The translations under genes and the position numbers were made by a program. The notes beneath the pieces are model-generated. The model was not told where the DNA came from. It searched no databases and saw nothing but the letters and a program-made list of their open reading frames with translations. This document shows, one piece after another, positions 1 through 64,000 of a stretch of DNA of 64,000 bases. How positions within the stretch are numbered: position 1 is the stretch's first letter; each line of letters opens with the position of its first letter. Source of the DNA: Aquiflexum balticum DSM 16537 (GTDB lineage: Bacteria; Bacteroidota; Bacteroidia; Cytophagales; Cyclobacteriaceae); the NCBI RefSeq assembly GCF_900176595.1, contig NZ_LT838813.1, forward strand, positions 3,614,001 to 3,678,000. The letters run 5' to 3'.

Positions 1-2727
1 AAAAGTAAATTCCAGTGGCGCTGTCCATGCATCGGCTCCTTTTTCGCTTACTCCCGTAAACCGCGCCCTGACCCGGAAAGTGTAGCTTCCTTCCCGGATG
101 TTGCCAAAGGTAACCTTGGATTCCTTGGTCACGGGACTCCAGACCTTGTCATAGTCTTGCAAAAAGTATTGATATTCGATCAAATCTGGATTTGTTAGTT
201 CGTCCGTGCCGAATTCGAAAGTCACCCTGTTGAAGCGATAGGGGAGGACAAGGTCTTGGGGAATCATATAGAACGGTGACACGTCCGCCAATGTGACACC
301 CTTGAAATGACTGGCCAAGGAATCCCGTTCTGCTTCGCTCAACTTTTTCCCGTACTTCAGCATTTCTTCCACATGGGCGGGAACGGTATTGGCTGTGTCC
401 TTGGGTTCGATGACCTGGGGGTAGTCAATAATGGATTGCCAGGAAACAGGTGCTTCGTTCAGCCTGATGTCTTTTAATCGCAGCTGCGGCTTGGTTTTGT
501 TTTTATTTACTTTCTTGTAATCAAACCGCACGAGGCCCGTATTGCCGCTTTCCGTCGCGGCCCAAATGATCCCGTCTTTGTCCAAGAACATTGTGTTCTT
601 CCCGATTGGATTTACATCTTTCACAGGAAATCCGGTGCTGCTGTGGTACCATTCGCTGGAACTGATTTTTGAAAAATCTCCTGAACCTAAATCGGGTACA
701 TCGAATATTTGAATACCCCTAGATGAGCCAACGGCCAATTTTCCCTCGGGTACAAACAAGAGCTGATAGGCGTAGCGATCCACCAAGCCATGGCTTTGGT
801 CTAGTGTTTTGAAGTCAAACTTTTTCTCAAGGTTGGTGCTAATCGCACTGAGCTGTTTGGAATCTACAAAGGCGATGCCTCGATAGGTGCCAAGCCAAAG
901 GTTTCCTTTTTCGTCCTGTAAAATGTCAGTGACTATCCCTTCGAGACCTTGTTCTCGGCCATAATGTATAAAAACCCCATTTTCAAAAAGCGTCAAGCCA
1001 TAAGCCGATATGATCCAAAAATTCCCAAAGCTGTCAATGAAAATCTCCTTGATATCTACAGGAAGACCATGATCTGCGCTGTACTGAGTCAAAGATTTGC
1101 CATCAAATCGTGCAATTCCTGTTTCGAAAGCCAACCAAAAAATACCATCCTTACCCTGGAGAATATCTACAACTTTCTCGTCCGGAAATCCTTGTGCCTG
1201 ACTATAGTGTATGAATGATTTGCCATCAAACTTGGTCATACCTTTCGCACCAACAAACCACAGCAACCCTGTGTCGTCTTGATAGCTGCAGTCGATCGAG
1301 TTTTCCAAAAGCCCTCCATGGTTTCTGCTGTACATCGTGAATCCAAAACCGTCATACTTGTGCAAGCCCATCACTGAGGCAAACCAGATATTCCCTTCCC
1401 GATCTTGGAATATATCGTTGATGACAGCTGTGTGTTTCAAGCCATAATCCTTTGTAAAGTTGGTAAATGCTTCGCCATCAAACCTGCTTAACCCAGCCTC
1501 TTCGGTACCTACCCAGACGGTTCCGTTTTTTTCGACCGCCACATCCCTGGCCCCGTTTTCCAACAACCCAACAGATTTGGTATAAGAAGTGATTTTTGAC
1601 CCGTCATAGTGGCTCAGTCCAAAATAGGTTGCTAACCAAAGCTCTCCTTTTCCATCTTCAGCCATATCCCAAACAGTATTGTCCGCCATGCCATCATTCA
1701 CAGTAAAGTTATGAAAGCCTTTTTCGTCATACTTGGCCAATCCGCCAACCGTTCCAAACCATAAGCTTTTGTCACTTTTATGTAAAATGGAAAGCACCGC
1801 ATTGGAGGGAAGCCCATCCTCGATAGAGAAATTTGTCAAATTATCGCCGGAGATTTTGGTAAGCCCGCCAACACCACCAAACCACATATTGCCCGCATCA
1901 TCCCTTGCCGTCCCCAGAATGAAATCTCCGGGGAGACCGTCGGCAGAGCTCAGATTTGTGAACGATTCACCATCGTATTTGGTGATGCCGGCGTCATAAC
2001 TTCCGAACCACATATTGCCTTGGGAGTCTTCACCGATGCTCCATATGATGTCGGATGGGAGGCCTTCAAAGCTTCTCAGCCTTGTAAACTTTTTTCCATC
2101 GAACTTGCTTATTCCACCCGTATTGGAGCCGAACTATAGATTTCCCTTGCTGTCCTCGAAAATTCGTGAAATGGCATCGTTGGATAGACCGTGTTCAGTT
2201 TTGTAGTTCGTGAATTTCCTTCCATCATACCTACTCACGCCGCCGCCATACGTGCCTACCCAAAGCTCGCCCCGCCTGTCGATTTGCATGCTGATGATGG
2301 CATCGGCCGCCAAGCCATCTTCTGAAGTGAAATTTGTAAACTGGCTTTTCCCTCCCTTGCCGATTACATAAGGTTTCCCCGCTGTGTTTTTCACCACTTC
2401 GCCGTCCTCGTTTTTCAGGACTTCAAACTGATACACTTGAGGTGGTTCCACTTCGATAACTTGGTTTTCACCCGCTATATTGATCCGACTGTAAACGTAT
2501 TCCCCTTTTCTTTTTGGGACTGGGATGATTCTCGGTTCTTGATACTGGCTGAGCCATTTAGTCTTTGGTTGAAGCGAATCGGGAAGGTCGGCCAGGCGGG
2601 TAATCCTCGGAGGCTTTTGCTCGAGGATTTCCGCATCACTTTTTTCAATCTTGTTCTCTGAGGGCTTTGTACAATAAACAAGCAGGAAAACAACCGCAAA
2701 AACGAAAAGTCGGACAGGGTACATCAT
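1..2727 (-). pseudogene. Two-component-regulator-propeller lipoprotein, interrupted by an in-frame TAG; 3' end beyond the window
   Basis: The minus-strand frame is open from ATG at 2727 to base 1 except for one TAG at 2136-2134. The first 197 codons start with a hydrophobic signal ending near LLVYC, a likely lipoprotein signal. Many propeller blades follow, each with an ED..G.LW.GT/S..GG..YDG..F pattern (two-component-regulator propeller, Reg_prop family). Close to the window edge is a Y_Y_Y-like beta-sandwich (VTFEFGTDEL, then SYTFRVRARF). The stop falls exactly where the blade pattern expects Trp (GNL-W-FGSNTGG), so TGG has become TAG. No frameshift was found in the lines checked on either side. 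Family members are periplasmic sensors, often fused to a histidine kinase, or TonB-linked glycan sensors; the output part would lie outside the window. The gene is either recently inactivated or carries a sequencing error. Confidence 0.85.
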
Positions 2728-2881
2728 GGGGTTTAAGATTTTCTAGAACCTAACTCAAATAGAAAACGGAAAGTAGTATCAGATTCGACCGCTCCAGATC
2801 AACAAAACACTCCTAAACTTAAGGTCTGAAATTGACAATATCGCTAGATGTAATTGGATAATTCTAGCTGTAAGGCCAATT

Positions 2882-2899
2882 ATACTACTTTTGGGGTAT
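2882..2899. promoter_or_regulatory. Shared inverted repeat ATAC-N10-GTAT, copy 1
   Basis: ATAC TACTTTTGGG GTAT, followed by TTT, 54 bp before the ATG of the small outer-membrane barrel at 2953. The same 18-bp pattern recurs upstream of four other units in this window. The core TACTTTTG also fits the Bacteroidota -7 consensus TAnnTTTG, so a promoter role is an alternative to an operator. Confidence 0.55.
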
Positions 2900-2952
2900 T
2901 TTGATTGACTTGCCGAGTGACTAGTTTAGCATTACATCAAACCATATTCACC

Positions 2953-3576
2953 ATGAAGAAAGTTATTTTTATTGTTTTAGTTGCGGTCGGATTTCAGGTC
3001 GCTCCGGCTTATTCCCAATTTGGTATTCAAGCCGGTCCTGTTGGCACCTTGGGTGAAGCATTCGAAACAGCCGATGGGTTAGACAAACTGGGGGGAACGA
3101 TCGGCTTCACATTCGGTGCTTTTTACAACGTAGCACTTACGAAAAACATAGCGATTCAGCCTTCGGTCAATTATCTGAACAGACGTTGGGGTGATGAACT
3201 AGAAGATTTGGATACTGGTGATATCACCAATACTTCCATGTCGATCAATTACCTCGAAATTCCAGTCCAACTGGTATATCATAGTGAGGAGGAAACGGGG
3301 GTGTTTGCCGGCATCGGTCCCTCCCTGATGTATGGTTTATCTGGAAAGAGGACTGTTGACTTCAATGGCAACAGAACCTCAACTGATTATGAATTTGGGA
3401 GTGGAGCAAATCAGGAGTCTCCCATGACTATAGGATTTAACCTGATGTTTGGCTATGATTTCGGAAAGATTTTGATGGGATTGAATTACGGTAGTGGTCT
3501 AACAAACCAAGCCACCGACAATCGGGATCAGGGAAACGGAAGCCACCTGGCACTTAGAGTGGGGTACACATTTTAG
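2953..3576 (+). CDS. Outer-membrane beta-barrel protein (PorT/OMP_b-brl_2-like)
   Basis: A 207-residue protein. The start is placed at the ATG before the signal peptide (MKKVIFIVLVAVGFQVAPAYSQ) rather than at an earlier in-frame start, which would put 16 polar residues ahead of it. The mature part alternates amphipathic strands and glycine turns: FGIQAGPVGTLGEAF, IGFTFGAFYNVALTKNIAIQPSVNYL, INYLEIPVQLVYH, GVFAGIGPSLMYG, IGFNLMFGYDFG. It ends in an aromatic residue (RVGYTF), typical of outer-membrane barrels. The pattern resembles the small porin-like barrels common in Bacteroidota. It stands alone, with motif copy 1 upstream and an intrinsic terminator downstream. The substrate or role is unknown. 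Confidence 0.85.
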   Translation: MKKVIFIVLVAVGFQVAPAYSQFGIQAGPVGTLGEAFETADGLDKLGGTIGFTFGAFYNVALTKNIAIQPSVNYLNRRWGDELEDLDTGDITNTSMSINYLEIPVQLVYHSEEETGVFAGIGPSLMYGLSGKRTVDFNGNRTSTDYEFGSGANQESPMTIGFNLMFGYDFGKILMGLNYGSGLTNQATDNRDQGNGSHLALRVGYTF

Positions 3577-3652
3577 TGATTCGAAAGAAATAGCGAAGTC
3601 CTCAAGGGCCGCATCATCAAACAGTAATCCCTCATTCTACATAACCCTAAAA

Positions 3653-3681
3653 CCTTCCCGAATCCGGGACGGTTTTTTTTT
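3653..3681 (+). terminator. Intrinsic terminator of the small barrel gene
   Basis: CCTTCCCG, loop AATC, CGGGACGG, then nine Ts, about 75 bp after the stop codon at 3576. Confidence 0.8.
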
Positions 3682-3728
3682 GAACAAGGCACCATGGCAC
3701 ATAGTTAAATGTACCTATAAAGGCAGTT

Positions 3729-3746
3729 TTACTACTTTTGGGGTAT
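3729..3746. promoter_or_regulatory. Shared inverted repeat, copy 2
   Basis: TTAC TACTTTTGGG GTAT, one base different from copies 1 and 5 in the left half-site. It sits 70 bp before the ATG of the 14-codon leader-like peptide at 3816. Confidence 0.5.
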
Positions 3747-3815
3747 TTTAAGCATTAAGCAAAATTATGAAATTTAACTCAGAAAAATTTTAACCTAAAA
3801 ACAAATCATAAAATC

Positions 3816-3860
3816 ATGAAGACCTTGGACTTAAACACTTATGTATTTACGCGACTGTAG
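3816..3860 (+). CDS. Possible 14-residue leader-like peptide (MKTLDLNTYVFTRL)
   Basis: A short open frame, MKTLDLNTYVFTRL and stop, 70 bp after motif copy 2. The opening MKTLDLN.Y resembles, from memory, the start of Bacteroidota double-glycine-leader peptides, but there is no GG site and no core. The TAG stop lies in the loop/stem of the hairpin at 3851-3870. A second frame (about 3818-3933) stays open and ends FLKYPFDFDDYQAVCEYFGINP, but it lacks an ATG, so a frameshifted peptide gene is possible. It could be a truncated peptide precursor, an attenuator leader or chance. Confidence 0.3.
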   Translation: MKTLDLNTYVFTRL

Positions 3861-3870
3861 GTCGCTTTTT
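3851..3870 (+). terminator. Hairpin terminator overlapping the short peptide's stop codon
   Basis: GCGAC, loop TGTAG, GTCGC, then TTTTT: a perfect 5-bp stem with a U-tract. The peptide's TAG is in the loop, so translation to the stop codon would cover the left arm. This geometry is known from attenuators; regulation is inferred. Confidence 0.55.
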
Positions 3871-3962
3871 AAAATACCCTTTTGATTTTGATGATTACCA
3901 AGCCGTCTGCGAGTACTTCGGGATTAACCCTTAATTCATTCTTCGTATGTTTTTTTAAGAGT

Positions 3963-3986
3963 CATCCAGTTTGGGTGGTTTTTTTT
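3963..3986 (+). terminator. Possible second terminator after the leader-like region
   Basis: CATCC, loop AGTTT, GGGTG with one G-T pair, then G and eight Ts. It would end transcripts that read through the hairpin at 3851. Between the two hairpins only the ATG-less frame ending at 3933 is present. Confidence 0.45.
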
Positions 3987-4002
3987 GAGTTTTAGTCAAG
4001 AT

Positions 4003-4077
4003 CCAAGTTTAGAGCCAAGAGCCAAGAGCCAAGAACCAAGAGACAAGAGACAAGAAGCGAGATGCGAGAAGCGAGAG
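4003..4077. repeat. Degenerate AGCCAAG/ACAAGA short tandem repeat
   Basis: About ten head-to-tail copies of a 7-8 base unit drifting from GAGCCAA to GAGACAA to GAAGCGA. The apparent 62-codon frame through it is a repeat artefact. Related units in the opposite orientation (TCTTGAG/TCTTGCG) occur at about 13,640-13,700, and TCTCGGT units at about 4350-4370. Confidence 0.75.
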
Positions 4078-4154
4078 GTTGGAAACCAGAAGGGAGATGC
4101 GAGAGGTTGGAAACAAATAGCTTTTCCTGAAGACTACAATTGGCAGGTTTTCAG

Positions 4155-4290
4155 AGTTTCATGCAGATCATGATTCCTTAGGGGCATCTCCTGAGGTATG
4201 GGAGATTCTTCGCCTTAGCAAGCTGCGGCTCTGAATGACGAGGAACCTGATATCATAACCCTTTTTGTAAATTCCAATTTTGAAAACTCG
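4155..4290. repeat. Dispersed intergenic element, copy 1
   Basis: Contains TTTCATGCAGATCATG, GGCATCTCC, GGGAGATTCTTCG, GGCTCTGAATGACG and then TTTGTAAATTCCAATTTTG in that order. The same series is found at 31,183-31,360 and 43,075-43,300. The element carries no reading frame. The rest of 4078-4417 holds no gene that I can see. Confidence 0.6.
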
Positions 4291-4417
4291 GCTAGTCAAC
4301 AATCAATACCTGCCCCAAGTTCATTGGTGAAGCACCTTACCTAGGTCTAATTTCTCGGTTCTCGGTTCTCGCATCTTTATTCTTGATTGTATTATATTTC
4401 AAGAATATTTTGTACTT

Positions 4418-5092
4418 TTAGAAGTGCCAATTATTATTTAATCTGAATTTTTCCAATAGACTCGTTTTTAAAAATGACCTATTCAATCTCCCCATCCAAA
4501 ATCCCAGGGCAAAAATCAAATTGGTCATGATATTGACTACATTTTGGATAAACCACAGGTCTGTGGCGATTTGGGTGTTGAGGAGGCCTTTGACAAAAAA
4601 GGTGCAGAAGTTGTAAAAAAAGATTCCAAAAACTATCCAAAAGGATAATGGAAGGGATTTTTCTTTTTTCCCTTCCACTATCTCCAATACCAAGAATCCC
4701 GCAAAAAAGGCCAGACTTACCTCTGTGAAGATATAATAAGAAGAAAAGGCAGGTTGATAAAAAATGATCAATAGCCAAAACAGAAAACTGAGTAGCATGA
4801 AAATCTTGGTCAATTTGACAACGACCTTACTTTGGCTGAAATATCCGATCCACCAAAAGTAAAATATGGGTTCCACCAAACTATAAGCATAGCGAAAAAA
4901 CCAATTTCCTTGGGTATTGTTCGTGACATACATGTACCAACCGGTCAGATCAATCAGAAATCCAAAAAACAGAAAGGCCAAAAACAGCGGGTATGGCTTA
5001 ACCTTTTGCATACCAAATCCTATCCCCGAAAGGATAGGAAGAAGTACTGAAAAAGTAGATATGATCTTAAGATAATAAGCCGCGTCCGTCAT
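4418..5092 (-). CDS. Integral membrane protein of unknown function
   Basis: A 224-residue, strongly hydrophobic protein with about seven membrane segments, for example IISTFSVLLPILSGIGF, LFLAFLFFGFLIDLTGWYMYV, YSLVEPIFYFWWIGYF, IFMLLSFLFWLLIIFY, IFTEVSLAFFAGFLVLEIV and FWIVFGIFFYNFCTFFV. The C-terminus is basic. I do not recognise a catalytic motif. It lies 47 bp downstream of the 263-residue gene on the same strand and may be co-transcribed with it. A 56-bp piece of a paralogue (LNTQMAVDLWLIQNVVNI, versus LNTQIATDLWFIQNVVNI here) survives at 29,213-29,268, which indicates a family with several copies in the genome. Confidence 0.8.
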   Translation of the reverse strand: MTDAAYYLKIISTFSVLLPILSGIGFGMQKVKPYPLFLAFLFFGFLIDLTGWYMYVTNNTQGNWFFRYAYSLVEPIFYFWWIGYFSQSKVVVKLTKIFMLLSFLFWLLIIFYQPAFSSYYIFTEVSLAFFAGFLVLEIVEGKKEKSLPLSFWIVFGIFFYNFCTFFVKGLLNTQIATDLWFIQNVVNIMTNLIFALGFWMGRLNRSFLKTSLLEKFRLNNNWHF

Positions 5093-5139
5093 TCAATAGT
5101 TATAAGCAAAATTGTCAAATCCAGAAATCAAAACCTGAT

Positions 5140-5931
5140 TCAGTTTTCCTCCTCCGTGTTTGGTGGTGGTGGAGGCCAGGAATGTTGGAGAAATGTTTTT
5201 TCTGATACTACACCTGAACCAGCATCTTCCTTGGGAAGAATTATATTCCCCTCTTTATCAATACCTGCAAGGATGGGCCTAATGTAATTAGGGAAGTGTA
5301 AGGTGTCTCTGCTATAACCCATGATAAAAGCTATTCTATCTGGTTTTCTACCCATGAAAGTTTTGAATTCATCGTTATTTTCAAAATAAGCAATTGAGTA
5401 TTTGCAATATGGATCCGAAGTTCCAACCTCATTTGTGGAGGGACTTTTAATTTGATTCTTGAAATTTTGCGAAAATCTGATCACATTTTTTTTTCTAATT
5501 TTATTTGGATTAGGCTTGGAATTTTTAAAAATATCTCTCTTTAAAAAGGTTTCAACATTGGGTTTGTCGATGGGTTTTTTCCAATAGCCTTTCATTTTAG
5601 GAATAAATAAGTTTTCAAGCATATTGGTTTGATCCTCGGGGTTCTTTTTATCGTACCTATCTAGCGTTTCTAAAGCTAAGAAAAACTTAGGAAAAGGACC
5701 TATTCCACTTCTCAAACAATACCAAAATCTGACTCCACTTTTATCCTCAGAAATATTCAATGCACTCGAATTAAACAATCCCAAAAAATATTCCTTAAAA
5801 GGAAATGCAGCGTTTAAATCAGGTATTTTAAGATAATTATTGGATAACTCCACAGTCTCATCCAATCCAAATGGGTCAGATACAAGAGCTATTTTTGTTT
5901 TTTCGCTAAGAGAATAATCAATTTTTTTCAT
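5140..5931 (-). CDS. Hypothetical protein, 263 residues
   Basis: Starts MKKIDYSLSEKTKIAL with no signal peptide or membrane segment, so it is probably cytoplasmic. It is rich in Lys, Asn, Phe and Pro. The central part is basic (DIFKNSKPNPNKIRKKNVIRF) and the C-terminal half has a more ordered stretch (RPDRIAFIMGYSRDTLHFPNYIRPILAGIDKEGNIIL). It ends in a low-complexity PPPPPN/acidic tail. No known family was recognised. It is AT-rich compared with its neighbours, as is common for recently acquired genes. The upstream region holds no copy of the shared 18-bp motif. The 224-residue membrane-protein gene follows on the same strand. Confidence 0.7.
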   Translation of the reverse strand: MKKIDYSLSEKTKIALVSDPFGLDETVELSNNYLKIPDLNAAFPFKEYFLGLFNSSALNISEDKSGVRFWYCLRSGIGPFPKFFLALETLDRYDKKNPEDQTNMLENLFIPKMKGYWKKPIDKPNVETFLKRDIFKNSKPNPNKIRKKNVIRFSQNFKNQIKSPSTNEVGTSDPYCKYSIAYFENNDEFKTFMGRKPDRIAFIMGYSRDTLHFPNYIRPILAGIDKEGNIILPKEDAGSGVVSEKTFLQHSWPPPPPNTEEEN

Positions 5932-6030
5932 GATTAAATATGTTTAAGTAATAACTAACCCCACTTTGTCAAATTAAAATAGTCGTAAGAAATTTACATT
6001 TCTATTCGACCGTCCTTCTAAATGAAGGAA

Positions 6031-6180
6031 ATGTCCCTTTAGGGACTATATATGGGTAGCAAGAATCTGGTTTTAATGGATTTCAGTGCCTTTAGGTACG
6101 GGATATATGTTGTACCTAAAGGCACAAATGTCTTTCGATTGATCGTTTATTTTACCCATATTATGTCCCTAAAGGGACCT
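6031..6180. repeat. Nested inverted-repeat element (REP/MITE-like)
   Basis: The outer arms are TGTCCCTTTAGGGAC...ATATGGGTA at 6032-6057 and TACCCATATTATGTCCC... at 6153-6179. The inner arms are a perfect 14-bp pair, GTGCCTTTAGGTAC (6086-6099) and GTACCTAAAGGCAC (6112-6125). Each outer arm also contains its own palindrome, GTCCCTTTAGGGAC or GTCCCTAAAGGGAC. The layout matches non-autonomous REP-type elements mobilised by RAYT (IS200-like) transposases; no transposase is present here. Confidence 0.65.
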
Positions 6181-6294
6181 TTGCCAATATCAAATTATAT
6201 TATTATTGAGAATCTTCAAATAAGGAATCTATAACTTGACAAAGTAGGGCTAATAAAGAGAACCCAATTGAGCAGGAAAATCACTGACAATTTT

Positions 6295-6410
6295 CCAATC
6301 CACCTAGGTGGACAAGTTCTTCCAATATTCCAATCTTCCAATCTTCCAATCCGCCACGGCGGACAAGTTCTTCCAATCCACCCAAGCGGACAAGTTCTTC
6401 CAATCCACCT
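6295..6410. repeat. Array of CCAATCC-RCC-nn-GGYGG-ACAAGTTCTT units
   Basis: Three full 27-bp-type units (from 6295, 6346 and 6373) and a partial fourth (from 6400). Each has a small GC palindrome (CCACCTAGGTGG or CCGCCACGGCGG) followed by ACAAGTTCTT. CAATCTTC repeats separate the first two. Related units occur at 22,134-22,169 and 29,165-29,212, after the terminators of the two giant T9SS genes. The apparent coding frames across it are artefacts. Confidence 0.7.
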
Positions 6411-6467
6411 CATACACCATCCTGCTCCCAAGTCTAAAATCTCACGTCTCACAACTTATGTCTTTTT

Positions 6468-6719
6468 TCAAATCCCCACTCCCCCCCAATCTTTCTCCCC
6501 CTTTCCCAAGCGTTTGGTCAGCTGCATCTCGGCGGATTTTGGGGAAGAAATACTCAGCGTAAACTGCCCCCCGATCGGACTGTCCACATACCATTGGAGG
6601 ACATGTTCATCATCACTGAGTTCCAATTCCACAGGAAATAAGGAAGCAACCGGGTTACCATCCAAGATCATATGGATTTCTCCCTTTTCTACAAATGCAC
6701 TGACCACAAGTTTTTTCAT
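6468..6719 (-). CDS. Small hypothetical protein, 83 residues
   Basis: MKKLVVSAFVEKGEIHMILDGNP... has balanced composition and alternating hydrophobic strands (IHMILDG, VELELSDDEHVLQWYVDSPIGGQFTLSISS), consistent with a small beta-sandwich of about 65 residues followed by a basic tail. There is no signal peptide. It lies 100 bp downstream of the LytTR regulator on the same strand and may belong to that operon. I do not recognise the family. The downstream end overlaps the margin of the repeat-rich region. Confidence 0.55.
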   Translation of the reverse strand: MKKLVVSAFVEKGEIHMILDGNPVASLFPVELELSDDEHVLQWYVDSPIGGQFTLSISSPKSAEMQLTKRLGKGEKDWGGVGI

Positions 6720-6819
6720 GCAAATAATTTATCCATTTGGCGGTTTAAAGTCCAATACAAATTAGCAAATGGGAAAATCTCCATAGAACATGGTAAACTT
6801 TTAGTTGAATTTGGTTAGA

Positions 6820-7563
6820 TCATCGGATATTTTTTAAGAATTCATCCTTTCTCCTTCTGGACACATCCACATAGCTTCCATCCTCCATTTTCACTTGGCC
6901 GCCCTCCCCTTTGAGGTATTCTTTGATATATGCCAAATTGATCAAATGACTGTTGTGCACCCGGAAAAAACCCTGCTCCAAAAGCATCTGTTCACATTCC
7001 TTCAGGGTTTTGGATACAATGATGGTTTTTTTGTCAATCAGGTGAAATGTGGTATAAGTATTGTCCGATTCGCATCGGATAATGTCCTCGATTGGCACAA
7101 AAAGATATCCGGATAGGGTAGGGAGGGCAACCTTCTTTTTTGGGATGGATTTATGGAGATTGTTCAGTAATTCCTGCACATGGTCTAAGTTGTCTCCCTT
7201 TTGCATTTTCGACCGGAATTTTTCCAATGCCTGATCCAATTCAGTTTCTATCAAGGGTTTTAGCAAGTAGTCCACTGCTGCCAGGCGAAAAGCACGGGTA
7301 GCATAGGTATCGTAAGAAGTGGTAAATATGATAGAAAATGGGATGCTTTCGAATCCCGACAACCAATCAAAAGCATTGCCCGGTGGAAGGTCCACATCAC
7401 AAAAAACCAGGTCCGGTTCCTCCTTTGATACCAAATTGGAAGCATCTTCCAAATTGAAAGCCTGGCCAACTAACTGTAAATCAGGATATTTTTCCAGCAA
7501 TGCTTTCAATTGACTTTGGGCAGCTGCTTCGTCTTCTATGATAATGACCTTGTATTTTTTCAT
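6820..7563 (-). CDS. LytTR-family response regulator
   Basis: 247 residues. The receiver domain (about 1-120) has the acidic pair ED at 10-11, phosphoacceptor Asp56 (FCDVDLP), the Thr of FTTSYDTYATRAF and the Lys of DYLLKPL. A LytTR DNA-binding domain fills about 140-245 (VPIEDIIRCESDNTYTTFHL, FFRVHNSHLINLAYIKEY). Members bind DNA as dimers after phosphorylation by LytS/YehU-type kinases. The partner kinase is encoded immediately upstream: its stop codon ends 2 bp before this ATG, so the two are translated from one mRNA. Targets are not evident from the sequence. LytTR sites are normally direct repeats, so the ATAC-N10-GTAT motif is not an obvious match. Confidence 0.93.
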   Translation of the reverse strand: MKKYKVIIIEDEAAAQSQLKALLEKYPDLQLVGQAFNLEDASNLVSKEEPDLVFCDVDLPPGNAFDWLSGFESIPFSIIFTTSYDTYATRAFRLAAVDYLLKPLIETELDQALEKFRSKMQKGDNLDHVQELLNNLHKSIPKKKVALPTLSGYLFVPIEDIIRCESDNTYTTFHLIDKKTIIVSKTLKECEQMLLEQGFFRVHNSHLINLAYIKEYLKGEGGQVKMEDGSYVDVSRRRKDEFLKNIR

Positions 7564-7565
7564 AG

Positions 7566-8420
7566 CTAATCTTCAAAAGGTATTCTAATCTGCAGGACTT
7601 TCCCTGGAATCCCGTCTTTTCTCTCTTCAAGCCTGTATCCTGATTTATTGTTGTTTATTTGGTTGAGCAAATCAAATCGTTCCTGCATCAACTGCATCCC
7701 CAAGGAAGTCTTTTTGACCTGATGACTGAGATTTATTTCTTTTTCTACAGGCTTACTATTGGTCTTTTCATCCTTGATTTCGCATAACAAATGATTGTCA
7801 TCCGCTTGTGTAATCACCATATCAATTTTCCCACCTCCGGATACCCCATGCCAAACTGCGTTTTCCAAAAAAGGCTGAATCAGCATGGGGGGTATATAGA
7901 TGGTATCCGGGTCCAGGCCATTTTCAACAGTAATGGAAAAATCAAAAGTGTGATTCAGGCGTAACTGCTCGAGTTCCAGATAAATCCTATTGGCCTCCAA
8001 TTCATCTGATAGGGGGACTGTTTTTCGCTCACTGCTTTCAAGGACATAGCGGATTTGTTGGGAGAACTTCAATAAATATTGCCCGGCTTCATTGACAGGA
8101 TGGCTGTACATATAATGATGAATCGAATTCAAGCAATTGAAGATAAAATGGGGATTGATTTGGGCTTTGAGAGCTTTGAGGGTTACTTCGGTTTTTTGAA
8201 GCAATAATTCTGTTTCCTTTTCTTTTATGATTGCTTCTCTTTTTGAGCGGTAAAAGACAAAAATCACAAAGGTAAAAGCCAACATCACCGGGATAAGGGC
8301 AAAAAGTATCAGGGTTTTGATTTCGGAATTACTTTGGATTTGTAAAATCTTAAAGGCAGCCAAAGTGGAATAAAATTTATTTCCGTTCAAAAAAATACCT
8401 AGAAGAACTGCTTTTGCCAT
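7566..8420 (-). CDS. LytS/YehU-type sensor histidine kinase
   Basis: 284 residues. One membrane segment (about 36-57, LILFALIPVMLAFTFVIFVFY) is followed by a helical linker and the His_kinase domain with phosphoacceptor His91 in ALKAQINPHFIFNCLNSIHHY. A HATPase-like part follows (IPPMLIQPFLENAVWHG; LGMQLMQERFDLL). It is short for the family: relatives usually carry a periplasmic sensor, TPR or 7TM region before the membrane segment, and here only 35 residues precede it. An in-frame TAA directly before the ATG excludes a longer start, so the input is either membrane-internal or supplied by another protein. It is translationally adjacent to the LytTR regulator. Confidence 0.92.
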   Translation of the reverse strand: MAKAVLLGIFLNGNKFYSTLAAFKILQIQSNSEIKTLILFALIPVMLAFTFVIFVFYRSKREAIIKEKETELLLQKTEVTLKALKAQINPHFIFNCLNSIHHYMYSHPVNEAGQYLLKFSQQIRYVLESSERKTVPLSDELEANRIYLELEQLRLNHTFDFSITVENGLDPDTIYIPPMLIQPFLENAVWHGVSGGGKIDMVITQADDNHLLCEIKDEKTNSKPVEKEINLSHQVKKTSLGMQLMQERFDLLNQINNNKSGYRLEERKDGIPGKVLQIRIPFED

Positions 8421-8563
8421 TTATATAGGATTAATTCCCTAAAAATAATTAATAATTTTTCTGGCTAATGTGAGGAACAAATAATTTATTGTTAATTTTT
8501 TCTATTATCAATATTAATTTCTTTTATGATTATCTGCTTTTATACCAGAAGCCAATTATAATT

Positions 8564-8690
8564 TTCAGTTCACCTCGGTAAGCTCGGTGAACTGAAAGGA
8601 GATTTGGGGGGAATGCGGCTTTCCCGCATTCCCCCCAAATCTCCTCCATAATCGAAAAATCCCGGTAGTTGAGCCTGCCGAGATCATACT
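8564..8690. repeat. Long-hairpin element, copy 1
   Basis: An 11-bp perfect hairpin (TTCAGTTCACC 8564-8574 / GGTGAACTGAA 8586-8596) is followed directly by a 21-bp perfect hairpin with a 5-nt loop (arms 8598-8618 and 8624-8644; purine-rich left arm GGAGATTTGGGGGG...). A tail (TCCATAATCGAAAAATCCCGG, then TGAGCCTGCCGAG) follows at 8645-8682. The tail is close in sequence to that of the element at 42,927-43,068, although the stem sequences are unrelated. Left CCTCGGTAAGCTCGG and right CTGCCGAG segments also form imperfect terminal inverted repeats. Confidence 0.7.
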
Positions 8691-8741
8691 GGTTGGAATG
8701 CACATATTCCTATTCTTTTTTATGATTTTGCGGAATGAAGG

Positions 8742-8829
8742 TTATAAATTCACAAAAACGGTTTCTACGCCACCTTCTTCTCCAAACCTTCCAAAATCAC
8801 ATTGAATCCCGCGTTTTACTAAAGATGGA
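8742..8829 (-). pseudogene. Possible 3' remnant of an unidentified gene
   Basis: A minus-strand frame reads NPSLVKRGIQCDFGRFGEEG and continues to VETVFVNL and stop. It looks protein-like but has no start codon and hits a stop just upstream. No family was recognised. The rest of 8691-8927 contains nothing else identifiable. Confidence 0.25.
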
Positions 8830-8927
8830 TTTCTTTAGGTTGATTTCTGAAGCATATTTAAATGTTTTTAAAAGCAGATCATTGGTATTTTTAACCGAAA
8901 CAATAAGGTAAGCTTCAATAATAAAGG

Positions 8928-8956
8928 GCCGAGGCAGAAATGCCCGGCTTTTTTTT
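8928..8956 (+). terminator. Orphan intrinsic terminator
   Basis: GCCGAGGC, loop, GCCCGGC with one bulge, then eight Ts. No intact plus-strand gene precedes it, so a gene or small RNA may have been lost from 8.6-8.9 kb. Confidence 0.65.
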
Positions 8957-9044
8957 GGTTTAGACCTGTGGTCTTTTGGAGTGGTGAATTAATTGCATGT
9001 TTGTCCGCAATGATGCCAGTAAAATTGTAATTAGATATAATTCA

Positions 9045-9104
9045 TGGCAGGACCCTAAAAAGCCCGGTACTTCGGTCTTCTGACTTCGGTCATCCGTCCT
9101 GCCA
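9045..9104. repeat. Inverted-repeat element with 9-bp arms
   Basis: TGGCAGGAC (9045-9053) and GTCCTGCCA (9096-9104) flank an internal repeat of ACTTCGGTC (9070 and 9083). The structure is a stem of 9 bp around a roughly 42-nt structured loop. No coding content. Confidence 0.6.
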
Positions 9105-9120
9105 ATTATAGGATATTGGG

Positions 9121-9460
9121 TTACTGGCAAAAAAGTGTATAACCATAAATAATTGTTTCGTCTTTCATAGCAAAACTAAACACAGAGGATTTTTGAGTGA
9201 AATCACCTAAAATATTTTTAGCAAAACATACAGAAAAACCATTTTTGGGGAAACCAGGGAATTGATTTTTTTTCTTCTCAAAACCCGCCATGCTTTCTTC
9301 CATATTCTTGATGATTCTGCCGATTACTTCATCATGACTGCCTAATACTTTTTTTAGCTATTGAAAATGTAGGCCTAGGGATATCTTGAAATGCGTCTTC
9401 TGCCCAATCTTGATTAAAAACTATTGGAAATAGACCATTAAAAGCAACCCTGCAAATCGG
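9121..9460 (-). pseudogene. Broken gene of unknown family, frameshifted at a 7-T run
   Basis: The upstream frame reads AFNGLFPIVFNQDWAEDAFQ, DIPRPTFSIAKK and stops soon after. If one base is shifted in the homopolymer at 9349-9355, the reading continues KVLGSHDEVIGRIIKNMEES through CFAKNILGDFTQKSSVFSFA to the stop at 9121. Both halves look like real protein sequence. The 5' end merges into the duplicated start of the response regulator at 9463-9545, and the start codon is missing. The most economical reading is a gene truncated by that rearrangement and then frameshifted. No function can be assigned. Confidence 0.5.
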
Positions 9461-9462
9461 TT

Positions 9463-9545
9463 TTCAACCCTTTAATGTCAAAGAATGAAGGATAACAATA
9501 AAATGCAAAAAGTGGTTATTGTTGATGATCATGAAATTTTCGCCA
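9463..9545 (+). repeat. Duplicated 5' end of the adjacent response-regulator gene
   Basis: About 83 bp, from TTCAACCCTTTAATGTCAAAG to GATCATGAAATTTTCGCCA, is repeated with about 90% identity at 9583-9667, where it forms the real start of the regulator. The first copy loses the frame (AATGAAGGATAA stops it) and breaks off after the VDDHE codons. Confidence 0.8.
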
Positions 9546-9593
9546 ACTGTCTATTTGGACAATTACCACGTTTTTTTAAATTTCAACCCTTTA

Positions 9594-10265
9594 ATGTCAA
9601 AGAAAGTGAAGGATAGCAATAAAATACAACAAGTTGTTATTGTTGACGATCATGAAATTTTTGCCATCGGGCTCAAACATATCCTGGAAATTAATCTGGG
9701 AATTAAAGCCGGTTTGCATTTTTCTTGTGCCCAAGCCGCTTTGAACTATTTCAAAAATGGAGGGGGGGCAGACCTTGTGATATTGGAACTGTACATATCG
9801 GAGATGAACAGTTTTAATTTCTTGGAACAGGTCAAAATCTTATTGCCAAAAATCAACATTCTAGTATTCAGCATGCAGCAATCAAATTTCAATATTTCAC
9901 TTTGCAAAAAACTTGGAGTCACGGGTTTTGTCAGGAAAAACACTTATCTCAAAGATTTCCTCCAAGCCATTGAGGAAGTGCAGATGGGCAAGAAATACTT
10001 CCCGGAATTCGAAGACGAAAAAGCATCCGAGGAATTGATCAATAATTCTGTGGAAAGGATCTGTCAGCAATACAGACTTTCCCGCTCGGAAATCAAGATT
10101 TTGGATAAGTTTTTGGAACAGAAAAAATATCGGGAAATTGCCGATGAACTCTGTTTAAGCCCGCAGACTGTCCGGACCCACAAGAGGAATATTTACCGCA
10201 AGTTTGGGGTGCGCAATATGGCGGGAATAGTAGGTCTGCTAAAGTTGGAATTGGAAAGAGGGTAG
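9594..10265 (+). CDS. NarL/FixJ-type response regulator with Glu at the phosphoacceptor position
   Basis: 223 residues from the ATG at 9594; a longer in-frame start would add 25 residues derived from the duplicated fragment. The receiver region (about 13-130) keeps the acidic pair Asp18-Asp19 (VVIVDDHE), the Ser of FSMQQSN and the Lys of GFVRKNT. The acceptor position is Glu65 (ADLVILELYISEMN) instead of Asp, so normal phosphotransfer is unlikely. A LuxR-type HTH follows (LSRSEIKILDKFLEQKKYREIADELCLSPQTVRTH, split here: LSRSEIKIL... and SPQTVRTHKRNIYRKFGV). No partner kinase lies beside it. Glu may mimic the phosphorylated state, or activity may be set by expression. It converges on the M43 protease gene. 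Confidence 0.85.
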   Translation: MSKKVKDSNKIQQVVIVDDHEIFAIGLKHILEINLGIKAGLHFSCAQAALNYFKNGGGADLVILELYISEMNSFNFLEQVKILLPKINILVFSMQQSNFNISLCKKLGVTGFVRKNTYLKDFLQAIEEVQMGKKYFPEFEDEKASEELINNSVERICQQYRLSRSEIKILDKFLEQKKYREIADELCLSPQTVRTHKRNIYRKFGVRNMAGIVGLLKLELERG

Positions 10266-10396
10266 CAAAGTAGTATGTAAGTTTTCAAAAGCAATGCTTT
10301 CTTTTTTCAATAGCAATCAGATTTCATTGGGTCTCAACTGTTGAGTTTTTGAAGATGATGATTTGCTAGGACCCTGACCAAATGATTGCTGTTTTC
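10266..10396. other. Convergent intergenic gap
   Basis: Lies between the stop codons of the regulator and the protease gene. I see no clear hairpin terminator or reading frame. Confidence 0.5.
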
Positions 10397-12496
10397 TTAA
10401 TGACTGTGAAATCTTCTTCCAAAATGATTGAGATGGGCACAGGCCACGGGTTTGATGCTGGGATCGAGTTTTCCTCTTTCAAAGGGCTTCAGTCTTGCAT
10501 TCAAATAATTGCTTTCTTTTGCGAAGAATGGATTATAAACCGCTATGGTCCTCATTCTTTCTCTTTGGTCATAAGTAAAGCTGTTGTCATTGACCAGATA
10601 GTCCATGATATTTGCCGAGTAAAAAGTTTGATTTTCACAATTTTTTAGAATGTTGACCGTACTCAAGCCTGTTGGTACAACTAAATGGGTTTCTGTATCC
10701 GGACAAAAATCCCCATCGATACACTGATTACTTGGGAACATATCCCCAAAGGGATGGTATAAGCCCAACATATGTCCGATTTCATGGGCTAAGGTAGTAT
10801 TGCTTGGAAGCCCCATTACAAAGTCGGCTATTACAGTGGAATACGGAAAACTCAATTCATACCAATCATCTATCTTATCAATTCCGTCTAAATCTCTATC
10901 TTTAATAATGGGTAAATAAGCATATCCTGCGGGCCTATCCATCCTGCCCACAAAGACATTCACAAACTTTCTCGGGTCCCAAATATTTTTAAAAAGAAAT
11001 CCCATTTCTTTTGAAGGAGTATTATTGAAAGTCAGTCCTCCGCTTGGGATTCTGTTAATGCCTTTTTCCTGTAGCGGATTTCCAAATTCATCCATTTCTA
11101 CCAAGAAAAATTCAATAAAGCTATTCACCGAATTACTGCTTCTTGGTATTGCTGATTCCGGCTGAAATTCATTTGCAAAGGCCTTGTTTAATTTTTCAAG
11201 TTCGAAATCAACTGTTGCCCTGTTTATTTCATTTTCGAGATTATCCAAGACATGAAATATGATAGGAACCCGGACTTTTTGTAAGACCTGGTTTTGCCGT
11301 GAAATGATCTGTATGGTATTACTTTTCTTACCTGAGATTTCAGCGTGTACATTTACTGTCCCAGCTTTATTGATGGGGATATTTTTAAATGAATCCTGTT
11401 TTTGTCCGTCCACTACCAAGGTGGCCGGGATAGTCAGGACAGCGTTGTCCATCCCGATAACCTCATAGGTGAAATCCAGTTCCGAAGAGCCGGCCACAGC
11501 ATAAACATTCCTAGTTCTTTCATCCAAAATGAGGTCTATGCTTTTGATATAAGTCATTGGGTCAAACACTTCCAAATCCACAGAATTACTAAAAACCTGA
11601 CCGACTGCCGCCCTTAATTTAAACTTGCCATCAGGAAGTTGATTGATGTTGAAATCAGACAAATTCACTTCATTATATTCCAAGGTATAAATGCCGGGGT
11701 AAGATTTTAAGTCTATTAATTCAGAATTTTTCAACCTTGCATTGATGGCAATAAAATCAGTTAATAAACCCTGAGTTTCTGCCTTATTGATTTGGGAAAT
11801 GTTATCTAAAGGTTTTAACTCTATTTCTTCTACAGCATCCTTTATGGTTAAAACCTCAAAGTCTAAAGCATTGCTGATGATATTATTTATACTAATTTGT
11901 ATTGAAGCATCTTCACCAGTTTCAAAATCCCTTACCTGAAAACTATCTGAGCTTGCTCCATTCAATACATATTTAAAATCAAAAAAGCTTTGATTGACGA
12001 CCAACTTTTCCCCGGTTAAAAGACTCACTTCAATCTTAAACAAATCATCAAAGCTTGGATCCTCCAATTCCGGTATCAGGACATTGGATACTCCTTTTAA
12101 TTCCAGTTTGATGGCTGTAATGGCATTGATAATGGACAAAACCCGGATATTCAATGCATTGCTTTGGATTTTGGACTTGTTTGGGAATTCTGCCTGAAGG
12201 GTATAATTCGATTCTTGACTCAGGTCGATTTCTGTATTCTCCACCTCATTTCCATTGAGATACAATTTAGGCTTAAGAGTATTCTTTAAATTCACTTCTT
12301 CCTGTTTGGAAAAATACCTCAAGAGATATTTCACCTCATAGGTACCCTCTTTTTTTAGAAACAGGGTATCACCCGAAATCAGTTTTACCTCAGTGATACT
12401 GTCCATCAATAAGGAGCCTTCCTCAAAATTGTCCACCATGCAGGAATTGAACAAGAGAAAATAGGAGCATAAAAGAATAAGAAAACGGTTTTTCAT
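10397..12496 (-). CDS. M43 (cytophagalysin/pappalysin-like) metalloprotease lipoprotein
   Basis: 699 residues. A signal with lipobox FNSC puts the lipidated Cys at residue 19. Residues of about 30-400 form several beta-sandwich repeats of roughly 95 residues (for example LNIRVLSIINAITAIKLELK, LDFEVLTIKDAVEEIELKPL), probably surface spacers. The C-terminal catalytic domain (about 405-680) has the zinc signature HEIGHMLGLYH and a downstream Met-turn (SANIMDYL), with Cys pairs typical of M43 (NQCIDGDFCPDTETH). Secreted M43 enzymes cleave extracellular proteins. It follows the 210-residue barrel gene by 3 bp, so both are driven from the region carrying motif copy 3. The metalloprotease assignment is firm; the substrate is unknown. 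Confidence 0.92.
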   Translation of the reverse strand: MKNRFLILLCSYFLLFNSCMVDNFEEGSLLMDSITEVKLISGDTLFLKKEGTYEVKYLLRYFSKQEEVNLKNTLKPKLYLNGNEVENTEIDLSQESNYTLQAEFPNKSKIQSNALNIRVLSIINAITAIKLELKGVSNVLIPELEDPSFDDLFKIEVSLLTGEKLVVNQSFFDFKYVLNGASSDSFQVRDFETGEDASIQISINNIISNALDFEVLTIKDAVEEIELKPLDNISQINKAETQGLLTDFIAINARLKNSELIDLKSYPGIYTLEYNEVNLSDFNINQLPDGKFKLRAAVGQVFSNSVDLEVFDPMTYIKSIDLILDERTRNVYAVAGSSELDFTYEVIGMDNAVLTIPATLVVDGQKQDSFKNIPINKAGTVNVHAEISGKKSNTIQIISRQNQVLQKVRVPIIFHVLDNLENEINRATVDFELEKLNKAFANEFQPESAIPRSSNSVNSFIEFFLVEMDEFGNPLQEKGINRIPSGGLTFNNTPSKEMGFLFKNIWDPRKFVNVFVGRMDRPAGYAYLPIIKDRDLDGIDKIDDWYELSFPYSTVIADFVMGLPSNTTLAHEIGHMLGLYHPFGDMFPSNQCIDGDFCPDTETHLVVPTGLSTVNILKNCENQTFYSANIMDYLVNDNSFTYDQRERMRTIAVYNPFFAKESNYLNARLKPFERGKLDPSIKPVACAHLNHFGRRFHSH

Positions 12497-12499
12497 TTT

Positions 12500-13132
12500 T
12501 TAAAATGCGATTATAAATGACATACTGCGCAGGGTATTACTTGAAACAGCATTGGGATAAAATTCTACCAGGGCATTGTACAGCCTCAACTCCAATAAGG
12601 TCCGGTTTAAATATACCCCGGCCCCAACAATCCAACCTGCCTGAAAATGGTTGAATTCATCAAAGGGATAGGCGATTTCAGTTCCATTGATTTCAGTTTG
12701 TGACTTGGAGTGGATATGGTATTGGGCATATCCACCCAAAGAAAGGGTAGGCTTAAATTTGGATTTGGTTTTCAGCACGACCGGGAAAAAATCCATTCCC
12801 GCCACATGGTTGGTAAAAGCAGTTTTCACATCCACATTATCGGCCACATACCTGTTTTGGATTTGTTGAAACAGGTAATAGGGCTCGATCCGCATGCTGT
12901 TATAGGGGCTGATGGGAATATGAAAGACCGGACCGGTACTGAATCCCAACTTATACTCACTGTCAATATCAAAATACCCCAAGGAATTGTTAAAATTGAT
13001 ATAATTGGCATGTACAGCCACTCTCCATTTGGTATTGGATTTTTTCTTAGGTGCTACAATGGTGCTGTCCATTTGTGAAAAAGCATTGCCTGAAAGGAAC
13101 ACCAAAACCAAAATTTTAAATAAAAGCTTCAT
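12500..13132 (-). CDS. Outer-membrane beta-barrel protein
   Basis: 210 residues with a signal peptide (MKLLFKILVLVFLSGNAFSQ). Amphipathic strands follow (WRVAVHANYINF, YKLGFSTGPVFHIPI, MRIEPYYLFQQIQN, HVAGMDFFPVVLKTK, PTLSLGGYAQYHIHS, AGWIVGAGVYLNRTLLELRLY), ending in MSFIIAF with an aromatic last residue. Probably an eight- to ten-strand barrel. It is the first gene of a two-gene operon with the M43 protease (3-bp gap) and carries motif copy 3 about 100 bp upstream. The pairing suggests that the barrel supports or partners the surface protease; this is inference from position only. Confidence 0.85.
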   Translation of the reverse strand: MKLLFKILVLVFLSGNAFSQMDSTIVAPKKKSNTKWRVAVHANYINFNNSLGYFDIDSEYKLGFSTGPVFHIPISPYNSMRIEPYYLFQQIQNRYVADNVDVKTAFTNHVAGMDFFPVVLKTKSKFKPTLSLGGYAQYHIHSKSQTEINGTEIAYPFDEFNHFQAGWIVGAGVYLNRTLLELRLYNALVEFYPNAVSSNTLRSMSFIIAF

Positions 13133-13230
13133 ATTTTACCCTATAAAAATTTCTAACAGATTGTTAATTTATAAAGTCGGCTCCTTGAAAAGAATTTTTT
13201 TCAACAAATAATATTCGTTTAAATACTAAA

Positions 13231-13248
13231 ATACCGCAAATGGGGTAG
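13231..13248. promoter_or_regulatory. Shared inverted repeat, copy 3
   Basis: ATAC CGCAAATGGG GTAG, about 100 bp upstream of the barrel/protease operon. On the minus strand it reads CTACCCCATTTGCGGTAT. The right half-site has one mismatch. Confidence 0.5.
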
Positions 13249-13847
13249 GTTTTTTGGGGGATTGTGGAAGATTGTAGATTCTTTGGAAGAATTTAGGTAA
13301 AAAAAGTTGTCATGGTTATCAGGTTGTAATGGTTATCATAGTTGTTATAGTTGTTGGGTTCATTTATCAATCCATCCAACCTACACCAGCTACTCAAAAA
13401 AGCTTCCCTTTGTCACCTCACTGCCCAAGACATGCGTGGAAACAAGGAGGTAACTGTTTATAAATAAACGAATTATCGGCTTTATTACCCTATATCCATC
13501 TTACACTGTTTGTTCAACCCTGCCTTCCGTCAGGCAGGCCCTTCAAGGTTGATCGGACCATAAAAAAATATCTTATCCTTTACTCCACATTTCATAAGGG
13601 CTATTAAAAAGTTCAACTTCGTGGTTTTTGCTTATACTCAAGTCTTGAATCTCGAATCTTGTGTCTTGAGTCTTGCGTCTTGTGTCTAATCTCTCGCATC
13701 TGACCAAACTCCTCAATGTTTCACCCCCCCCCAAAAAAAAATCCCCCTTTCGACCTCCCCCTTCCTCCCTCTTTCCCCTTCGTAAATACCAAAAAATAGG
13801 TATTGAAATACAAAATATTTACTTCAAACTGCTTTATAAAATCAAAA
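13249..13847. other. Non-coding divergent intergenic region with repeats
   Basis: Separates the protease operon from the 2,692-residue gene. It holds TTATCA/GTTGT short repeats at about 13,305-13,360, a hairpin at 13,513-13,553 (TTCAACCCTGCC...GGCAGG...GGTTGA) and degenerate TCTTGAG/TCTTGCG tandem units at about 13,640-13,700 followed by C- and A-rich runs. No credible gene. Confidence 0.6.
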
Positions 13848-13865
13848 ATACCGCAAATGGAGTAT
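13848..13865. promoter_or_regulatory. Shared inverted repeat, copy 4 (best palindrome)
   Basis: ATAC CGCAAATGGA GTAT, extended by AAA on the left and TTT on the right, so the perfect arms are AAAATAC and GTATTTT. It lies 127 bp before the ATG of the giant gene at 13,992. Here the TTTG core is on the opposite strand to the gene, which argues for an operator over a plain promoter. Confidence 0.6.
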
Positions 13866-13991
13866 TTTTTTCAAATAAAGCTTTATGCATTTTGCGAGCA
13901 GGGTAAGATACCCTCACGGACAGCCTGTTTTTTGGAGGATGATTTTTGGGAATGCTGTCAGTGCTTGACTTTAAGAACTTAAACAATTTCT

Positions 13992-16900
13992 ATGATGAAA
14001 AGACAACTACTCTTTCTTTTTCTTTCCCTGCTCGCTTTCTTGGCGAGGGCCCAAGACGGCTCCAATGACCTCAGCTTCAACGCCGATAAAATCAACTTTG
14101 GTGATGGGGCAAGCTTCACTGTCCTTACCACCGCGATTCAGCCCAATGGGAAAATTCTGATCGGGGGAGAGTTTGGTTTCTTCAACGGGATTGCTAGAAG
14201 CCGCATTGCCAGGCTGAACGAGGACGGTAGCCTGGATACTTCCTTTAATCCAGGTACGGGGGCAAACCTTCAGGTTCTTACTCTCGCCCTACAGTCCGAC
14301 GGTAAGATCCTGATCGGGGGAGTTTTTTCCCAATACAATGGGGTTGACAGAATTCGGATCGCCCGTCTGAACGCGGACGGGAGCTTGGATACCTCCTTCA
14401 ATCCAGGAACTGGGGCAAACAATATTGTACGGACCCTTGCTGTACAGGCAGACGGTAAGGTCCTGATCACTGGAGATTTCTCCCAATACAACGGGGTTGC
14501 TATCAATCGCATAGCTCGGCTGAATTCAGATGGGAGCCTGGATACCTCCTTCAACCCCGGTACGGGGCCAAACAGCTTCATTTGGACTACCCAGATCCAG
14601 CCAGACGGCAAAATCATCATCGGGGGAGAGTTTGGTGTTTACAACGGGGTTGCCAGAAGCCGCATCGCCCGGCTGAACACCGACGGTACTTTGGATAGTT
14701 CTTTTGATCCAGGTATAGGGCCAGCCGGATTCAATCCTAGAATAAATGCCATGACCCTTCAATCTGATGGAAAGATCATCATCGGTGGTTTTTTCACTTC
14801 CTACAACGGAACAGCGATAAACCGTATCGCCCGTCTGAACGCGGATGGTAGTCTGGAAACTTCCTTCAATCCCGGTACGGGGGCAAACAACTCGATTGTG
14901 ACCACCCAGATCCAGGCGGACGGGAAGATCATCATCGGGGGAGGTTTCACTTCCTACAACGGAACAGCAAGAAACTATATCGCCCGTCTGAACGCGGACG
15001 GCAGCTTGGATACCTCCTTCAATCCCGGTACGGGGGCAAACGGCTCGATTCTGACCATCCAGATCCAGGCGGACGGCAAGATCATTATAGGGGGAGTTTT
15101 CACTTCTTACAACGGAACAGCGAGAAACTATATCGCCCGGCTCAATGCGGACGGTAGCCTCGATACTTCCTTTAATCCTGGTACGGGGACAAACAGCGGG
15201 ATTAATACCACCCAGATCCAGGCGGACGGCAAGATCATTGTAGGGGGAAATTTCACTTCCTACAACGGAACAGCGAGAAACCGTATCGCCCGTCTGAACG
15301 CGGACGGGAGCCTGGATACCTCCTTCAATCCCGGTACAGGGGCAAACAACTGGATTGTGACCACCCAGATCCAGTCGGACGGGAAGATCATTGTAGGGGG
15401 AAATTTCACTTCCTACAACGGAACAGCGATAAACCGTATCGCCCGTCTGAACACGGACGGTAGCCTCGATACTTCCTTTAATCCTGGTACGGGGACAAAC
15501 AGCGGGATTAATACCACCCAGATCCAGGCGGACGGCAAGATCATTGTAGGGGGAAATTTCACTTCCTACAACGGAACAGCGAGAAACCGTATCGCCCGTC
15601 TGAACGCGGACGGGAGCCTGGATACCTCCTTCAATCCCGGTACAGGGGCAAACAACTGGATTGTGACCACCCAGATCCAGTCGGACGGGAAGATCATTGT
15701 AGGGGGAAATTTCACTTCCTACAACGGAACAGCGATAAACCGTATCGCCCGTCTGAACACGGACGGTAGCCTGGATACCTCCTTCAATCCCGGTACGGTG
15801 GCAAACAACTGGATTAGGACCACCCAGATCCAGGCGGACGGCAAGATCATCATCGGGGGACAGTTCACTATAGCGAGAAACTATATCGCCCGTCTGAATG
15901 CGGACGGGAGCCTGGATACCTCATTCAATCCCGGCACGGGGGCAAACAACTCGATTTTCACCACCCAGATCCAGTCGGACGGCAAGATCATCATCGGGGG
16001 ATTTTTCATTTCCTACAACGGAACAACGAGAAACTTTATCGCCCGTCTGAACGCGGACGGGAGCCTGGATACTTCCTTCAATCCCGGAACGGGGGCAAAC
16101 GCCCCGATTAGGACCACCGCGATCCAACCGGACGGCAAGATCATTATAGGGGGAGATTTCATTGGTTATGATGGTGTCAGCCGTGTCAGGATCAACCGGC
16201 TGCTGAATTCTATCCTTCCTCCTCCCGACACAGAGGCCCCGGTTCCGGTCTTAGAAACCCTACCCCCCTTCGAAGCCCAGTGTGTGGTGAACCTCGCAGA
16301 CCTGACCGTCCCCACTGCCACCGACAATGTGGATGGTACCATACAAGGTACGACGGATGAAAGTATATTCCCGATTAGCACGCAGGGCAGTACCCTCATC
16401 ACCTGGACCTATACCGATGCCGCAGGAAACACCACCACCCAGACCCAGGAAATCCTGATCGCGGATACTGAGATTCCCGTGATTGACGAAGTCTTGGCTA
16501 TTTTCCAGTCTACTGATATCGGCAGCTGTGAAGGAATAGTCTCCGTACCTGTTCCAGCAGTAACAGATAACTGTGATACGGGGATCGTTCCTTTTGGTAT
16601 CAGAAGTGACGGACAGCCACTGAATGCTGCCTATCCTATCGGTGCTACAGAAATTACCTGGACAGCCGAAGATGCGGTGGGAAATGTAGCTCTTGCTGTG
16701 ATACAGACCATTAATATCACTGACAATGAAAAGCCTGTTATTGCTCCGGTTGACGGTATCACCCAATCTACAGACGCGGAAATTTGTATCTCCATGATAA
16801 GCATCATTGCTCCGGTAGTCAGCGATAACTGTGGAAGCTTAGTTGCAGTAGGAGTAAGAGCAGATGGTAATAATTTAAATGACCCTTATCCAACCGGAAT

Positions 16901-19900
16901 CACAGAAATTACCTGGACAGCGATAGATGCTTCCGGTAATGCCGCTGATCCGGTCATCCAGACCATCACGGTCAACGATACAGAAGCCCCTGTAATATCG
17001 GCCAACGGCAACCAGACCGTTTCCGCTGATGCAGCAGCATGCAATGCCGTGGTAGTTGTCTCCGCTTCCGCCACCGATAACTGCGCCGTAGGCGAACCGA
17101 CAGGAGTAAGAAGCGACGGCTTGGCCCTGACAGAACCTTATCCTGTGGGCGTAACGACGATCACGTGGACCGTCAGCGATGCCAACGGCAATGCCGCCGC
17201 CCCGGTCATCCAGACCATCACGGTCAACGATACCGAAGCGCCTGTAATTTCGACCAACGGCAACCAGACCGTTTCCGCTGATGCAGGAGCATGCAGCGCT
17301 GTGGTAGTTGTCTCCGCCTCAGCCACCGATAACTGCGCCGTCGGCGAACCAGTTGGCATAAGAAGCGACGGACTTGCCCTGACCGAACCTTATCCCGTGG
17401 GCGTCACGACAATCACCTGGAACGTGAGCGATGCCAACGGCAATGCCGCCGCCCCTGTCATCCAGACTTTCACGGTCAACGATACCGAAGCCGCTGTGAT
17501 CTCGACCAACGGTAACCAGACCGTTTCCGCTGATCCAGCAGCATGCAGCGCCGTGGTATCTATATCCGCTTCCGCCACCGATAACTGCGGTGTAGGCGAA
17601 CCGATTGGAATCAGAAGCGACGGACTTGCCCTGACCGAACCTTATCCCGTGGGCGTCACGACCATCACCTGGAACGTCAGCGATGCCAACGGCAATGCGG
17701 CAGCACCTGTCATCCAGACCATCACGGTCAACGATACCGAAGCGCCTGTGATCTCGACCAACGGCAACCAGACCGTTTCCGCTGATGCAGCAGCATGCAG
17801 CGCCGTGGTAGTTGTTTCCGCCTCAGCCACCGATAACTGCGGCGTAGGCGAACCAACAGGAATCAGAAGCGACGGACTTGCCCTGACCGAGCCTTATCCC
17901 GTGGGCGTCACGACCATCACCTGGAACGTCAGCGATGCCAACGGCAATGCCGCCGCCCCGGTCATCCAGACCATCACGGTCAACGATACCGAAGCGCCTG
18001 TGATCTCAACCAACGGCAACCAGACTGTTTCCGCTGATGCAGCAGCATGCAGCGCCGTGGTAGTTGTTTCCGCCTCAGCCACCGATAACTGCGGCGTAGG
18101 CGAACCAACAGGAATCAGAAGCGACGGACTTGCCCTGACCGAGCCTTATCCCGTGGGCGTCACGACCATCACCTGGAACGTCAGCGATGCCAACGGCAAT
18201 GCGGCAGCACCTGTCATCCAGACCATCACGGTCAACGATACCGAAGCGCCTGTGATCTCAACCAACGGCAACCAGACTGTTTCCGCTGATGCAGCAGCAT
18301 GCAGCGCCGTGGTAGTTGTTTCCGCCTCAGCCACCGATAACTGCGGCGTAGGCGAACCAACAGGAATCAGAAGCGACGGACTTGCCCTGACCGAGCCTTA
18401 TCCCGTGGGCGTCACGACCATCACCTGGAACGTCAGCGATGCCAACGGCAATGCCGCCGCCCCTGTCATCCAGACCATCACGGTCAACGATACCGAAGCG
18501 CCTGTGATCACATGCCCAGCCAATATCAGCACAAACGTAGCCTTTGGCGAGACGGGCAAGGTGGTCAATTACGACCTGCCTGTCGCTTCGGACAACTGTG
18601 GCACGCCAAGCATGCAATTGACGGCCGGCCTTGCCAGCGGTTCGGTATTCCCATTAGGAACTACGACCGTAAGCTATGAGGCCACCGATGCGGCTGGCAA
18701 CAAGACCAGCTGCAGCTTTACGGTGACCATTACAGAAGATGCGGACGCCATTGACCCTGTCATCAACGATTGTCCAACCGACATCACCGTGTCCAACGAT
18801 GCGGGCGACTGCAGCGCAACAGTGACCTGGACTGCTCCGACCGCGACCGACAACAGCGGTTCGGTGACCCTGACCAGCAACTTTGATCCCGGGGCGGTAT
18901 TCCCTGTGGGCACTACCGAAGTGATCTATACCGCCACCGATGCGGCAGGCAATCAGGCAACCTGCAGCTTCAACGTGACCGTAACGGACAGCGAAGCCCC
19001 TGCCATCACCTGCCCTGCAAATATCACTACCAATGTGGCCTTTGGCGAGACGGGCAAGGTGGTCAATTACGACCTGCCTGTCGCTTCGGACAACTGCGGC
19101 ACACCAGGCATACAATTGACGGCCGGCCTTGCCAGCGGCGCAGTCTTCCCGTTGGGAACCACGACCGTAAGCTATGAGGCCACCGATGCGGCAGGCAACA
19201 AGACCAGCTGCAGCTTTACGGTGACCATTACAGAAGATGCGGACGCCATTGACCCTGTCATCAACGATTGTCCAACCGACATCACCGTGTCCAACGATGC
19301 GGGCGACTGCAGCGCAACAGTGACCTGGACTGCTCCGACCGCGACCGACAACAGCGGTTCGGTGACCCTGACCAGCAACTTTGATCCCGGGGCGGTATTC
19401 CCTGTGGGCACTACCGAAGTGATCTACACCGCCACCGATGCGGCAGGCAATCAGGCAACCTGCAGCTTCAATGTGACCGTAACGGACAGCGAAGCCCCTG
19501 CCATCACCTGCCCTGCGAATATCACTACCAATGTGGCCTTCGGCGAGACCGGCAAGGTGGTCAATTACGACCTGCCTGTCGCTTCGGACAACTGCGGCAC
19601 GCCAACCCTACAACTGACGGCCGGGCTTGCCAGCGGCGCAGTCTTCCCATTGGGAACCACGACCGTAAGCTATGAGGCCACCGACGCGGCAGGCAACAAG
19701 ACCAGCTGCAGCTTTACGGTGACCATCAGCGAAGATGCGGACGCCATTGACCCTGTTATCAACGATTGTCCTACAGACATCACCGTATCCAACGATGCGG
19801 GGGACTGCAGCGCAACAGTGACCTGGACTGCTCCGACCGCGACCGACAACAGCGGTTCGGTGACGCTGACCAGCAACTTTGAACCGGGTGCGGTATTCCC

Positions 19901-22070
19901 TGTGGGCACTACCGAAGTGATCTACACCGCCACCGATGCGGCAGGCAATCAGGCAACCTGCAGCTTCAATGTGACCGTAACGGACAGCGAAGCCCCTGCC
20001 ATCACCTGCCCTGCGAATATCACTACCAATGTGGCCTTCGGCGAGACCGGCAAGGTGGTCAATTACGACCTTCCAATCGCTTCGGACAACTGCGGCACGC
20101 CAGACATACAATTGACGGCCGGCCTTGCCAGCGGTTCGGTATTCCCGTTGGGAACCACGACCGTAAGCTATGAGGCCACCGATGCGGCAGGCAACAAGAC
20201 CAGCTGCAGCTTTACGGTGACCATTACAGAAGATGCGGACGCCATTGACCCTGTCATCAACGATTGTCCAACCGACATCACCGTGTCCAACGATGCGGGC
20301 GAATGCAGTGCAGCGGTAATCTGGACTGCTCCGACCGCGACCGACAACAGCGGTTCGGTGACCCTGACCAGCAACTTTGAACCGGGTGCGGTATTCCCTG
20401 TGGGCACTACCGAAGTGATCTATACTGCCACCGATGCGGCAGGCAATCAGGCAACCTGCAGCTTCAATGTGACCGTTACGGATAATGAATTACCGGTGAT
20501 CAATCCGGTTGCCGATATCACGGTAAACATACCGTCCACAGAATCCAGTGCCAATGTTAATGTGGTAACACCTTCGGCTTCCGACAACTGCGGTTCGGCC
20601 ACGGTTACAGGCGTAAGAAATGACGGAAGGCCATTGACTGATTCCTATCCAGTTGGAGAGACCACCATCACATGGTCTGCGGTGGATGCTTCAGGTAACC
20701 TGGCCGTTGACGTGCTGCAAAAAGTGATTGTAAACCAGGTAAGCACCAACCAAAGAGTTGTGCGGTTTGTGTTGGTCAATGCGGGAACAAACCAAGACCT
20801 GTTTGAGCTCACCGAGGGCATGCAGATCAGCGAAAGCCTTGTGCAGGGCTTGAGGCTGAACGTAAGAGCGGAAACGGACCCGGCTATTGTGGGCAGTGTA
20901 TTTATGAGGCTCACAGGTGCAGTCAATGCTTCAAGGACCGAAAACGTAGCGCCTTATGCGCTCTTCGGGGACAACAACGGGAACTACAGCGGAAGGATGT
21001 TGCCAACAGGCAATTACACCATGTATTCTATGCCGTTTACCCAAAGCAGCAGAAGAGGTACGGCCGGGGATCCATTGACGGTCAACTTCAGCATCGTTGG
21101 ATCTGTAGTCCCTGTGACGGGGATTACTGTAAGCCCATCGACAGCTACTATAGAAGTGGGCAACAACGTGCAGTTGACCGCGACCGTATCACCATCGAAT
21201 GCCACCAATAAAGCCGTGACCTGGAGCAGTTCCAACGGATCTGTTGCATCAGTCAACTCCAATGGTCTGGTGACGGGCAATGCCGTGGGCCAGGCAGTGA
21301 TAACTGCGACCACAGTGGACGGAGGTTTCATGGCTTCTGCTACCATCACCGTGGAATCGGTTCCGAACCTAGGTATCGTTTCATTCACCTTGATCAATTC
21401 GGCGAATAACCAGGATATGTTCGAACTCACCGATGGCATGGTCATCGACGAAAGCCAGACCAGTGGCCTCAGGTTGAATATCCGGGCCAATACCAATCCT
21501 ACAATCGTCGGAAGTGTTTATTTCACGCTTTCCGGTCCGGTAAACCGCGATGCAACTGAAAATGTGACTCCATACGCCATATTCGGAGATAAAAACGGCA
21601 ACTATTCAGGAAGGACATTGCCAGCGGGAACCTATACGCTATCAGCACAAGCCTATTCAGATAGGAACAGAAGAGGTACAGCAGGCCCAATCAAAACCAT
21701 CACCTTTACGATCAATAGCAATGTGGTAAGGTTGGAAGACGGACAGTTATCCGATAAGAATGGCAATAACTCTGAAACCAACCGTGGCGGAATGGAAGGC
21801 CAATCTCCTGAAATCATGACGGGGTCTTTGAAAATCTATCCTAATCCTGCCAAAACGGAATCCAATATTCTGATTCAGCTTTCTGCAGAATCGGAAGTGA
21901 CCATCCGCATCTTTGATGCTACAGGCAGGTTGGTTTATGAGGAACAGGGAAGACAATCCGGTACTTTCACGAGAAACCTTGACCTGAGAGGTCTAAGTTC
22001 GGGCATGTACCATGTGGTGGTTCAGATCGACAACAAGGTACTCACAGGAAGATTGGTAAGAGACCTGTAG
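13992..22070 (+). CDS. Giant T9SS-exported protein: delta-60 repeats, HYR-type domains, Big_2, type A sorting domain
   Basis: 2,692 residues. A signal peptide (MMKRQLLFLFLSLLAFLARAQ) is followed by 14 delta-60/DUF5122 repeats of about 51 residues at about 22-735 (DGSLDTSFNPGTGAN...DGKIIIGGxFTSYNG...RIARLN), which would form beta-propeller(s). Then come three divergent HYR-like domains (about 740-995), six nearly identical 84-residue copies (996-1499), four 166-residue pairs of HYR domains (1500-2163) and one more. A domain of about 115 residues (VVRFVLVNAGTNQDLFELTEG) occurs twice, flanking a Big_2 domain (TGITVSPSTATIEVGNNVQL). The last 80 residues (YPNPAKTESNILIQLS...LSSGMYHVVV) are a T9SS type A signal. 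Probably a surface adhesin. The repeats are GC-richer than the flanking DNA. Motif copy 4 lies upstream and a strong terminator downstream. Confidence 0.93.
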   Translation: MMKRQLLFLFLSLLAFLARAQDGSNDLSFNADKINFGDGASFTVLTTAIQPNGKILIGGEFGFFNGIARSRIARLNEDGSLDTSFNPGTGANLQVLTLALQSDGKILIGGVFSQYNGVDRIRIARLNADGSLDTSFNPGTGANNIVRTLAVQADGKVLITGDFSQYNGVAINRIARLNSDGSLDTSFNPGTGPNSFIWTTQIQPDGKIIIGGEFGVYNGVARSRIARLNTDGTLDSSFDPGIGPAGFNPRINAMTLQSDGKIIIGGFFTSYNGTAINRIARLNADGSLETSFNPGTGANNSIVTTQIQADGKIIIGGGFTSYNGTARNYIARLNADGSLDTSFNPGTGANGSILTIQIQADGKIIIGGVFTSYNGTARNYIARLNADGSLDTSFNPGTGTNSGINTTQIQADGKIIVGGNFTSYNGTARNRIARLNADGSLDTSFNPGTGANNWIVTTQIQSDGKIIVGGNFTSYNGTAINRIARLNTDGSLDTSFNPGTGTNSGINTTQIQADGKIIVGGNFTSYNGTARNRIARLNADGSLDTSFNPGTGANNWIVTTQIQSDGKIIVGGNFTSYNGTAINRIARLNTDGSLDTSFNPGTVANNWIRTTQIQADGKIIIGGQFTIARNYIARLNADGSLDTSFNPGTGANNSIFTTQIQSDGKIIIGGFFISYNGTTRNFIARLNADGSLDTSFNPGTGANAPIRTTAIQPDGKIIIGGDFIGYDGVSRVRINRLLNSILPPPDTEAPVPVLETLPPFEAQCVVNLADLTVPTATDNVDGTIQGTTDESIFPISTQGSTLITWTYTDAAGNTTTQTQEILIADTEIPVIDEVLAIFQSTDIGSCEGIVSVPVPAVTDNCDTGIVPFGIRSDGQPLNAAYPIGATEITWTAEDAVGNVALAVIQTINITDNEKPVIAPVDGITQSTDAEICISMISIIAPVVSDNCGSLVAVGVRADGNNLNDPYPTGITEITWTAIDASGNAADPVIQTITVNDTEAPVISANGNQTVSADAAACNAVVVVSASATDNCAVGEPTGVRSDGLALTEPYPVGVTTITWTVSDANGNAAAPVIQTITVNDTEAPVISTNGNQTVSADAGACSAVVVVSASATDNCAVGEPVGIRSDGLALTEPYPVGVTTITWNVSDANGNAAAPVIQTFTVNDTEAAVISTNGNQTVSADPAACSAVVSISASATDNCGVGEPIGIRSDGLALTEPYPVGVTTITWNVSDANGNAAAPVIQTITVNDTEAPVISTNGNQTVSADAAACSAVVVVSASATDNCGVGEPTGIRSDGLALTEPYPVGVTTITWNVSDANGNAAAPVIQTITVNDTEAPVISTNGNQTVSADAAACSAVVVVSASATDNCGVGEPTGIRSDGLALTEPYPVGVTTITWNVSDANGNAAAPVIQTITVNDTEAPVISTNGNQTVSADAAACSAVVVVSASATDNCGVGEPTGIRSDGLALTEPYPVGVTTITWNVSDANGNAAAPVIQTITVNDTEAPVITCPANISTNVAFGETGKVVNYDLPVASDNCGTPSMQLTAGLASGSVFPLGTTTVSYEATDAAGNKTSCSFTVTITEDADAIDPVINDCPTDITVSNDAGDCSATVTWTAPTATDNSGSVTLTSNFDPGAVFPVGTTEVIYTATDAAGNQATCSFNVTVTDSEAPAITCPANITTNVAFGETGKVVNYDLPVASDNCGTPGIQLTAGLASGAVFPLGTTTVSYEATDAAGNKTSCSFTVTITEDADAIDPVINDCPTDITVSNDAGDCSATVTWTAPTATDNSGSVTLTSNFDPGAVFPVGTTEVIYTATDAAGNQATCSFNVTVTDSEAPAITCPANITTNVAFGETGKVVNYDLPVASDNCGTPTLQLTAGLASGAVFPLGTTTVSYEATDAAGNKTSCSFTVTISEDADAIDPVINDCPTDITVSNDAGDCSATVTWTAPTATDNSGSVTLTSNFEPGAVFPVGTTEVIYTATDAAGNQATCSFNVTVTDSEAPAITCPANITTNVAFGETGKVVNYDLPIASDNCGTPDIQLTAGLASGSVFPLGTTTVSYEATDAAGNKTSCSFTVTITEDADAIDPVINDCPTDITVSNDAGECSAAVIWTAPTATDNSGSVTLTSNFEPGAVFPVGTTEVIYTATDAAGNQATCSFNVTVTDNELPVINPVADITVNIPSTESSANVNVVTPSASDNCGSATVTGVRNDGRPLTDSYPVGETTITWSAVDASGNLAVDVLQKVIVNQVSTNQRVVRFVLVNAGTNQDLFELTEGMQISESLVQGLRLNVRAETDPAIVGSVFMRLTGAVNASRTENVAPYALFGDNNGNYSGRMLPTGNYTMYSMPFTQSSRRGTAGDPLTVNFSIVGSVVPVTGITVSPSTATIEVGNNVQLTATVSPSNATNKAVTWSSSNGSVASVNSNGLVTGNAVGQAVITATTVDGGFMASATITVESVPNLGIVSFTLINSANNQDMFELTDGMVIDESQTSGLRLNIRANTNPTIVGSVYFTLSGPVNRDATENVTPYAIFGDKNGNYSGRTLPAGTYTLSAQAYSDRNRRGTAGPIKTITFTINSNVVRLEDGQLSDKNGNNSETNRGGMEGQSPEIMTGSLKIYPNPAKTESNILIQLSAESEVTIRIFDATGRLVYEEQGRQSGTFTRNLDLRGLSSGMYHVVVQIDNKVLTGRLVRDL
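15150..15761 (+). repeat. Two adjacent near-identical 306-bp blocks (delta-60 repeats 8-9 and 10-11)
   Basis: Positions 15150 and 15456 start blocks that are almost base-for-base the same, each encoding two delta-60 units (TGTNSGINTTQIQADG and TGANNWIVTTQIQSDG). Repeat 12, just downstream, lacks five residues (FTIARNY for FTSYNGTARNY). This indicates very recent in-frame duplication and slippage. Confidence 0.85.
16977..18488 (+). repeat. Six tandem 252-bp HYR-type units
   Basis: Units start at 16977, 17229, 17481, 17733, 17985 and 18237. The last three are nearly identical in DNA. Each encodes DTEAPVIS.NGNQTVSADA through NAAAPVIQTITVN. Stop-free antisense frames recur with the same period and are artefacts of the repeat. 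Confidence 0.9.
18489..20480 (+). repeat. Four tandem 498-bp units, each two HYR domains
   Basis: Units start at 18489, 18987, 19485 and 19983. Each encodes one domain starting CPANI.TNVAFGETGKVVNY and one starting DPVINDCPTDITVSNDAG. The exact 498-bp spacing and high identity indicate recent amplification or gene conversion. Confidence 0.9.
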
Positions 22071-22095
22071 ATTATTGTTATGCAAAGAAAGGCAG

Positions 22096-22130
22096 CCCCC
22101 TTCGGAGAGATTCGGAGGGGGTTGTTTTTT
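22096..22130 (+). terminator. Strong intrinsic terminator of the 2,692-residue gene
   Basis: CCCCCTTCG, loop GAGAGATT, CGGAGGGGG, then TTG and Ts. The terminator at 29,125 after the 1,885-residue gene is nearly the same sequence. Confidence 0.85.
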
Positions 22131-22133
22131 TTT

Positions 22134-22169
22134 GGCGGATTGGAAGAACTTGTCTGCCGTGGTGGATGG
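22134..22169. repeat. Dispersed GGCGGATTGGAAGAACTTGTC unit (inverse of the 6.3-kb array)
   Basis: GGCGGATTGGAAGAACTTG followed by TCTGCCGTGGTGGATGGG, directly after the terminator U-tract. The rest of 22,170-22,435 is AT-rich with no gene; a GGAAATAA direct repeat occurs at about 22,382-22,397. Confidence 0.6.
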
Positions 22170-22435
22170 GTTTTTGAAATTTACAGGAAATTATATCACT
22201 TAGGATGTGAAAAATTTTAATTTTTTTTGGTCTCAAGGCTTTTTGCCGAATTCTTCCAAATGCCTCCATAAATTTTTCCAAAATCGCCAAATACTCTTTT
22301 CCAATATCATCAGGCTTTAAAAGCGCTTAAATTTTAGGGAGTTTTTAGTTTCCTTATTTCTGCCAATAGCCAAAAAACAAGAGGAAATAAGGAAATAACC
22401 TAAACATCATTGTTCAATCCTAACCAATTAAAATT

Positions 22436-23428
22436 ATGAAAAATTTGTTACTGTCTTTTGTCCTTTTTGTCAGCAGCATCAGCGTGTTTGCTGCCACCCG
22501 TACTGTCTCCAACCGCCCCGGAGACCTCGCAGAATTTACCTCAATTCAGGCAGCAGTTGACGCTTCCGCTGATGGTGATATTTTATTAATTACAGGTTCA
22601 GCAACAAGTTATAATGATGTAACTATCAATAAGCGTTTAACGCTCATCGGTCCAGGAGCAAATCCAAATTTCAACGGAGGTGCTAGTGCATCGATCAGCA
22701 CCCTTACCTTTGACAGCAGCCAAGCCTCAAATTCAGTGCTTCTGGGTTTGGATATCGGTACCGTCAACATTTCGGTGTCAGATTGTGATGCTGTCCAGTT
22801 GAAGAGAAACAGGATATCCTATATTTTGAACTCTTCTTCTGATCAGTCCCGAGTACCACAAAATTGGTTGGTTGAGGAGTGCAATATTAATGGATCGGGA
22901 ATTCAAAACAGGGTTAACGATATTACGACAGCCAATTGGAACATAAGAAATTCTTATATCGTTGGGCCGATTAATATGAATGGTTCCATTTTTTCAAACA
23001 ATGTGTTTTATTACTTCTTTGGAGTAGACTGGCTTATTGGTCGAAATCATGTTATTACGAATAGTATTTTCATAAACATTACAATGGGAAGCCTAACAGA
23101 TTCGAGTATTGCGAATAGTATTTTTACTATCAACCCCAATATCAATCTCACAACCAATAGTAGTTCAGGTAATTTTTTTGAAACCGATCCTTTATTTGTG
23201 AGTTTTTCAGGAAATGACTTGTACAACAGTGATCTCTCATTGCAGCCATCAAGTGTAGGCATCAATGCAGGCACCGATGGGACTGATATCGGACTTTTTG
23301 GGGGTAAAGGATTTTTGGTTTCAGGCTTGCCGGGGATTCCACAGGTTGAGTCCTTGGTAATCCTAAATCCCAACGTGCCCCAAAACGGAACGCTCAATAT
23401 CAAGGTAGACGGAAAAGCCAATAACTAG
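22436..23428 (+). CDS. Secreted right-handed beta-helix (pectin-lyase-like) protein
   Basis: 330 residues with a clear signal peptide (MKNLLLSFVLFVSSISVFAA). It opens with the phrase typical of parallel beta-helix proteins (FTSIQAAVDASADGDILLITGS) and continues with short repeated strands rich in Asn, Ile and Ser (ITTANWNIRNSYIVGPINMN, VDWLIGRNHVITNSIF, SIANSIFTINPNINLTTNSS). This matches the NosD/pectin-lyase fold used for polysaccharide binding or cleavage. No catalytic residue can be assigned with confidence, and it has no T9SS sorting domain. The next gene starts 10 bp downstream, so the two form an operon. Motif ATAC-N10-GTAT is not seen upstream. Confidence 0.8.
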   Translation: MKNLLLSFVLFVSSISVFAATRTVSNRPGDLAEFTSIQAAVDASADGDILLITGSATSYNDVTINKRLTLIGPGANPNFNGGASASISTLTFDSSQASNSVLLGLDIGTVNISVSDCDAVQLKRNRISYILNSSSDQSRVPQNWLVEECNINGSGIQNRVNDITTANWNIRNSYIVGPINMNGSIFSNNVFYYFFGVDWLIGRNHVITNSIFINITMGSLTDSSIANSIFTINPNINLTTNSSSGNFFETDPLFVSFSGNDLYNSDLSLQPSSVGINAGTDGTDIGLFGGKGFLVSGLPGIPQVESLVILNPNVPQNGTLNIKVDGKANN

Positions 23429-23438
23429 CAGTCAGGTC

Positions 23439-26400
23439 ATGAGAGCTTTTCTATGCATCCTCTTGATGGGATGGCTGTGGTTGCCCTTTGCAGCAAGGGC
23501 CCAAAGTCCCACCATCACGGCAGCGGAGTACTTTATCGATGCTGACCCCGGCGTTGGCAACGGTAATGCCTTCCCTGTGCCGAATTCTCCCAATCCTTCC
23601 GTACAGACCCAAGTCAGCCTCCAAGGCTTGCCTTTGGGCTTCCACATCCTTGGGGCACGCTTTCAAGATAACGACGGGAATTGGTCCCTTACCAAATCAA
23701 GGATATTTGTGATTGAAACACCACCTTCACAATCTGGTTCCAATACCTTGGTTGCTTTTGAGTACTTTATCAACGATGATCCCGGAATAGGAAATGCCAC
23801 CAATGTTACCATCAGCCCGGGAGTACAATCTTCTCTTGCAATACCTATCAGTTTGCAGGGGCTTCCTGAAGGATTTCATACCTTGAGCGTTCGATTCCAA
23901 GATCAAAACGGTATTTGGTCGCTTGCAAAGTCGCGTATTTTTATTGTTCAAAATGCAAGCAGCAATCTACCCTTGTTGCCGATTACGGCAGCAGAATACT
24001 TTATAGACTCAGATCCCGGAGTGGGATCGGGAAAATCACTTCCTGTAAGTTCAGGCACTAATCCTCAAGTTATTGGCAATATTTCTACCGAAGAATTGGA
24101 GCCTGGATTCCATACCTTTTCTGTCCGGTTCAAGAGTCAGGATAACAAGTGGGGTTTCGCCAAAAACAGGGTGTTTTTTGTTGGAGATGAAAACTTCGGT
24201 AAACCCACGATGGTGGACTATGTAGAGTATTTTTTTGATGGCGATGATCCGGGAGAAGGCAATGCCACATCTCTACCCTTAGATCAGCCGGCATCTGCGA
24301 TTTCTGTTGAGGCCTTAATTGCAGTGGCTGATTTGTCACAGGGTACTCACAGTATCACCGTACGTATCAGGGACACCCAAGGAATTTGGAGCCCGGTGGT
24401 CAGTGAGGAATTCATCGTTGGTGAACCACAGTTTACTGTGCCTCCTAAACCTGATTTGGCAGAACTGCCAACCCTTGAGGCTGCTTGCGCCATCAATCTT
24501 TCGGATTTGACAGCACCTACAGCAACCGCCGAAGACGGCAGCAAGGTTATAGGGACAGTGGATGAATCATTGTTTCCGATTACCAAACAGGGTAGTTCTG
24601 AAATCACTTGGACCTTTACGGATATATCAGGCCTTAAATCCACCCAAAAACAATTGGTAATCATTGAGGACAAGGAGGCGCCAGAAATTTCGATACCGGG
24701 TCGAATTGTCTTGAATGCCAGTGCAGATCAATGTGTATTCACCAATGTGGATTTCAGTGCAGTTACCGCCACCGACAATTGCGGTGAGCCAACACTGACC
24801 AACAATGCTCCCGAGAATTTTGGCTTCGGTATTACTGTGGTCACATGGACTGCGACAGACGCTGCTGGAAATCAAGTTCAATCAACCCAAGAGGTTGAAG
24901 TGATTGACAATATTGCGCCTTTGATTACCGCTCCTGCTGACTTGGTAATCGAATTACCGGCCGGATCGGATGGTATCGAAAGCATAAATATAAACCTTGG
25001 TACACCATTGATTTTGGAAAACTGTGGTTTACAGCTGCTTGAGAATAACGCACCGGTAGTTTTCGAAGTCGGTTCGACGATAGTTACTTGGACTGCTGTC
25101 GATTTGGCAGGCAATACGGGGACTGCTTTACAAAATGTTACCATAACGACCGAAGTACTGCCTACCATTTTAGCACCGGCACCTCTAAATGTAAGCACGG
25201 ATGCTGGAAGCTGTTTTGCAACCATTGCGGATCTTGGCACGCCCAGCGTGACAGGCGAAAACATCCCCAACGACGGCATTAGCAACGATGCACCGGCAAC
25301 ATTCCCTGTCGGCACAACTGTGGTCAACTGGGCCGTTACGGATGGAAAGGGCAATATTGCCACTGCCACACAGGAGGTAACTGTAACTGACCCCGAGCCA
25401 CCTACTATTACAGCGCCAGCTGCTGTAACAGTTTTGGCGACCTTGTCACGATGTGATGCCTCGGATGTAGCACTTGGCCAACCAACCGTAGCTGACAATT
25501 GTGGTGTCAAATCGATAACCAATAATGCACCTGAACTCTTCCCATTTGGAAATACGACAGTAACTTGGACAGTGGAAGACCTGAGCGGAAATGTAGCGAC
25601 GGCCAGCCAGATTGTTACCGTCACAGAAGATCAAGAACCGCTGATCACTGCCCCTGCAGATCTGCTTGTGCAGATTGCGCCAGATGCTGACAGTGCGACA
25701 GGCGTAGCACTTGGTCAAGCAGAGGCTTCTGATAACTGCGGTATCGATAAAATAGAAAACAATGCACCCACTGTGTTCCCACTTGGAGTGACAGTTGTTA
25801 CCTGGACCGTTTCAGACATCAGTGGCAATACGGCCACGGCAGAGCAGATCGTCACAGTAACCAGAGAGGTATTGCCGACCATCACCGCACCACCTGCCAT
25901 TACGGTCAGCAATGACCCCGGCACCTGCGGTGCTTCAGGCATTGAACTCGGCACAGCTACTGTGACCGGTGAGGATATCCCTGCCGATGGCATTACAAAT
26001 ACCTCCCTTGAAACCTACCCTGTGGGTACCACCAATGTGGTATGGACAGTCATTGACGGCAGAGGCAATACAGCCACTGCCATACAGACCGTAACCGTGG
26101 TGGACAACGAGGCTCCAAGCATAATCGCACCGTCTACAATCAATACCCTAACCGTTGCCAATGGCTGCGAGTCAGGAGAGATTGATTTGGGCGAACCAGA
26201 GGTTTCGGACAACTGTGAAATTGCTGAAGTCAGCAATAATGCTCCTGAGGTCTTCCCGTTGGGCACAAGCACAGTTATATGGACAGTGATTGATGTCAAT
26301 GGCAATGAGGCCACTGCAGAACAGACCGTGATTGTGGTGGATGAAGAACTGCCGCTGATCACAGCCCCAGCGAACATCACCATCAGGATAGAGGCCGATG

Positions 26401-29096
26401 AAGATTCGGCAGGAGATGTGGAACTCGGACAGCCTACTGTCTCAGATAACTGTTCCATTGATGAGGTAAGCAACAATGCACCTGGCAGTTTCCCTGTGGG
26501 TACCACTACGGTAACCTGGACCGTCCGGGATGGAAGCGGCAACACGGCCACCGCAGAACAGACCGTTACAGTAACGAGGGAGGTTTTGCCTACTATCACC
26601 GCACCACCTGCCATTACGGTCAACAATGACCCAGGCACCTGCGGCGCATCAGGCATTGAACTCGGCACACCTGTGGTGACCGGTGAGGATATCCCTGCTG
26701 ACGGCATCAGCAACGATGCTCCGGAAAGCTTCCCGATAGGAGCAACTATTGTCACATGGACCGTGATTGACGGTAACGGCAACACAGCCACCGCCCAACA
26801 GACCGTGACAGTTGAAGACAACGAGAAACCTGTAATTGCGGCTGTCTCCGATATCACCCGGTCAACAGACATGGGAACCTGTGAAGCTGAAATTGAAATA
26901 TCAGCTCCGGCAGTAAGCGATAACTGTGACAGTCCAATAGCAACAGGTACACGAAGTGACGGCTTTGCCCTGGATGCTCCGTATCCTGTAGGCAGCACCC
27001 AAATTACCTGGACAGCAACCGATACCTCTGGTAATGAGGCGGAACAAGTGGTTCAGACCGTGACCGTAGAGGACAACGAGTTACCGACCATTGTAGCTCC
27101 TGCCAACATCACCATACAATTGCAACCGGGTCAGGAATCCGCCACTGATGTGGAACTCGGTACCCCAACAACCTCTGACAATTGCAGTGTGGACGTTGTC
27201 GTCAACCTTGAACCTGAACTCTTCCAGATAGGCACCACTACGGTAACCTGGACGGTAAGCGACGGCAGCGGCAATACGGCAACGGATACACAGACAGTGA
27301 ATGTACTTCCTGCGGATACAGAAACGGATCTTCCGACAGTCACTGCTCCCGCCGATATCCTGGTGGATACGGACAAAGGAATCTGTGAAGCAAACAATGT
27401 GGATCTTGGACTGGCCACCTTTACGGGAGACATTCCTGATGGCGGACTGAGCAATGATGCCCCTGCATCCTTCCCGCTCGGTGAGAACATTGTCACCTGG
27501 ACGGTAACAGACAGAAACGGCAATTCGGCCACTGCGGTACAGAAGGTAACTGTCAGGGACAGGGAACTCCCCGACATCAAGGCCCCGGCCAACCTGGTTT
27601 TGGGTACAACAGGTGGCGGTATTTCTTCCTCTGAAGTTGATCTAGGTGAACCAGAGGTATCAGACAACTGCAGTATAGCCGAGGTCAGGAACAACGCCCC
27701 TGCGGTATTCCCTATTGGCACCACAACAGTGACCTGGACGGTCATAGACGGCAGCGGCAACGAATGTACCGCCAAGCAGCGTGTGACAGTCAACCTTATC
27801 GAGGAAGCATGTGAAGTGACTGCCAAAGCCAAACCTGTGGTGACACTGAAACTCAATAGTCAGGGCAAAGCCAGGCTGACCACAGAGATGGCCGATGACG
27901 GTTCCTCGGCAGCCTGTGGCCCGCTGAAACTCGACCTGAGCAAGTGCGACTTTACCTGTGAGGACATAGGGGAGAACAGCGTCAAGCTTATAGCCAAAGA
28001 TGCCAAAGGCAACAGAGACGAAGTTGAATTCAAAGTGATTGTAGTGGATGAAAGCAAACCAAAGATCAAAGTGGACAGGAGCGCCTTTGTCTGGATGATG
28101 AAGAAAGGGGACACCTTTACCATGCCTGACTTTAAGGACAGGGTGGAAGCCTCCGACAACTGTGGATTCGAACTTCATCAGTGCCCTGAGCCTGGAACCA
28201 AGTTCAGGAAACCTGAGAACAGCTTTGTGGAATTCGAGGCCAAGGATGCTTCGGGCAATAAGGCAACTGACAGGTTCAAGTTCAACCTGCTGGTCTTCAA
28301 GTGCAAAGTACCGAACAAAAACGGCAGGACGACAGGGGAGCAGGAGCTTTCAGATATGCTGATAGTTCCGTGGAACACGCCGTTCGATAAAGCCATCAGC
28401 GAGGGCATTGTCTTCGAGGAAGGCAGCGATCCCGAATACATCAGCATGATCAACTGGCAGATGAACGATTACGATCCGCTAAGACCCGGCCTGTACAGGA
28501 TAACGGCATCCTTGGAGAACGAAGGCTTCGAAGGTTGGGACGTATCGCTTGACATCCCTGTCATCGTACTGGACAAACCGCTTGCTGAGGACATTATGAT
28601 CAGCAGGAACAAGGTTTCCACCAAAGTAAGGAACGGTGAGATCATCGGAAGTCTCAATACCCTGGATCCTGTGGACGATATGCATAGCTATAGCATGGAC
28701 GAGCATCCTGACTTCTACATTGAGAAGAACGTGCTGGTGTGGAGAGGAACAGGAACCCCTGATGCGGAGATGACCGTCACCGTCCACAGCACCGACAGGG
28801 CAGGACAGACCATCAGCAGGGAGATCACCCTTTACAGGGAGCTTCCTCCGGGAGAAATCCTGATCTATCCGAACCCCGGCAGGGAGGAATCCAATATCCT
28901 GGTGCAACTGTCAGGCCCCGGGAAAGTGGAAATCAGGATCTTTGATGCAACCGGCAGACTGGTGTATGAGGAAAAAGAACAACAGGAAGGCAGTTTCGTC
29001 CGCAACCTGAATCTGAGAGGTCTGAGTTCGGGCATGTATCAGGTGATCGTAAATTCCGGCAACGAGGTGATGACGGGCAGACTTGTCAAAGAATAA
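23439..29096 (+). CDS. Giant T9SS-exported protein with HYR-type domains and a repeated N-terminal domain
   Basis: 1,885 residues. The signal peptide is MRAFLCILLMGWLWLPFAARAQ. Residues of about 24-325 hold four copies of a roughly 80-100-residue domain (ITAAEYFIDADPGVGNG...GFHxLxVRFxDxxGxWSxxKSRxFxV), seen in other T9SS proteins but without a known function. Residues of about 330-1457 are a chain of HYR-like domains (SDNC.....NNAPxxFPxGTTTVTWTVxDGxGNTATAxQxVTV pattern). The next 350 residues are less repetitive. The last 80 residues (YPNPGREESNILVQLS...LSSGMYQVIV) are a T9SS type A signal nearly identical to that of the 2,692-residue protein. A matching terminator follows. It is probably a surface or matrix protein related to its upstream neighbour by duplication of the 3' module. 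Confidence 0.92.
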   Translation: MRAFLCILLMGWLWLPFAARAQSPTITAAEYFIDADPGVGNGNAFPVPNSPNPSVQTQVSLQGLPLGFHILGARFQDNDGNWSLTKSRIFVIETPPSQSGSNTLVAFEYFINDDPGIGNATNVTISPGVQSSLAIPISLQGLPEGFHTLSVRFQDQNGIWSLAKSRIFIVQNASSNLPLLPITAAEYFIDSDPGVGSGKSLPVSSGTNPQVIGNISTEELEPGFHTFSVRFKSQDNKWGFAKNRVFFVGDENFGKPTMVDYVEYFFDGDDPGEGNATSLPLDQPASAISVEALIAVADLSQGTHSITVRIRDTQGIWSPVVSEEFIVGEPQFTVPPKPDLAELPTLEAACAINLSDLTAPTATAEDGSKVIGTVDESLFPITKQGSSEITWTFTDISGLKSTQKQLVIIEDKEAPEISIPGRIVLNASADQCVFTNVDFSAVTATDNCGEPTLTNNAPENFGFGITVVTWTATDAAGNQVQSTQEVEVIDNIAPLITAPADLVIELPAGSDGIESININLGTPLILENCGLQLLENNAPVVFEVGSTIVTWTAVDLAGNTGTALQNVTITTEVLPTILAPAPLNVSTDAGSCFATIADLGTPSVTGENIPNDGISNDAPATFPVGTTVVNWAVTDGKGNIATATQEVTVTDPEPPTITAPAAVTVLATLSRCDASDVALGQPTVADNCGVKSITNNAPELFPFGNTTVTWTVEDLSGNVATASQIVTVTEDQEPLITAPADLLVQIAPDADSATGVALGQAEASDNCGIDKIENNAPTVFPLGVTVVTWTVSDISGNTATAEQIVTVTREVLPTITAPPAITVSNDPGTCGASGIELGTATVTGEDIPADGITNTSLETYPVGTTNVVWTVIDGRGNTATAIQTVTVVDNEAPSIIAPSTINTLTVANGCESGEIDLGEPEVSDNCEIAEVSNNAPEVFPLGTSTVIWTVIDVNGNEATAEQTVIVVDEELPLITAPANITIRIEADEDSAGDVELGQPTVSDNCSIDEVSNNAPGSFPVGTTTVTWTVRDGSGNTATAEQTVTVTREVLPTITAPPAITVNNDPGTCGASGIELGTPVVTGEDIPADGISNDAPESFPIGATIVTWTVIDGNGNTATAQQTVTVEDNEKPVIAAVSDITRSTDMGTCEAEIEISAPAVSDNCDSPIATGTRSDGFALDAPYPVGSTQITWTATDTSGNEAEQVVQTVTVEDNELPTIVAPANITIQLQPGQESATDVELGTPTTSDNCSVDVVVNLEPELFQIGTTTVTWTVSDGSGNTATDTQTVNVLPADTETDLPTVTAPADILVDTDKGICEANNVDLGLATFTGDIPDGGLSNDAPASFPLGENIVTWTVTDRNGNSATAVQKVTVRDRELPDIKAPANLVLGTTGGGISSSEVDLGEPEVSDNCSIAEVRNNAPAVFPIGTTTVTWTVIDGSGNECTAKQRVTVNLIEEACEVTAKAKPVVTLKLNSQGKARLTTEMADDGSSAACGPLKLDLSKCDFTCEDIGENSVKLIAKDAKGNRDEVEFKVIVVDESKPKIKVDRSAFVWMMKKGDTFTMPDFKDRVEASDNCGFELHQCPEPGTKFRKPENSFVEFEAKDASGNKATDRFKFNLLVFKCKVPNKNGRTTGEQELSDMLIVPWNTPFDKAISEGIVFEEGSDPEYISMINWQMNDYDPLRPGLYRITASLENEGFEGWDVSLDIPVIVLDKPLAEDIMISRNKVSTKVRNGEIIGSLNTLDPVDDMHSYSMDEHPDFYIEKNVLVWRGTGTPDAEMTVTVHSTDRAGQTISREITLYRELPPGEILIYPNPGREESNILVQLSGPGKVEIRIFDATGRLVYEEKEQQEGSFVRNLNLRGLSSGMYQVIVNSGNEVMTGRLVKE

Positions 29097-29124
29097 CAGT
29101 TTATAGCTTCAAATAAATTTACAG

Positions 29125-29160
29125 CCCCTTCCGGAGAGATCCGGAGGGGGTTGTTTTTTT
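29125..29160 (+). terminator. Intrinsic terminator of the 1,885-residue gene
   Basis: CCCCTTCCGG, loop AGAGAT, CCGGAGGGG, then a U-tract. The sequence and spacing from the stop codon parallel the terminator at 22,096. Confidence 0.85.
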
Positions 29161-29164
29161 GGGG

Positions 29165-29212
29165 AATTGGAAGAACTTGTTGGCCTAGGCGGATTGGAAG
29201 TACATGTCCGCC
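29165..29212. repeat. Dispersed ATTGGAAGAACTTGT unit pair
   Basis: ATTGGAAGAACTTG, TTGGCCTAGGCGG, then ATTGGAAGTACATGTCCGCC. Same family as 6295-6410 and 22,134-22,169, again directly after a terminator. Confidence 0.6.
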
Positions 29213-29268
29213 GATATTGACTACATTTTGGATGAGCCACAGATCAACCGCCATTTGGGTGTTGAGTT
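29213..29268 (-). pseudogene. Fragment of a paralogue of the 224-residue membrane protein
   Basis: The minus strand reads LNTQMAVDLWLIQNVVNI, aligned to LNTQIATDLWFIQNVVNI of the gene at 4418-5092 (bases 4529-4584). Homology ends sharply on both sides, and on one side joins the dispersed repeat. Confidence 0.75.
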
Positions 29269-29306
29269 GGCAATGTTCAATGGGTTGAGTGTCACTGTTT
29301 TAATTT

Positions 29307-29324
29307 ATACTACTTTTGGGGTAT
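29307..29324. promoter_or_regulatory. Shared inverted repeat, copy 5
   Basis: ATAC TACTTTTGGG GTAT, identical over 18 bp to copy 1, 79 bp before the ATG at 29,403. TACTTTTG fits TAnnTTTG. Confidence 0.55.
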
Positions 29325-29402
29325 TTTATCTAGTTTGGGTAATTTATAGATTACATCGTTTTTAAATCAATAACTGGGATCTAACCTAAACCTCTTTTAA
29401 AT

Positions 29403-31046
29403 ATGAAAAATCAACACTTTAAATTTTCAGGAAAATATTTCGGCTTTTTGTTACTATTGACATTAAGCATAAGCTTCTTATTCATGCCTTCTTGTACGGA
29501 TGATTTTAAGGAAAACGACAATTTGGCAGATGATTTTGATATTCTTGCGCAGGTCATTTCCTTGAAATATGGAAATCTAGGTGTTTCTGATGCTGCCAAC
29601 GATGGAATTGATGAATTTTACTTTTTATCACCCACAGTATCAACGCAGCCTAAATTCCATGGAAGTTTCCATCCAAATCTAGCTCCCATAGTTGAAATAA
29701 GTGATGATTTTTCCTTTGAAACTGTCCATACTTTATTCAAGAGAGAGCCTAATGCCACAAACAGTGTACAGGTCAATGCACAAGAAGAATTTTATTTTGC
29801 GAATTGGGACCTGTCAAAAACAAAGCCGGTTATCGGTAAAATCTACAGAGCACGTGTTAAAGTGGGAAGTAGGGTTTTGGGCTTTGTTGACTTTGGCGTG
29901 GTAAGAAATGCCAATCAGAAGCTTAATAATAATATTATCCCGGTAGTAGAGAATCAACAGATGCGGATAACTTTTAGGATTGAGGATAAAATCTGTCCTG
30001 CAAGGATTGAGGTTGTTCCTGAGGAAGCAATTATTTTGAAAGGAGCGCAACAACAGTTCACTGCAATTGTATATAACTTTTTTGATGAGGTTCTGGAAAA
30101 CCAAAAAATTACTTGGAGCGTTGGAAATGAAGCAGTTGCATCCATCAACCAAAATGGTATGGCTACCGGTTCCGAATTCGGTTCTACATCAGTATTAGCC
30201 ACTGTTCACGATGTAACCGGAGAGGGTGCATTGTTTGTCCAAGAAGTTGAAACAGGTCCAAGGCCAGGCAAAGACATCATAGTTTTTAACGACATGAATC
30301 CATTTGACAACGAAATAGGTCTGGTTAATCCTAATAATAGATTAATGGTCAGGAATCTGGTGAGTTTTGAAACTATTGGACCTCGCGCTAATGGAAATAC
30401 CATTTGGTTTGATTGTGGAAAAAACTCTCGTTATCCGAATGCTTGCAGTTTAACTGAGGGGATACACACCAATCTTAAGCAACTAATTCAAAGTTTTGGT
30501 TTTGACCTTGAAATGGTTAATTCCTCTGAAACCCCGCTTACAGATATTCCACAAGATGTCAAAGTAATTTTTCTATGGCTTCCAAGAATTGCCTATTCAT
30601 TAAATGAAATCAACAACCTCAAACTATTTGCTGAACAAGGAGGTAGAATTGTTTTCATAGGCGAGTTTGATGGTTTTTATGAGGCAATTGGTTTTCAGGT
30701 TCAAAACCACTTTTTGGAAAATATGGGTTCAGATATGAGAAATATTGGGGGTAATTTAGCTTGTTTTGGTATTGAAAGGAATATACCTGCAAACTCTTTA
30801 AGACCGCATCCTATTACAAGGGATATGGCCGGAGTCACTTTTGCTTGTGCCTCAATAGTAGAAACAGGGGAGAATGATTATCCATTTGTTTATGATCCAT
30901 CGAATACACAAATACTGGCTTCGGTTGCTCAAATAAACACGGTACCCATAACTGAATTGTCTCCCTTTAGAATCAATCCTAATTTAAAGATGAAAAGTAG
31001 TGCAGATGATAAACATTGGCCTTATCCAGGTGTAATTACTGATTAA
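29403..31046 (+). CDS. Surface lipoprotein with a Big_2 domain and a glutamine-amidotransferase-like domain
   Basis: 547 residues. A long signal ends at a lipobox (LFMPSC), giving a lipidated Cys near residue 31. The N-terminal part (about 40-195) is unassigned. A Big_2-type Ig domain lies at about 198-285 (ARIEVVPEEAIILKGAQQQFTA...ITWSVGNEAVASINQNGMATG). The C-terminal half has alternating strands and helices (VKVIFLWLPRIAYSLNEI, LKLFAEQGGRIVFIGEF), as in DUF4350/ThuA or class I amidotransferase-like folds; no catalytic Cys triad is evident. It is alone in its transcription unit, with motif copy 5 upstream and a terminator downstream. Role unknown, probably surface exposed. Confidence 0.75.
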   Translation: MKNQHFKFSGKYFGFLLLLTLSISFLFMPSCTDDFKENDNLADDFDILAQVISLKYGNLGVSDAANDGIDEFYFLSPTVSTQPKFHGSFHPNLAPIVEISDDFSFETVHTLFKREPNATNSVQVNAQEEFYFANWDLSKTKPVIGKIYRARVKVGSRVLGFVDFGVVRNANQKLNNNIIPVVENQQMRITFRIEDKICPARIEVVPEEAIILKGAQQQFTAIVYNFFDEVLENQKITWSVGNEAVASINQNGMATGSEFGSTSVLATVHDVTGEGALFVQEVETGPRPGKDIIVFNDMNPFDNEIGLVNPNNRLMVRNLVSFETIGPRANGNTIWFDCGKNSRYPNACSLTEGIHTNLKQLIQSFGFDLEMVNSSETPLTDIPQDVKVIFLWLPRIAYSLNEINNLKLFAEQGGRIVFIGEFDGFYEAIGFQVQNHFLENMGSDMRNIGGNLACFGIERNIPANSLRPHPITRDMAGVTFACASIVETGENDYPFVYDPSNTQILASVAQINTVPITELSPFRINPNLKMKSSADDKHWPYPGVITD

Positions 31047-31060
31047 AACTCAAAAACCTC

Positions 31061-31100
31061 AAAGCTCCATATCAAAATACTCTTTTGGTATGGAGCTTTT
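31061..31100 (+). terminator. Terminator after the 547-residue lipoprotein
   Basis: AAAGCTCCATA (31,061-31,071) and TATGGAGCTTTT (31,089-31,100) pair perfectly over 11 bp around a 17-nt loop, 15 bp after the stop codon. Confidence 0.8.
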
Positions 31101-31182
31101 CCTTTTTGCTGAGCTGATGGATAGATAGATACTTCCAATTCAGAGTTCTAAAATCCCGAGGTGAGAAAATAGCTTAAAGTTT

Positions 31183-31360
31183 TTGGAATGTCATGCTGAA
31201 AGAAGAGAAATCAGGTTCAATTTCTTTTTTGTATTTCCTAAGATGTTGGAGATTTTTCCCCATAGTAAAATATCCTGGTTGGCAAACTGTGGCTCTGAAT
31301 GATACTGAAACCGAAGTCATTTCCCAATTTGTAAATGCCAATTTTGTCAACTCTCAAAGA
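31183..31360. repeat. Dispersed intergenic element, copy 2
   Basis: Starts ATGTCATGCTGAAAGAAG, has GTTGGAGATTTTTCC and GGCTCTGAATGATACTG, and ends AATTTGTAAATGCCAATTTT. It is a degenerate copy of the elements at 4155 and 43,075. No gene in 31,101-31,422. Confidence 0.55.
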
Positions 31361-31422
31361 CTTCGATCAAAATGAAACTTCATTTGGCAAACCATAATTC
31401 TTTCAGCAAGTGAAAGAATTAC

Positions 31423-32130
31423 CTAAAATTTAAATTTTGCTCCCAAAAACCTGAAAAATTCCTTTTGGGTATTTTTATCTGTGAAAACTTTGCTGACAAT
31501 TTCCAGATATTCCCCGAAGGTACCCTTTTTTGGGTTTTCAGCTTTATTGGATTGAGGTTTAGGATTTATTTCGTCCTCTAAAGTGGGTTTTTTTGTCCCT
31601 TCTTTGCCGTTTTTTTGGAGGGGAGTATATCCGACCAAATCATCTGCCTTTTCGAAACTTGATTTGGATTTTTGACTATAGCCCAGTTTCTCTTCTACCA
31701 AGCCCTTGTTGTTGTAGGCGACAGCATCTTCAGGATCCAACTCAATGGCCTTTTCATAATCTTCAATGGAGCCTTTCAGGTCGCCGATTCTATCCTTGAA
31801 ATACGCCCTGCTGGAATACCTGTAGGGATTTCCCGGCTCGAGATTGATGGCACGGTCAAACTCAGACATGGCTTCTTCATTTCTTTTAAGCAAATGAAGT
31901 ACAACCGCCCTGTCACTGATATAGGTGGGATTGTAGGGTTCATGGGAAATCAGAAAATCAAAATCATCGAGCGAAGATTGAAATTCCCCTAATCTGGAAT
32001 ATACCCTTGCTCTGAAAAAAACATGTTCTGTATTCGTGTTGTTATTTTTTATGATTCCATTGATCTGATCCAATGCTTCCTGGAATTTTCCTTCTTTAAA
32101 TAAGGCAACACTTTTTTCGAAATTGTCCAC
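31423..32130 (-). CDS. TPR-repeat protein
   Basis: 235 residues from a GTG start (no nearby ATG in frame). Four or five tetratricopeptide repeats at about 1-155 (ALFKEGKFQEALDQINGII, ARVYSRLGEFQSSLDDFDFLI, AVVLHLLKRNEEAMSEFDRAINLEPGN, AYFKDRIGDLKGSIEDYEKAIELDPED, NKGLVEEKLGYSQKSKSSFEKA). A Lys/Pro-rich linker and a short conserved-looking C-terminus follow (FRFLGAKFKF). There is no signal peptide, so it is a cytoplasmic scaffold. It is divergent from holA, with about 130 bp between the starts. The partner is unknown. Confidence 0.85.
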   Translation of the reverse strand: MDNFEKSVALFKEGKFQEALDQINGIIKNNNTNTEHVFFRARVYSRLGEFQSSLDDFDFLISHEPYNPTYISDRAVVLHLLKRNEEAMSEFDRAINLEPGNPYRYSSRAYFKDRIGDLKGSIEDYEKAIELDPEDAVAYNNKGLVEEKLGYSQKSKSSFEKADDLVGYTPLQKNGKEGTKKPTLEDEINPKPQSNKAENPKKGTFGEYLEIVSKVFTDKNTQKEFFRFLGAKFKF

Positions 32131-32260
32131 TTCGTTTTTTAATTGGTTTCAACATATTACAATTTTACAGGTATAAAAGTTTAAAATTACTTTGTCCTTA
32201 TTGCTTTGTCATCTTTCCAAGAAATTAAATCTTTATATCTTTGAACCGAAAACTTCAACC

Positions 32261-33289
32261 ATGGCCGCTAAAGCAGAAGATGTATTAAAAGACCTCAGGT
32301 CCGGGAAATATGCTCCGATTTATTTTTTGCAGGGAGAAGAACCTTTTTTCATCGATCAGATTTCAGATTTTATTGAAAAAAATGCCTTGAAAGAGCATGA
32401 GAAGGGTTTTAATCAGATTGTCATGTATGGTAAAGATGTGGCCATCAGTGATATTCTGAATAATGCCCGGAGATTCCCCATGATGGCTGATCGACAGGTA
32501 GTGATAGTAAAAGAAGCTCAGAACATTCAGAATTTAGGTAGGGAAGAAGCAGATCAGCAATTGATCAACTATATCAAAAACCCACTACCAAGTACTATAT
32601 TGGTTTTTGCCCATAAATATAAAAACATCGATGGCCGAAAGTCTTTGGGTAAGGAATTGGATAAAAATGTGGTCTTTGTCAAATCAGAAAAGATCAAGGA
32701 ACATCTTTTGCCGGGCTGGATTGAGGAATATATCAAAGGGCAGGGACATGAAATCAACAATCAAACGGCTGTTTTTTTGGCGGAAAGCATTGGAAACAAT
32801 CTTGAAGTGATCGCAAATGAAATAGGTAAAATGTTTTTGAATTTTACCGAAAAGACGACCATTACCAAGGACCATATCCAAAAATTCATCGGTATCAACA
32901 AAGAGTACAACAATTTTGAACTGACCAAAGCAATCGGCTTAAAAGATGTACTCAAAGCCAATAAAATCGTACAATATTTTGCCCAAAATCCCAAAAGCCA
33001 TCCTTTGATTCCGATTGTCGGTTTGGTTTATGCTTATTTCAGCAAATTGGCTGTGATACATTATAACAAGAACAGTGGTGATAACGAACTGGCCAAATTG
33101 ACCGGTGTTCATCCTTATTTTCTTAAAGAATATAAAATAGCAGCAAATAATTACCGCTTAGGCAAGGTTATTGACAACATAGCATACATAAAGGAGGCGG
33201 ATTTACGTTCTAAGGGAGTTGAAACAAGCGGAGGAGGAATGGAAGACAGTGAAATCCTAAGGGAATTGGTATTTAAAATCATGCATTAA
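32261..33289 (+). CDS. holA: DNA polymerase III subunit delta
   Basis: 342 residues from the ATG at 32,261; an earlier in-frame start would add 23 residues of poor fit. Features of HolA are present: the opening strand/helix with IYFLQGEEPFFIDQISDFIE (an atypical P-loop-like start of the AAA+ fold), MMADRQVVIVKEAQ, the helix region LAESIGNNLEVIANEIGKM and the C-terminal collar (HPYFLKEYKIAANNY). Delta opens the beta clamp within the clamp loader. The length fits Bacteroidota members. It begins a co-directional run: the TPR gene starts 17 bp after its stop codon. Confidence 0.9.
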   Translation: MAAKAEDVLKDLRSGKYAPIYFLQGEEPFFIDQISDFIEKNALKEHEKGFNQIVMYGKDVAISDILNNARRFPMMADRQVVIVKEAQNIQNLGREEADQQLINYIKNPLPSTILVFAHKYKNIDGRKSLGKELDKNVVFVKSEKIKEHLLPGWIEEYIKGQGHEINNQTAVFLAESIGNNLEVIANEIGKMFLNFTEKTTITKDHIQKFIGINKEYNNFELTKAIGLKDVLKANKIVQYFAQNPKSHPLIPIVGLVYAYFSKLAVIHYNKNSGDNELAKLTGVHPYFLKEYKIAANNYRLGKVIDNIAYIKEADLRSKGVETSGGGMEDSEILRELVFKIMH

Positions 33290-33306
33290 ATTTGAGTGAA
33301 TAAAAA

Positions 33307-36294
33307 ATGAAGAAAAGCTTTGTATTGCTTTTGATGTACGTAATGGTTCAGACCGCCTATTCCCAATCGGGGCTGTACCAATCAGGGGACCAAAAAATTT
33401 TAGACGATAATTTTGAGCTTTTCCAAAAGCATTTGTTCAGTGCTTCCAGGTTTGAATTCGAACAGCTGAAAGATATTCCTTTTGAAGAAAATCAAAAGAT
33501 AATGGTAGATTTTCACCATGCTGTTTCGGCTTTGAAAATAGATAATCCCGGTGCACCTGACCTGATCAATTATTTTATCAGAAATTATCCCCACAGTCCC
33601 AAAATCAATGAGGCTGCTTACATCCTGGGAAATTATTATTTTGACAGAAAAAACTATAGAGAAGCCATTCCCGCCTTCAGACAGGTTCAGTCGGGTTATG
33701 TGGCATTCAATAATAATTCTGAGGTTTTGTTCAAAACTGGTTATTCCTATTTTCAACTCAATGACTATAAAAATGCCCTTCAATTCTTTAATCTGGTTAA
33801 GAAAATTAAAGGCGAATATAATCCCGATGCTTATTACTATGCGGGTTATATAGCAAAGGAATCCGGCCAATTGGATCAGGCAATTGCTGATTTCAAAGAA
33901 GCGGACAAGACTCCTTTTTACAGTCAGAAAGTTCCCTATATGTTGGCCGGAATTTATTATAAGCAGGGATATTACGACGAACTGATTGCTTATGGGGAAT
34001 CCGTCATTCAATCCAGAAAAAGTCTGGACAAAAAGGAAGAAATCCATCTGTATTTGGCTGAAGCTTATTTCGAAAAGAGGGATTTTCCAAACGCAGCCTT
34101 GAATTATGATGCCTTTGTCAATGCAAGGAAGAGGGATCTTGAAAGGCCGCAGATTTATAAGGCGGGTATAGCCCAGTTTGAAATCCAAAATTATCAAAGA
34201 GCTACAGATTACTTCAAAGTGACAGCAGTTGGAGAGGATAAGATTGCCCAGGTTTCAAGCTATTATTTGGGACATTCCTATCTGAAACTCAACAACCCCC
34301 AATTTGCTTCAAATAGTTTTAATGCTGCTTATAAAAGTGACATTGATCTCCAAATCAAAGAAGAGGCATTGGTCAATTATGGAAAAGTAAATCTTGAAAG
34401 AGGCAGTTTTCAGGAAGCTGTCAATGCCTTGGATTCCTATTTGGAGAATTATCCCAATGGGGCTTATGCAAGGGAGGCGGAAAATCTGCTTACTGATGCC
34501 CTGATTAATACAAGCAATTATCTGAGGGCAATAGAGCATATTGAAAAAATGCCCCGCAAATCTGACCGGATCAAAGCAGCCTATCAGAAAATCACTTTTT
34601 ATCAGGGATTGGTCTATTACAGGGATAAGAGAAATGAAATGGCCACAACTTTTTTTGACAAATCAATTTCAAATCCCATTGATAAGGCAATTCTGGTTCA
34701 GGCCCATTTTTGGAAAGCCGAGAATTTTGCTTCCTCTGATAATATCCCCATGGCGATAAAATCCTACGAGGAACTTCAAAGATTGAGGCCAAACCCCACA
34801 GATCCCTATTTGCAGAAATCCTATTATGGCCTGGGTTATGCCTATTTCAATACCCAACAATACCCAAAAGCCGAAACGCAGTTTAAGCAATATGTAGATC
34901 GGGTACCAAGAGATACAGACCGGGAAATCTATGATGAGGCAATGATCCGTTTGGGGGATATTTACTATGTGCAGAAAAGATTTGCTGATGCCCAGAATAT
35001 TTTTCAGAAAGCCATTGCTGATAACAACAGTTTTATTGACTATGTATATTTTAGGTCAGGGGTAGTTTATAATTTTCAAAACAGAAACAATGATGCCATC
35101 AGTCAATTGGATAAGTTGATTTCCAATCATCCCAACAGTTTATACTTTGAGGACGCGCTTTTCCAAAAATCCCAAATCAATATGGAAGAAATGCGTTATG
35201 CAGAAGCCCGTGACGGTTTTGCACGACTGATCAGCAGCAAACCGAACAGCCCATTTGTACCCTTTGCCTTGGAGGGCAGTGCTGTGGCTAATTTTTCCAT
35301 GCAGAACTACGATCAAACCATCAATGAATACAAAAGAATCCTGGAAAACCATCCAAACTCCTCCAATGCAGAAGCAGCCTTGGTCGGGCTACAGGAAGCA
35401 TTGACGCTACAAGGCCGGACGGCAGAATTTTCCCAGTATCTGAGTCGGTACAGAAATGCCAATCCGGATAACAAGAGTTTGCAGAATCTGGAATACGAAG
35501 CGGCCAAAAACCTGTTTTTTGGTGGTTCTTATAGTGAGGCAATCAAAGCATTTACAGGCTACCTGAATAATTATCCACAATCAGCCAATACAGATGAAGC
35601 AAATTATTTTATCGGTGATTCCTATTCCAAGTTGGATAATAACATTTTGGCCTTGGAATACTTTTATAAGATTGAAAGGGAAAGGAATTCTGCACAAAGA
35701 TTAAGAGCTGTTCAACGTATTGCTACCATTGAACTGGAAAACAAAAATTATAATAATGCCATACCCTATTTGAGAGAAGCAGGTAATAACGCCCGAAATA
35801 AAATAGAAGAATTCGAGGCGCTGAATGGTTTGATGCAGGCTTATTTTATTTCAGGAACTTATGACTCTGCGGTATATTTTGCAGACCGTGTTATCTTTTT
35901 GGGAAGCATTACCCAAGATGCACTTCCCTTTGCTTTACTTACCAAAGCCAAAGCGTACCAAATGCTTGGTGATGAAAACAATGCCAATGAGACGCTGATG
36001 GAACTGGTCAATGAGTACACCACAATTCAGGGGGCAGAGGGTCTGTTTTTATTGGCTGAGAGTTATGCCAAAAAAGGAGAGTTTGAAAGGTCAAACAATA
36101 TCATTTTTGACTTTGTAGCTCCTTTTTCGTCCCATGACCATTGGTATGGAAAATGTTTCCTGCTTTTGGCTGACAATTACTTGCAACTGGGTGAGGCGTT
36201 TCAGGCAAAGGCAACTTTGGAATCCATTCTTGATGGATCGACTAATCAGGAAATAATTGGTTTGGCCAAGGAAAAACTTTCAAATATCAAATAA
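33307..36294 (+). CDS. Large periplasmic TPR protein
   Basis: 995 residues with a signal peptide (MKKSFVLLLMYVMVQTAYSQ). The whole mature protein consists of tetratricopeptide/YbgF-like repeats (EAAYILGNYYFDRKNYREAIPAF, LFKTGYSYFQLNDYKNALQFF, YYGLGYAYFNTQQYPKAETQF, EANYFIGDSYSKLDNNILAL and many more). Such proteins are conserved in Bacteroidota as periplasmic or outer-membrane-attached scaffolds. It is followed with 1 bp between the genes by an outer-membrane barrel and then by SPOR, ExbB, ExbD and TonB-like genes, so a role in an envelope-spanning, pmf-driven complex (TolA/Pal-like logic) is plausible. No enzymatic motif. Confidence 0.88.
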   Translation: MKKSFVLLLMYVMVQTAYSQSGLYQSGDQKILDDNFELFQKHLFSASRFEFEQLKDIPFEENQKIMVDFHHAVSALKIDNPGAPDLINYFIRNYPHSPKINEAAYILGNYYFDRKNYREAIPAFRQVQSGYVAFNNNSEVLFKTGYSYFQLNDYKNALQFFNLVKKIKGEYNPDAYYYAGYIAKESGQLDQAIADFKEADKTPFYSQKVPYMLAGIYYKQGYYDELIAYGESVIQSRKSLDKKEEIHLYLAEAYFEKRDFPNAALNYDAFVNARKRDLERPQIYKAGIAQFEIQNYQRATDYFKVTAVGEDKIAQVSSYYLGHSYLKLNNPQFASNSFNAAYKSDIDLQIKEEALVNYGKVNLERGSFQEAVNALDSYLENYPNGAYAREAENLLTDALINTSNYLRAIEHIEKMPRKSDRIKAAYQKITFYQGLVYYRDKRNEMATTFFDKSISNPIDKAILVQAHFWKAENFASSDNIPMAIKSYEELQRLRPNPTDPYLQKSYYGLGYAYFNTQQYPKAETQFKQYVDRVPRDTDREIYDEAMIRLGDIYYVQKRFADAQNIFQKAIADNNSFIDYVYFRSGVVYNFQNRNNDAISQLDKLISNHPNSLYFEDALFQKSQINMEEMRYAEARDGFARLISSKPNSPFVPFALEGSAVANFSMQNYDQTINEYKRILENHPNSSNAEAALVGLQEALTLQGRTAEFSQYLSRYRNANPDNKSLQNLEYEAAKNLFFGGSYSEAIKAFTGYLNNYPQSANTDEANYFIGDSYSKLDNNILALEYFYKIERERNSAQRLRAVQRIATIELENKNYNNAIPYLREAGNNARNKIEEFEALNGLMQAYFISGTYDSAVYFADRVIFLGSITQDALPFALLTKAKAYQMLGDENNANETLMELVNEYTTIQGAEGLFLLAESYAKKGEFERSNNIIFDFVAPFSSHDHWYGKCFLLLADNYLQLGEAFQAKATLESILDGSTNQEIIGLAKEKLSNIK

Positions 36295-36295
36295 G

Positions 36296-37987
36296 GTGAA
36301 GAAAATATTCATAAACATATTGAAGAGGGTTCGATTGGGTTTCAATCTTTTGGTTGTTGGGCTGTTGATGACAGTTTTTCAGACTGCCCAAGGACAACAG
36401 GCCGGGGAAGTCAAAGATCAGGAGTTTATTATCCGTAAAGACCGGGTATTGACATTACCCACTCAGCCCAGAAAGTTTGAAAGAATACCGGCACTGCCAA
36501 CTCCGAAAAGCAGTACGAATTTTAATTATGAGGTCAAGCCTTTTTTTCTGTCACTACCGCCTGATGATATCAAAACGGAGGTTTTTCAGAAAAATTTCCC
36601 CAAAGAGGATCAGGATTATTTCCCGGGTTTTGTCCGATTTGGTTTAGGTAATTACAGTTCGCCTCTATTGGAAGGAAGGTATAATGTATGGGAAGATTCC
36701 AATTACGATATATCGGCAAAACTCAAACATCAGGGTTTTTACAGAGGGCCTGTTGACGGGAATAATTCCGCGGAAAATTTCACCAACTTTGAGGCCTCCG
36801 GTACACTTTTCAGAGATGTGTTTCAGGCCTATGGCGGGATCAATTATGACCGACATCAAATTTCGTTTTATGGTTATGATCCCACCAATCCTGATTTTGA
36901 AAATTTTGTTACTGATGTAAATGTGCTCAATACAGTTCAGGTAAAGGCCGGTATCCAAAATATTGACAAAATGGATGGTCTGAACTATAATGCTATGATG
37001 AGAATCAGGGGGTTCAATGACAATTTCCAAGCATCTGAAAATGAAATTGCGTTTACTGCAAATTCTGATTTTTGGTTTGACGATTATTTAAAAACTGCAG
37101 TCAATTTTGATCTTTCCCTGACAAGTCCCAGCGATGTATTCTATAATGATATCAATAGAAACTATTTTAAAATCAACCCTTACGTAGGCTATCAGAACGA
37201 GTCTTTATTGATAAAAGCAGGTATAAATCTTGTTTTTGAAAACGACATTACAAGTAATAAGAAATCCGATGTACATGTTTTTCCTATGGTCAACGGTCAA
37301 TACATGCTTCGCGACGAGATAGGGGTTTTTGCTTTATTTGAAGGAGATGTGATCAGGAAAACCTATTATGATTTTGTTATGGAAAACCCATTTTTGGGTC
37401 CAAGCGAACAATTATTGAACACCATACAAAACTATAAAACAGGTGCCGGATTAAAAGGCAAATTACTCGATGAGTTCACTTATGAAGCAGGATTCACTGT
37501 TGGGAAATATAGAAACATGCATTTTTTCGCCAATTCATTGACGGATAGTTTGCGGTTTAATATTCTATACGATGAAATTACAGACGTTTTGAATTATACT
37601 TTGAAAGTAGGTTGGGAATATGAAGGTTGGTATAAACTGATGGCCAATGCAGATTATTATTACTATTCTTTGGGAAGTCTAAATGCTGCCTATCACAGAC
37701 CCGAGTGGGAAGTCAGGATCAATAATCAATTTCTTCCCACAAAGGAATTGATGATACAGTTCAATGCCCATTTAATGGGAGGTATCCAAGGGTTTAACCA
37801 ACAAAATGAATTCTCACAGAAATTACCGACAATTTTGGATTTACAATTGAAAGGAGATTATCAGATAACAGAAAGGATATCAGCATTTGTCATTGGAAAT
37901 AATCTTTTGAACAGGACCAATCAGCGTTTTCTGAATTATCCTGTCAGGGGAATTCAAGGAATTGTAGGTGCAACACTTAAGTTTTGA
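36296..37987 (+). CDS. TonB-receptor-like outer-membrane beta-barrel without a plug
   Basis: 563 residues from a GTG at 36,296, 1 bp after the upstream stop codon, chosen because it puts the signal peptide (LGFNLLVVGLLMTVFQTAQGQ) near the N-terminus. The mature protein consists mostly of amphipathic strands ending in a barrel signature (ISAFVIGNNLLNRTNQRFLNY... IVGATLKF), with a C-terminal Phe. The last segment resembles the end of TonB-dependent receptors, but the N-terminal plug is absent and the length is short for that family. Translation is probably coupled to the TPR gene. The barrel may anchor the TPR scaffold or act as a porin. Confidence 0.82.
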   Translation: MKKIFINILKRVRLGFNLLVVGLLMTVFQTAQGQQAGEVKDQEFIIRKDRVLTLPTQPRKFERIPALPTPKSSTNFNYEVKPFFLSLPPDDIKTEVFQKNFPKEDQDYFPGFVRFGLGNYSSPLLEGRYNVWEDSNYDISAKLKHQGFYRGPVDGNNSAENFTNFEASGTLFRDVFQAYGGINYDRHQISFYGYDPTNPDFENFVTDVNVLNTVQVKAGIQNIDKMDGLNYNAMMRIRGFNDNFQASENEIAFTANSDFWFDDYLKTAVNFDLSLTSPSDVFYNDINRNYFKINPYVGYQNESLLIKAGINLVFENDITSNKKSDVHVFPMVNGQYMLRDEIGVFALFEGDVIRKTYYDFVMENPFLGPSEQLLNTIQNYKTGAGLKGKLLDEFTYEAGFTVGKYRNMHFFANSLTDSLRFNILYDEITDVLNYTLKVGWEYEGWYKLMANADYYYYSLGSLNAAYHRPEWEVRINNQFLPTKELMIQFNAHLMGGIQGFNQQNEFSQKLPTILDLQLKGDYQITERISAFVIGNNLLNRTNQRFLNYPVRGIQGIVGATLKF

Positions 37988-38080
37988 TGGCCAATGTGGA
38001 TTATAATTACTATTGCTGCAAAAGCGGTTGTCCTTTTCAGTCAATTGTTTTAGCTTCGTAAGCTTTTAAGAACCTGGAAT
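37988..38080. other. Short intergenic gap, no feature seen
   Basis: 93 bp between the barrel gene and the SPOR gene, the largest gap within the run from 32,261 to 42,848. No hairpin terminator; an internal promoter is possible. Confidence 0.4.
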
Positions 38081-38851
38081 ATGATTGATAAAGAAGACGG
38101 AACAACAAAAAATTCAGATGATAAAGACTATGGCTTTCCCTTTGTTGCCGTAAAGCCTCTCGGTTCAGCAATTTCTTTTGATGAAAAAGTTTCAAGAAAG
38201 GAAGAGGAGAAAATTCCCGATGAGGTCCAACCACCTAAGATGGAAGCCGAAGCAATAATTCCTGAAGCTGCACCAATTAAGTTCAATACTGAAGATAGAG
38301 GTATAAGAAAAAGGAAAAGTCAATTGCCATTATTGATTTCACTGGTATTCCTGATTGTGATCATTTTGGCTTCACTTGCTTACTTTTTGTACTATTTGCC
38401 TGAAAATAATAATGCTATTCAGGAAAGTCCTCAAATTGCAGAGACAATTGAATCTGAAGAACCTGAAGAACCGATAGATATCGTAGCTGAGGATCCCGAT
38501 GAATTACTTGAAGCCGAGAATGAGGGAACGGAGTCAGCATCTGAACAAGCCATACCAGAAAGTCAGCCAATAGTTGAAAGCAAGGGTGCTCAATTGTTTG
38601 TTGTGGACAAAAGGGGTGAGGTACCCTATTACAATCTGATTGTGGCAAGTTCGCCCAATGAAAGAATTGCCAGAGCTGAGGCTCAAAAATTAATTGATAA
38701 GGGAAGCGATGTATGGATAATTTTTCCCTTTGGCAATACCAATAATTACCGTATCTCCGTTGGAAGGTACGGAGACCTTGAGTCGGCCACAAAAGCTTTG
38801 GAAAGCGTTAAAGTGGAAATAAATGAATCATCCTGGATTTTGAAATATTAA
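38081..38851 (+). CDS. Membrane-anchored SPOR-domain protein
   Basis: 256 residues. The acidic cytoplasmic N-terminus (1-85) is followed by one membrane segment (about 87-108, LPLLISLVFLIVIILASLAYFLYYL), a Glu/Ser/Pro-rich periplasmic linker and a C-terminal SPOR domain (about 183-256: YYNLIVASSPNERIARAEAQKL...NYRISVGRYGDLESATKAL). SPOR domains bind denuded glycan strands in peptidoglycan, so the protein tethers the module to the cell wall. Its stop codon is 1 bp before the ExbB-like start. Confidence 0.88.
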   Translation: MIDKEDGTTKNSDDKDYGFPFVAVKPLGSAISFDEKVSRKEEEKIPDEVQPPKMEAEAIIPEAAPIKFNTEDRGIRKRKSQLPLLISLVFLIVIILASLAYFLYYLPENNNAIQESPQIAETIESEEPEEPIDIVAEDPDELLEAENEGTESASEQAIPESQPIVESKGAQLFVVDKRGEVPYYNLIVASSPNERIARAEAQKLIDKGSDVWIIFPFGNTNNYRISVGRYGDLESATKALESVKVEINESSWILKY

Positions 38852-38852
38852 A

Positions 38853-39545
38853 ATGATTTTAGCACAAACTTTGAGTACAGACAGCCAAATGATGGCTGAT
38901 ACCCTTTCTACTATGGAAGGTGGTGATACCAGCATAGGATTGTTGGATTTAATGATCAAAGGCGGATACATGATGATTCCGCTTTATATTTTGTTTGTCT
39001 TGGCTGTCTACATCTTTGTAGAAAAGCTAATCACGCTCCGAAAGGCCTCCAAATCCCCCAAACATCTGATGGATCAAGTCAAAATTCTTGTGCAGAGTGG
39101 TAAAATTGATCAGGCAAAAATGCTTTGTCAGGGAGAAACAACCCCTGTAGCGATGATGATAGCCAAGGGCTTGGAACGGATAGGCAGTCCTTTGAAGAAT
39201 ATCGAAGTATCCATAGAAAATGTGGGTAAAATCGAGATTTATAAACTGGAAAAGAATTTGGGTTTATTGGCCACTGTGGCCGGTGCTGCCCCTATGATCG
39301 GGTTTTTAGGTACTGTTGCGGGAATGATCAAAGCTTTTATTGGCGTTGCTCAGGAAGAGGGTATGGTTTCACCAAAATTGCTTTCCACAGGTATTTATGA
39401 GGCCATGATTACAACTGCAACAGGCTTGGTAGTCGGAATCGTCGCCTACTTGGGTTACAATTATCTGGTGACACAGGTTTCTAAATTAGTCCACAGTATG
39501 GAATATACTTCTGTGGAATTCATTGATTTATTACAGGACAAATAA
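38853..39545 (+). CDS. MotA/TolQ/ExbB proton channel protein
   Basis: 230 residues with three membrane segments (about 35-58; 135-160, GLLATVAGAAPMIGFLGTVAGMI; 175-200). The second carries the family signature LLGT-like loop (GFLGTVAGMI). It works with ExbD/TolR to convert proton motive force into movement of a TonB/TolA-type rod. The N-terminal 30 residues are periplasmic in this family. It overlaps no neighbour: the ExbD-like start is 1 bp after the stop codon. Whether it serves Ton or Tol transport cannot be decided from sequence. Confidence 0.92.
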   Translation: MILAQTLSTDSQMMADTLSTMEGGDTSIGLLDLMIKGGYMMIPLYILFVLAVYIFVEKLITLRKASKSPKHLMDQVKILVQSGKIDQAKMLCQGETTPVAMMIAKGLERIGSPLKNIEVSIENVGKIEIYKLEKNLGLLATVAGAAPMIGFLGTVAGMIKAFIGVAQEEGMVSPKLLSTGIYEAMITTATGLVVGIVAYLGYNYLVTQVSKLVHSMEYTSVEFIDLLQDK

Positions 39546-39546
39546 T

Positions 39547-39939
39547 ATGGCACTGCAATCCAAACATAAAGTAGATGCGGCATTCAGTATGTCATCGATG
39601 ACAGATATTATTTTCTTGTTATTGATATTCTTTATGCTGACTTCTTCTTTTATAACCCCTTCAGGTCTGCCTGTAAATCTTCCTTCAAGTGAAGCTTCGG
39701 ACATTGTGATGCAGGAAGTTACGGTTACGGTAACCAAAGACCTTAAATTTTCCGTTAATGATAAAGTAGTGTCGAGAGAACAGGTCAAGCAGGAATTGGC
39801 CGGTTTGTTGAAGGATAAAAAAGGTCAGGTTGTCTTACATATTGATAAAGAAGTACCTGTTGAATATTTAGTGGAAATAGGAGGTATAGCCGCAGGATTG
39901 GAAGCGAATGTATCCATTGCCACAAAACCATATAAATAA
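39547..39939 (+). CDS. ExbD/TolR biopolymer transport protein
   Basis: 130 residues from the ATG at 39,547; eight extra residues would be added by an upstream in-frame start lying inside the ExbB-like gene. A single membrane segment contains the essential acidic residue (Asp20 in SSMTDIIFLLLIFFML). The periplasmic ExbD fold follows (VTVTKDLKFSVNDKVVSREQVKQELAGLL...VVLHIDKEVPVEYLVEI). It pairs with the preceding ExbB-like protein. Confidence 0.93.
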   Translation: MALQSKHKVDAAFSMSSMTDIIFLLLIFFMLTSSFITPSGLPVNLPSSEASDIVMQEVTVTVTKDLKFSVNDKVVSREQVKQELAGLLKDKKGQVVLHIDKEVPVEYLVEIGGIAAGLEANVSIATKPYK

Positions 39940-39941
39940 GC

Positions 39942-40901
39942 ATGCAGATCTGGGAAACAGAAAGTCAGGAGGCGGAAAATAAAAGGAAAGCCCTCATCAT
40001 CACCATCATAGTCAATATTTTGGTGCTGCTGGCTATTTTTTTTATTGTGGTTTGGCGGGAACAGGTTCCACCGCTTCCAAAATATGGTATGGAATTGAAT
40101 CTTGGATTTACGGATACGGGTAGCGGAAATAATCAAACCACCGCCCCACCTTCAGAAACACAGACCGCAAATACCGAAGCTCCCGCACCGGGAGACCAAT
40201 CGCCAAAGCCTGTGGAAGCAACCGTGCCTGTAACCCAGCCCAAAACAGAAGCAGCCAAACCGGCAACTTCTAAAGCCAAACCAACTGTAGAGGCACTTTC
40301 AAAAACACCCAGTCCGGTGAAAGCCAGTGAAAAACCTACCCCTGCAGTAAAGGATCCCAGTCCGGCTAAAAAGGAAACAGCACCTGTCACCCAGCCTTCG
40401 GTCAGTGAAGCTGAAAAAACAACAACCAAAGCCGAAGAAAAGCCAAAAATAGACCAAAGAGCAATATTTGGGGCAGGCGGGACAACTGGTTCCGGTTCGA
40501 AGCCTGCAGCAGGAAGTGCCCAAGGTTCATCCACTCAAAAAGGCGACGAAGGCAAGCCAACTGGCACTGTTGATGGGAGGGCCATCATGGGTTCAGGTTC
40601 AGGAGAAGGTGTGCCAGGACCTGCTTCAGGTTATAATTTGGAACTTGCAGGTTGGGATTTTGCGTCCAGACCAAATATAAGAGACAATGTTTCTACCCGA
40701 AACGGTAAAATAGTTTTTAGGATTACAGTCGATGATGCCGGCAAAATTGTTCAGGCTGTTCCTTTGGAATATAATGTGTCCAATGAAGTGCTGGCTTATT
40801 ATAGGACCGTAATTAATCAGATCAATTTTAAGCGTCAAGGGGGAGCCGCAACTGCCGATTATTCCCAAGGCAAAATCACTTTTATCATCAAAGTTGATTG
40901 A
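39942..40901 (+). CDS. TonB-like energy transducer
   Basis: 319 residues. A short cytoplasmic N-terminus, one membrane segment (about 18-40, ALIITIIVNILVLLAIFFIVVW), a long Pro/Ala/Lys/Thr-rich periplasmic rod (about 60-235, PTVEALSKTPSPVKASEK style repeats) with two RAIFGAGG/RAIMGSGS motifs, and a C-terminal TonB-like fold (about 245-319: GKIVFRITVDDAGKIVQAVPL...ITFIIKV). It completes an ExbB-ExbD-TonB triad and presumably contacts an outer-membrane protein, perhaps the barrel of this run. folC starts 1 bp after its stop codon. Confidence 0.85.
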   Translation: MQIWETESQEAENKRKALIITIIVNILVLLAIFFIVVWREQVPPLPKYGMELNLGFTDTGSGNNQTTAPPSETQTANTEAPAPGDQSPKPVEATVPVTQPKTEAAKPATSKAKPTVEALSKTPSPVKASEKPTPAVKDPSPAKKETAPVTQPSVSEAEKTTTKAEEKPKIDQRAIFGAGGTTGSGSKPAAGSAQGSSTQKGDEGKPTGTVDGRAIMGSGSGEGVPGPASGYNLELAGWDFASRPNIRDNVSTRNGKIVFRITVDDAGKIVQAVPLEYNVSNEVLAYYRTVINQINFKRQGGAATADYSQGKITFIIKVD

Positions 40902-40902
40902 A

Positions 40903-42186
40903 ATGACCTATCAGGAGACATTGGACTATTTGTTCAGTGCATTGCCCATGTTCCAACGTGTTGGCGCAGCTGCTTTCAAAAAAGACCTCAGCAATACCGT
41001 TGCGCTTTGTGAACATTTGGGAAACCCTCAGAATCAGTTCAAAAGCATCCATGTTGCCGGTACAAACGGCAAAGGAAGTACTTCCCATGCACTTTGTTCT
41101 GTTCTGATGGAAGCCGGTTACAAAGTCGGGCTTTATACTTCTCCCCATCTCAAATCATTTACCGAAAGAATAAAAATCAACGGAACAGATATTCCTGAGC
41201 AGGATGTGGTCGATTTTGTTGATAAAAATCAGCCCGTTTTAGAGCGGATGAAACCCAGTTTTTTTGAGATGACAGTTGCTATGGCTTTTTGGTATTTTGC
41301 CAAAGAGCAGGTAGACATTGCAGTCATTGAGGTTGGTATGGGTGGCAGGTTGGACAGTACCAATGTGATCAGTCCCGAAGTATGTGTAATTACCAATATT
41401 GGTTATGACCATATGCAGTTTTTGGGAGACACTTTGGAAAAAATAGCCGGAGAAAAAGCCGGAATTATCAAAGCAGCTACCCCTGTGGTCATCAGTCAAC
41501 GACAATCTGAAACTTCCCCGGTTTTTGAAAAAACAGCAAAGGAAAAAAACGCGCCGTTTTATTTTGCAGAAGACTTTTACGGTATTTCAAAAAAAGAAAT
41601 CCAAGATAAAGTTTTCTTTGAGGTAATTGAAAAAGAGAATTCCTTTTTCATAGAAATGGATCTCAAAGGAAATTACCAACAAAAAAATCTAGCCGGTATT
41701 TTACAAACCATTACAGTCCTGCAAAAACTAGGATATAGGATTACCCAAAGTCATGTAAAACATGGATTGGGTCGAATTGTAAAAAATACCGGATTGAAAG
41801 GAAGGTGGCAAGTATTGGGAAAAGATCCTTGGATTATTTGTGATACCGGACACAATGAAGATGGTATCAGGTATATCATTGAACAGATTAATGATTATGC
41901 CTATAATCAGCTTTATATGGTCATTGGTATGGTCAATGATAAGGAAGTGAGCAAGGTGCTGGATTTATTCCCCAAATCTGCCCAATACATTTTTTGTCAG
42001 GCCAATATTCCAAGAGCTATGGAGGCAGATTTATTGGCTATAAAAGCAGCAGCACATGGACTTCAGGGTATTGTCATTAAGGAGGTGAATGAAGCGATCG
42101 GATGGGCCAAGAAAAACGCTTCAGTGAATGATTTAATATTTATAGGTGGCAGCACATTTGTAGTTGCCGAAATCAATGATTTATAA
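40903..42186 (+). CDS. folC: Folylpolyglutamate synthase / dihydrofolate synthase
   Basis: 427 residues from the ATG at 40,903; a TTG three codons earlier overlaps the previous gene. Mur-ligase fold: P-loop HVAGTNGKGSTSHAL, then GLYTSPHLKSFTERIKING, MTVAMAFWYFAKEQVDIAVIEVGMGGRLDSTNVI and the central ITNIGYDHMQFLGDTLEKIAGEKAGIIK, which is diagnostic of FolC. The C-terminal domain has DTGHNEDGI. It adds glutamate to dihydropteroate and folates in the cytoplasm. trmB follows 2 bp later. Confidence 0.95.
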   Translation: MTYQETLDYLFSALPMFQRVGAAAFKKDLSNTVALCEHLGNPQNQFKSIHVAGTNGKGSTSHALCSVLMEAGYKVGLYTSPHLKSFTERIKINGTDIPEQDVVDFVDKNQPVLERMKPSFFEMTVAMAFWYFAKEQVDIAVIEVGMGGRLDSTNVISPEVCVITNIGYDHMQFLGDTLEKIAGEKAGIIKAATPVVISQRQSETSPVFEKTAKEKNAPFYFAEDFYGISKKEIQDKVFFEVIEKENSFFIEMDLKGNYQQKNLAGILQTITVLQKLGYRITQSHVKHGLGRIVKNTGLKGRWQVLGKDPWIICDTGHNEDGIRYIIEQINDYAYNQLYMVIGMVNDKEVSKVLDLFPKSAQYIFCQANIPRAMEADLLAIKAAAHGLQGIVIKEVNEAIGWAKKNASVNDLIFIGGSTFVVAEINDL

Positions 42187-42188
42187 TT

Positions 42189-42848
42189 ATGAGCAGGAGA
42201 AAACTGCAAAGATTCAAGGAAAATGAAATCAACAGAAATGTTGTACAGCCTGGGAAGGATATTTTTGAAAAAATCAAAGGAAATTGGAATTCCCTGCAGT
42301 TTGTAAACAGCAATCCCATTGTTGTTGAATTGGCCTGCGGGAGGGGAGAATTCAGTGTAGGATTGGCCCGTAATTATCCTGATAAAAATTTTATTGGGGT
42401 AGATATCAAAGGTTCCCGAATTTGGAAAGGGAGCACGATAGCTCTTGCAGAAGGTTTGGAAAACGTGGCTTTTTTGAGAACACAAATTCAATTGCTGGAG
42501 AATTTTTTTTCGGAGAATGAGATTTCAGAATTATGGATCACATTTCCTGATCCTTTCCCCAGGGAAGGTGACGAAAAGAGAAGATTGACGTCTCCCAAAT
42601 TTTTGGAAATGTACAAACCGCTTCTGAAGAAAGACGGGATTATACATTTTAAAACAGACAATACCGGTTTATTTGATTATACCTTGGACTTGGTTGAGCA
42701 GAGAAAAGATTGCGAAGTCATGCTCTACACCAATGATTTTTATGCGTCTCCCTGGAAGGACTTACATCATGGTATCAAAACCAAATATGAAACCCTTTTC
42801 AGTGAAAAAGGGGAGAAGATCAAGTATCTGAAGTTTAAGTTTGCTTGA
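42189..42848 (+). CDS. trmB: tRNA (guanine-N7-)-methyltransferase
   Basis: 219 residues. SAM-binding motif VVELACGRGEFSVGLA, then FIGVDIKGSRIWKGS, and the TrmB signature LWITFPDPFPREGDEKRRLTSPKFLEMY, followed by IIHFKTDNTGLFDYTL. It methylates G46 in the variable loop of tRNAs. The length is normal for the family. It is the last gene of the co-directional run that starts at holA. Confidence 0.95.
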   Translation: MSRRKLQRFKENEINRNVVQPGKDIFEKIKGNWNSLQFVNSNPIVVELACGRGEFSVGLARNYPDKNFIGVDIKGSRIWKGSTIALAEGLENVAFLRTQIQLLENFFSENEISELWITFPDPFPREGDEKRRLTSPKFLEMYKPLLKKDGIIHFKTDNTGLFDYTLDLVEQRKDCEVMLYTNDFYASPWKDLHHGIKTKYETLFSEKGEKIKYLKFKFA

Positions 42849-42926
42849 GGGATTTTGGTTAGACACAAGACATAAGACTTGGGGTATATGATTTGCTTAG
42901 GGTACCAATGACAGAATTTGAAATTG

Positions 42927-43068
42927 CCCCTCGTTCCGATAGCTATCGGAATCGGGGACCGGAGAATTGGGCTGTTTAAAGGGAAAGTAGGGGAAGCGGC
43001 ATCGCCGCTTCCCCTACTTTCCCTCTCCTTAATAAAAACCCCGGTGGCCGAGCTTGCCGAGGCCTAAT
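42927..43068. repeat. Long-hairpin element, copy 2
   Basis: First hairpin: CCCCTCG, TTCCGATAGC, TATCGGAA, TCGGGG (42,927-42,957). Second hairpin: 21-bp perfect stem (42,980-43,000 / 43,004-43,024) with loop ATC and a purine-rich left arm AGGGAAAGTAGGGG. The tail CTCCTTAATAAAAACCCCGG, then TGGCCGAGCTTGCCGAGGCC, matches the tail of the 8.6-kb copy. It may also act as the terminator of the holA-trmB run. Confidence 0.7.
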
Positions 43069-43074
43069 CAGGTT

Positions 43075-43300
43075 AACTTTACTGTCATTCTCCTTTCTGT
43101 AAATGCCAAATTTTAAAAACTACCATTGACAGAATTTCGGAGCAGTCGTCATGCTGACGCAGGAAGCATCTCCCTAGGTTCAGGAAATGATAAATTTGAA
43201 CATAAATAGGACATCTAGAGATTCCTCGTGCCTCGGAATGACGCCCATTTTGATGTCATTCCCCTTTCTGTAAATGCCAATTTTATCAACATTTGAGACA
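43075..43300. repeat. Dispersed intergenic element, copy 3 with a doubled tail
   Basis: Contains TTTCTGTAAATGCCAAATTT at about 43,095, then GTCATGCTGACGCAGGAAGC, ATCTCCC, GAGATTCCTCG, CCTCGGAATGACG and a second TTTCTGTAAATGCCAATTTT at about 43,265. It is the most complete copy of the family seen at 4155 and 31,183. No gene. Confidence 0.65.
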
Positions 43301-43316
43301 TATGAATTTTTAAATC

Positions 43317-43772
43317 TTATCTCTTATATAATCTAGGATCAAAAATGAATGGGGCTGAAGAGATTATTTTAATTTCTGAAAAATGATCGCTTCGGGGGTT
43401 AATGAGAATATTGTATTGCTGATGGACTACTGCACTGGGAACTATGATTCCGAGTAGTTCTTGGTTTTTATAATACTCTTCTGCTATTTCTGCCAAAATT
43501 CTTGGGGCGGGGTAATGAAACCAATTTTCAGGAAGTTTTTCTCTTTCGATTGATTTTACTTTTTCATCAGGAATTTCCAAGGTCAATAATTGGAGATCCG
43601 ACTGGAACATGGGTGGAATATTGACCACAATCTCAAGTAAGGCAAGAGCCGGTACTTCTGAACAATAAAGTACAGCCCTCCCTTTTTTATTCCATCTGCC
43701 TCCGGCCATTGCTGCCCCGGTTCCACTCAGGTCATCGGCGTATTTTGGTTTAGCAAGACGATATACCAACAT
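43317..43772 (-). CDS. RES-domain toxin
   Basis: 151 residues: MLVYRLAKPKYADDLSGTGA, then GGRWNKKGRAVLYCSEVPALALLEIVVNI. Conserved RES-family positions are present: the Arg of VYRL, GGRWN, Tyr-Cys-Ser, and the Glu of LLEI. RES toxins degrade NAD+ and cause growth arrest. The start codon shares its A with the antitoxin stop codon (TAATG), so translation is coupled. The length is standard. Confidence 0.9.
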   Translation of the reverse strand: MLVYRLAKPKYADDLSGTGAAMAGGRWNKKGRAVLYCSEVPALALLEIVVNIPPMFQSDLQLLTLEIPDEKVKSIEREKLPENWFHYPAPRILAEIAEEYYKNQELLGIIVPSAVVHQQYNILINPRSDHFSEIKIISSAPFIFDPRLYKR

Positions 43773-44206
43773 TAACTGTATATGTTGTATTCTATCCTGG
43801 TCAGTAAGTCCCTTACTTTGGAAATCCCTTCAGGGTAGCCGATAACTTCCATAGGCTTTAAGCCACCCAAAGCAGTATTGGGAAGCTCTGTCCACTTGAA
43901 AAAATCCTCTCTATTACCAAAAACTTCTTCTCCATAAATAAATAAGTCTGTGGCCTCCAATAACTTAATTGCTTCCTGCTTAGGCAAAGATTTATTTTCT
44001 TTTATCCTTCTATATAGCGTCGGCTCAGAACTTGATAAAATTGTAGCGATTTGGGAAAGTCCTAAGGAAAATGAGGCCTTGAAATTCTGAAGGACAGATG
44101 CTGCCAAGCCTTTGTCAGCCACAACGTAAAAATCCAAAGGCTCTTCTACTTTAAAAGTGAATTGGTCTTTGCCAAGAATATCCAGAATGTCCTGATAATT
44201 TTTCAT
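43772..44206 (-). CDS. Xre/MbcA/ParS-type antitoxin
   Basis: 144 residues from the ATG at 44,206 (MKNYQDILDIL...); an upstream in-frame TTG would add 20 residues and read through the operator. It has an N-terminal region, a predicted HTH (LGLSQIATILSSSEPTLYRRI) and the C-terminal DUF2384/ParS toxin-binding domain (NREDFFKWTELPNTALGGLKPMEV...GISKVRDLLTRIEYNIYS). It neutralises the downstream RES toxin and probably represses its own operon through the palindrome overlapping its start codon. Confidence 0.92.
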   Translation of the reverse strand: MKNYQDILDILGKDQFTFKVEEPLDFYVVADKGLAASVLQNFKASFSLGLSQIATILSSSEPTLYRRIKENKSLPKQEAIKLLEATDLFIYGEEVFGNREDFFKWTELPNTALGGLKPMEVIGYPEGISKVRDLLTRIEYNIYS

Positions 44207-44227
44207 TTGATAAAATATTTTATCAAA
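44206..44227. promoter_or_regulatory. Perfect 22-bp palindromic operator of the toxin-antitoxin operon
   Basis: TTTGATAAAAT followed by its exact reverse complement ATTTTATCAAA. The last base is the A of the antitoxin ATG. The position and symmetry fit autorepression by a dimeric antitoxin. Confidence 0.8.
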
Positions 44228-44259
44228 TTTAAAATTTTTCCTGAGAATTAAAATTTTTT

Positions 44260-45045
44260 TTAACAATTTTCATCAAATCCCGGTCGGATAAATTTATAGG
44301 CATCAGGAAACTCTTCTTCCAGAATTTCTTTGATCTGGATCAATTTTTCCAGTAGTGGAAGAATAGACTCTTCCTCATCTTTAGACCAAAAAAGTACTCC
44401 TTGCCAAGCATCTATACTATTCTGAATGCAGATCAAAGCGACTTTTGACGCGCCATTATAAGCTCTTTCCTCAATAGGGTAATCATCCCAGAAAGACCTA
44501 TCAGAAAAGTAATTCAATGCCCCCCGACATTTCACGGGAATCATGGTTTGGTACCATTGTATTGACTCCAAATGGCTGATTATTTTTCTTAGCTTAGCAA
44601 CTTCGTTTTCATTACTTATTTCCTCTGGAATTTTTCCCAATAACAAAGGACCAAAAGACAGATCATTTGTTTTACTATTTACCCAATCCATGCACGTATT
44701 CATGTAAACTTCACTGAGGTCTGAAAGGGGATGGATATCGATTTTAATCTTGTTGATCTCATGGTCATGCATCATTTCATCCTGTTCCTCTTCATCCAGC
44801 TCATCCATGTCATCTTCCTCCATTTCAAATTCTTCTGCTGCCTCACTCAGCATTTCCATGGTCTCCATCAGTTTTTCTCTCATTTTCTCCATCTTTTCAT
44901 CCTGATCAAGGTCACTATCCATGATTGCTTTGTCCTCTTGCTCTTGAGCATAAAGGAAACACTTGGAAGTCATCTTGCAGCGTTCGCACCATCTATCACA
45001 CCAATTATAGATGCCAGGTATATGTTCAGGGTCTAATTGCTTCAT
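44260..45045 (-). CDS. Hypothetical protein with an N-terminal Cys cluster and acidic coiled coil
   Basis: 261 residues. Four Cys near the N-terminus (YNWCDRWCERCKMTSKCF; C-x3-C-x2-C-x5-C) suggest a metal or Fe-S site, although a reduced-Cys structural role is possible. Residues of about 40-95 are highly charged, rich in Glu, Asp and Met (KMEKMREKLMETMEMLSEAA; EEFEMEEDDMDELDEEEQ), probably a helix or coiled coil. The C-terminal half is helical and has a DUF-like appearance (SIQWYQTMIPVKCRGAL, ASKVALICIQNSIDAWQGVLF). No known family. It is 53 bp upstream of the antitoxin on the same strand, but the antitoxin has its own operator, so the link to the toxin-antitoxin pair is uncertain. Confidence 0.75.
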   Translation of the reverse strand: MKQLDPEHIPGIYNWCDRWCERCKMTSKCFLYAQEQEDKAIMDSDLDQDEKMEKMREKLMETMEMLSEAAEEFEMEEDDMDELDEEEQDEMMHDHEINKIKIDIHPLSDLSEVYMNTCMDWVNSKTNDLSFGPLLLGKIPEEISNENEVAKLRKIISHLESIQWYQTMIPVKCRGALNYFSDRSFWDDYPIEERAYNGASKVALICIQNSIDAWQGVLFWSKDEEESILPLLEKLIQIKEILEEEFPDAYKFIRPGFDENC

Positions 45046-45166
45046 GGTTTAATTAATTTATCTTTAAAATAAATTGAATGGGGTTAATTTTTCAAAGAAG
45101 AAGGGTCAACTATTTTATTTGATACGTTAAGTTCAGTGAATCCTTGCCTCATTTTGTGAAAGCTAT

Positions 45167-45670
45167 TTAAGTTAACTTTAATTCCATGACCAGGTCATCC
45201 ATTATAAAGCCATTCCCAATATCTATTACTTCTTTGAAAGCTTCATAGAATCCGATTCGTCTATAAAAATCAATAGCTCCCTGATTAAATTTGTTGACAT
45301 TCAGGAACATCATCTTATTTCCATTTTCTAAAGCTGCCTTCTCCACAAATTGGATCAATTTCTTTCCTATTCCCTTACCTTGGGCTTCAGGCAAGATATA
45401 GATTTTATGGATTTTGGTTTTATCGGTCCCTTCATGATTGGTTTCATAGGAAGCAAATCCCAGATACTTTCCAGTTTCCTCTGCCAAGAGAAAAATATGG
45501 TTTTTGTCTTGTAACTGAGTTTTCAATGCCTTCAGATCATACATCCAGTTTAACATGTAGTTTATTTGTTCCGGACTCAGAATATTGGAAAAAGTTTTTG
45601 GCCAAGTCTGGTAGGCGATATTTTGGATTTCGGGAAGAAGATCAGCAGAAGCCCGGACTATATTGATCAT
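45167..45670 (-). CDS. GNAT-family N-acetyltransferase
   Basis: 167 residues starting MINIVRASADLLPEIQNIAY. The acetyl-CoA-binding motif A is clear (IHKIYILPEAQGKGIGKKLIQFVEKAA), followed by the motif B-like MMFLNVNKFNQGAIDFYRRIGF. Such enzymes acetylate small amines or protein N-termini/lysines; the substrate is not predictable. It is monocistronic: about 120 bp separates it from the Cys-cluster gene. Confidence 0.92.
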   Translation of the reverse strand: MINIVRASADLLPEIQNIAYQTWPKTFSNILSPEQINYMLNWMYDLKALKTQLQDKNHIFLLAEETGKYLGFASYETNHEGTDKTKIHKIYILPEAQGKGIGKKLIQFVEKAALENGNKMMFLNVNKFNQGAIDFYRRIGFYEAFKEVIDIGNGFIMDDLVMELKLT

Positions 45671-45892
45671 AGAAGGAAATTAGGGTTATTTAGTTTTATT
45701 TCAAAGCAGGCAAGTATTGGAATAAATAGGTAATGGAATATTACTTAAATTCAGTTCTATTTGCAAGATTCCAGAGAATCAAAATATTTGAATGCATTTT
45801 TTTGACTGAAAATCATTCCCTTATTTGAAGGAAAGCATAGGGTAAATGGGACGGGCTTGCCTTGATACTTTCAATAAAAACAGAACGTAAAT

Positions 45893-45922
45893 AAAAAAAC
45901 CCTTCTTTGGGAAGGGTTTTTT
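45893..45922. terminator. Orphan bidirectional terminator
   Basis: AAAAAACCCTTC, loop TTTGG, GAAGGGTTTTTT. The A- and T-runs on both sides would stop transcription in both directions. No gene ends here: the acetyltransferase reads away from it and the next gene is 600 bp downstream. It may mark a deleted gene or an unannotated RNA in 45,680-45,890. Confidence 0.7.
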
Positions 45923-46527
45923 AGCGGGTGAATTAAGCGTAGTTTGAAAAATGAGTAATCCTAAAAAAAGTCGAGAAATAGATAAGTATTTAAAAGTGAT
46001 TTGGGGTAGTTAAAACATTTACTTTCAATTGTTAAATGAGTCTATAAACTCTGGGTGATTAATTGTTTTGGGTGATTATGATGAGTTAAAACTATGCAAT
46101 ACGAATTTAAAAAACAAAATAAAAAATAATGTTTAATTGAAATAAAATAAAAATATTTGTTTTAAGTGTAAAAAATCAGAATAATAGTTTGAAAAATAAA
46201 AATCAGGATATGAAATGCATTTATGTAGGTTTTTGGCTTTATTCAATTTTATATAAGTTCAGTTTTTTTGATTATCAATGTCATTTTTAGCCGTATTATA
46301 TCATCGTTTTTTGATGAAAAAAAATCAAAATTTTTTAAGGTTTTTTTTTCAGGCAAAGGCCAATTTCAATTACTCCTTAAGATGTTTATTTTTTATCTTT
46401 AAATCATACTATTTGATTGTTTTCCTGAAATTTCCAAAAGGGATGATTTATTTTCTTTTATATCTATAAGTAAAACTCAAGTATAAATTTGGGAGTTCAT
46501 AATAGATCTGGATTCAATGGTGATAGG
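45923..46527. other. AT-rich intergenic region, no gene supported
   Basis: Very AT-rich, with A and T runs. A 63-codon frame at 46,278-46,469 is Phe/Leu-rich and lacks a ribosome-binding site, so it is probably chance. No clear hairpin or repeat. Confidence 0.5.
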
Positions 46528-46944
46528 ATGAAAATTTCTGAAAAGATTGCGAAACAAATATTCAATCCTGAATTTCAGTTTCAGGCAAGCCGAAGCAGTG
46601 GACCTGGCGGCCAAAACGTAAATAAGGTAAACAGCAAGGTTACCTTGACTTTCAACGTATCTAACTCGGCATTGCTTGATGATATTGAAAAAGGAATTAT
46701 TATGGATAAGCTTTCCAATATGCTTGATTCAGAAGGGAACTTACAAATCCAAAGCCAAGAAAAGCGCTCTCAAATCCAGAATAAAGAAATTGCCATCAGG
46801 AAATTTTACGATATCCTCCGCAAAGCATTTCACAAAAAGAAAATAAGGAAAGTGTCCAAACCAAGTAAGGCTGCAGTAGAAAAAAGGTTAAAAGAAAAGA
46901 AAGCCCTCTCGGAAAAGAAAGAGGGAAGGAGAGGGGGATGGTAA
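46528..46944 (+). CDS. arfB: Alternative ribosome-rescue factor (ArfB/YaeJ-like peptidyl-tRNA hydrolase)
   Basis: 138 residues from the ATG at 46,528; an earlier TTG would add 13 residues. The GGQ motif lies in FQASRSSGPGGQNVNKVNSKVTL, diagnostic of class I release-factor domain 3. The long basic C-terminal tail (KKKIRKVSKPSKAAVEKRLKEKKALSEKKEGRRGGW) enters the empty mRNA channel of stalled ribosomes in ArfB. There is no codon-recognition domain, which separates it from RF1/RF2. It acts in the cytoplasm to hydrolyse peptidyl-tRNA on non-stop complexes. Confidence 0.92.
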   Translation: MKISEKIAKQIFNPEFQFQASRSSGPGGQNVNKVNSKVTLTFNVSNSALLDDIEKGIIMDKLSNMLDSEGNLQIQSQEKRSQIQNKEIAIRKFYDILRKAFHKKKIRKVSKPSKAAVEKRLKEKKALSEKKEGRRGGW

Positions 46945-47356
46945 TTTGTTATTAAACCTATAGTTCTTTTCATGTTAAGTGTTTAAGCACTTTTTTTTAA
47001 TTTTTTCTGGAAAAATCAGATATTTTTTTAAATGCAATAAAATATTAGAAAAAGAATATTTTATACCTCATAATTATTAGAATAAAATAATTTTTTTCAC
47101 TTTTAAAATTATTAATTAAGTTGATGAATGTGTTTTATTCAGAAAAATCCATGTTAAAAAATTATTATTTAATGTATTTTTAAACTCATTAAATTGGTTT
47201 TTAAATAATAATTTTTGATTTTTAAAAATTCTTATAGTTAACGGTTTAGTTGTGTGTTTTAAATTTGATTTTTTCATCGGGTTTAAAAGGTGAAAAAACT
47301 GTAAGAGATTATTGATTCTTTAAGTCATTCTTTCATTAAGCTTAATTCTTTAAAAT
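46945..47356. other. AT-rich leader region of the giant gene with a candidate promoter
   Basis: TAAATTTG at 47,260-47,267 matches the Bacteroidota -7 element TAnnTTTG, and would give a leader of about 80-90 nt. No good TTTG -33 partner is seen at the usual spacing. The shared ATAC-N10-GTAT motif is absent. No gene. Confidence 0.35.
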
Positions 47357-50300
47357 ATGGGATTTATTTACAATTTATTGGACAAAGGCATGAGGATAAT
47401 GCTTTTTTTCTCCCTCCTAAGTACCGCGGTTTTATCAGCACCAACACTGAATACTGAACGTACTTATTTTCCAGTTAATTCTGAATTTAGAATTCCTGAT
47501 AAACCAACGAAAAAGTCAGGACTAACTTTCGGCCAATCTCAATTTTTAAGGTTTGTTGGACCTTGCGGGAATAAAAGTTTACTGGATTGTAGTGAGATTC
47601 AAAAGTCTCTTCCGGTCAATCTAAGCTTTGATGGCTCTGAAGGCGGCTTGGCTAATACCGGATTTACCATGGCAGACCCACCTTCTGCTAACCGACTCAA
47701 CGAAGACGCACCAATCGGAGGCTTTACTTACTCGGGAGCCGATCAGCCAATCGGTTTCGAACCTCAATTTTTGAGTTTCGATAACGGCCGTTTGGTGGTG
47801 AACGCAAGGAAAGGAATTAATTTTATTACTAGTCCTCCGAGTACCAACACCAATACAATGATCAATGGTTTAGGTGTGGCCTTTGATGCGAACAATGCCT
47901 TTTTTACCATTAAAACAACGGTCGTAAACCCTTACTCAGACGGCAATGCCAACTCGGAACAAGCGGGCTTGTGGTTTGGACTGAATGACAATAATTATGT
48001 CAAAGTCGTAGTTGTAAACAGCGGAAATAGCGGCACTAGAAATTATGAAATGCGTCGTGAACTTGGCGGAATTAGTGGAACGGCAGATGTAGTCAATGTA
48101 AATGGTATTTCCTTTCCTGCAAATGCAAGCATAACATTAAGTTTAGATGTAAATCCTGTAAACAATGAATTGAATGGCTATTACTCCATCAATGGAGCTA
48201 CAAGGGTATTGATAGGTACATTTACAGGCACTTCTCATGCAGGGCTCATCAACGGTGCAACTGTCGATGGACAAAACGTAAGCTTTGCAGGAATAATGGC
48301 TACCAAAAGAAACGAAGCCGCAACAACTGTGGTAAACTATACTTTTGAAGATTTTTCAATTGAAGGTGAAGAAATTGTCTTACCAGATGAAATTGTTGCT
48401 CCATACCGAATAAATGTTGGCGGAAATGATTACACCAAAGATGGTGATTTATTTTTAGCAGAGAATACCATTTATTTGAGTGAATCAACGCCAACTACAG
48501 TTTCTTTAACTCCAATTACCAATCCTTATTTAGTACCCGGTGGACACGAGGATCTATATTTTCCCAGGAGATTTGGTTCTGATTTCGGTTACAATTTCCC
48601 AATAGAAAATGGTACATATTCTGTTAGGATTCATATGGTTGAGAATTTCCAGACCACAGCTGGGGCTCGGGTTTTTGATATTATCATGGAGGATAATGTG
48701 GCACAGGATAATCTGGACCTTTTTGCAGTTTATGGCAAAGGAGCACTGGGAATTACCCAAAATAACGTAACTGTTTCTGATGGGGAATTGAATATTCAGT
48801 TTTTAGCTTCGGCCAATAATGCCCTAATACAAGCCATAGAGATTCTTCCTTTGACCCAGAGCTTGGAAAAAGAAATTCTCAGCTTTGAATTTGCAGAGCA
48901 AACTGGTCCAGCTATAATTGATTTTATATCTAAAACCGTAAGTATTGAGGTAGCAGAAGGAACAGATCCAAACGGTTTGATTCCTTCGATTACAATTTCT
49001 AATCTTGCGAGTATTTCACCTTTGTCAAATGTAGCCCAGGATTTTTCAAGCCCAGTTCAATATACAGTAACAGCTGAAGATGGGAGTACAGCCATCTGGA
49101 CAGTATCAGTTTCCATCGCTACTACCGATTTTTCATTTATAGATGATTTTGATACCTATGGAACTGGCAACCTAAACATAATTGCTCCAACGCAATGGTT
49201 ATGGGAAAATGGTGCAGGAGTTCAGATTCCTGTCCTTGACCAGGGAATTTCTCCAAATACCACCCATTCTCTTGATTTTTCATTGGGCGGCCATACGCAT
49301 GATTTAATTCCTTTGACCGCAAATCCCGTTTCGCTCACTCCGAACAAACCCTTCTATTTTAGCACGTATTTCAATGTTGAGGCTTTAGGTGCAGGAGCAG
49401 GAGACAGATTAAGGACTGCAATCAGAATAGATGATGGGGATCCAGGTATTCAGTGGGTAAGGCTTCAAATGGCAAAAGCTGGAAATGATCTTATCGCCAG
49501 AATAGGTCTTGGCGATGCTGCTTCGGACAATGGAAATGTTGGGGTAGATTATGGAAAAACCATTCAATTTGTCGTAAAAGGAGAATGGGATGGTAGTGGT
49601 AACATCAATTATCTTTGGACAATTGAACCCAAATTGGATGAATCCCAAAACACTTGGGTTTCTGCCGGATTTCATCCCGTTGTCGGTACCCCTCAGATTG
49701 GAAGGTTATTTATTAGCTCTGTTAACACCAATAATGGAAAAGTTGGACCTGTAAGGCTCAGTACAGATTATAGCGAGGTAGTGACTGAAGATTTAACAAG
49801 TCCTGTACCCAGTTCAGAAAAGTCTATTTTGGATTTTCTTATTGTCGGACAGATTGGATCTACTGTAATTGATAATGAAGCAAATACAGTTCAAATTACA
49901 GTTCCATTCGGAACTGAAATTACCGAAATTTCACCTTTATTCTCTGTTTCTGAATCAGCAACTGCTTCACCTGCTTCAGGAGAAGTGCAGGATTTTTCAA
50001 GCCCTGTGGTATACACGGTTACTGCTCAAGATGGCACTATTCAGCAATGGACTGTTTCTGTAACCGTTGAAGCAGGATTTGAAGTAAAGGTGAACTTCCA
50101 GAATAATCCATCCTTTACTGTTCCGCCAGTTGGTTATTTGCCGGATTATGGAAAGCAATTTGGGTTCTCTTCTGTAACATTCGAAGGTGAAGATTATGCC
50201 TTTGGATGGAAATTGAGATCCACAGGTGACCCAATTGACGTTTCGGAAGCTTCCGATAATGGCGGAACAACTGCCTTTGGAGGAGCAGGAAGAAACAGAA

Positions 50301-53300
50301 TTGCCGGATCTTACGCTTCCGCTTCTATTAAAGATCAGCTTGAAGGAACACTACTGCATTTCCAAGGGGATAACATTATGAATACTTCAGGAGGTGTTCA
50401 AAGTTGGGCAGGACAGAGAAGGGGGAATGAACTGATTTGGGAATTGGAAGTGCCAAACGGAATCTATGATGTTACCATAGGTCTTGGAGATAAAGATATC
50501 AATAACATAGACAGCAGACATAGCGCTACCATAGAAGGGATTACCATTATCCCGGCTAAAGTTGCCGTCGCAGGAGAGGTTAGGGTAGAGACCATGACAG
50601 TGGAAGTGACTGATGGATTCCTTACCATGAACGGTGTTGGTGGGTTTAATTCCAAAATTACCCATATTGAAATCGTTGAAAGTACAAATGCACTAACCGC
50701 AGGTGCCCTATCTTTTGACCCAGCTTCTTTGGCTACTGGCTTGTCGCCAGAAACTACAGGTTCATTTATTGGAAATTTAAATGGCAGTGGTGCAACAGAT
50801 ATAGGATTGGTAATTGATGATGTTGTAAATGTTATCAATAAGAACAACACAGGTTTCAACGATTGGTTGACCCTTCCGGGAACTGCTGGACTTGGTGAAA
50901 TCACCTTTAACACCACTTCTGTTGGTTTGCCACTGGGTACAACTAGGAATAATACCATCATAGCAACTGCAAAAGGGTTCTCCCCAGCGTTGCTTGAAGT
51001 CGATTTCACAGTAACCGAAGCATTGATACTTCAGGTAAGTGAAGGATCACTTTCATTTGAAGGTATAGAAGGAAGCCCCATTTCCACTCAATCAATAACT
51101 GTTTCTGCCAATTCAGGATCTCCATCAATAGTATTAACAGATGACCCAAGCGCCACAGCTTGGTTAGTCATACCTTCAGAACCTGTTTTGGGAGAGTTAG
51201 AATTTGGGATTCTGCCAGGTTTGCTGCCAGGAGAATATTCAACGACTATAACAGTTTCAGATGTAGACGGTCTTTATGAACCTACTGAAATTCTTGTCTC
51301 TCTTTCAATTATTGAATCACCACCTAGTACTGAAAAGGAAATAACCACAATCTCTTTTGGAGAAGCATACGGAGATCCTATAATCGATGCGGAGAATTCA
51401 ACAATTTCATTTATAGTTCCAAGTGGAACTGATGTTACATCTTTAATACCTGAATTTAGTGTTTCGGAAGGTGCATCTGTTCTACCGGAATCCGGTACCA
51501 CTTTGGACTTTACCAATCCGGTAATTTTTACTGTAACTGCTGAAGATGGTAGTATTCAAGAATGGACCGTTTCAGTAATTGTTGAAGAAGCTCCGTTTGT
51601 TCCATTTGAAGCTAAAATTAACTTCCAGAATAATCCATCTTTCACTGTTCCGCCAGTTGGCTATTTGCCGGATTATGGTAAGCAATTTGGCTTCTCTTCA
51701 GTGACAGTTGATGATGTAGATTATGCCTTTGGATGGAAATTAAGGTCCAATGGAGACCCAATAGATGTTTCGGAAGCTTCAGATAATGGTGGAACAACTG
51801 CCACAGGAGGGGCCGGAAGAAATAGAATTGCCGGATCATACGCTTCTGCATCTATTCAAGACCAGCTTGAAGGAACATTATTGCATTTCCAAGGAGATAA
51901 CATTATGAATACAACAGGTGGTGTTCAAAGTTGGGCAGGACAGAGAAGGGGGAAGGAACTGATCTGGGAATTGGAAGTACCAAACGGAATCTATGATGTT
52001 ACCATAGGTCTTGGAGATAAAGATATCAATAACATAGACAGCAGGCATAGTGCTACCATAGAAGGAATTACCATTATCCCAGCTAAAGTTGCAGTCGCTG
52101 GAGAGGTCAGGGTAGAGACCATGACAGTGGAAGTGACTGATGGATTCCTTACCATGAACGGTGTTGGTGGGTTTAATTCCAAAATCACCCATATTGAAAT
52201 AGTTGAAAGTACGAATGCACCAAGTGCAGGTGTTCTATCTTTTGATCCTGCTTCTTTGTTAACTGGCTTGGTACCGGAAACAACAGGTTCATTTATTGGT
52301 AATCTAAATGGAAGCGGGGCAACTGGTATTGGATTGGTTATTGATGATGTGATAAATGTTATCAATAAGAACAACACAGGTTTCAACGATTGGTTGACCC
52401 TTCCGGGAACTGCAGGACTTGGTGAAATCACCTTTAGCACCACGTCTGTTGGTTTGCCACTTGGTACAACTAGGAACAATACCATCATAGCAACTGCCAA
52501 AGGGTTCTCACCGGCGTTACTAGAGGTTGATTTTGAAGTTACCGAAGGACCATGCAGTCCATTTAGTACTGTGCCTTGTGATCAGATTGTAAAATCCCTT
52601 CCGGTTAACTTAACTTTTGATGGAACAGAAGGTGGGTTGCTATCTGGAAATGGAATAGAAACTGGATTCACTATGGTTGATCCATATTCAGGAACGAGAG
52701 TTGCTGAAGATGGAACACCTACTTTTGCTTCAATTCCATCCTACGAGCCTTCCAAATTGACCATTTCAGATGGTAATTTGGTAATGAATGCATCTAAGGG
52801 CATTGCATTTTTAACAAATAATGCTCAGATCAATACTTTAGGAATTGGACTTCAAGGAATCAATACGAAACTCACTATTGAAACGAAGTTATTGGGTATA
52901 AATACTGGTCCAAATGCGGCTCAGGCTGGAATTTGGTTTGGTATTGATGATAAAAACTTTGTGAAACTAAATGTAAATGGTACTAACGTAGAGGTTAGGA
53001 GAGAAATCAACGATATATCCTCAACAGCAGCTGCTGCTTCCAATATCGATCAAATCCAAATCACAGGAGTTGTCATCGCTGGTTATGATGTGACTTTACG
53101 AATGGAAATTGATCCAATTGGACAAACCATTACGTCATATTATGCAGTTGGTGAAGGAGCCTTTATCCCAGTTACGAAAACCGGATTCCCAACTTTAGCT
53201 TTAACTCAGGTTTATCTTGATGGGTTGAATTCCGGGGATTTGTTGGGTACAACTTTCGCTGGTATTTATTCCACTTATAGAAATAATGCAACTTCCTTCA

Positions 53301-56300
53301 ATGCTACTTTCGATTACTTCTCAGTAAGTCAGGACGAAGTAGCGGCCAATAGTCCTCCGATTATTCTTCCTCAGGAATTTACAGTTAATGAAGGAGTTGC
53401 AATCGGCACTATAGTAGGAATAGCTGAGGCAAGTGATGCTGACAATGAAGATTTGTTGTATTCCATAACAGCAGGAAATAACGAGGGAATTTTCTTAATT
53501 AATGAAAGTACGGGAGAAATCACAACTGCGGTTGAAATTGAATTCAATAGTAGTCCTCAATATATTTTGACTGTTGCGGTTAGTGATGGAATAGACATTG
53601 CTGAAGCAAATATCACTATCAATATTAATGAAGTTATTACATCCGGTCCGTGTTCTCCTTACAGTTTATTGGATTGTGATCAGATTGTAGGTTTGCTTCC
53701 AATTAATTTGACTTTTGATGGATCACAAGGGGGGCTTTTAGATGGAAATGGTCTAAGTACAGGCTTTACTATGGCTGATCCTCATTCAGCACCAAGGTTA
53801 ACAGAAGATTTACCAATAACCAATCCGAATGTTTTGGGATATGAACCTTCCAAACTAAACATCAACAATGGTAATTTGACTATAACGGCAACCAAAGGAA
53901 TTGCTTTCCTTGCACCGCCGGCAAGTATTAACAACAATACTCAGGTGAATTCTCTGGGAGTAGGTATACAAAACATCAATACTCCTTTGACAATTGAAAC
54001 CAAGCTTCTTGGAATTAACACTGGAACTGGTTCCGGTCAGGCAGGGATCTGGTTTGGCTTGGACGAAGATAACTTCGTCAAACTTGCGGTTATTGCCAAT
54101 ACTATTGAAATAAGAAAGGAACTTGGCGGGGTTTCTTCGACTGAGGCAAATACTCAGGATCAAATTTTATCTCCTGTCAATAATAGTATAACTGGGTCGG
54201 ATGTGACTTTAAGGTTGGTAATAGATCCACAGGCACAAACTATCAAAGGTTTCTATGCCATTGGAAATGGAGCTTTTGTTCAATTGACAAAAACCGGATT
54301 GGATGCTTTGGAATTGCCACAATCTTACATCAACGGGAAATCCATCAATGGTGAAATCACTGGGGTAAGTTTTGCGGGTATTTATGCAACATACAGGAAT
54401 GCAAGTACATCATTTGATGCGACATTTGACTATTTCCAAGTTGAAAAGGAAGATGAGCCACTTTCATTTAATTTCACGCCAAATACCTTGAATTTCAGTG
54501 GTGTTGAAGGTTCTGTTATTCCTTCCCAAACTGTAACTTTATCTGCTACAGAAGGGAACCCAACTGTAACCTTAAATGATGATCCCCATTCCGCTGAATG
54601 GTTGATTTTACCAGACAATCCTACTTTGGGATCTTTGGAATTTGGAATAGTTGAAGGATTGACTCCTGGAACCTATGGAACTACCATAATTGCCTCCACA
54701 GATCCGGGGTTAGGATATCAAAATGCAGAATTGGTTGTCAATTTGGTTGTCACTTCCGAAAATTCTCCAAGTTTCGGACTAAATGTCAATTTCTCTGATC
54801 CGGCTACTACACCTCCCACTGGTTATGTGAGAGATGGGGGTGATGCATTTGGAAATAGGGGAAATGGAAACTTCTATGGTTGGCTTGATGCAAATACATC
54901 CAATCCAGCAAACCTTACGCTTAATGGTAGGAATAGGGCAGTAGTTGGTGTGGATGTTTTGAACAATACCCTTATTCATATGCAATATGGAGACGTTTCT
55001 ACCAATGCTGCCCTTGGGTATTTGCCGGATGCAAAATGGGAAATTGAAGTACCAAACGGTAATTATCAAGTTACGGTTTTTGTAGGTGATCCTAATATTG
55101 ATGGATCGGTCGAGGATACTCCAAGCCATACTGTTGTAGTCGAAGGTGTCAATGCCATAAATGGTTTTGTCCCTTCGGGTGCCGTTGGTGCTGCTAGCAG
55201 GTTTACTTCAGGTACAGTTAATGTTGTTGTAAATGATGGAAGACTGACTTTAGATCCAGGAAATGGATTTAACACCAAAATAAATAGTGTATCTTTCATT
55301 TCACTTGATGGTGAAGGAGGGTTAACACCAAGGGTTTTGGGAGTGAATCCACCTAATGGCGCTGTCGGAGTGCCGGTAAATGCAAGTATATCTGCAAATA
55401 ACCTTTTCACTCCTAACCTTGATTCCAATGGTAATGCGGGGGTAGATAATAATACAATCACGCCTGCGACAGTAAGATTGTTTAAAGTTGGAAATCCAAC
55501 TCAAATCGCTGCAAGTTTGAATGGTACTGCTGGAGGAGATGCAATCAATTTGGTACCGACTTTGCCCTTGGAAGCAAATACACTTTATAGGTTCGAAATT
55601 GAAGGAGTACTGGATCTGACAGGCGTTCCATTCGAATCTTTCACTTCCACCTTTACAACTGGAGGTGGGGTCTCAGGCCCTACAACTGATCTTGATAATG
55701 TATCATTTACACGTTTTGGTGCAGTGGTTTCCGGCACTAAAAAATACACAACCTTGACGATTGGTCCAGATGAAAAATTATATGGTCTGACTATTGACGG
55801 TGAAATTCATAGGTGGATTATTGAAGCTGATGGTACCCTTTCTAACCAGCAAGTGCTTTTGGGACTTAAATCCGTGTATGGAGAACGTTCAGCTGTTGGT
55901 CTTGAGTTTGACCCATCTTCAACTTCAGAAAATCTGATTGCTTATGTTTCACATAATAATTCAGGTTTGAATAATGCTCCGGATTGGGATGGTAAATTAT
56001 CCAGATTGACAGGTCCAAACTTGGCAACTGAAGTGCTACTAATCACTGATTTGCCAAGATCTACTAAAGATCACTTGACAAATAGTATTGCCTTTAGACC
56101 TGGCGAGCCGAATATTCTATACTTCCTCCAAGGAAGTAACAGTGCTGCAGGTGCACCTGATGGTGCTTGGGGAAATAGAGAAGAAAGTTTGCTTACTGCT
56201 GCAACTTTGAGACTTGATTTGACCAAACTACCGGCTACGCTTCCATTAAATGTAAGGACAACCAGAAATCAAGCTGCAATTAATGCTGTGGATGTGAACT

Positions 56301-59300
56301 CCCCAACGCTTGATGGTTTGTATAATCCATATTATATCAATGCACCTTTAACTTTGTTTGCTTCTGGTGTTAGAAATGCTTACGATTTGGTATGGCATTC
56401 TAACGGTCAACTTTATATTCCAACAAATGGTACTGCAGGCGGAAGTAATTCACCTGCTTCAGTAAATGGAACAAGAAGACCTGATGGTACTTTCTATGAC
56501 CATTCAAACCCATTGTATCCTGTTATTCCTGGAACGACAAACAATGTAGTTCAGAGAGATTGGTTATTTAGAGTAAATCCAAATGAACCATTGGGTTATT
56601 ATGGTCATCCCAATCCATTTAGGGGAGAATATGTGTTGAACAGAGGTACTGTTGATACGAATAAATATCCTGCAGGAATAGTTCCAGATCCAAATTATAG
56701 AGGGGCAGCGTATGATTTTGGTTTCAATTTCTCTCCAAATGGAGTTATTGAATATAGAAGTAATGCGGAAAATGGAAATTTGACAGGAGCGATATTGGTA
56801 GCTAGGTATAGCGGTGGTAGTGATATCATTGCTTTGGTTCCTGATGGGCCGAATGGTGATATTTCAACTTTCAAAACAGGAATTCCTGGATTTACAGGTT
56901 TTACCGATCCTCTTGATTTGATTGAAGATGTTAAAACAGGTAACATTTATGTTTCTGATTTTTCAACTAATCAGATCATATTGTTGAAACCTAGTAATCA
57001 GGCAGCTCCGACCCCTCTTATTGTATTGAATACTGATAAGGTTGTCGTAGATGCTGTAACCACTAATGGAACCCCGAACTCCACTTTTACCCAAGAGATT
57101 CTACTTTCTAACCTTGGAAATGGTGTATTAAATGGAATTACAGCCCAGGTAACTGGAATTCATAGTGGGGACTTTACAATTACAAACTTGGTATCATCGG
57201 TAAATCCTCAAAATTCCGCTGCATTTAACGTTGTGTTTAATCCAAGTGCAAATGGGATTAGAAATGCGGTACTTACTGTTTCAGGCAGTAATGCTGAATC
57301 AGTTGTTGTTCCTTTGACGGGTTTAGGTAAACAAGGTATTGGAGGAGCTAATGAACCTTCACTCCAGTGGGTATTGGATGCTCATTTAGGCCAAGGTGTT
57401 GTTAATTCAGGCGATATCAATCCTGCTACAAATGTTCTTGATTTGCCAAGTGGTAAATCTTACAATGACTTGTTGGGCGATGAGGTTGATGTTCAGGAAT
57501 TTGAAAGAGCTATAGACGCCCCAGTAACTATTGAGGTCTTGAGTGTTTATGGACCGACTTCCAGTAATCCTATAGTTGCATTCGGATGGTATAATAGCGG
57601 AGACGCTTCTAGCACTCAGGAAATCTTTACTGTCCAGAACAATCTTCAAGGGAAAGGTGAGTCCAATGGCCAAACCTTGACTCCGATAGTAACAGGAAGT
57701 ACCGTATTTGATCCCGGTACAGGAAACTTTGGATTCTATAGTAGATGGCCGTTCTTCGGAAATCGTCAGCTGTTCAGTGAACATGATCTAAACACTTTCG
57801 ACCAAAATATCCCTAGACATGTTAGAGTTTATGAATTACCCGGAGAAGAAAATGCTTATATCATAGCTACTGAAGAGCATATTTCAGGATTTGATTACCA
57901 GGATATAGTGGTAATTGCAAGGAATGTGAGACCTGCAGTAAAACAAGCTATTGTTGAGATCAGTCCAGAAGAGTTGATTTTTGAAGTAAATATCAATAGT
58001 GACCCTGCTGGAAAAAATACAGATACGAAAACTGTAACTTTGACTAACAACGGCAATGATGTGCTCAATATCACCGGAGCTTCAATTATCAATGGTTTTG
58101 CAAATCAATTTAATCTTGTTTCTCCTTTAGGGTCTTCAGAATTGAATCCTGGAGAGTCGATAGAATATACTGTGACATATGCGCCAACTTTGGATAATTC
58201 GAATTTGGGATACCAAGATGCTACACTTAGAATTGCTACAGATAATCCTGATCAGCAATTTATTGATATTGGTCTGTATGCCTTGAAAAAACTTGGATTG
58301 GAAGGTGGTAATGAACCTTCATTGCAAGCCGTAGTTGATGTCCTTGGAATTGGAATTGATGTTGGTTGGACCCAATTGGCGATCGGTACGGGCACCGAAC
58401 TCAAAGGTGAGGAAGTGCTGGTTCAAAGATGGATAAAAGCTGGCTCAGGTCCGGTGAATATTAAACCAGTTGGCAGATACTCTCCTTCTGAATCACTTCC
58501 GTTTGGATGGTATACAAATAATAATGGAAATGTGATAACCAATGAGGTTGGAATCCTTGAAACCGGTAGAGATAATGCACAAACATTATTTCCACCGATT
58601 GCAAGTGGAACAGACGTATTTGACCCACAAGGTTCTGTCTTTGGGATCTATGTTTTCTCAGAATTCTTCAATAGAGTCAATTATACCGAAGATGGCCTTA
58701 ATACAGGTGGTGTCGTAAGAAGAGTTAGAACATATCCGATGAAAGATCGCCAAGGCAATCTTATAGAGAACAGCTACCTTGTGAATTTTGAAGATGCATC
58801 TAATGGGGATTATCAGGATTACATGTTTGTGATTGATAATGTTGTCCCATTTGTTGATGGAACTTTAAGGTTAGAATTTGAGCCTTCTGTGATCAATCTG
58901 ACTGAATCAATCAACGGAGATAATACCATTACAAGACAGGTGGTTCTTAATGCAAATGGCCCAATTACTCCTGGGGAGGTAACTCTGTCTTCTGCAAATT
59001 CGAGATTAGGATTCCCTTCTGATTTTGAATTTGGAAGTCCTTTCGAAATAACTTTTGACAGAACCGGCTTAGGAGTTGGTAATTATATTGCTACACTTAC
59101 TGCTACATCGGCAAATTATGTTTCTGGAGAATTGAGTTTCAATCTTGAAATTTCATCAGATCCGGAATTTATATATCAATTCAATTTCCAAGATGCAACA
59201 AATGTGGCTTTGTCTCCAGTTGGATATATTGATGATTTGGGAACATCGTTTGGTCAGAAGAGTACTGCACTAGGGGATTTGAATTTCGGTTGGGTTCTAC

Positions 59301-62300
59301 CTGGTACCAATACACCAGCAAGTGCTGAGGCTAATGGAAGAAACAGGAATACAGGAGTAAATGATGATCCATTGTTGAAAACATTTACAATTATGGGCCA
59401 TAGGACACCTGCTTCATTCCCACTCCGGGATTGGTTGGTCAACCTTCCAAATGGTTCATATAGTGTAAATATCAGTGTAGGAGATGTAGACTTTACTGAC
59501 AGTAACCATCAATTGGATGTGAATGGAGTTAGGGTGTTGAGTTTTGATCAGCAAAGCAGCAATCCTGAGAACCTTATTAATTTCCAAGACACTAAGATCG
59601 TTGAGGTCACTAATGGAGTATTGAGATTATCTCTTGGAGCTGGTGGAGTAAATGCCAAACCAAACTACATACGCATAGCCCCAATAAATATTTCTTCAAT
59701 TCCACCAGTAATCAATGCAATTTTTGATGGCAATATGGCCTCTGAAAATGTATTCCGAGGAAACGTTTCAGTTTCTTTTGAGGCATTAGACCAAAGTCAG
59801 AGTGGAAGTATCGTAAGATTGGAGTATAGCCTTGAAAATGGCCCTCTGACCACCTTTACGGAGCCACTTATTTTCAACCAACCAGGAAATTATAACATTA
59901 TTGTTGAAGCTGAGGATGCAAATGGAAACACAACAACCAGATCATTTGAATTCTCAATTGAAGAACCTTCGGGAGCTGTTTTACAAATGGATAACATGGC
60001 TAAAATTCCTGGGACCAATATTGGATTCCCCGCTGAGGATTATTACACTTTCTCTAGGATTCATAATATCACTTCAAATCCTAATGCTAAGTTTAGTGAT
60101 CAAAATACCATGCGACTTTCCAACAGTGGTACGAATGATCTTGTGATTGACAATATAAGTATCTCTGATCCAGCGCGATTCAATTATGTCATATTGCCTG
60201 AAGGAAGTCCTCAGACTTTCCCATTGGTAATCCAACCTGGCACTTTCAAAGAATTGTTGATAACCTTCACAGCAAACAATCAAAATAACAGGACACTGAT
60301 GAAGGAAGAGATTACAATCGTATCCAATGCCGATAACGGTCTGAACATTAAGGCAACTTTACATGGAGCTAACGCGGCTGCCCTGGAGGGTAACAATGAA
60401 AATGATGCCCAAGAGGTCTTTGATGCCTTTAGTTTTACAACTAGCATGAGAAGTATTGTCAATGATGATGGAACCATTACACCTCCAAATCCAAATCCTT
60501 TGAGACCAAGCTCAAATTTCCCACTTTTTGAGAATATTGATGCTGGATATGAGGGTGATATGATATTCTCACCGACCTTTGTTCAGGCAGATCCAACCAA
60601 ACCGGTAATTGGGGTTCAGTTATCAGCCCTTCATGGACCTGGTTCCAATGGAGCTCAATTTGTGCAGGTCAATGGTACAGGAGTTGTTGGCGGAATGAGT
60701 TTCTCCCATAATGCAGATTGGTATCAATCTTTACTGCCTAAAAACAATTCAGGAGTATTAACTACTGATCTTGCAAATTTGATAAACGTACCGTTTAGAA
60801 TCGCTGTAGCTGGATATCCATCGAGTGGTGGAAATAATTTGAGTGGAAATCGGCCTGATCTTTTGGGTCTAAGGATATACAAAGCAATTGATCGAAACGG
60901 TAATATCATACCAAATGAATATATAGTTTTGCAGGATTTCATTGGCAGTGGTTGTGGTGCAGGTTCAGCAAATTGTGATTGGAATGACAATACATTCTAT
61001 TTCAAAAATATCAGACCGGAAGCAGTCCCAACAGCCTCAGCAATAGCACCTATATTTGTTGATGCTACCAAACCGTTTGAGGCAGAATTAGGTGGTAATT
61101 TCGATAAAGCCTATCCTGGTAATATCTTGACATTTAGTGCCACACTTCTGGATGGCTCAGCACTTCCAAATTGGATGAACATCAGCACAATAGGAAAGCT
61201 TTCCGGAACTGTTCCAGGTGATGGAAATAATGAACATATGGTAATTGTAACAGCCACTGATCTCAATGGATTGACGGCTAGCGAAACTATCCAAATTCAG
61301 GTCAATCAATTGCCGGTAGCAGTAGCTTCTTCTAACACCTTGCAAGGCAGAATACCATTTAGTGTCGAATTTAGAGGTGAAGATTCATCTGATGATGGAG
61401 AAATAATATCCTACAATTGGAATTTTGGTGACGGCGGTACTTCAAGTGAGGCAAACCCAACTTACCAATTCTTGAATACAGGTGAATTTGAGGTAACTTT
61501 AACTGTTACAGATGATAGAGGACTTGAAAATACAACTTCGCTCAATATCAGGGTTATTGATTTTGGCCCGCTAGCAGTTGCTAGTTCGGATATTACTCAG
61601 GGATTGGCTCCACTATCTATTTCATTTGATGGAAGTCTTTCTGATTCAGATGTTGAAATTGTTGAATACAAATGGAATTTCGGAAATGGTGTAGAGGCCC
61701 TCGGTCCGATAGTTAATTATATCTATGAAGTTGGAGGAAATTTTACTGTAACCTTAATGGTTACCGACGCCAACGGGCTTTCAGATCAAGTTTCACTACA
61801 GATTTCTGTTGCAGTCAATCAACCCCCTGTAGCAGTTGCTTCTTCGAATGTAACCTCCGGAGCATTCCCATTGACAGTCAATTTCAATGCGGGTGGTAGC
61901 ACGGATGATTTTGGAATAGTCTCTTATCTATGGGACTTTGGAAACGGCGAAACTTCCAATCTTATTTCTCCTGTGGTGGTTTATGAAGAGTTAGGGGTTT
62001 ATGATGTAACCCTGACAGTCACCGATGAGCAAGGTTTGAGTGATGCAGATGGACTCACCATAACAGTAGTAGAACCTCAACCTGAACCAAACTTTGTTTT
62101 GAGAATCAATGCAGGTGGACCGGAATTGACATACAACGGGGAAGTGTTTGCTGCAGATGCGAATTTTATAGGTGGTAAATCTTATACAAATACCAATGCA
62201 GCTGTTCCTGCACTTTACCAGACAGAGAGAAGTGCCAATCCACCTACTTTTGGATACAACATTCCTGTTCCGAATGGTAGTTATACAATTAACCTTCACT

Positions 62301-64000
62301 TTGCTGAAATTTATTGGGGAGCTACAGGAGGTGGACCCGGTGGAAATGCAGGGCAGAGAATCTTTGATGTTAGCATCAATGGTCAACTGGTATTGGATAA
62401 TTATGATATCAATGCCGAAGTTGGGCCTCAAAACATAGTCATCAAGACTTTTGAAGTAGAGGTGGTGAATGGACAAATTTTGATGGACTTCTCAGCACTT
62501 GCAAGTGTGGGTGGTGTCAATGAGCCTAAATTGTCTGCGTTTGAAATCTTTGGAATAACCAATGTTCCAAATGAGGCACCTGTTGCAGTGGCAACAGCAG
62601 ACCCATTGTCAGGTTTTGCACCATTGACAGTAGCGTTCAGTTCCGAAGGTTCATCGGACGATGGTGAAATTGTGAGTTATTCTTGGGATTTTGGAGATGG
62701 GAATACTTCATTAGAGGAAAACCCAACTCACATTTATACTATACCTGGAAATTATTCTGCTGTACTTACAGTCACGGATGGTGAAGGATTGATAGGAACA
62801 TCATCCGTCGACATTATTGTTTCCGAAGAACCTGGAGCTTTCAGCTTATATCTTAATACTGGTAGTGCTGCAAACGTAAGTTTAGATGGAAAAACATTTA
62901 TAGGTGATCTTTCTTTCCCAAGTTACTACAATAGCACGCATACTTATACTAATGTGAATGCGAGTACAATTCCACTTTATCAAACAGAAAGAGGTTCTCA
63001 GGCTGATTTGACAGTATTAAACTTCACTATACCTGTTCCAAATGGTATTTACAATATCAGTACTTTCCATAATGAATTGTATTTTGGCAAAGTTGCAGGT
63101 GCACCATCTGGGATTGCGGGCAGAAGGGTATTTGATATTTTGATTGAAGGCCAAGTAGTGAAAGATGATTTTGATATTTTCTTGGAATCAACAAATCAGC
63201 CGGTAGTTTTGAATTTCAATAACGTAGAAGTGCTTGATGGAATACTTAATCTAAGTATGATTCCGAGTGCTAATAGGGCTAGTATATCTGGATTGTCAAT
63301 AGAAAAAGTTGTTTCTAATGTTGAATTACCTGATGTTCCTGTCTTGTTGTCACCATCAAACGGTTCTACAGGCCTTGAAAGAATAGTCAACCTTACCTGG
63401 CAAACTGTTCCAAATGCTGACGATTACAGCGTTCAAGTTTCTAGTGATGTTGATTTTGGAAACATTATAATTGATGAGTCTGGAATAGTGGAAAATTCCT
63501 TTACCACCTCTGAACTTACGGCAAATACCACCTACTTCTGGAGAGTGTTGGCTTCAAACGTGGAAGGGGATTCAGATTGGTCCGAAACCCGCAGCTTTAC
63601 CACAGAGCAAGAAGTGGTTGTCAACCCTGACGAAGATCTTATTGGCCATTGGAAGATGGACGAGGGATCAGGCAATGTACTTGTCGACCATTCTGGCAAC
63701 GGTAACAACGCCTTACTGCAGAGCACCGCAGGAGTAAGCTGGTCACAGGGGGTCATCGGGCTTGCATTGGAACTGCCAGGAAACTGGAACAGGTTCGGGA
63801 TAGCACCCCACAGTCCTTCCCTGCAAATTAACGATGCCGTTACCATCTCCGCCTGGGTAAAACCCAATGTGGTGGGAAGGAACACCGTTATCAGGAAGTC
63901 GGACGGAAAAGGCTTCGAGCTTACTCTCAGCAACGACGGACTTGTCTATTTCCATCTCAACAGGGACGCCAACGGTTCGGCTTATCTCCTAAGGTCTGCC
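47357..64000 (+). CDS. Giant mosaic secreted protein (at least 5,548 codons; 3' end beyond the window)
   Basis: Open from the ATG at 47,357 (or 47,390) to the window edge. A signal-like segment (MRIMLFFSLLSTAVLSA) starts the protein. Approximate residues: three related jelly-roll/lectin-like domains, each opening near GPCSPxS..DCDQIV (75-330, 1731-1990, 2096-2362); DUF5018-like domains (504-585, 820-906, 1326-1410); malectin-like domains (348-498, 910-1110, 1418-1620, 2475-2650, 3938-4112, 4911-5070, 5160-5315); cadherin (1998-2094); an Ig-like domain (2656-2770); a sorbosone-dehydrogenase-like propeller (2772-3218); choice-of-anchor D-type domains; a domain repeated three times that begins NEPSLQ; four PKD domains (4650-5160); FN3 (5320-5415); LamG (from 5424). 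GC content is low until about 63,600 and then rises. By analogy the missing end should carry a T9SS signal. Probably an adhesin or glycan-binding matrix protein. Confidence 0.9.
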   Translation, partial: MGFIYNLLDKGMRIMLFFSLLSTAVLSAPTLNTERTYFPVNSEFRIPDKPTKKSGLTFGQSQFLRFVGPCGNKSLLDCSEIQKSLPVNLSFDGSEGGLANTGFTMADPPSANRLNEDAPIGGFTYSGADQPIGFEPQFLSFDNGRLVVNARKGINFITSPPSTNTNTMINGLGVAFDANNAFFTIKTTVVNPYSDGNANSEQAGLWFGLNDNNYVKVVVVNSGNSGTRNYEMRRELGGISGTADVVNVNGISFPANASITLSLDVNPVNNELNGYYSINGATRVLIGTFTGTSHAGLINGATVDGQNVSFAGIMATKRNEAATTVVNYTFEDFSIEGEEIVLPDEIVAPYRINVGGNDYTKDGDLFLAENTIYLSESTPTTVSLTPITNPYLVPGGHEDLYFPRRFGSDFGYNFPIENGTYSVRIHMVENFQTTAGARVFDIIMEDNVAQDNLDLFAVYGKGALGITQNNVTVSDGELNIQFLASANNALIQAIEILPLTQSLEKEILSFEFAEQTGPAIIDFISKTVSIEVAEGTDPNGLIPSITISNLASISPLSNVAQDFSSPVQYTVTAEDGSTAIWTVSVSIATTDFSFIDDFDTYGTGNLNIIAPTQWLWENGAGVQIPVLDQGISPNTTHSLDFSLGGHTHDLIPLTANPVSLTPNKPFYFSTYFNVEALGAGAGDRLRTAIRIDDGDPGIQWVRLQMAKAGNDLIARIGLGDAASDNGNVGVDYGKTIQFVVKGEWDGSGNINYLWTIEPKLDESQNTWVSAGFHPVVGTPQIGRLFISSVNTNNGKVGPVRLSTDYSEVVTEDLTSPVPSSEKSILDFLIVGQIGSTVIDNEANTVQITVPFGTEITEISPLFSVSESATASPASGEVQDFSSPVVYTVTAQDGTIQQWTVSVTVEAGFEVKVNFQNNPSFTVPPVGYLPDYGKQFGFSSVTFEGEDYAFGWKLRSTGDPIDVSEASDNGGTTAFGGAGRNRIAGSYASASIKDQLEGTLLHFQGDNIMNTSGGVQSWAGQRRGNELIWELEVPNGIYDVTIGLGDKDINNIDSRHSATIEGITIIPAKVAVAGEVRVETMTVEVTDGFLTMNGVGGFNSKITHIEIVESTNALTAGALSFDPASLATGLSPETTGSFIGNLNGSGATDIGLVIDDVVNVINKNNTGFNDWLTLPGTAGLGEITFNTTSVGLPLGTTRNNTIIATAKGFSPALLEVDFTVTEALILQVSEGSLSFEGIEGSPISTQSITVSANSGSPSIVLTDDPSATAWLVIPSEPVLGELEFGILPGLLPGEYSTTITVSDVDGLYEPTEILVSLSIIESPPSTEKEITTISFGEAYGDPIIDAENSTISFIVPSGTDVTSLIPEFSVSEGASVLPESGTTLDFTNPVIFTVTAEDGSIQEWTVSVIVEEAPFVPFEAKINFQNNPSFTVPPVGYLPDYGKQFGFSSVTVDDVDYAFGWKLRSNGDPIDVSEASDNGGTTATGGAGRNRIAGSYASASIQDQLEGTLLHFQGDNIMNTTGGVQSWAGQRRGKELIWELEVPNGIYDVTIGLGDKDINNIDSRHSATIEGITIIPAKVAVAGEVRVETMTVEVTDGFLTMNGVGGFNSKITHIEIVESTNAPSAGVLSFDPASLLTGLVPETTGSFIGNLNGSGATGIGLVIDDVINVINKNNTGFNDWLTLPGTAGLGEITFSTTSVGLPLGTTRNNTIIATAKGFSPALLEVDFEVTEGPCSPFSTVPCDQIVKSLPVNLTFDGTEGGLLSGNGIETGFTMVDPYSGTRVAEDGTPTFASIPSYEPSKLTISDGNLVMNASKGIAFLTNNAQINTLGIGLQGINTKLTIETKLLGINTGPNAAQAGIWFGIDDKNFVKLNVNGTNVEVRREINDISSTAAAASNIDQIQITGVVIAGYDVTLRMEIDPIGQTITSYYAVGEGAFIPVTKTGFPTLALTQVYLDGLNSGDLLGTTFAGIYSTYRNNATSFNATFDYFSVSQDEVAANSPPIILPQEFTVNEGVAIGTIVGIAEASDADNEDLLYSITAGNNEGIFLINESTGEITTAVEIEFNSSPQYILTVAVSDGIDIAEANITININEVITSGPCSPYSLLDCDQIVGLLPINLTFDGSQGGLLDGNGLSTGFTMADPHSAPRLTEDLPITNPNVLGYEPSKLNINNGNLTITATKGIAFLAPPASINNNTQVNSLGVGIQNINTPLTIETKLLGINTGTGSGQAGIWFGLDEDNFVKLAVIANTIEIRKELGGVSSTEANTQDQILSPVNNSITGSDVTLRLVIDPQAQTIKGFYAIGNGAFVQLTKTGLDALELPQSYINGKSINGEITGVSFAGIYATYRNASTSFDATFDYFQVEKEDEPLSFNFTPNTLNFSGVEGSVIPSQTVTLSATEGNPTVTLNDDPHSAEWLILPDNPTLGSLEFGIVEGLTPGTYGTTIIASTDPGLGYQNAELVVNLVVTSENSPSFGLNVNFSDPATTPPTGYVRDGGDAFGNRGNGNFYGWLDANTSNPANLTLNGRNRAVVGVDVLNNTLIHMQYGDVSTNAALGYLPDAKWEIEVPNGNYQVTVFVGDPNIDGSVEDTPSHTVVVEGVNAINGFVPSGAVGAASRFTSGTVNVVVNDGRLTLDPGNGFNTKINSVSFISLDGEGGLTPRVLGVNPPNGAVGVPVNASISANNLFTPNLDSNGNAGVDNNTITPATVRLFKVGNPTQIAASLNGTAGGDAINLVPTLPLEANTLYRFEIEGVLDLTGVPFESFTSTFTTGGGVSGPTTDLDNVSFTRFGAVVSGTKKYTTLTIGPDEKLYGLTIDGEIHRWIIEADGTLSNQQVLLGLKSVYGERSAVGLEFDPSSTSENLIAYVSHNNSGLNNAPDWDGKLSRLTGPNLATEVLLITDLPRSTKDHLTNSIAFRPGEPNILYFLQGSNSAAGAPDGAWGNREESLLTAATLRLDLTKLPATLPLNVRTTRNQAAINAVDVNSPTLDGLYNPYYINAPLTLFASGVRNAYDLVWHSNGQLYIPTNGTAGGSNSPASVNGTRRPDGTFYDHSNPLYPVIPGTTNNVVQRDWLFRVNPNEPLGYYGHPNPFRGEYVLNRGTVDTNKYPAGIVPDPNYRGAAYDFGFNFSPNGVIEYRSNAENGNLTGAILVARYSGGSDIIALVPDGPNGDISTFKTGIPGFTGFTDPLDLIEDVKTGNIYVSDFSTNQIILLKPSNQAAPTPLIVLNTDKVVVDAVTTNGTPNSTFTQEILLSNLGNGVLNGITAQVTGIHSGDFTITNLVSSVNPQNSAAFNVVFNPSANGIRNAVLTVSGSNAESVVVPLTGLGKQGIGGANEPSLQWVLDAHLGQGVVNSGDINPATNVLDLPSGKSYNDLLGDEVDVQEFERAIDAPVTIEVLSVYGPTSSNPIVAFGWYNSGDASSTQEIFTVQNNLQGKGESNGQTLTPIVTGSTVFDPGTGNFGFYSRWPFFGNRQLFSEHDLNTFDQNIPRHVRVYELPGEENAYIIATEEHISGFDYQDIVVIARNVRPAVKQAIVEISPEELIFEVNINSDPAGKNTDTKTVTLTNNGNDVLNITGASIINGFANQFNLVSPLGSSELNPGESIEYTVTYAPTLDNSNLGYQDATLRIATDNPDQQFIDIGLYALKKLGLEGGNEPSLQAVVDVLGIGIDVGWTQLAIGTGTELKGEEVLVQRWIKAGSGPVNIKPVGRYSPSESLPFGWYTNNNGNVITNEVGILETGRDNAQTLFPPIASGTDVFDPQGSVFGIYVFSEFFNRVNYTEDGLNTGGVVRRVRTYPMKDRQGNLIENSYLVNFEDASNGDYQDYMFVIDNVVPFVDGTLRLEFEPSVINLTESINGDNTITRQVVLNANGPITPGEVTLSSANSRLGFPSDFEFGSPFEITFDRTGLGVGNYIATLTATSANYVSGELSFNLEISSDPEFIYQFNFQDATNVALSPVGYIDDLGTSFGQKSTALGDLNFGWVLPGTNTPASAEANGRNRNTGVNDDPLLKTFTIMGHRTPASFPLRDWLVNLPNGSYSVNISVGDVDFTDSNHQLDVNGVRVLSFDQQSSNPENLINFQDTKIVEVTNGVLRLSLGAGGVNAKPNYIRIAPINISSIPPVINAIFDGNMASENVFRGNVSVSFEALDQSQSGSIVRLEYSLENGPLTTFTEPLIFNQPGNYNIIVEAEDANGNTTTRSFEFSIEEPSGAVLQMDNMAKIPGTNIGFPAEDYYTFSRIHNITSNPNAKFSDQNTMRLSNSGTNDLVIDNISISDPARFNYVILPEGSPQTFPLVIQPGTFKELLITFTANNQNNRTLMKEEITIVSNADNGLNIKATLHGANAAALEGNNENDAQEVFDAFSFTTSMRSIVNDDGTITPPNPNPLRPSSNFPLFENIDAGYEGDMIFSPTFVQADPTKPVIGVQLSALHGPGSNGAQFVQVNGTGVVGGMSFSHNADWYQSLLPKNNSGVLTTDLANLINVPFRIAVAGYPSSGGNNLSGNRPDLLGLRIYKAIDRNGNIIPNEYIVLQDFIGSGCGAGSANCDWNDNTFYFKNIRPEAVPTASAIAPIFVDATKPFEAELGGNFDKAYPGNILTFSATLLDGSALPNWMNISTIGKLSGTVPGDGNNEHMVIVTATDLNGLTASETIQIQVNQLPVAVASSNTLQGRIPFSVEFRGEDSSDDGEIISYNWNFGDGGTSSEANPTYQFLNTGEFEVTLTVTDDRGLENTTSLNIRVIDFGPLAVASSDITQGLAPLSISFDGSLSDSDVEIVEYKWNFGNGVEALGPIVNYIYEVGGNFTVTLMVTDANGLSDQVSLQISVAVNQPPVAVASSNVTSGAFPLTVNFNAGGSTDDFGIVSYLWDFGNGETSNLISPVVVYEELGVYDVTLTVTDEQGLSDADGLTITVVEPQPEPNFVLRINAGGPELTYNGEVFAADANFIGGKSYTNTNAAVPALYQTERSANPPTFGYNIPVPNGSYTINLHFAEIYWGATGGGPGGNAGQRIFDVSINGQLVLDNYDINAEVGPQNIVIKTFEVEVVNGQILMDFSALASVGGVNEPKLSAFEIFGITNVPNEAPVAVATADPLSGFAPLTVAFSSEGSSDDGEIVSYSWDFGDGNTSLEENPTHIYTIPGNYSAVLTVTDGEGLIGTSSVDIIVSEEPGAFSLYLNTGSAANVSLDGKTFIGDLSFPSYYNSTHTYTNVNASTIPLYQTERGSQADLTVLNFTIPVPNGIYNISTFHNELYFGKVAGAPSGIAGRRVFDILIEGQVVKDDFDIFLESTNQPVVLNFNNVEVLDGILNLSMIPSANRASISGLSIEKVVSNVELPDVPVLLSPSNGSTGLERIVNLTWQTVPNADDYSVQVSSDVDFGNIIIDESGIVENSFTTSELTANTTYFWRVLASNVEGDSDWSETRSFTTEQEVVVNPDEDLIGHWKMDEGSGNVLVDHSGNGNNALLQSTAGVSWSQGVIGLALELPGNWNRFGIAPHSPSLQINDAVTISAWVKPNVVGRNTVIRKSDGKGFELTLSNDGLVYFHLNRDANGSAYLLRSA
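50085..52547 (+). repeat. Two near-identical ~930-bp domain blocks 1,527 bp apart
   Basis: 50,085-51,020 and 51,612-52,547 encode the same malectin-like plus beta-sandwich pair (VNFQNNPSFTVPPVGYLPDYG to TAKGFSPALLEVDF). Differences are few and mostly third-base. Between them lie a BACON-like domain and a DUF5018-like domain. This indicates recent internal duplication or ongoing gene conversion. Confidence 0.85.

Follow-up and report, generated by a model that had tools for sequence, protein, structure and literature searches.

Genes and palindromes of the window

The window considered here is a stretch of 64,000 nucleotides, positions 3,614,001-3,678,000 of a 5,987,095-bp single-contig genome (G000); seven-digit positions below refer to the genome and shorter ones to the window. 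Domain scans reveal a small outer-membrane barrel protein (OMP_b-brl_2; 2953..3576, plus strand), a LytTR response regulator (6820..7563, minus strand) adjoining a His_kinase-type sensor kinase (7566..8420, minus strand), an orphan NarL/GerE response regulator with receiver and GerE domains (RR3; 9594..10265, plus strand), a minus-strand operon whose first gene encodes another outer-membrane barrel protein (12500..13132) and which carries a Peptidase_M43 protein (10397..12496), a 2,692-residue secreted protein with HYR repeats and a Por_Secre_tail domain (the T9SS gene; 13992..22070, plus strand), and a Big_2-domain protein read as a lipoprotein from its start (29403..31046, plus strand). At the left edge, a gene read as a Reg_prop-like ligand sensor (window 1-2727, minus strand) is split into two frames of 197 aa and 944 aa (to 3613182), and its counterpart in a related genome (G026), at the same palindrome, is a single 1,179-aa frame. 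An open frame of ~6,370 codons starts at the other end of the window (47357-64000) and runs on to genome position 3680466. A search of the window against Rfam found nothing above the gathering thresholds.

The exact palindrome ATAC-N10-GTAT occurs four times in the window (2882, 13786, 13848 and 29307), against a mean of 0.57 and a maximum of 3 in 100 shuffles. An earlier note on this DNA had listed five such copies; those at 2882, 13848 and 29307 are exact, those at 3729 (which starts TTAC) and 13231 (which ends GTAG) are each one base off, and the exact copy at 13786 was missing from its list. The 10-base spacing that it described is kept in all five listed copies, and so is a common core, as all five fit TAC(T/C)NC(T/A)TTTG(G/C)GGTATTTT when oriented alike, copies 3 and 4 (13231 and 13848) having the consensus orientation on the minus strand. 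Its range of 50-130 bp to a start codon is also approximately correct (51, 76, 96 and 124 bp for copies 1, 5, 3 and 4, respectively). The longer form AAATAC-N10-GTATTT is exact, within the window, in copy 4 only.

Copy 1 (TTATACTACTTTTGGGGTATTT; 2880..2901, plus strand) lies 51 bp upstream of the start codon of the small barrel gene at 2953, and 20 bp beyond it (+20) stands a -7-like box, TAGTTTAG (2922..2929, plus strand), with one mismatch. Copy 2 (3727..3748, plus strand), one base off ATAC, is followed at +20 by the box GAAATTTA (3769..3776, plus strand) with no mismatch, and copy 5 (TTATACTACTTTTGGGGTATTT; 29305..29326, plus strand), 76 bp upstream of the lipoprotein start, by a weak box, TAGATTAC (29347..29354, plus strand), with two mismatches. 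No +20 box accompanies copy 3 (ACCTACCCCATTTGCGGTATTT on the minus strand; 13229..13250), which faces the M43 operon, the extra exact copy (AAATACCAAAAAATAGGTATTG; 13784..13805, plus strand) or, on either side, copy 4 (AAATACCGCAAATGGAGTATTT; 13846..13867, plus strand), 124 bp upstream of the T9SS gene.

What had been taken for a leader-like peptide after copy 2 is instead the relic of a collagen-like lipoprotein gene (3816..3934, plus strand), of which the start (3816-3860) and the end (3872-3934) are kept and the middle is gone. Its start (MKTLDLNTYVFTRL) and its end (DDYQAVCEYFGINP) resemble those of intact paralogues at genome positions 3611085-3612941, immediately left of the window, the first of which was domain-scanned. 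Because the start of the peptide and the end of the next frame are both lipoprotein-like, copy 2 can be read as the promoter of another lipoprotein gene that has lost its middle.

Genomic distribution and the local cluster

The earlier note had proposed a genome-wide scan, and the copies prove to be clustered. The full consensus occurs at six exact and three one-mismatch places, with none for the reversed control, and seven of the nine places fall inside 3608373-3643327 (~35 kb of the 5.99-Mb genome); a rough bound on the chance of such clustering is 2e-12. The bare ATAC-N10-GTAT is weakly specific (122 places versus 82 for the reversed control), and the short core TACTTTTGGGGTAT is found at five places genome-wide, four in the cluster and one isolated at 5920747 without the arms.

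To the left of the window, sites at 3603193 and 3603477, the latter without a +20 box, lie between HK1, a kinase, and a T9SS-signal-domain protein of 1,233 aa that is followed by PorP/SprF. A further site (3608370) stands 32 bp upstream of the kinase HK2 and, after it, the regulator RR2, while another (3610995) lies directly 3' of RR2 and 68 bp upstream of the three collagen-like lipoprotein genes. According to domain scans, HK1 and HK2 combine 7TMR-DISM and HisKA_3 domains, and RR1, RR2 and RR3 combine a receiver with a GerE domain; RR2 also matches full-length structures of VraR and NarL. Of 14 GerE matches in the genome, three (3600403, 3610801 and 3624077) fall within the 43 kb that hold both the regulators and the sites (3600370-3643327), and the eleven GerE neighbourhoods outside the cluster contain a single site, at 1799828. 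The box that follows the HK2 operator stops four bases short of the annotated ATG, in G000 and in the same-genus genome G001 alike, which suggests that the HK2 transcript may be nearly leaderless.

Relatives carrying the local site

The comparison with related genomes, a step that the earlier note had suggested, covered 15 stretches around HK2-like kinases in 13 genomes, and in it the palindrome recurs at matching genes, namely the sensor-kinase operon, the collagen-like lipoproteins and the small barrel. Palindromes with outer TAC and GTA, at most three arm mismatches and a facing gene are present in 10 of the 15 stretches (eight genomes) and absent from five (L117 of G079, L123 of G045, L124 of G073, a stretch of only 3.6 kb, L127 of G082 and L129 of G084). 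In G079, HK2 and RR2 counterparts are 53% and 56% identical, yet the stretch holds no such site.

A site lies 28-38 bp upstream of the kinase start in G001, G113 (two kinases), G099, G028 and G023, the arms having two mismatches in G099, G028 and G023; the kinase site is accompanied by the +20 box in G001, G099 and G028 and at one of the two G113 kinases. In G120, G125 and G026 a site is near the HK2 orthologue and not directly before it. Collagen-like lipoprotein genes are preceded by sites in G001, G120 and G026, and G026 has the same site (L119:854) upstream of the orthologous barrel gene. RR2-like genes are found in the related stretches, in G001 a second set of sites (L151) lies some 5 kb away from a further RR2-like gene, and the orthologues of RR3 in G113, G125 and G073 adjoin HK2-like kinases.

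Fixed spacing to the promoter box

Applied across 12 stretches, the rule given above yields 45 local site-gene pairs from 33 sites. A box of the form KAnnTTTR, with at most one mismatch, is found exactly at +20 in 23 of the 45 pairs, against 0-4 at every other spacing from 8 to 44. This form was picked after the local sites had been viewed; TAnnTTTG with one mismatch gives 13 at +20 versus 0-3 elsewhere. A wider set of 113 site-gene pairs from eight genomes, which represents the dispersed class described below and has three pairs (L151) in common with the local set, behaves alike: KAnnTTTR with at most one mismatch is present at +20 in 66 pairs and in 1-9 at every other spacing from 10 to 39, and the exact TAnnTTTG, a count independent of the earlier choice of form, in 20 pairs and in at most 2 at any other spacing. 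When similar flanks are dropped, 38 of 84 pairs keep the +20 box, the background rate being 4.4%. At the 73 sites flanked by a gene on a single side, the box lies on that side in 50 and on the other in 8.

The TAnnTTTG box of Flavobacterium psychrophilum occupies -12 to -5 in the available part of the report (PMC9723704). If the box at these sites is assumed to hold the same position, the palindrome would span about -54 to -33, with its centre near -43.5. Such a location just upstream of the core promoter fits that of an activator, with the start-site position taken from the same source. As the box is separate from the palindrome, and as E. coli NarL activates from -44.5, the palindrome is a predicted activator operator rather than the -7 element itself.

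A dispersed class, partly upstream of defence genes

The long form AAATAC-N10-GTATTT occurs 29 times in the own genome versus 2 in the control, mostly outside the cluster, and many copies have a core like C(C/G)T(G/A)(A/T)(A/T)CA. This dispersed operator class, part of which stands before defence genes, is the larger find of this investigation. In a search of 148 family genomes, dispersed site counts reach 32, and the cores, as read from genomes whose sites were readable, are host-specific: AAATACC(A/T)ACTAGT(A/T)GGTATTT types in G107, mostly CCCTGTACAGGG types in G043, GATC-centred cores in G127 and G034, CCCA-NN-TGGG types in G047 and two cores in G095.

Ten of the 33 places that score over 14 in the own genome face, or lead a gene run with, a member of a defence family (AAA/AriA-like, restriction-type helicase, Cas_TM1802, CD-NTase, Schlafen/AlbA_2, CAP12-type TIR, PDC-M30A twice, Cas6b and a weak 'cll' match), and six of these ten have the +20 box on that side; from the 33 places, 20 proteins were run against Pfam and 10 against PADLOC. 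The class includes sites upstream of CRISPR, CBASS, TIR and restriction genes. At the remaining places, what is faced is a peptidyl-prolyl isomerase or a polysaccharide export operon (both read from sequence), an amidohydrolase, a DUF389 protein, a protein of unknown function, or no gene at all. PDC-M30A, which is presumably TcmP-like, is preceded by a site in G000, G047 and G127 (four members) and Cas6 in G000 and G107, and in each case the core is of the host type.

Sixty-six target proteins matched 216 PADLOC models, compared with 140 models for 66 proteins encoded elsewhere in the own genome (including DpdF helicase-type and reverse-transcriptase matches) and 38 for 66 proteins of the same stretches more than 3 kb from a site; these figures count models and not the members matched, and so provide no clean enrichment test. 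Among hand-picked proteins scanned singly, 16 of 20 match at 1e-10.

One G095 stretch (L191; G095:C1:901000-920500) has six identical operators in a tandem array of units that share one strand and mostly hold a single gene. The array contains a 370-aa SIR2-like gene and its neighbour in two copies, and adjoins genes resembling an IS91-type transposase and a tyrosine recombinase.

A candidate regulator of the dispersed class

A small LytTR protein (137 aa, PF04397, no receiver domain) is encoded last in a run of three genes, for a 93-aa protein, a PAS protein and LytTR. With a threshold below 1e-40, placed at a visible gap in the match list, orthologues are found in 36 of the 148 family genomes. 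At least six sites are present in 33 of the 36 genomes with an orthologue versus 9 of the 112 without one, the latter led by G059 (12), G111 (10) and G073 (10), and the median site counts are 12.5 and 2, respectively (Mann-Whitney p = 1.8e-17, uncorrected for phylogeny). The 93-aa gene is matched in 14 of 36 LytTR stretches (those of G000 and G001 and 34 others), and in 10 of these a site with the host core and a +20 box with at most one mismatch lies upstream of it, G129, G078, G127 and G047 being the exceptions. In six of the ten (G000, G001, G026, G125, G113 and G095) the PAS gene is followed by a co-oriented LytTR gene; between the two, the remaining four (G096, G043, G021 and G039) have a ~520-aa gene on the opposite strand, so LytTR autoregulation is not read there.

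Taken together, the chances that this LytTR protein is the regulator of the dispersed class are judged to be slightly under even. Residue covariation between LytTR proteins and cores gives a clade-wise pattern only. AgrA, itself a LytTR protein, binds direct repeats with their centre near -60 in the accessible portion of its description (PMC4227749), and the direct-repeat half-sites expected from it are absent from the dispersed sites, which are inverted repeats near -43.5; an inverted LytTR site would therefore be unusual. The absence of a receiver domain is a further difference from AgrA. The likeness to LytTR/AgrA systems lies in the tracking of the class with a LytTR protein that, in six genomes, ends a gene run headed by a site. 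GerE genes do not discriminate in this respect, since each of the 24 palindrome-rich genomes tested has them. Another candidate regulator of the class, a PAS-LuxR-like protein (2792408), was rejected, as it is matched below 1e-60 in only 6 of the 148 genomes, the own genome included, and its best match in the same-genus G001 is 1.0e-9.

A broader proposal can be offered only tentatively. The receiver-less LytTR protein might be the activator of a genome-wide regulon throughout the family, a single switch common to exopolysaccharide and envelope genes and to defence genes of the CRISPR, CBASS, TIR, restriction and other kinds. The operator core would have changed between genera, a given defence cassette having the core type of whichever host it now resides in, and the surface-protein sites of the window would form a second branch of this operator architecture, run by NarL-type regulators.

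A probable activator of the local sites

On sequence grounds, a transcription activator very probably binds at the palindrome, and the NarL/GerE response regulators of its own cluster are reasonably good candidates for that activator. The motif itself, its clustering, its recurrence in relatives and its fixed spacing are observed directly; the binding protein, activation rather than repression, and the signal are inferred. The operator comprises two inverted 7-base half-sites 2 bp apart (TACNNNN-NN-NNNNGTA, within AAA...TTT arms), although its outer bases were presupposed by the search pattern. The NarL half-site reads TACYYMT. E. coli NarL binds such 7-2-7 inverted repeats; one improved site at -44.5 activates ogt, and at yeaR-yoaG a single NarL site just upstream of the -35 element suffices, as stated in the part of the source at hand (PMC7419079). 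The local sites resemble these operators in their inverted heptamers 2 bp apart and in the NarL/GerE regulators encoded beside them, and differ in the Bacteroidota promoter box, the extended AAA/TTT arms, the surface-protein targets and the predicted nature of the binding. The NarL-like layout and the adjoining NarL-type regulators make the local sites candidate operators of RR1-RR3, autoregulated via HK2-RR2. This linkage comprises the three GerE regulators of the cluster and the RR2-like genes of related stretches, but 5 of the 15 related stretches have the genes without the site, and to pass from the layout to the identity of the binding protein would be a matter of analogy.

The mechanism would run from a membrane signal through a kinase to a phosphorylated regulator, with RR2 and HK2 (whose own promoter has the site), RR1 and HK1, or the orphan RR3 as candidates. 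Bound at about -54 to -33, the regulator would replace the -33 element and, when phosphorylated, recruit RNA polymerase to lipoprotein genes, the barrel, the T9SS protein with its PorP/SprF partner, and the kinase-regulator operon itself. The earlier suggestion of a surface-protein regulon with the palindrome as its operator can thus be retained in the form of an activator site of a local cluster, with two amendments: the regulon also includes its own two-component system, and the copies at 13231 and 13848 have no facing +20 box.

The dispersed class has the same arms and spacing but tracks a LytTR protein, and so the architecture is insufficient to identify a GerE regulator. It is conceivable, if unlikely, that a LytTR-type regulator occupies the local sites, either that at 6820-7563, the second candidate regulator of the cluster, or the small protein of the dispersed class. 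The shared arms and +20 spacing, the co-occurrence of the small LytTR protein with palindrome-rich genomes, the presence of a LytTR response regulator and kinase inside the cluster and an 85% identical homologue of that regulator in one palindrome-bearing G120 stretch (L116) are consistent with such binding. Nevertheless, L116 is the only one of the 15 HK2-like stretches in which the window LytTR regulator is matched, G028 and G099 have local-type sites without a small LytTR orthologue at the threshold used, and against the own-genome matrix for the dispersed class the local cores mostly obtain low scores, although two of the eight reach 21-27. The direct repeats bound by AgrA, as far as its published account was available (PMC4227749), also argue against a LytTR protein here.

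That the sites are instead repressor operators overlapping the promoter appears improbable. A repressor at -54 to -33 could obstruct the polymerase, and known regulators of defence genes such as BrxR do repress, in the excerpt available (PMC9122601); however, a repressor requires no exact spacing, and a constant 20 bp across many genes and genomes suits an activator that touches the polymerase. The earlier note had given as its main alternative a specialised promoter in which the core itself, TACTTTTG, is the -7 element. This now seems very unlikely: TACTTTTG is present in copies 1, 2 and 5, but the core TAnnTTTG is absent from copies 3 and 4 and from the HK2 copy, and in relatives its TA becomes TC or TG (TCCTTTTG in G001 and G120, TGCTTTTG in G026) while the palindrome and the separate box recurring at +20 are kept. 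Least probable of all is that the palindromes, the dispersed ones above all, are recombination or insertion sites of mobile cassettes or bidirectional terminators; cores are similar within one genome, six identical sites head the tandem array of single-gene units in G095, and genes read as an IS91-like transposase and a tyrosine recombinase adjoin sites in G000 and G095, but the box lies preferentially on the gene side (50 versus 8 of 73 single-facing sites), 30 of the 33 places in the own genome face a gene within 700 bp, and the two central bases vary freely in G047, unlike a crossover region.

Implications

To our knowledge, few regulators of this phylum have a known operator. With an activator operator of the kind favoured here, the palindrome and its fixed 20-bp spacing to a -7 box would allow activator-dependent promoters to be read directly from sequence. 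The dispersed class points to one activator acting on several anti-phage systems of a genome that are unrelated to one another; if so, this common control would make it testable when and why bacteria turn on their defences together. A literature search of titles and abstracts, with subscription papers mostly outside its reach, found no description of this operator or of a LytTR regulon of defence genes. BrxR (PMC9122601) and RptR (PMC12255303) likewise control transcription of anti-phage genes via repeated DNA sites, RptR binding a 6-bp palindrome in the island promoter; in the parts of these reports that were available, both are repressors of one defence island, whereas here one core is spread over scattered loci with activator-like spacing.

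A palindrome also occurs in the convergent gap between ~984-aa and 485-aa genes in three genomes (L148:4960 in G001, L166:4684 in G107 and L173:4729 in G043), with no facing start codon.
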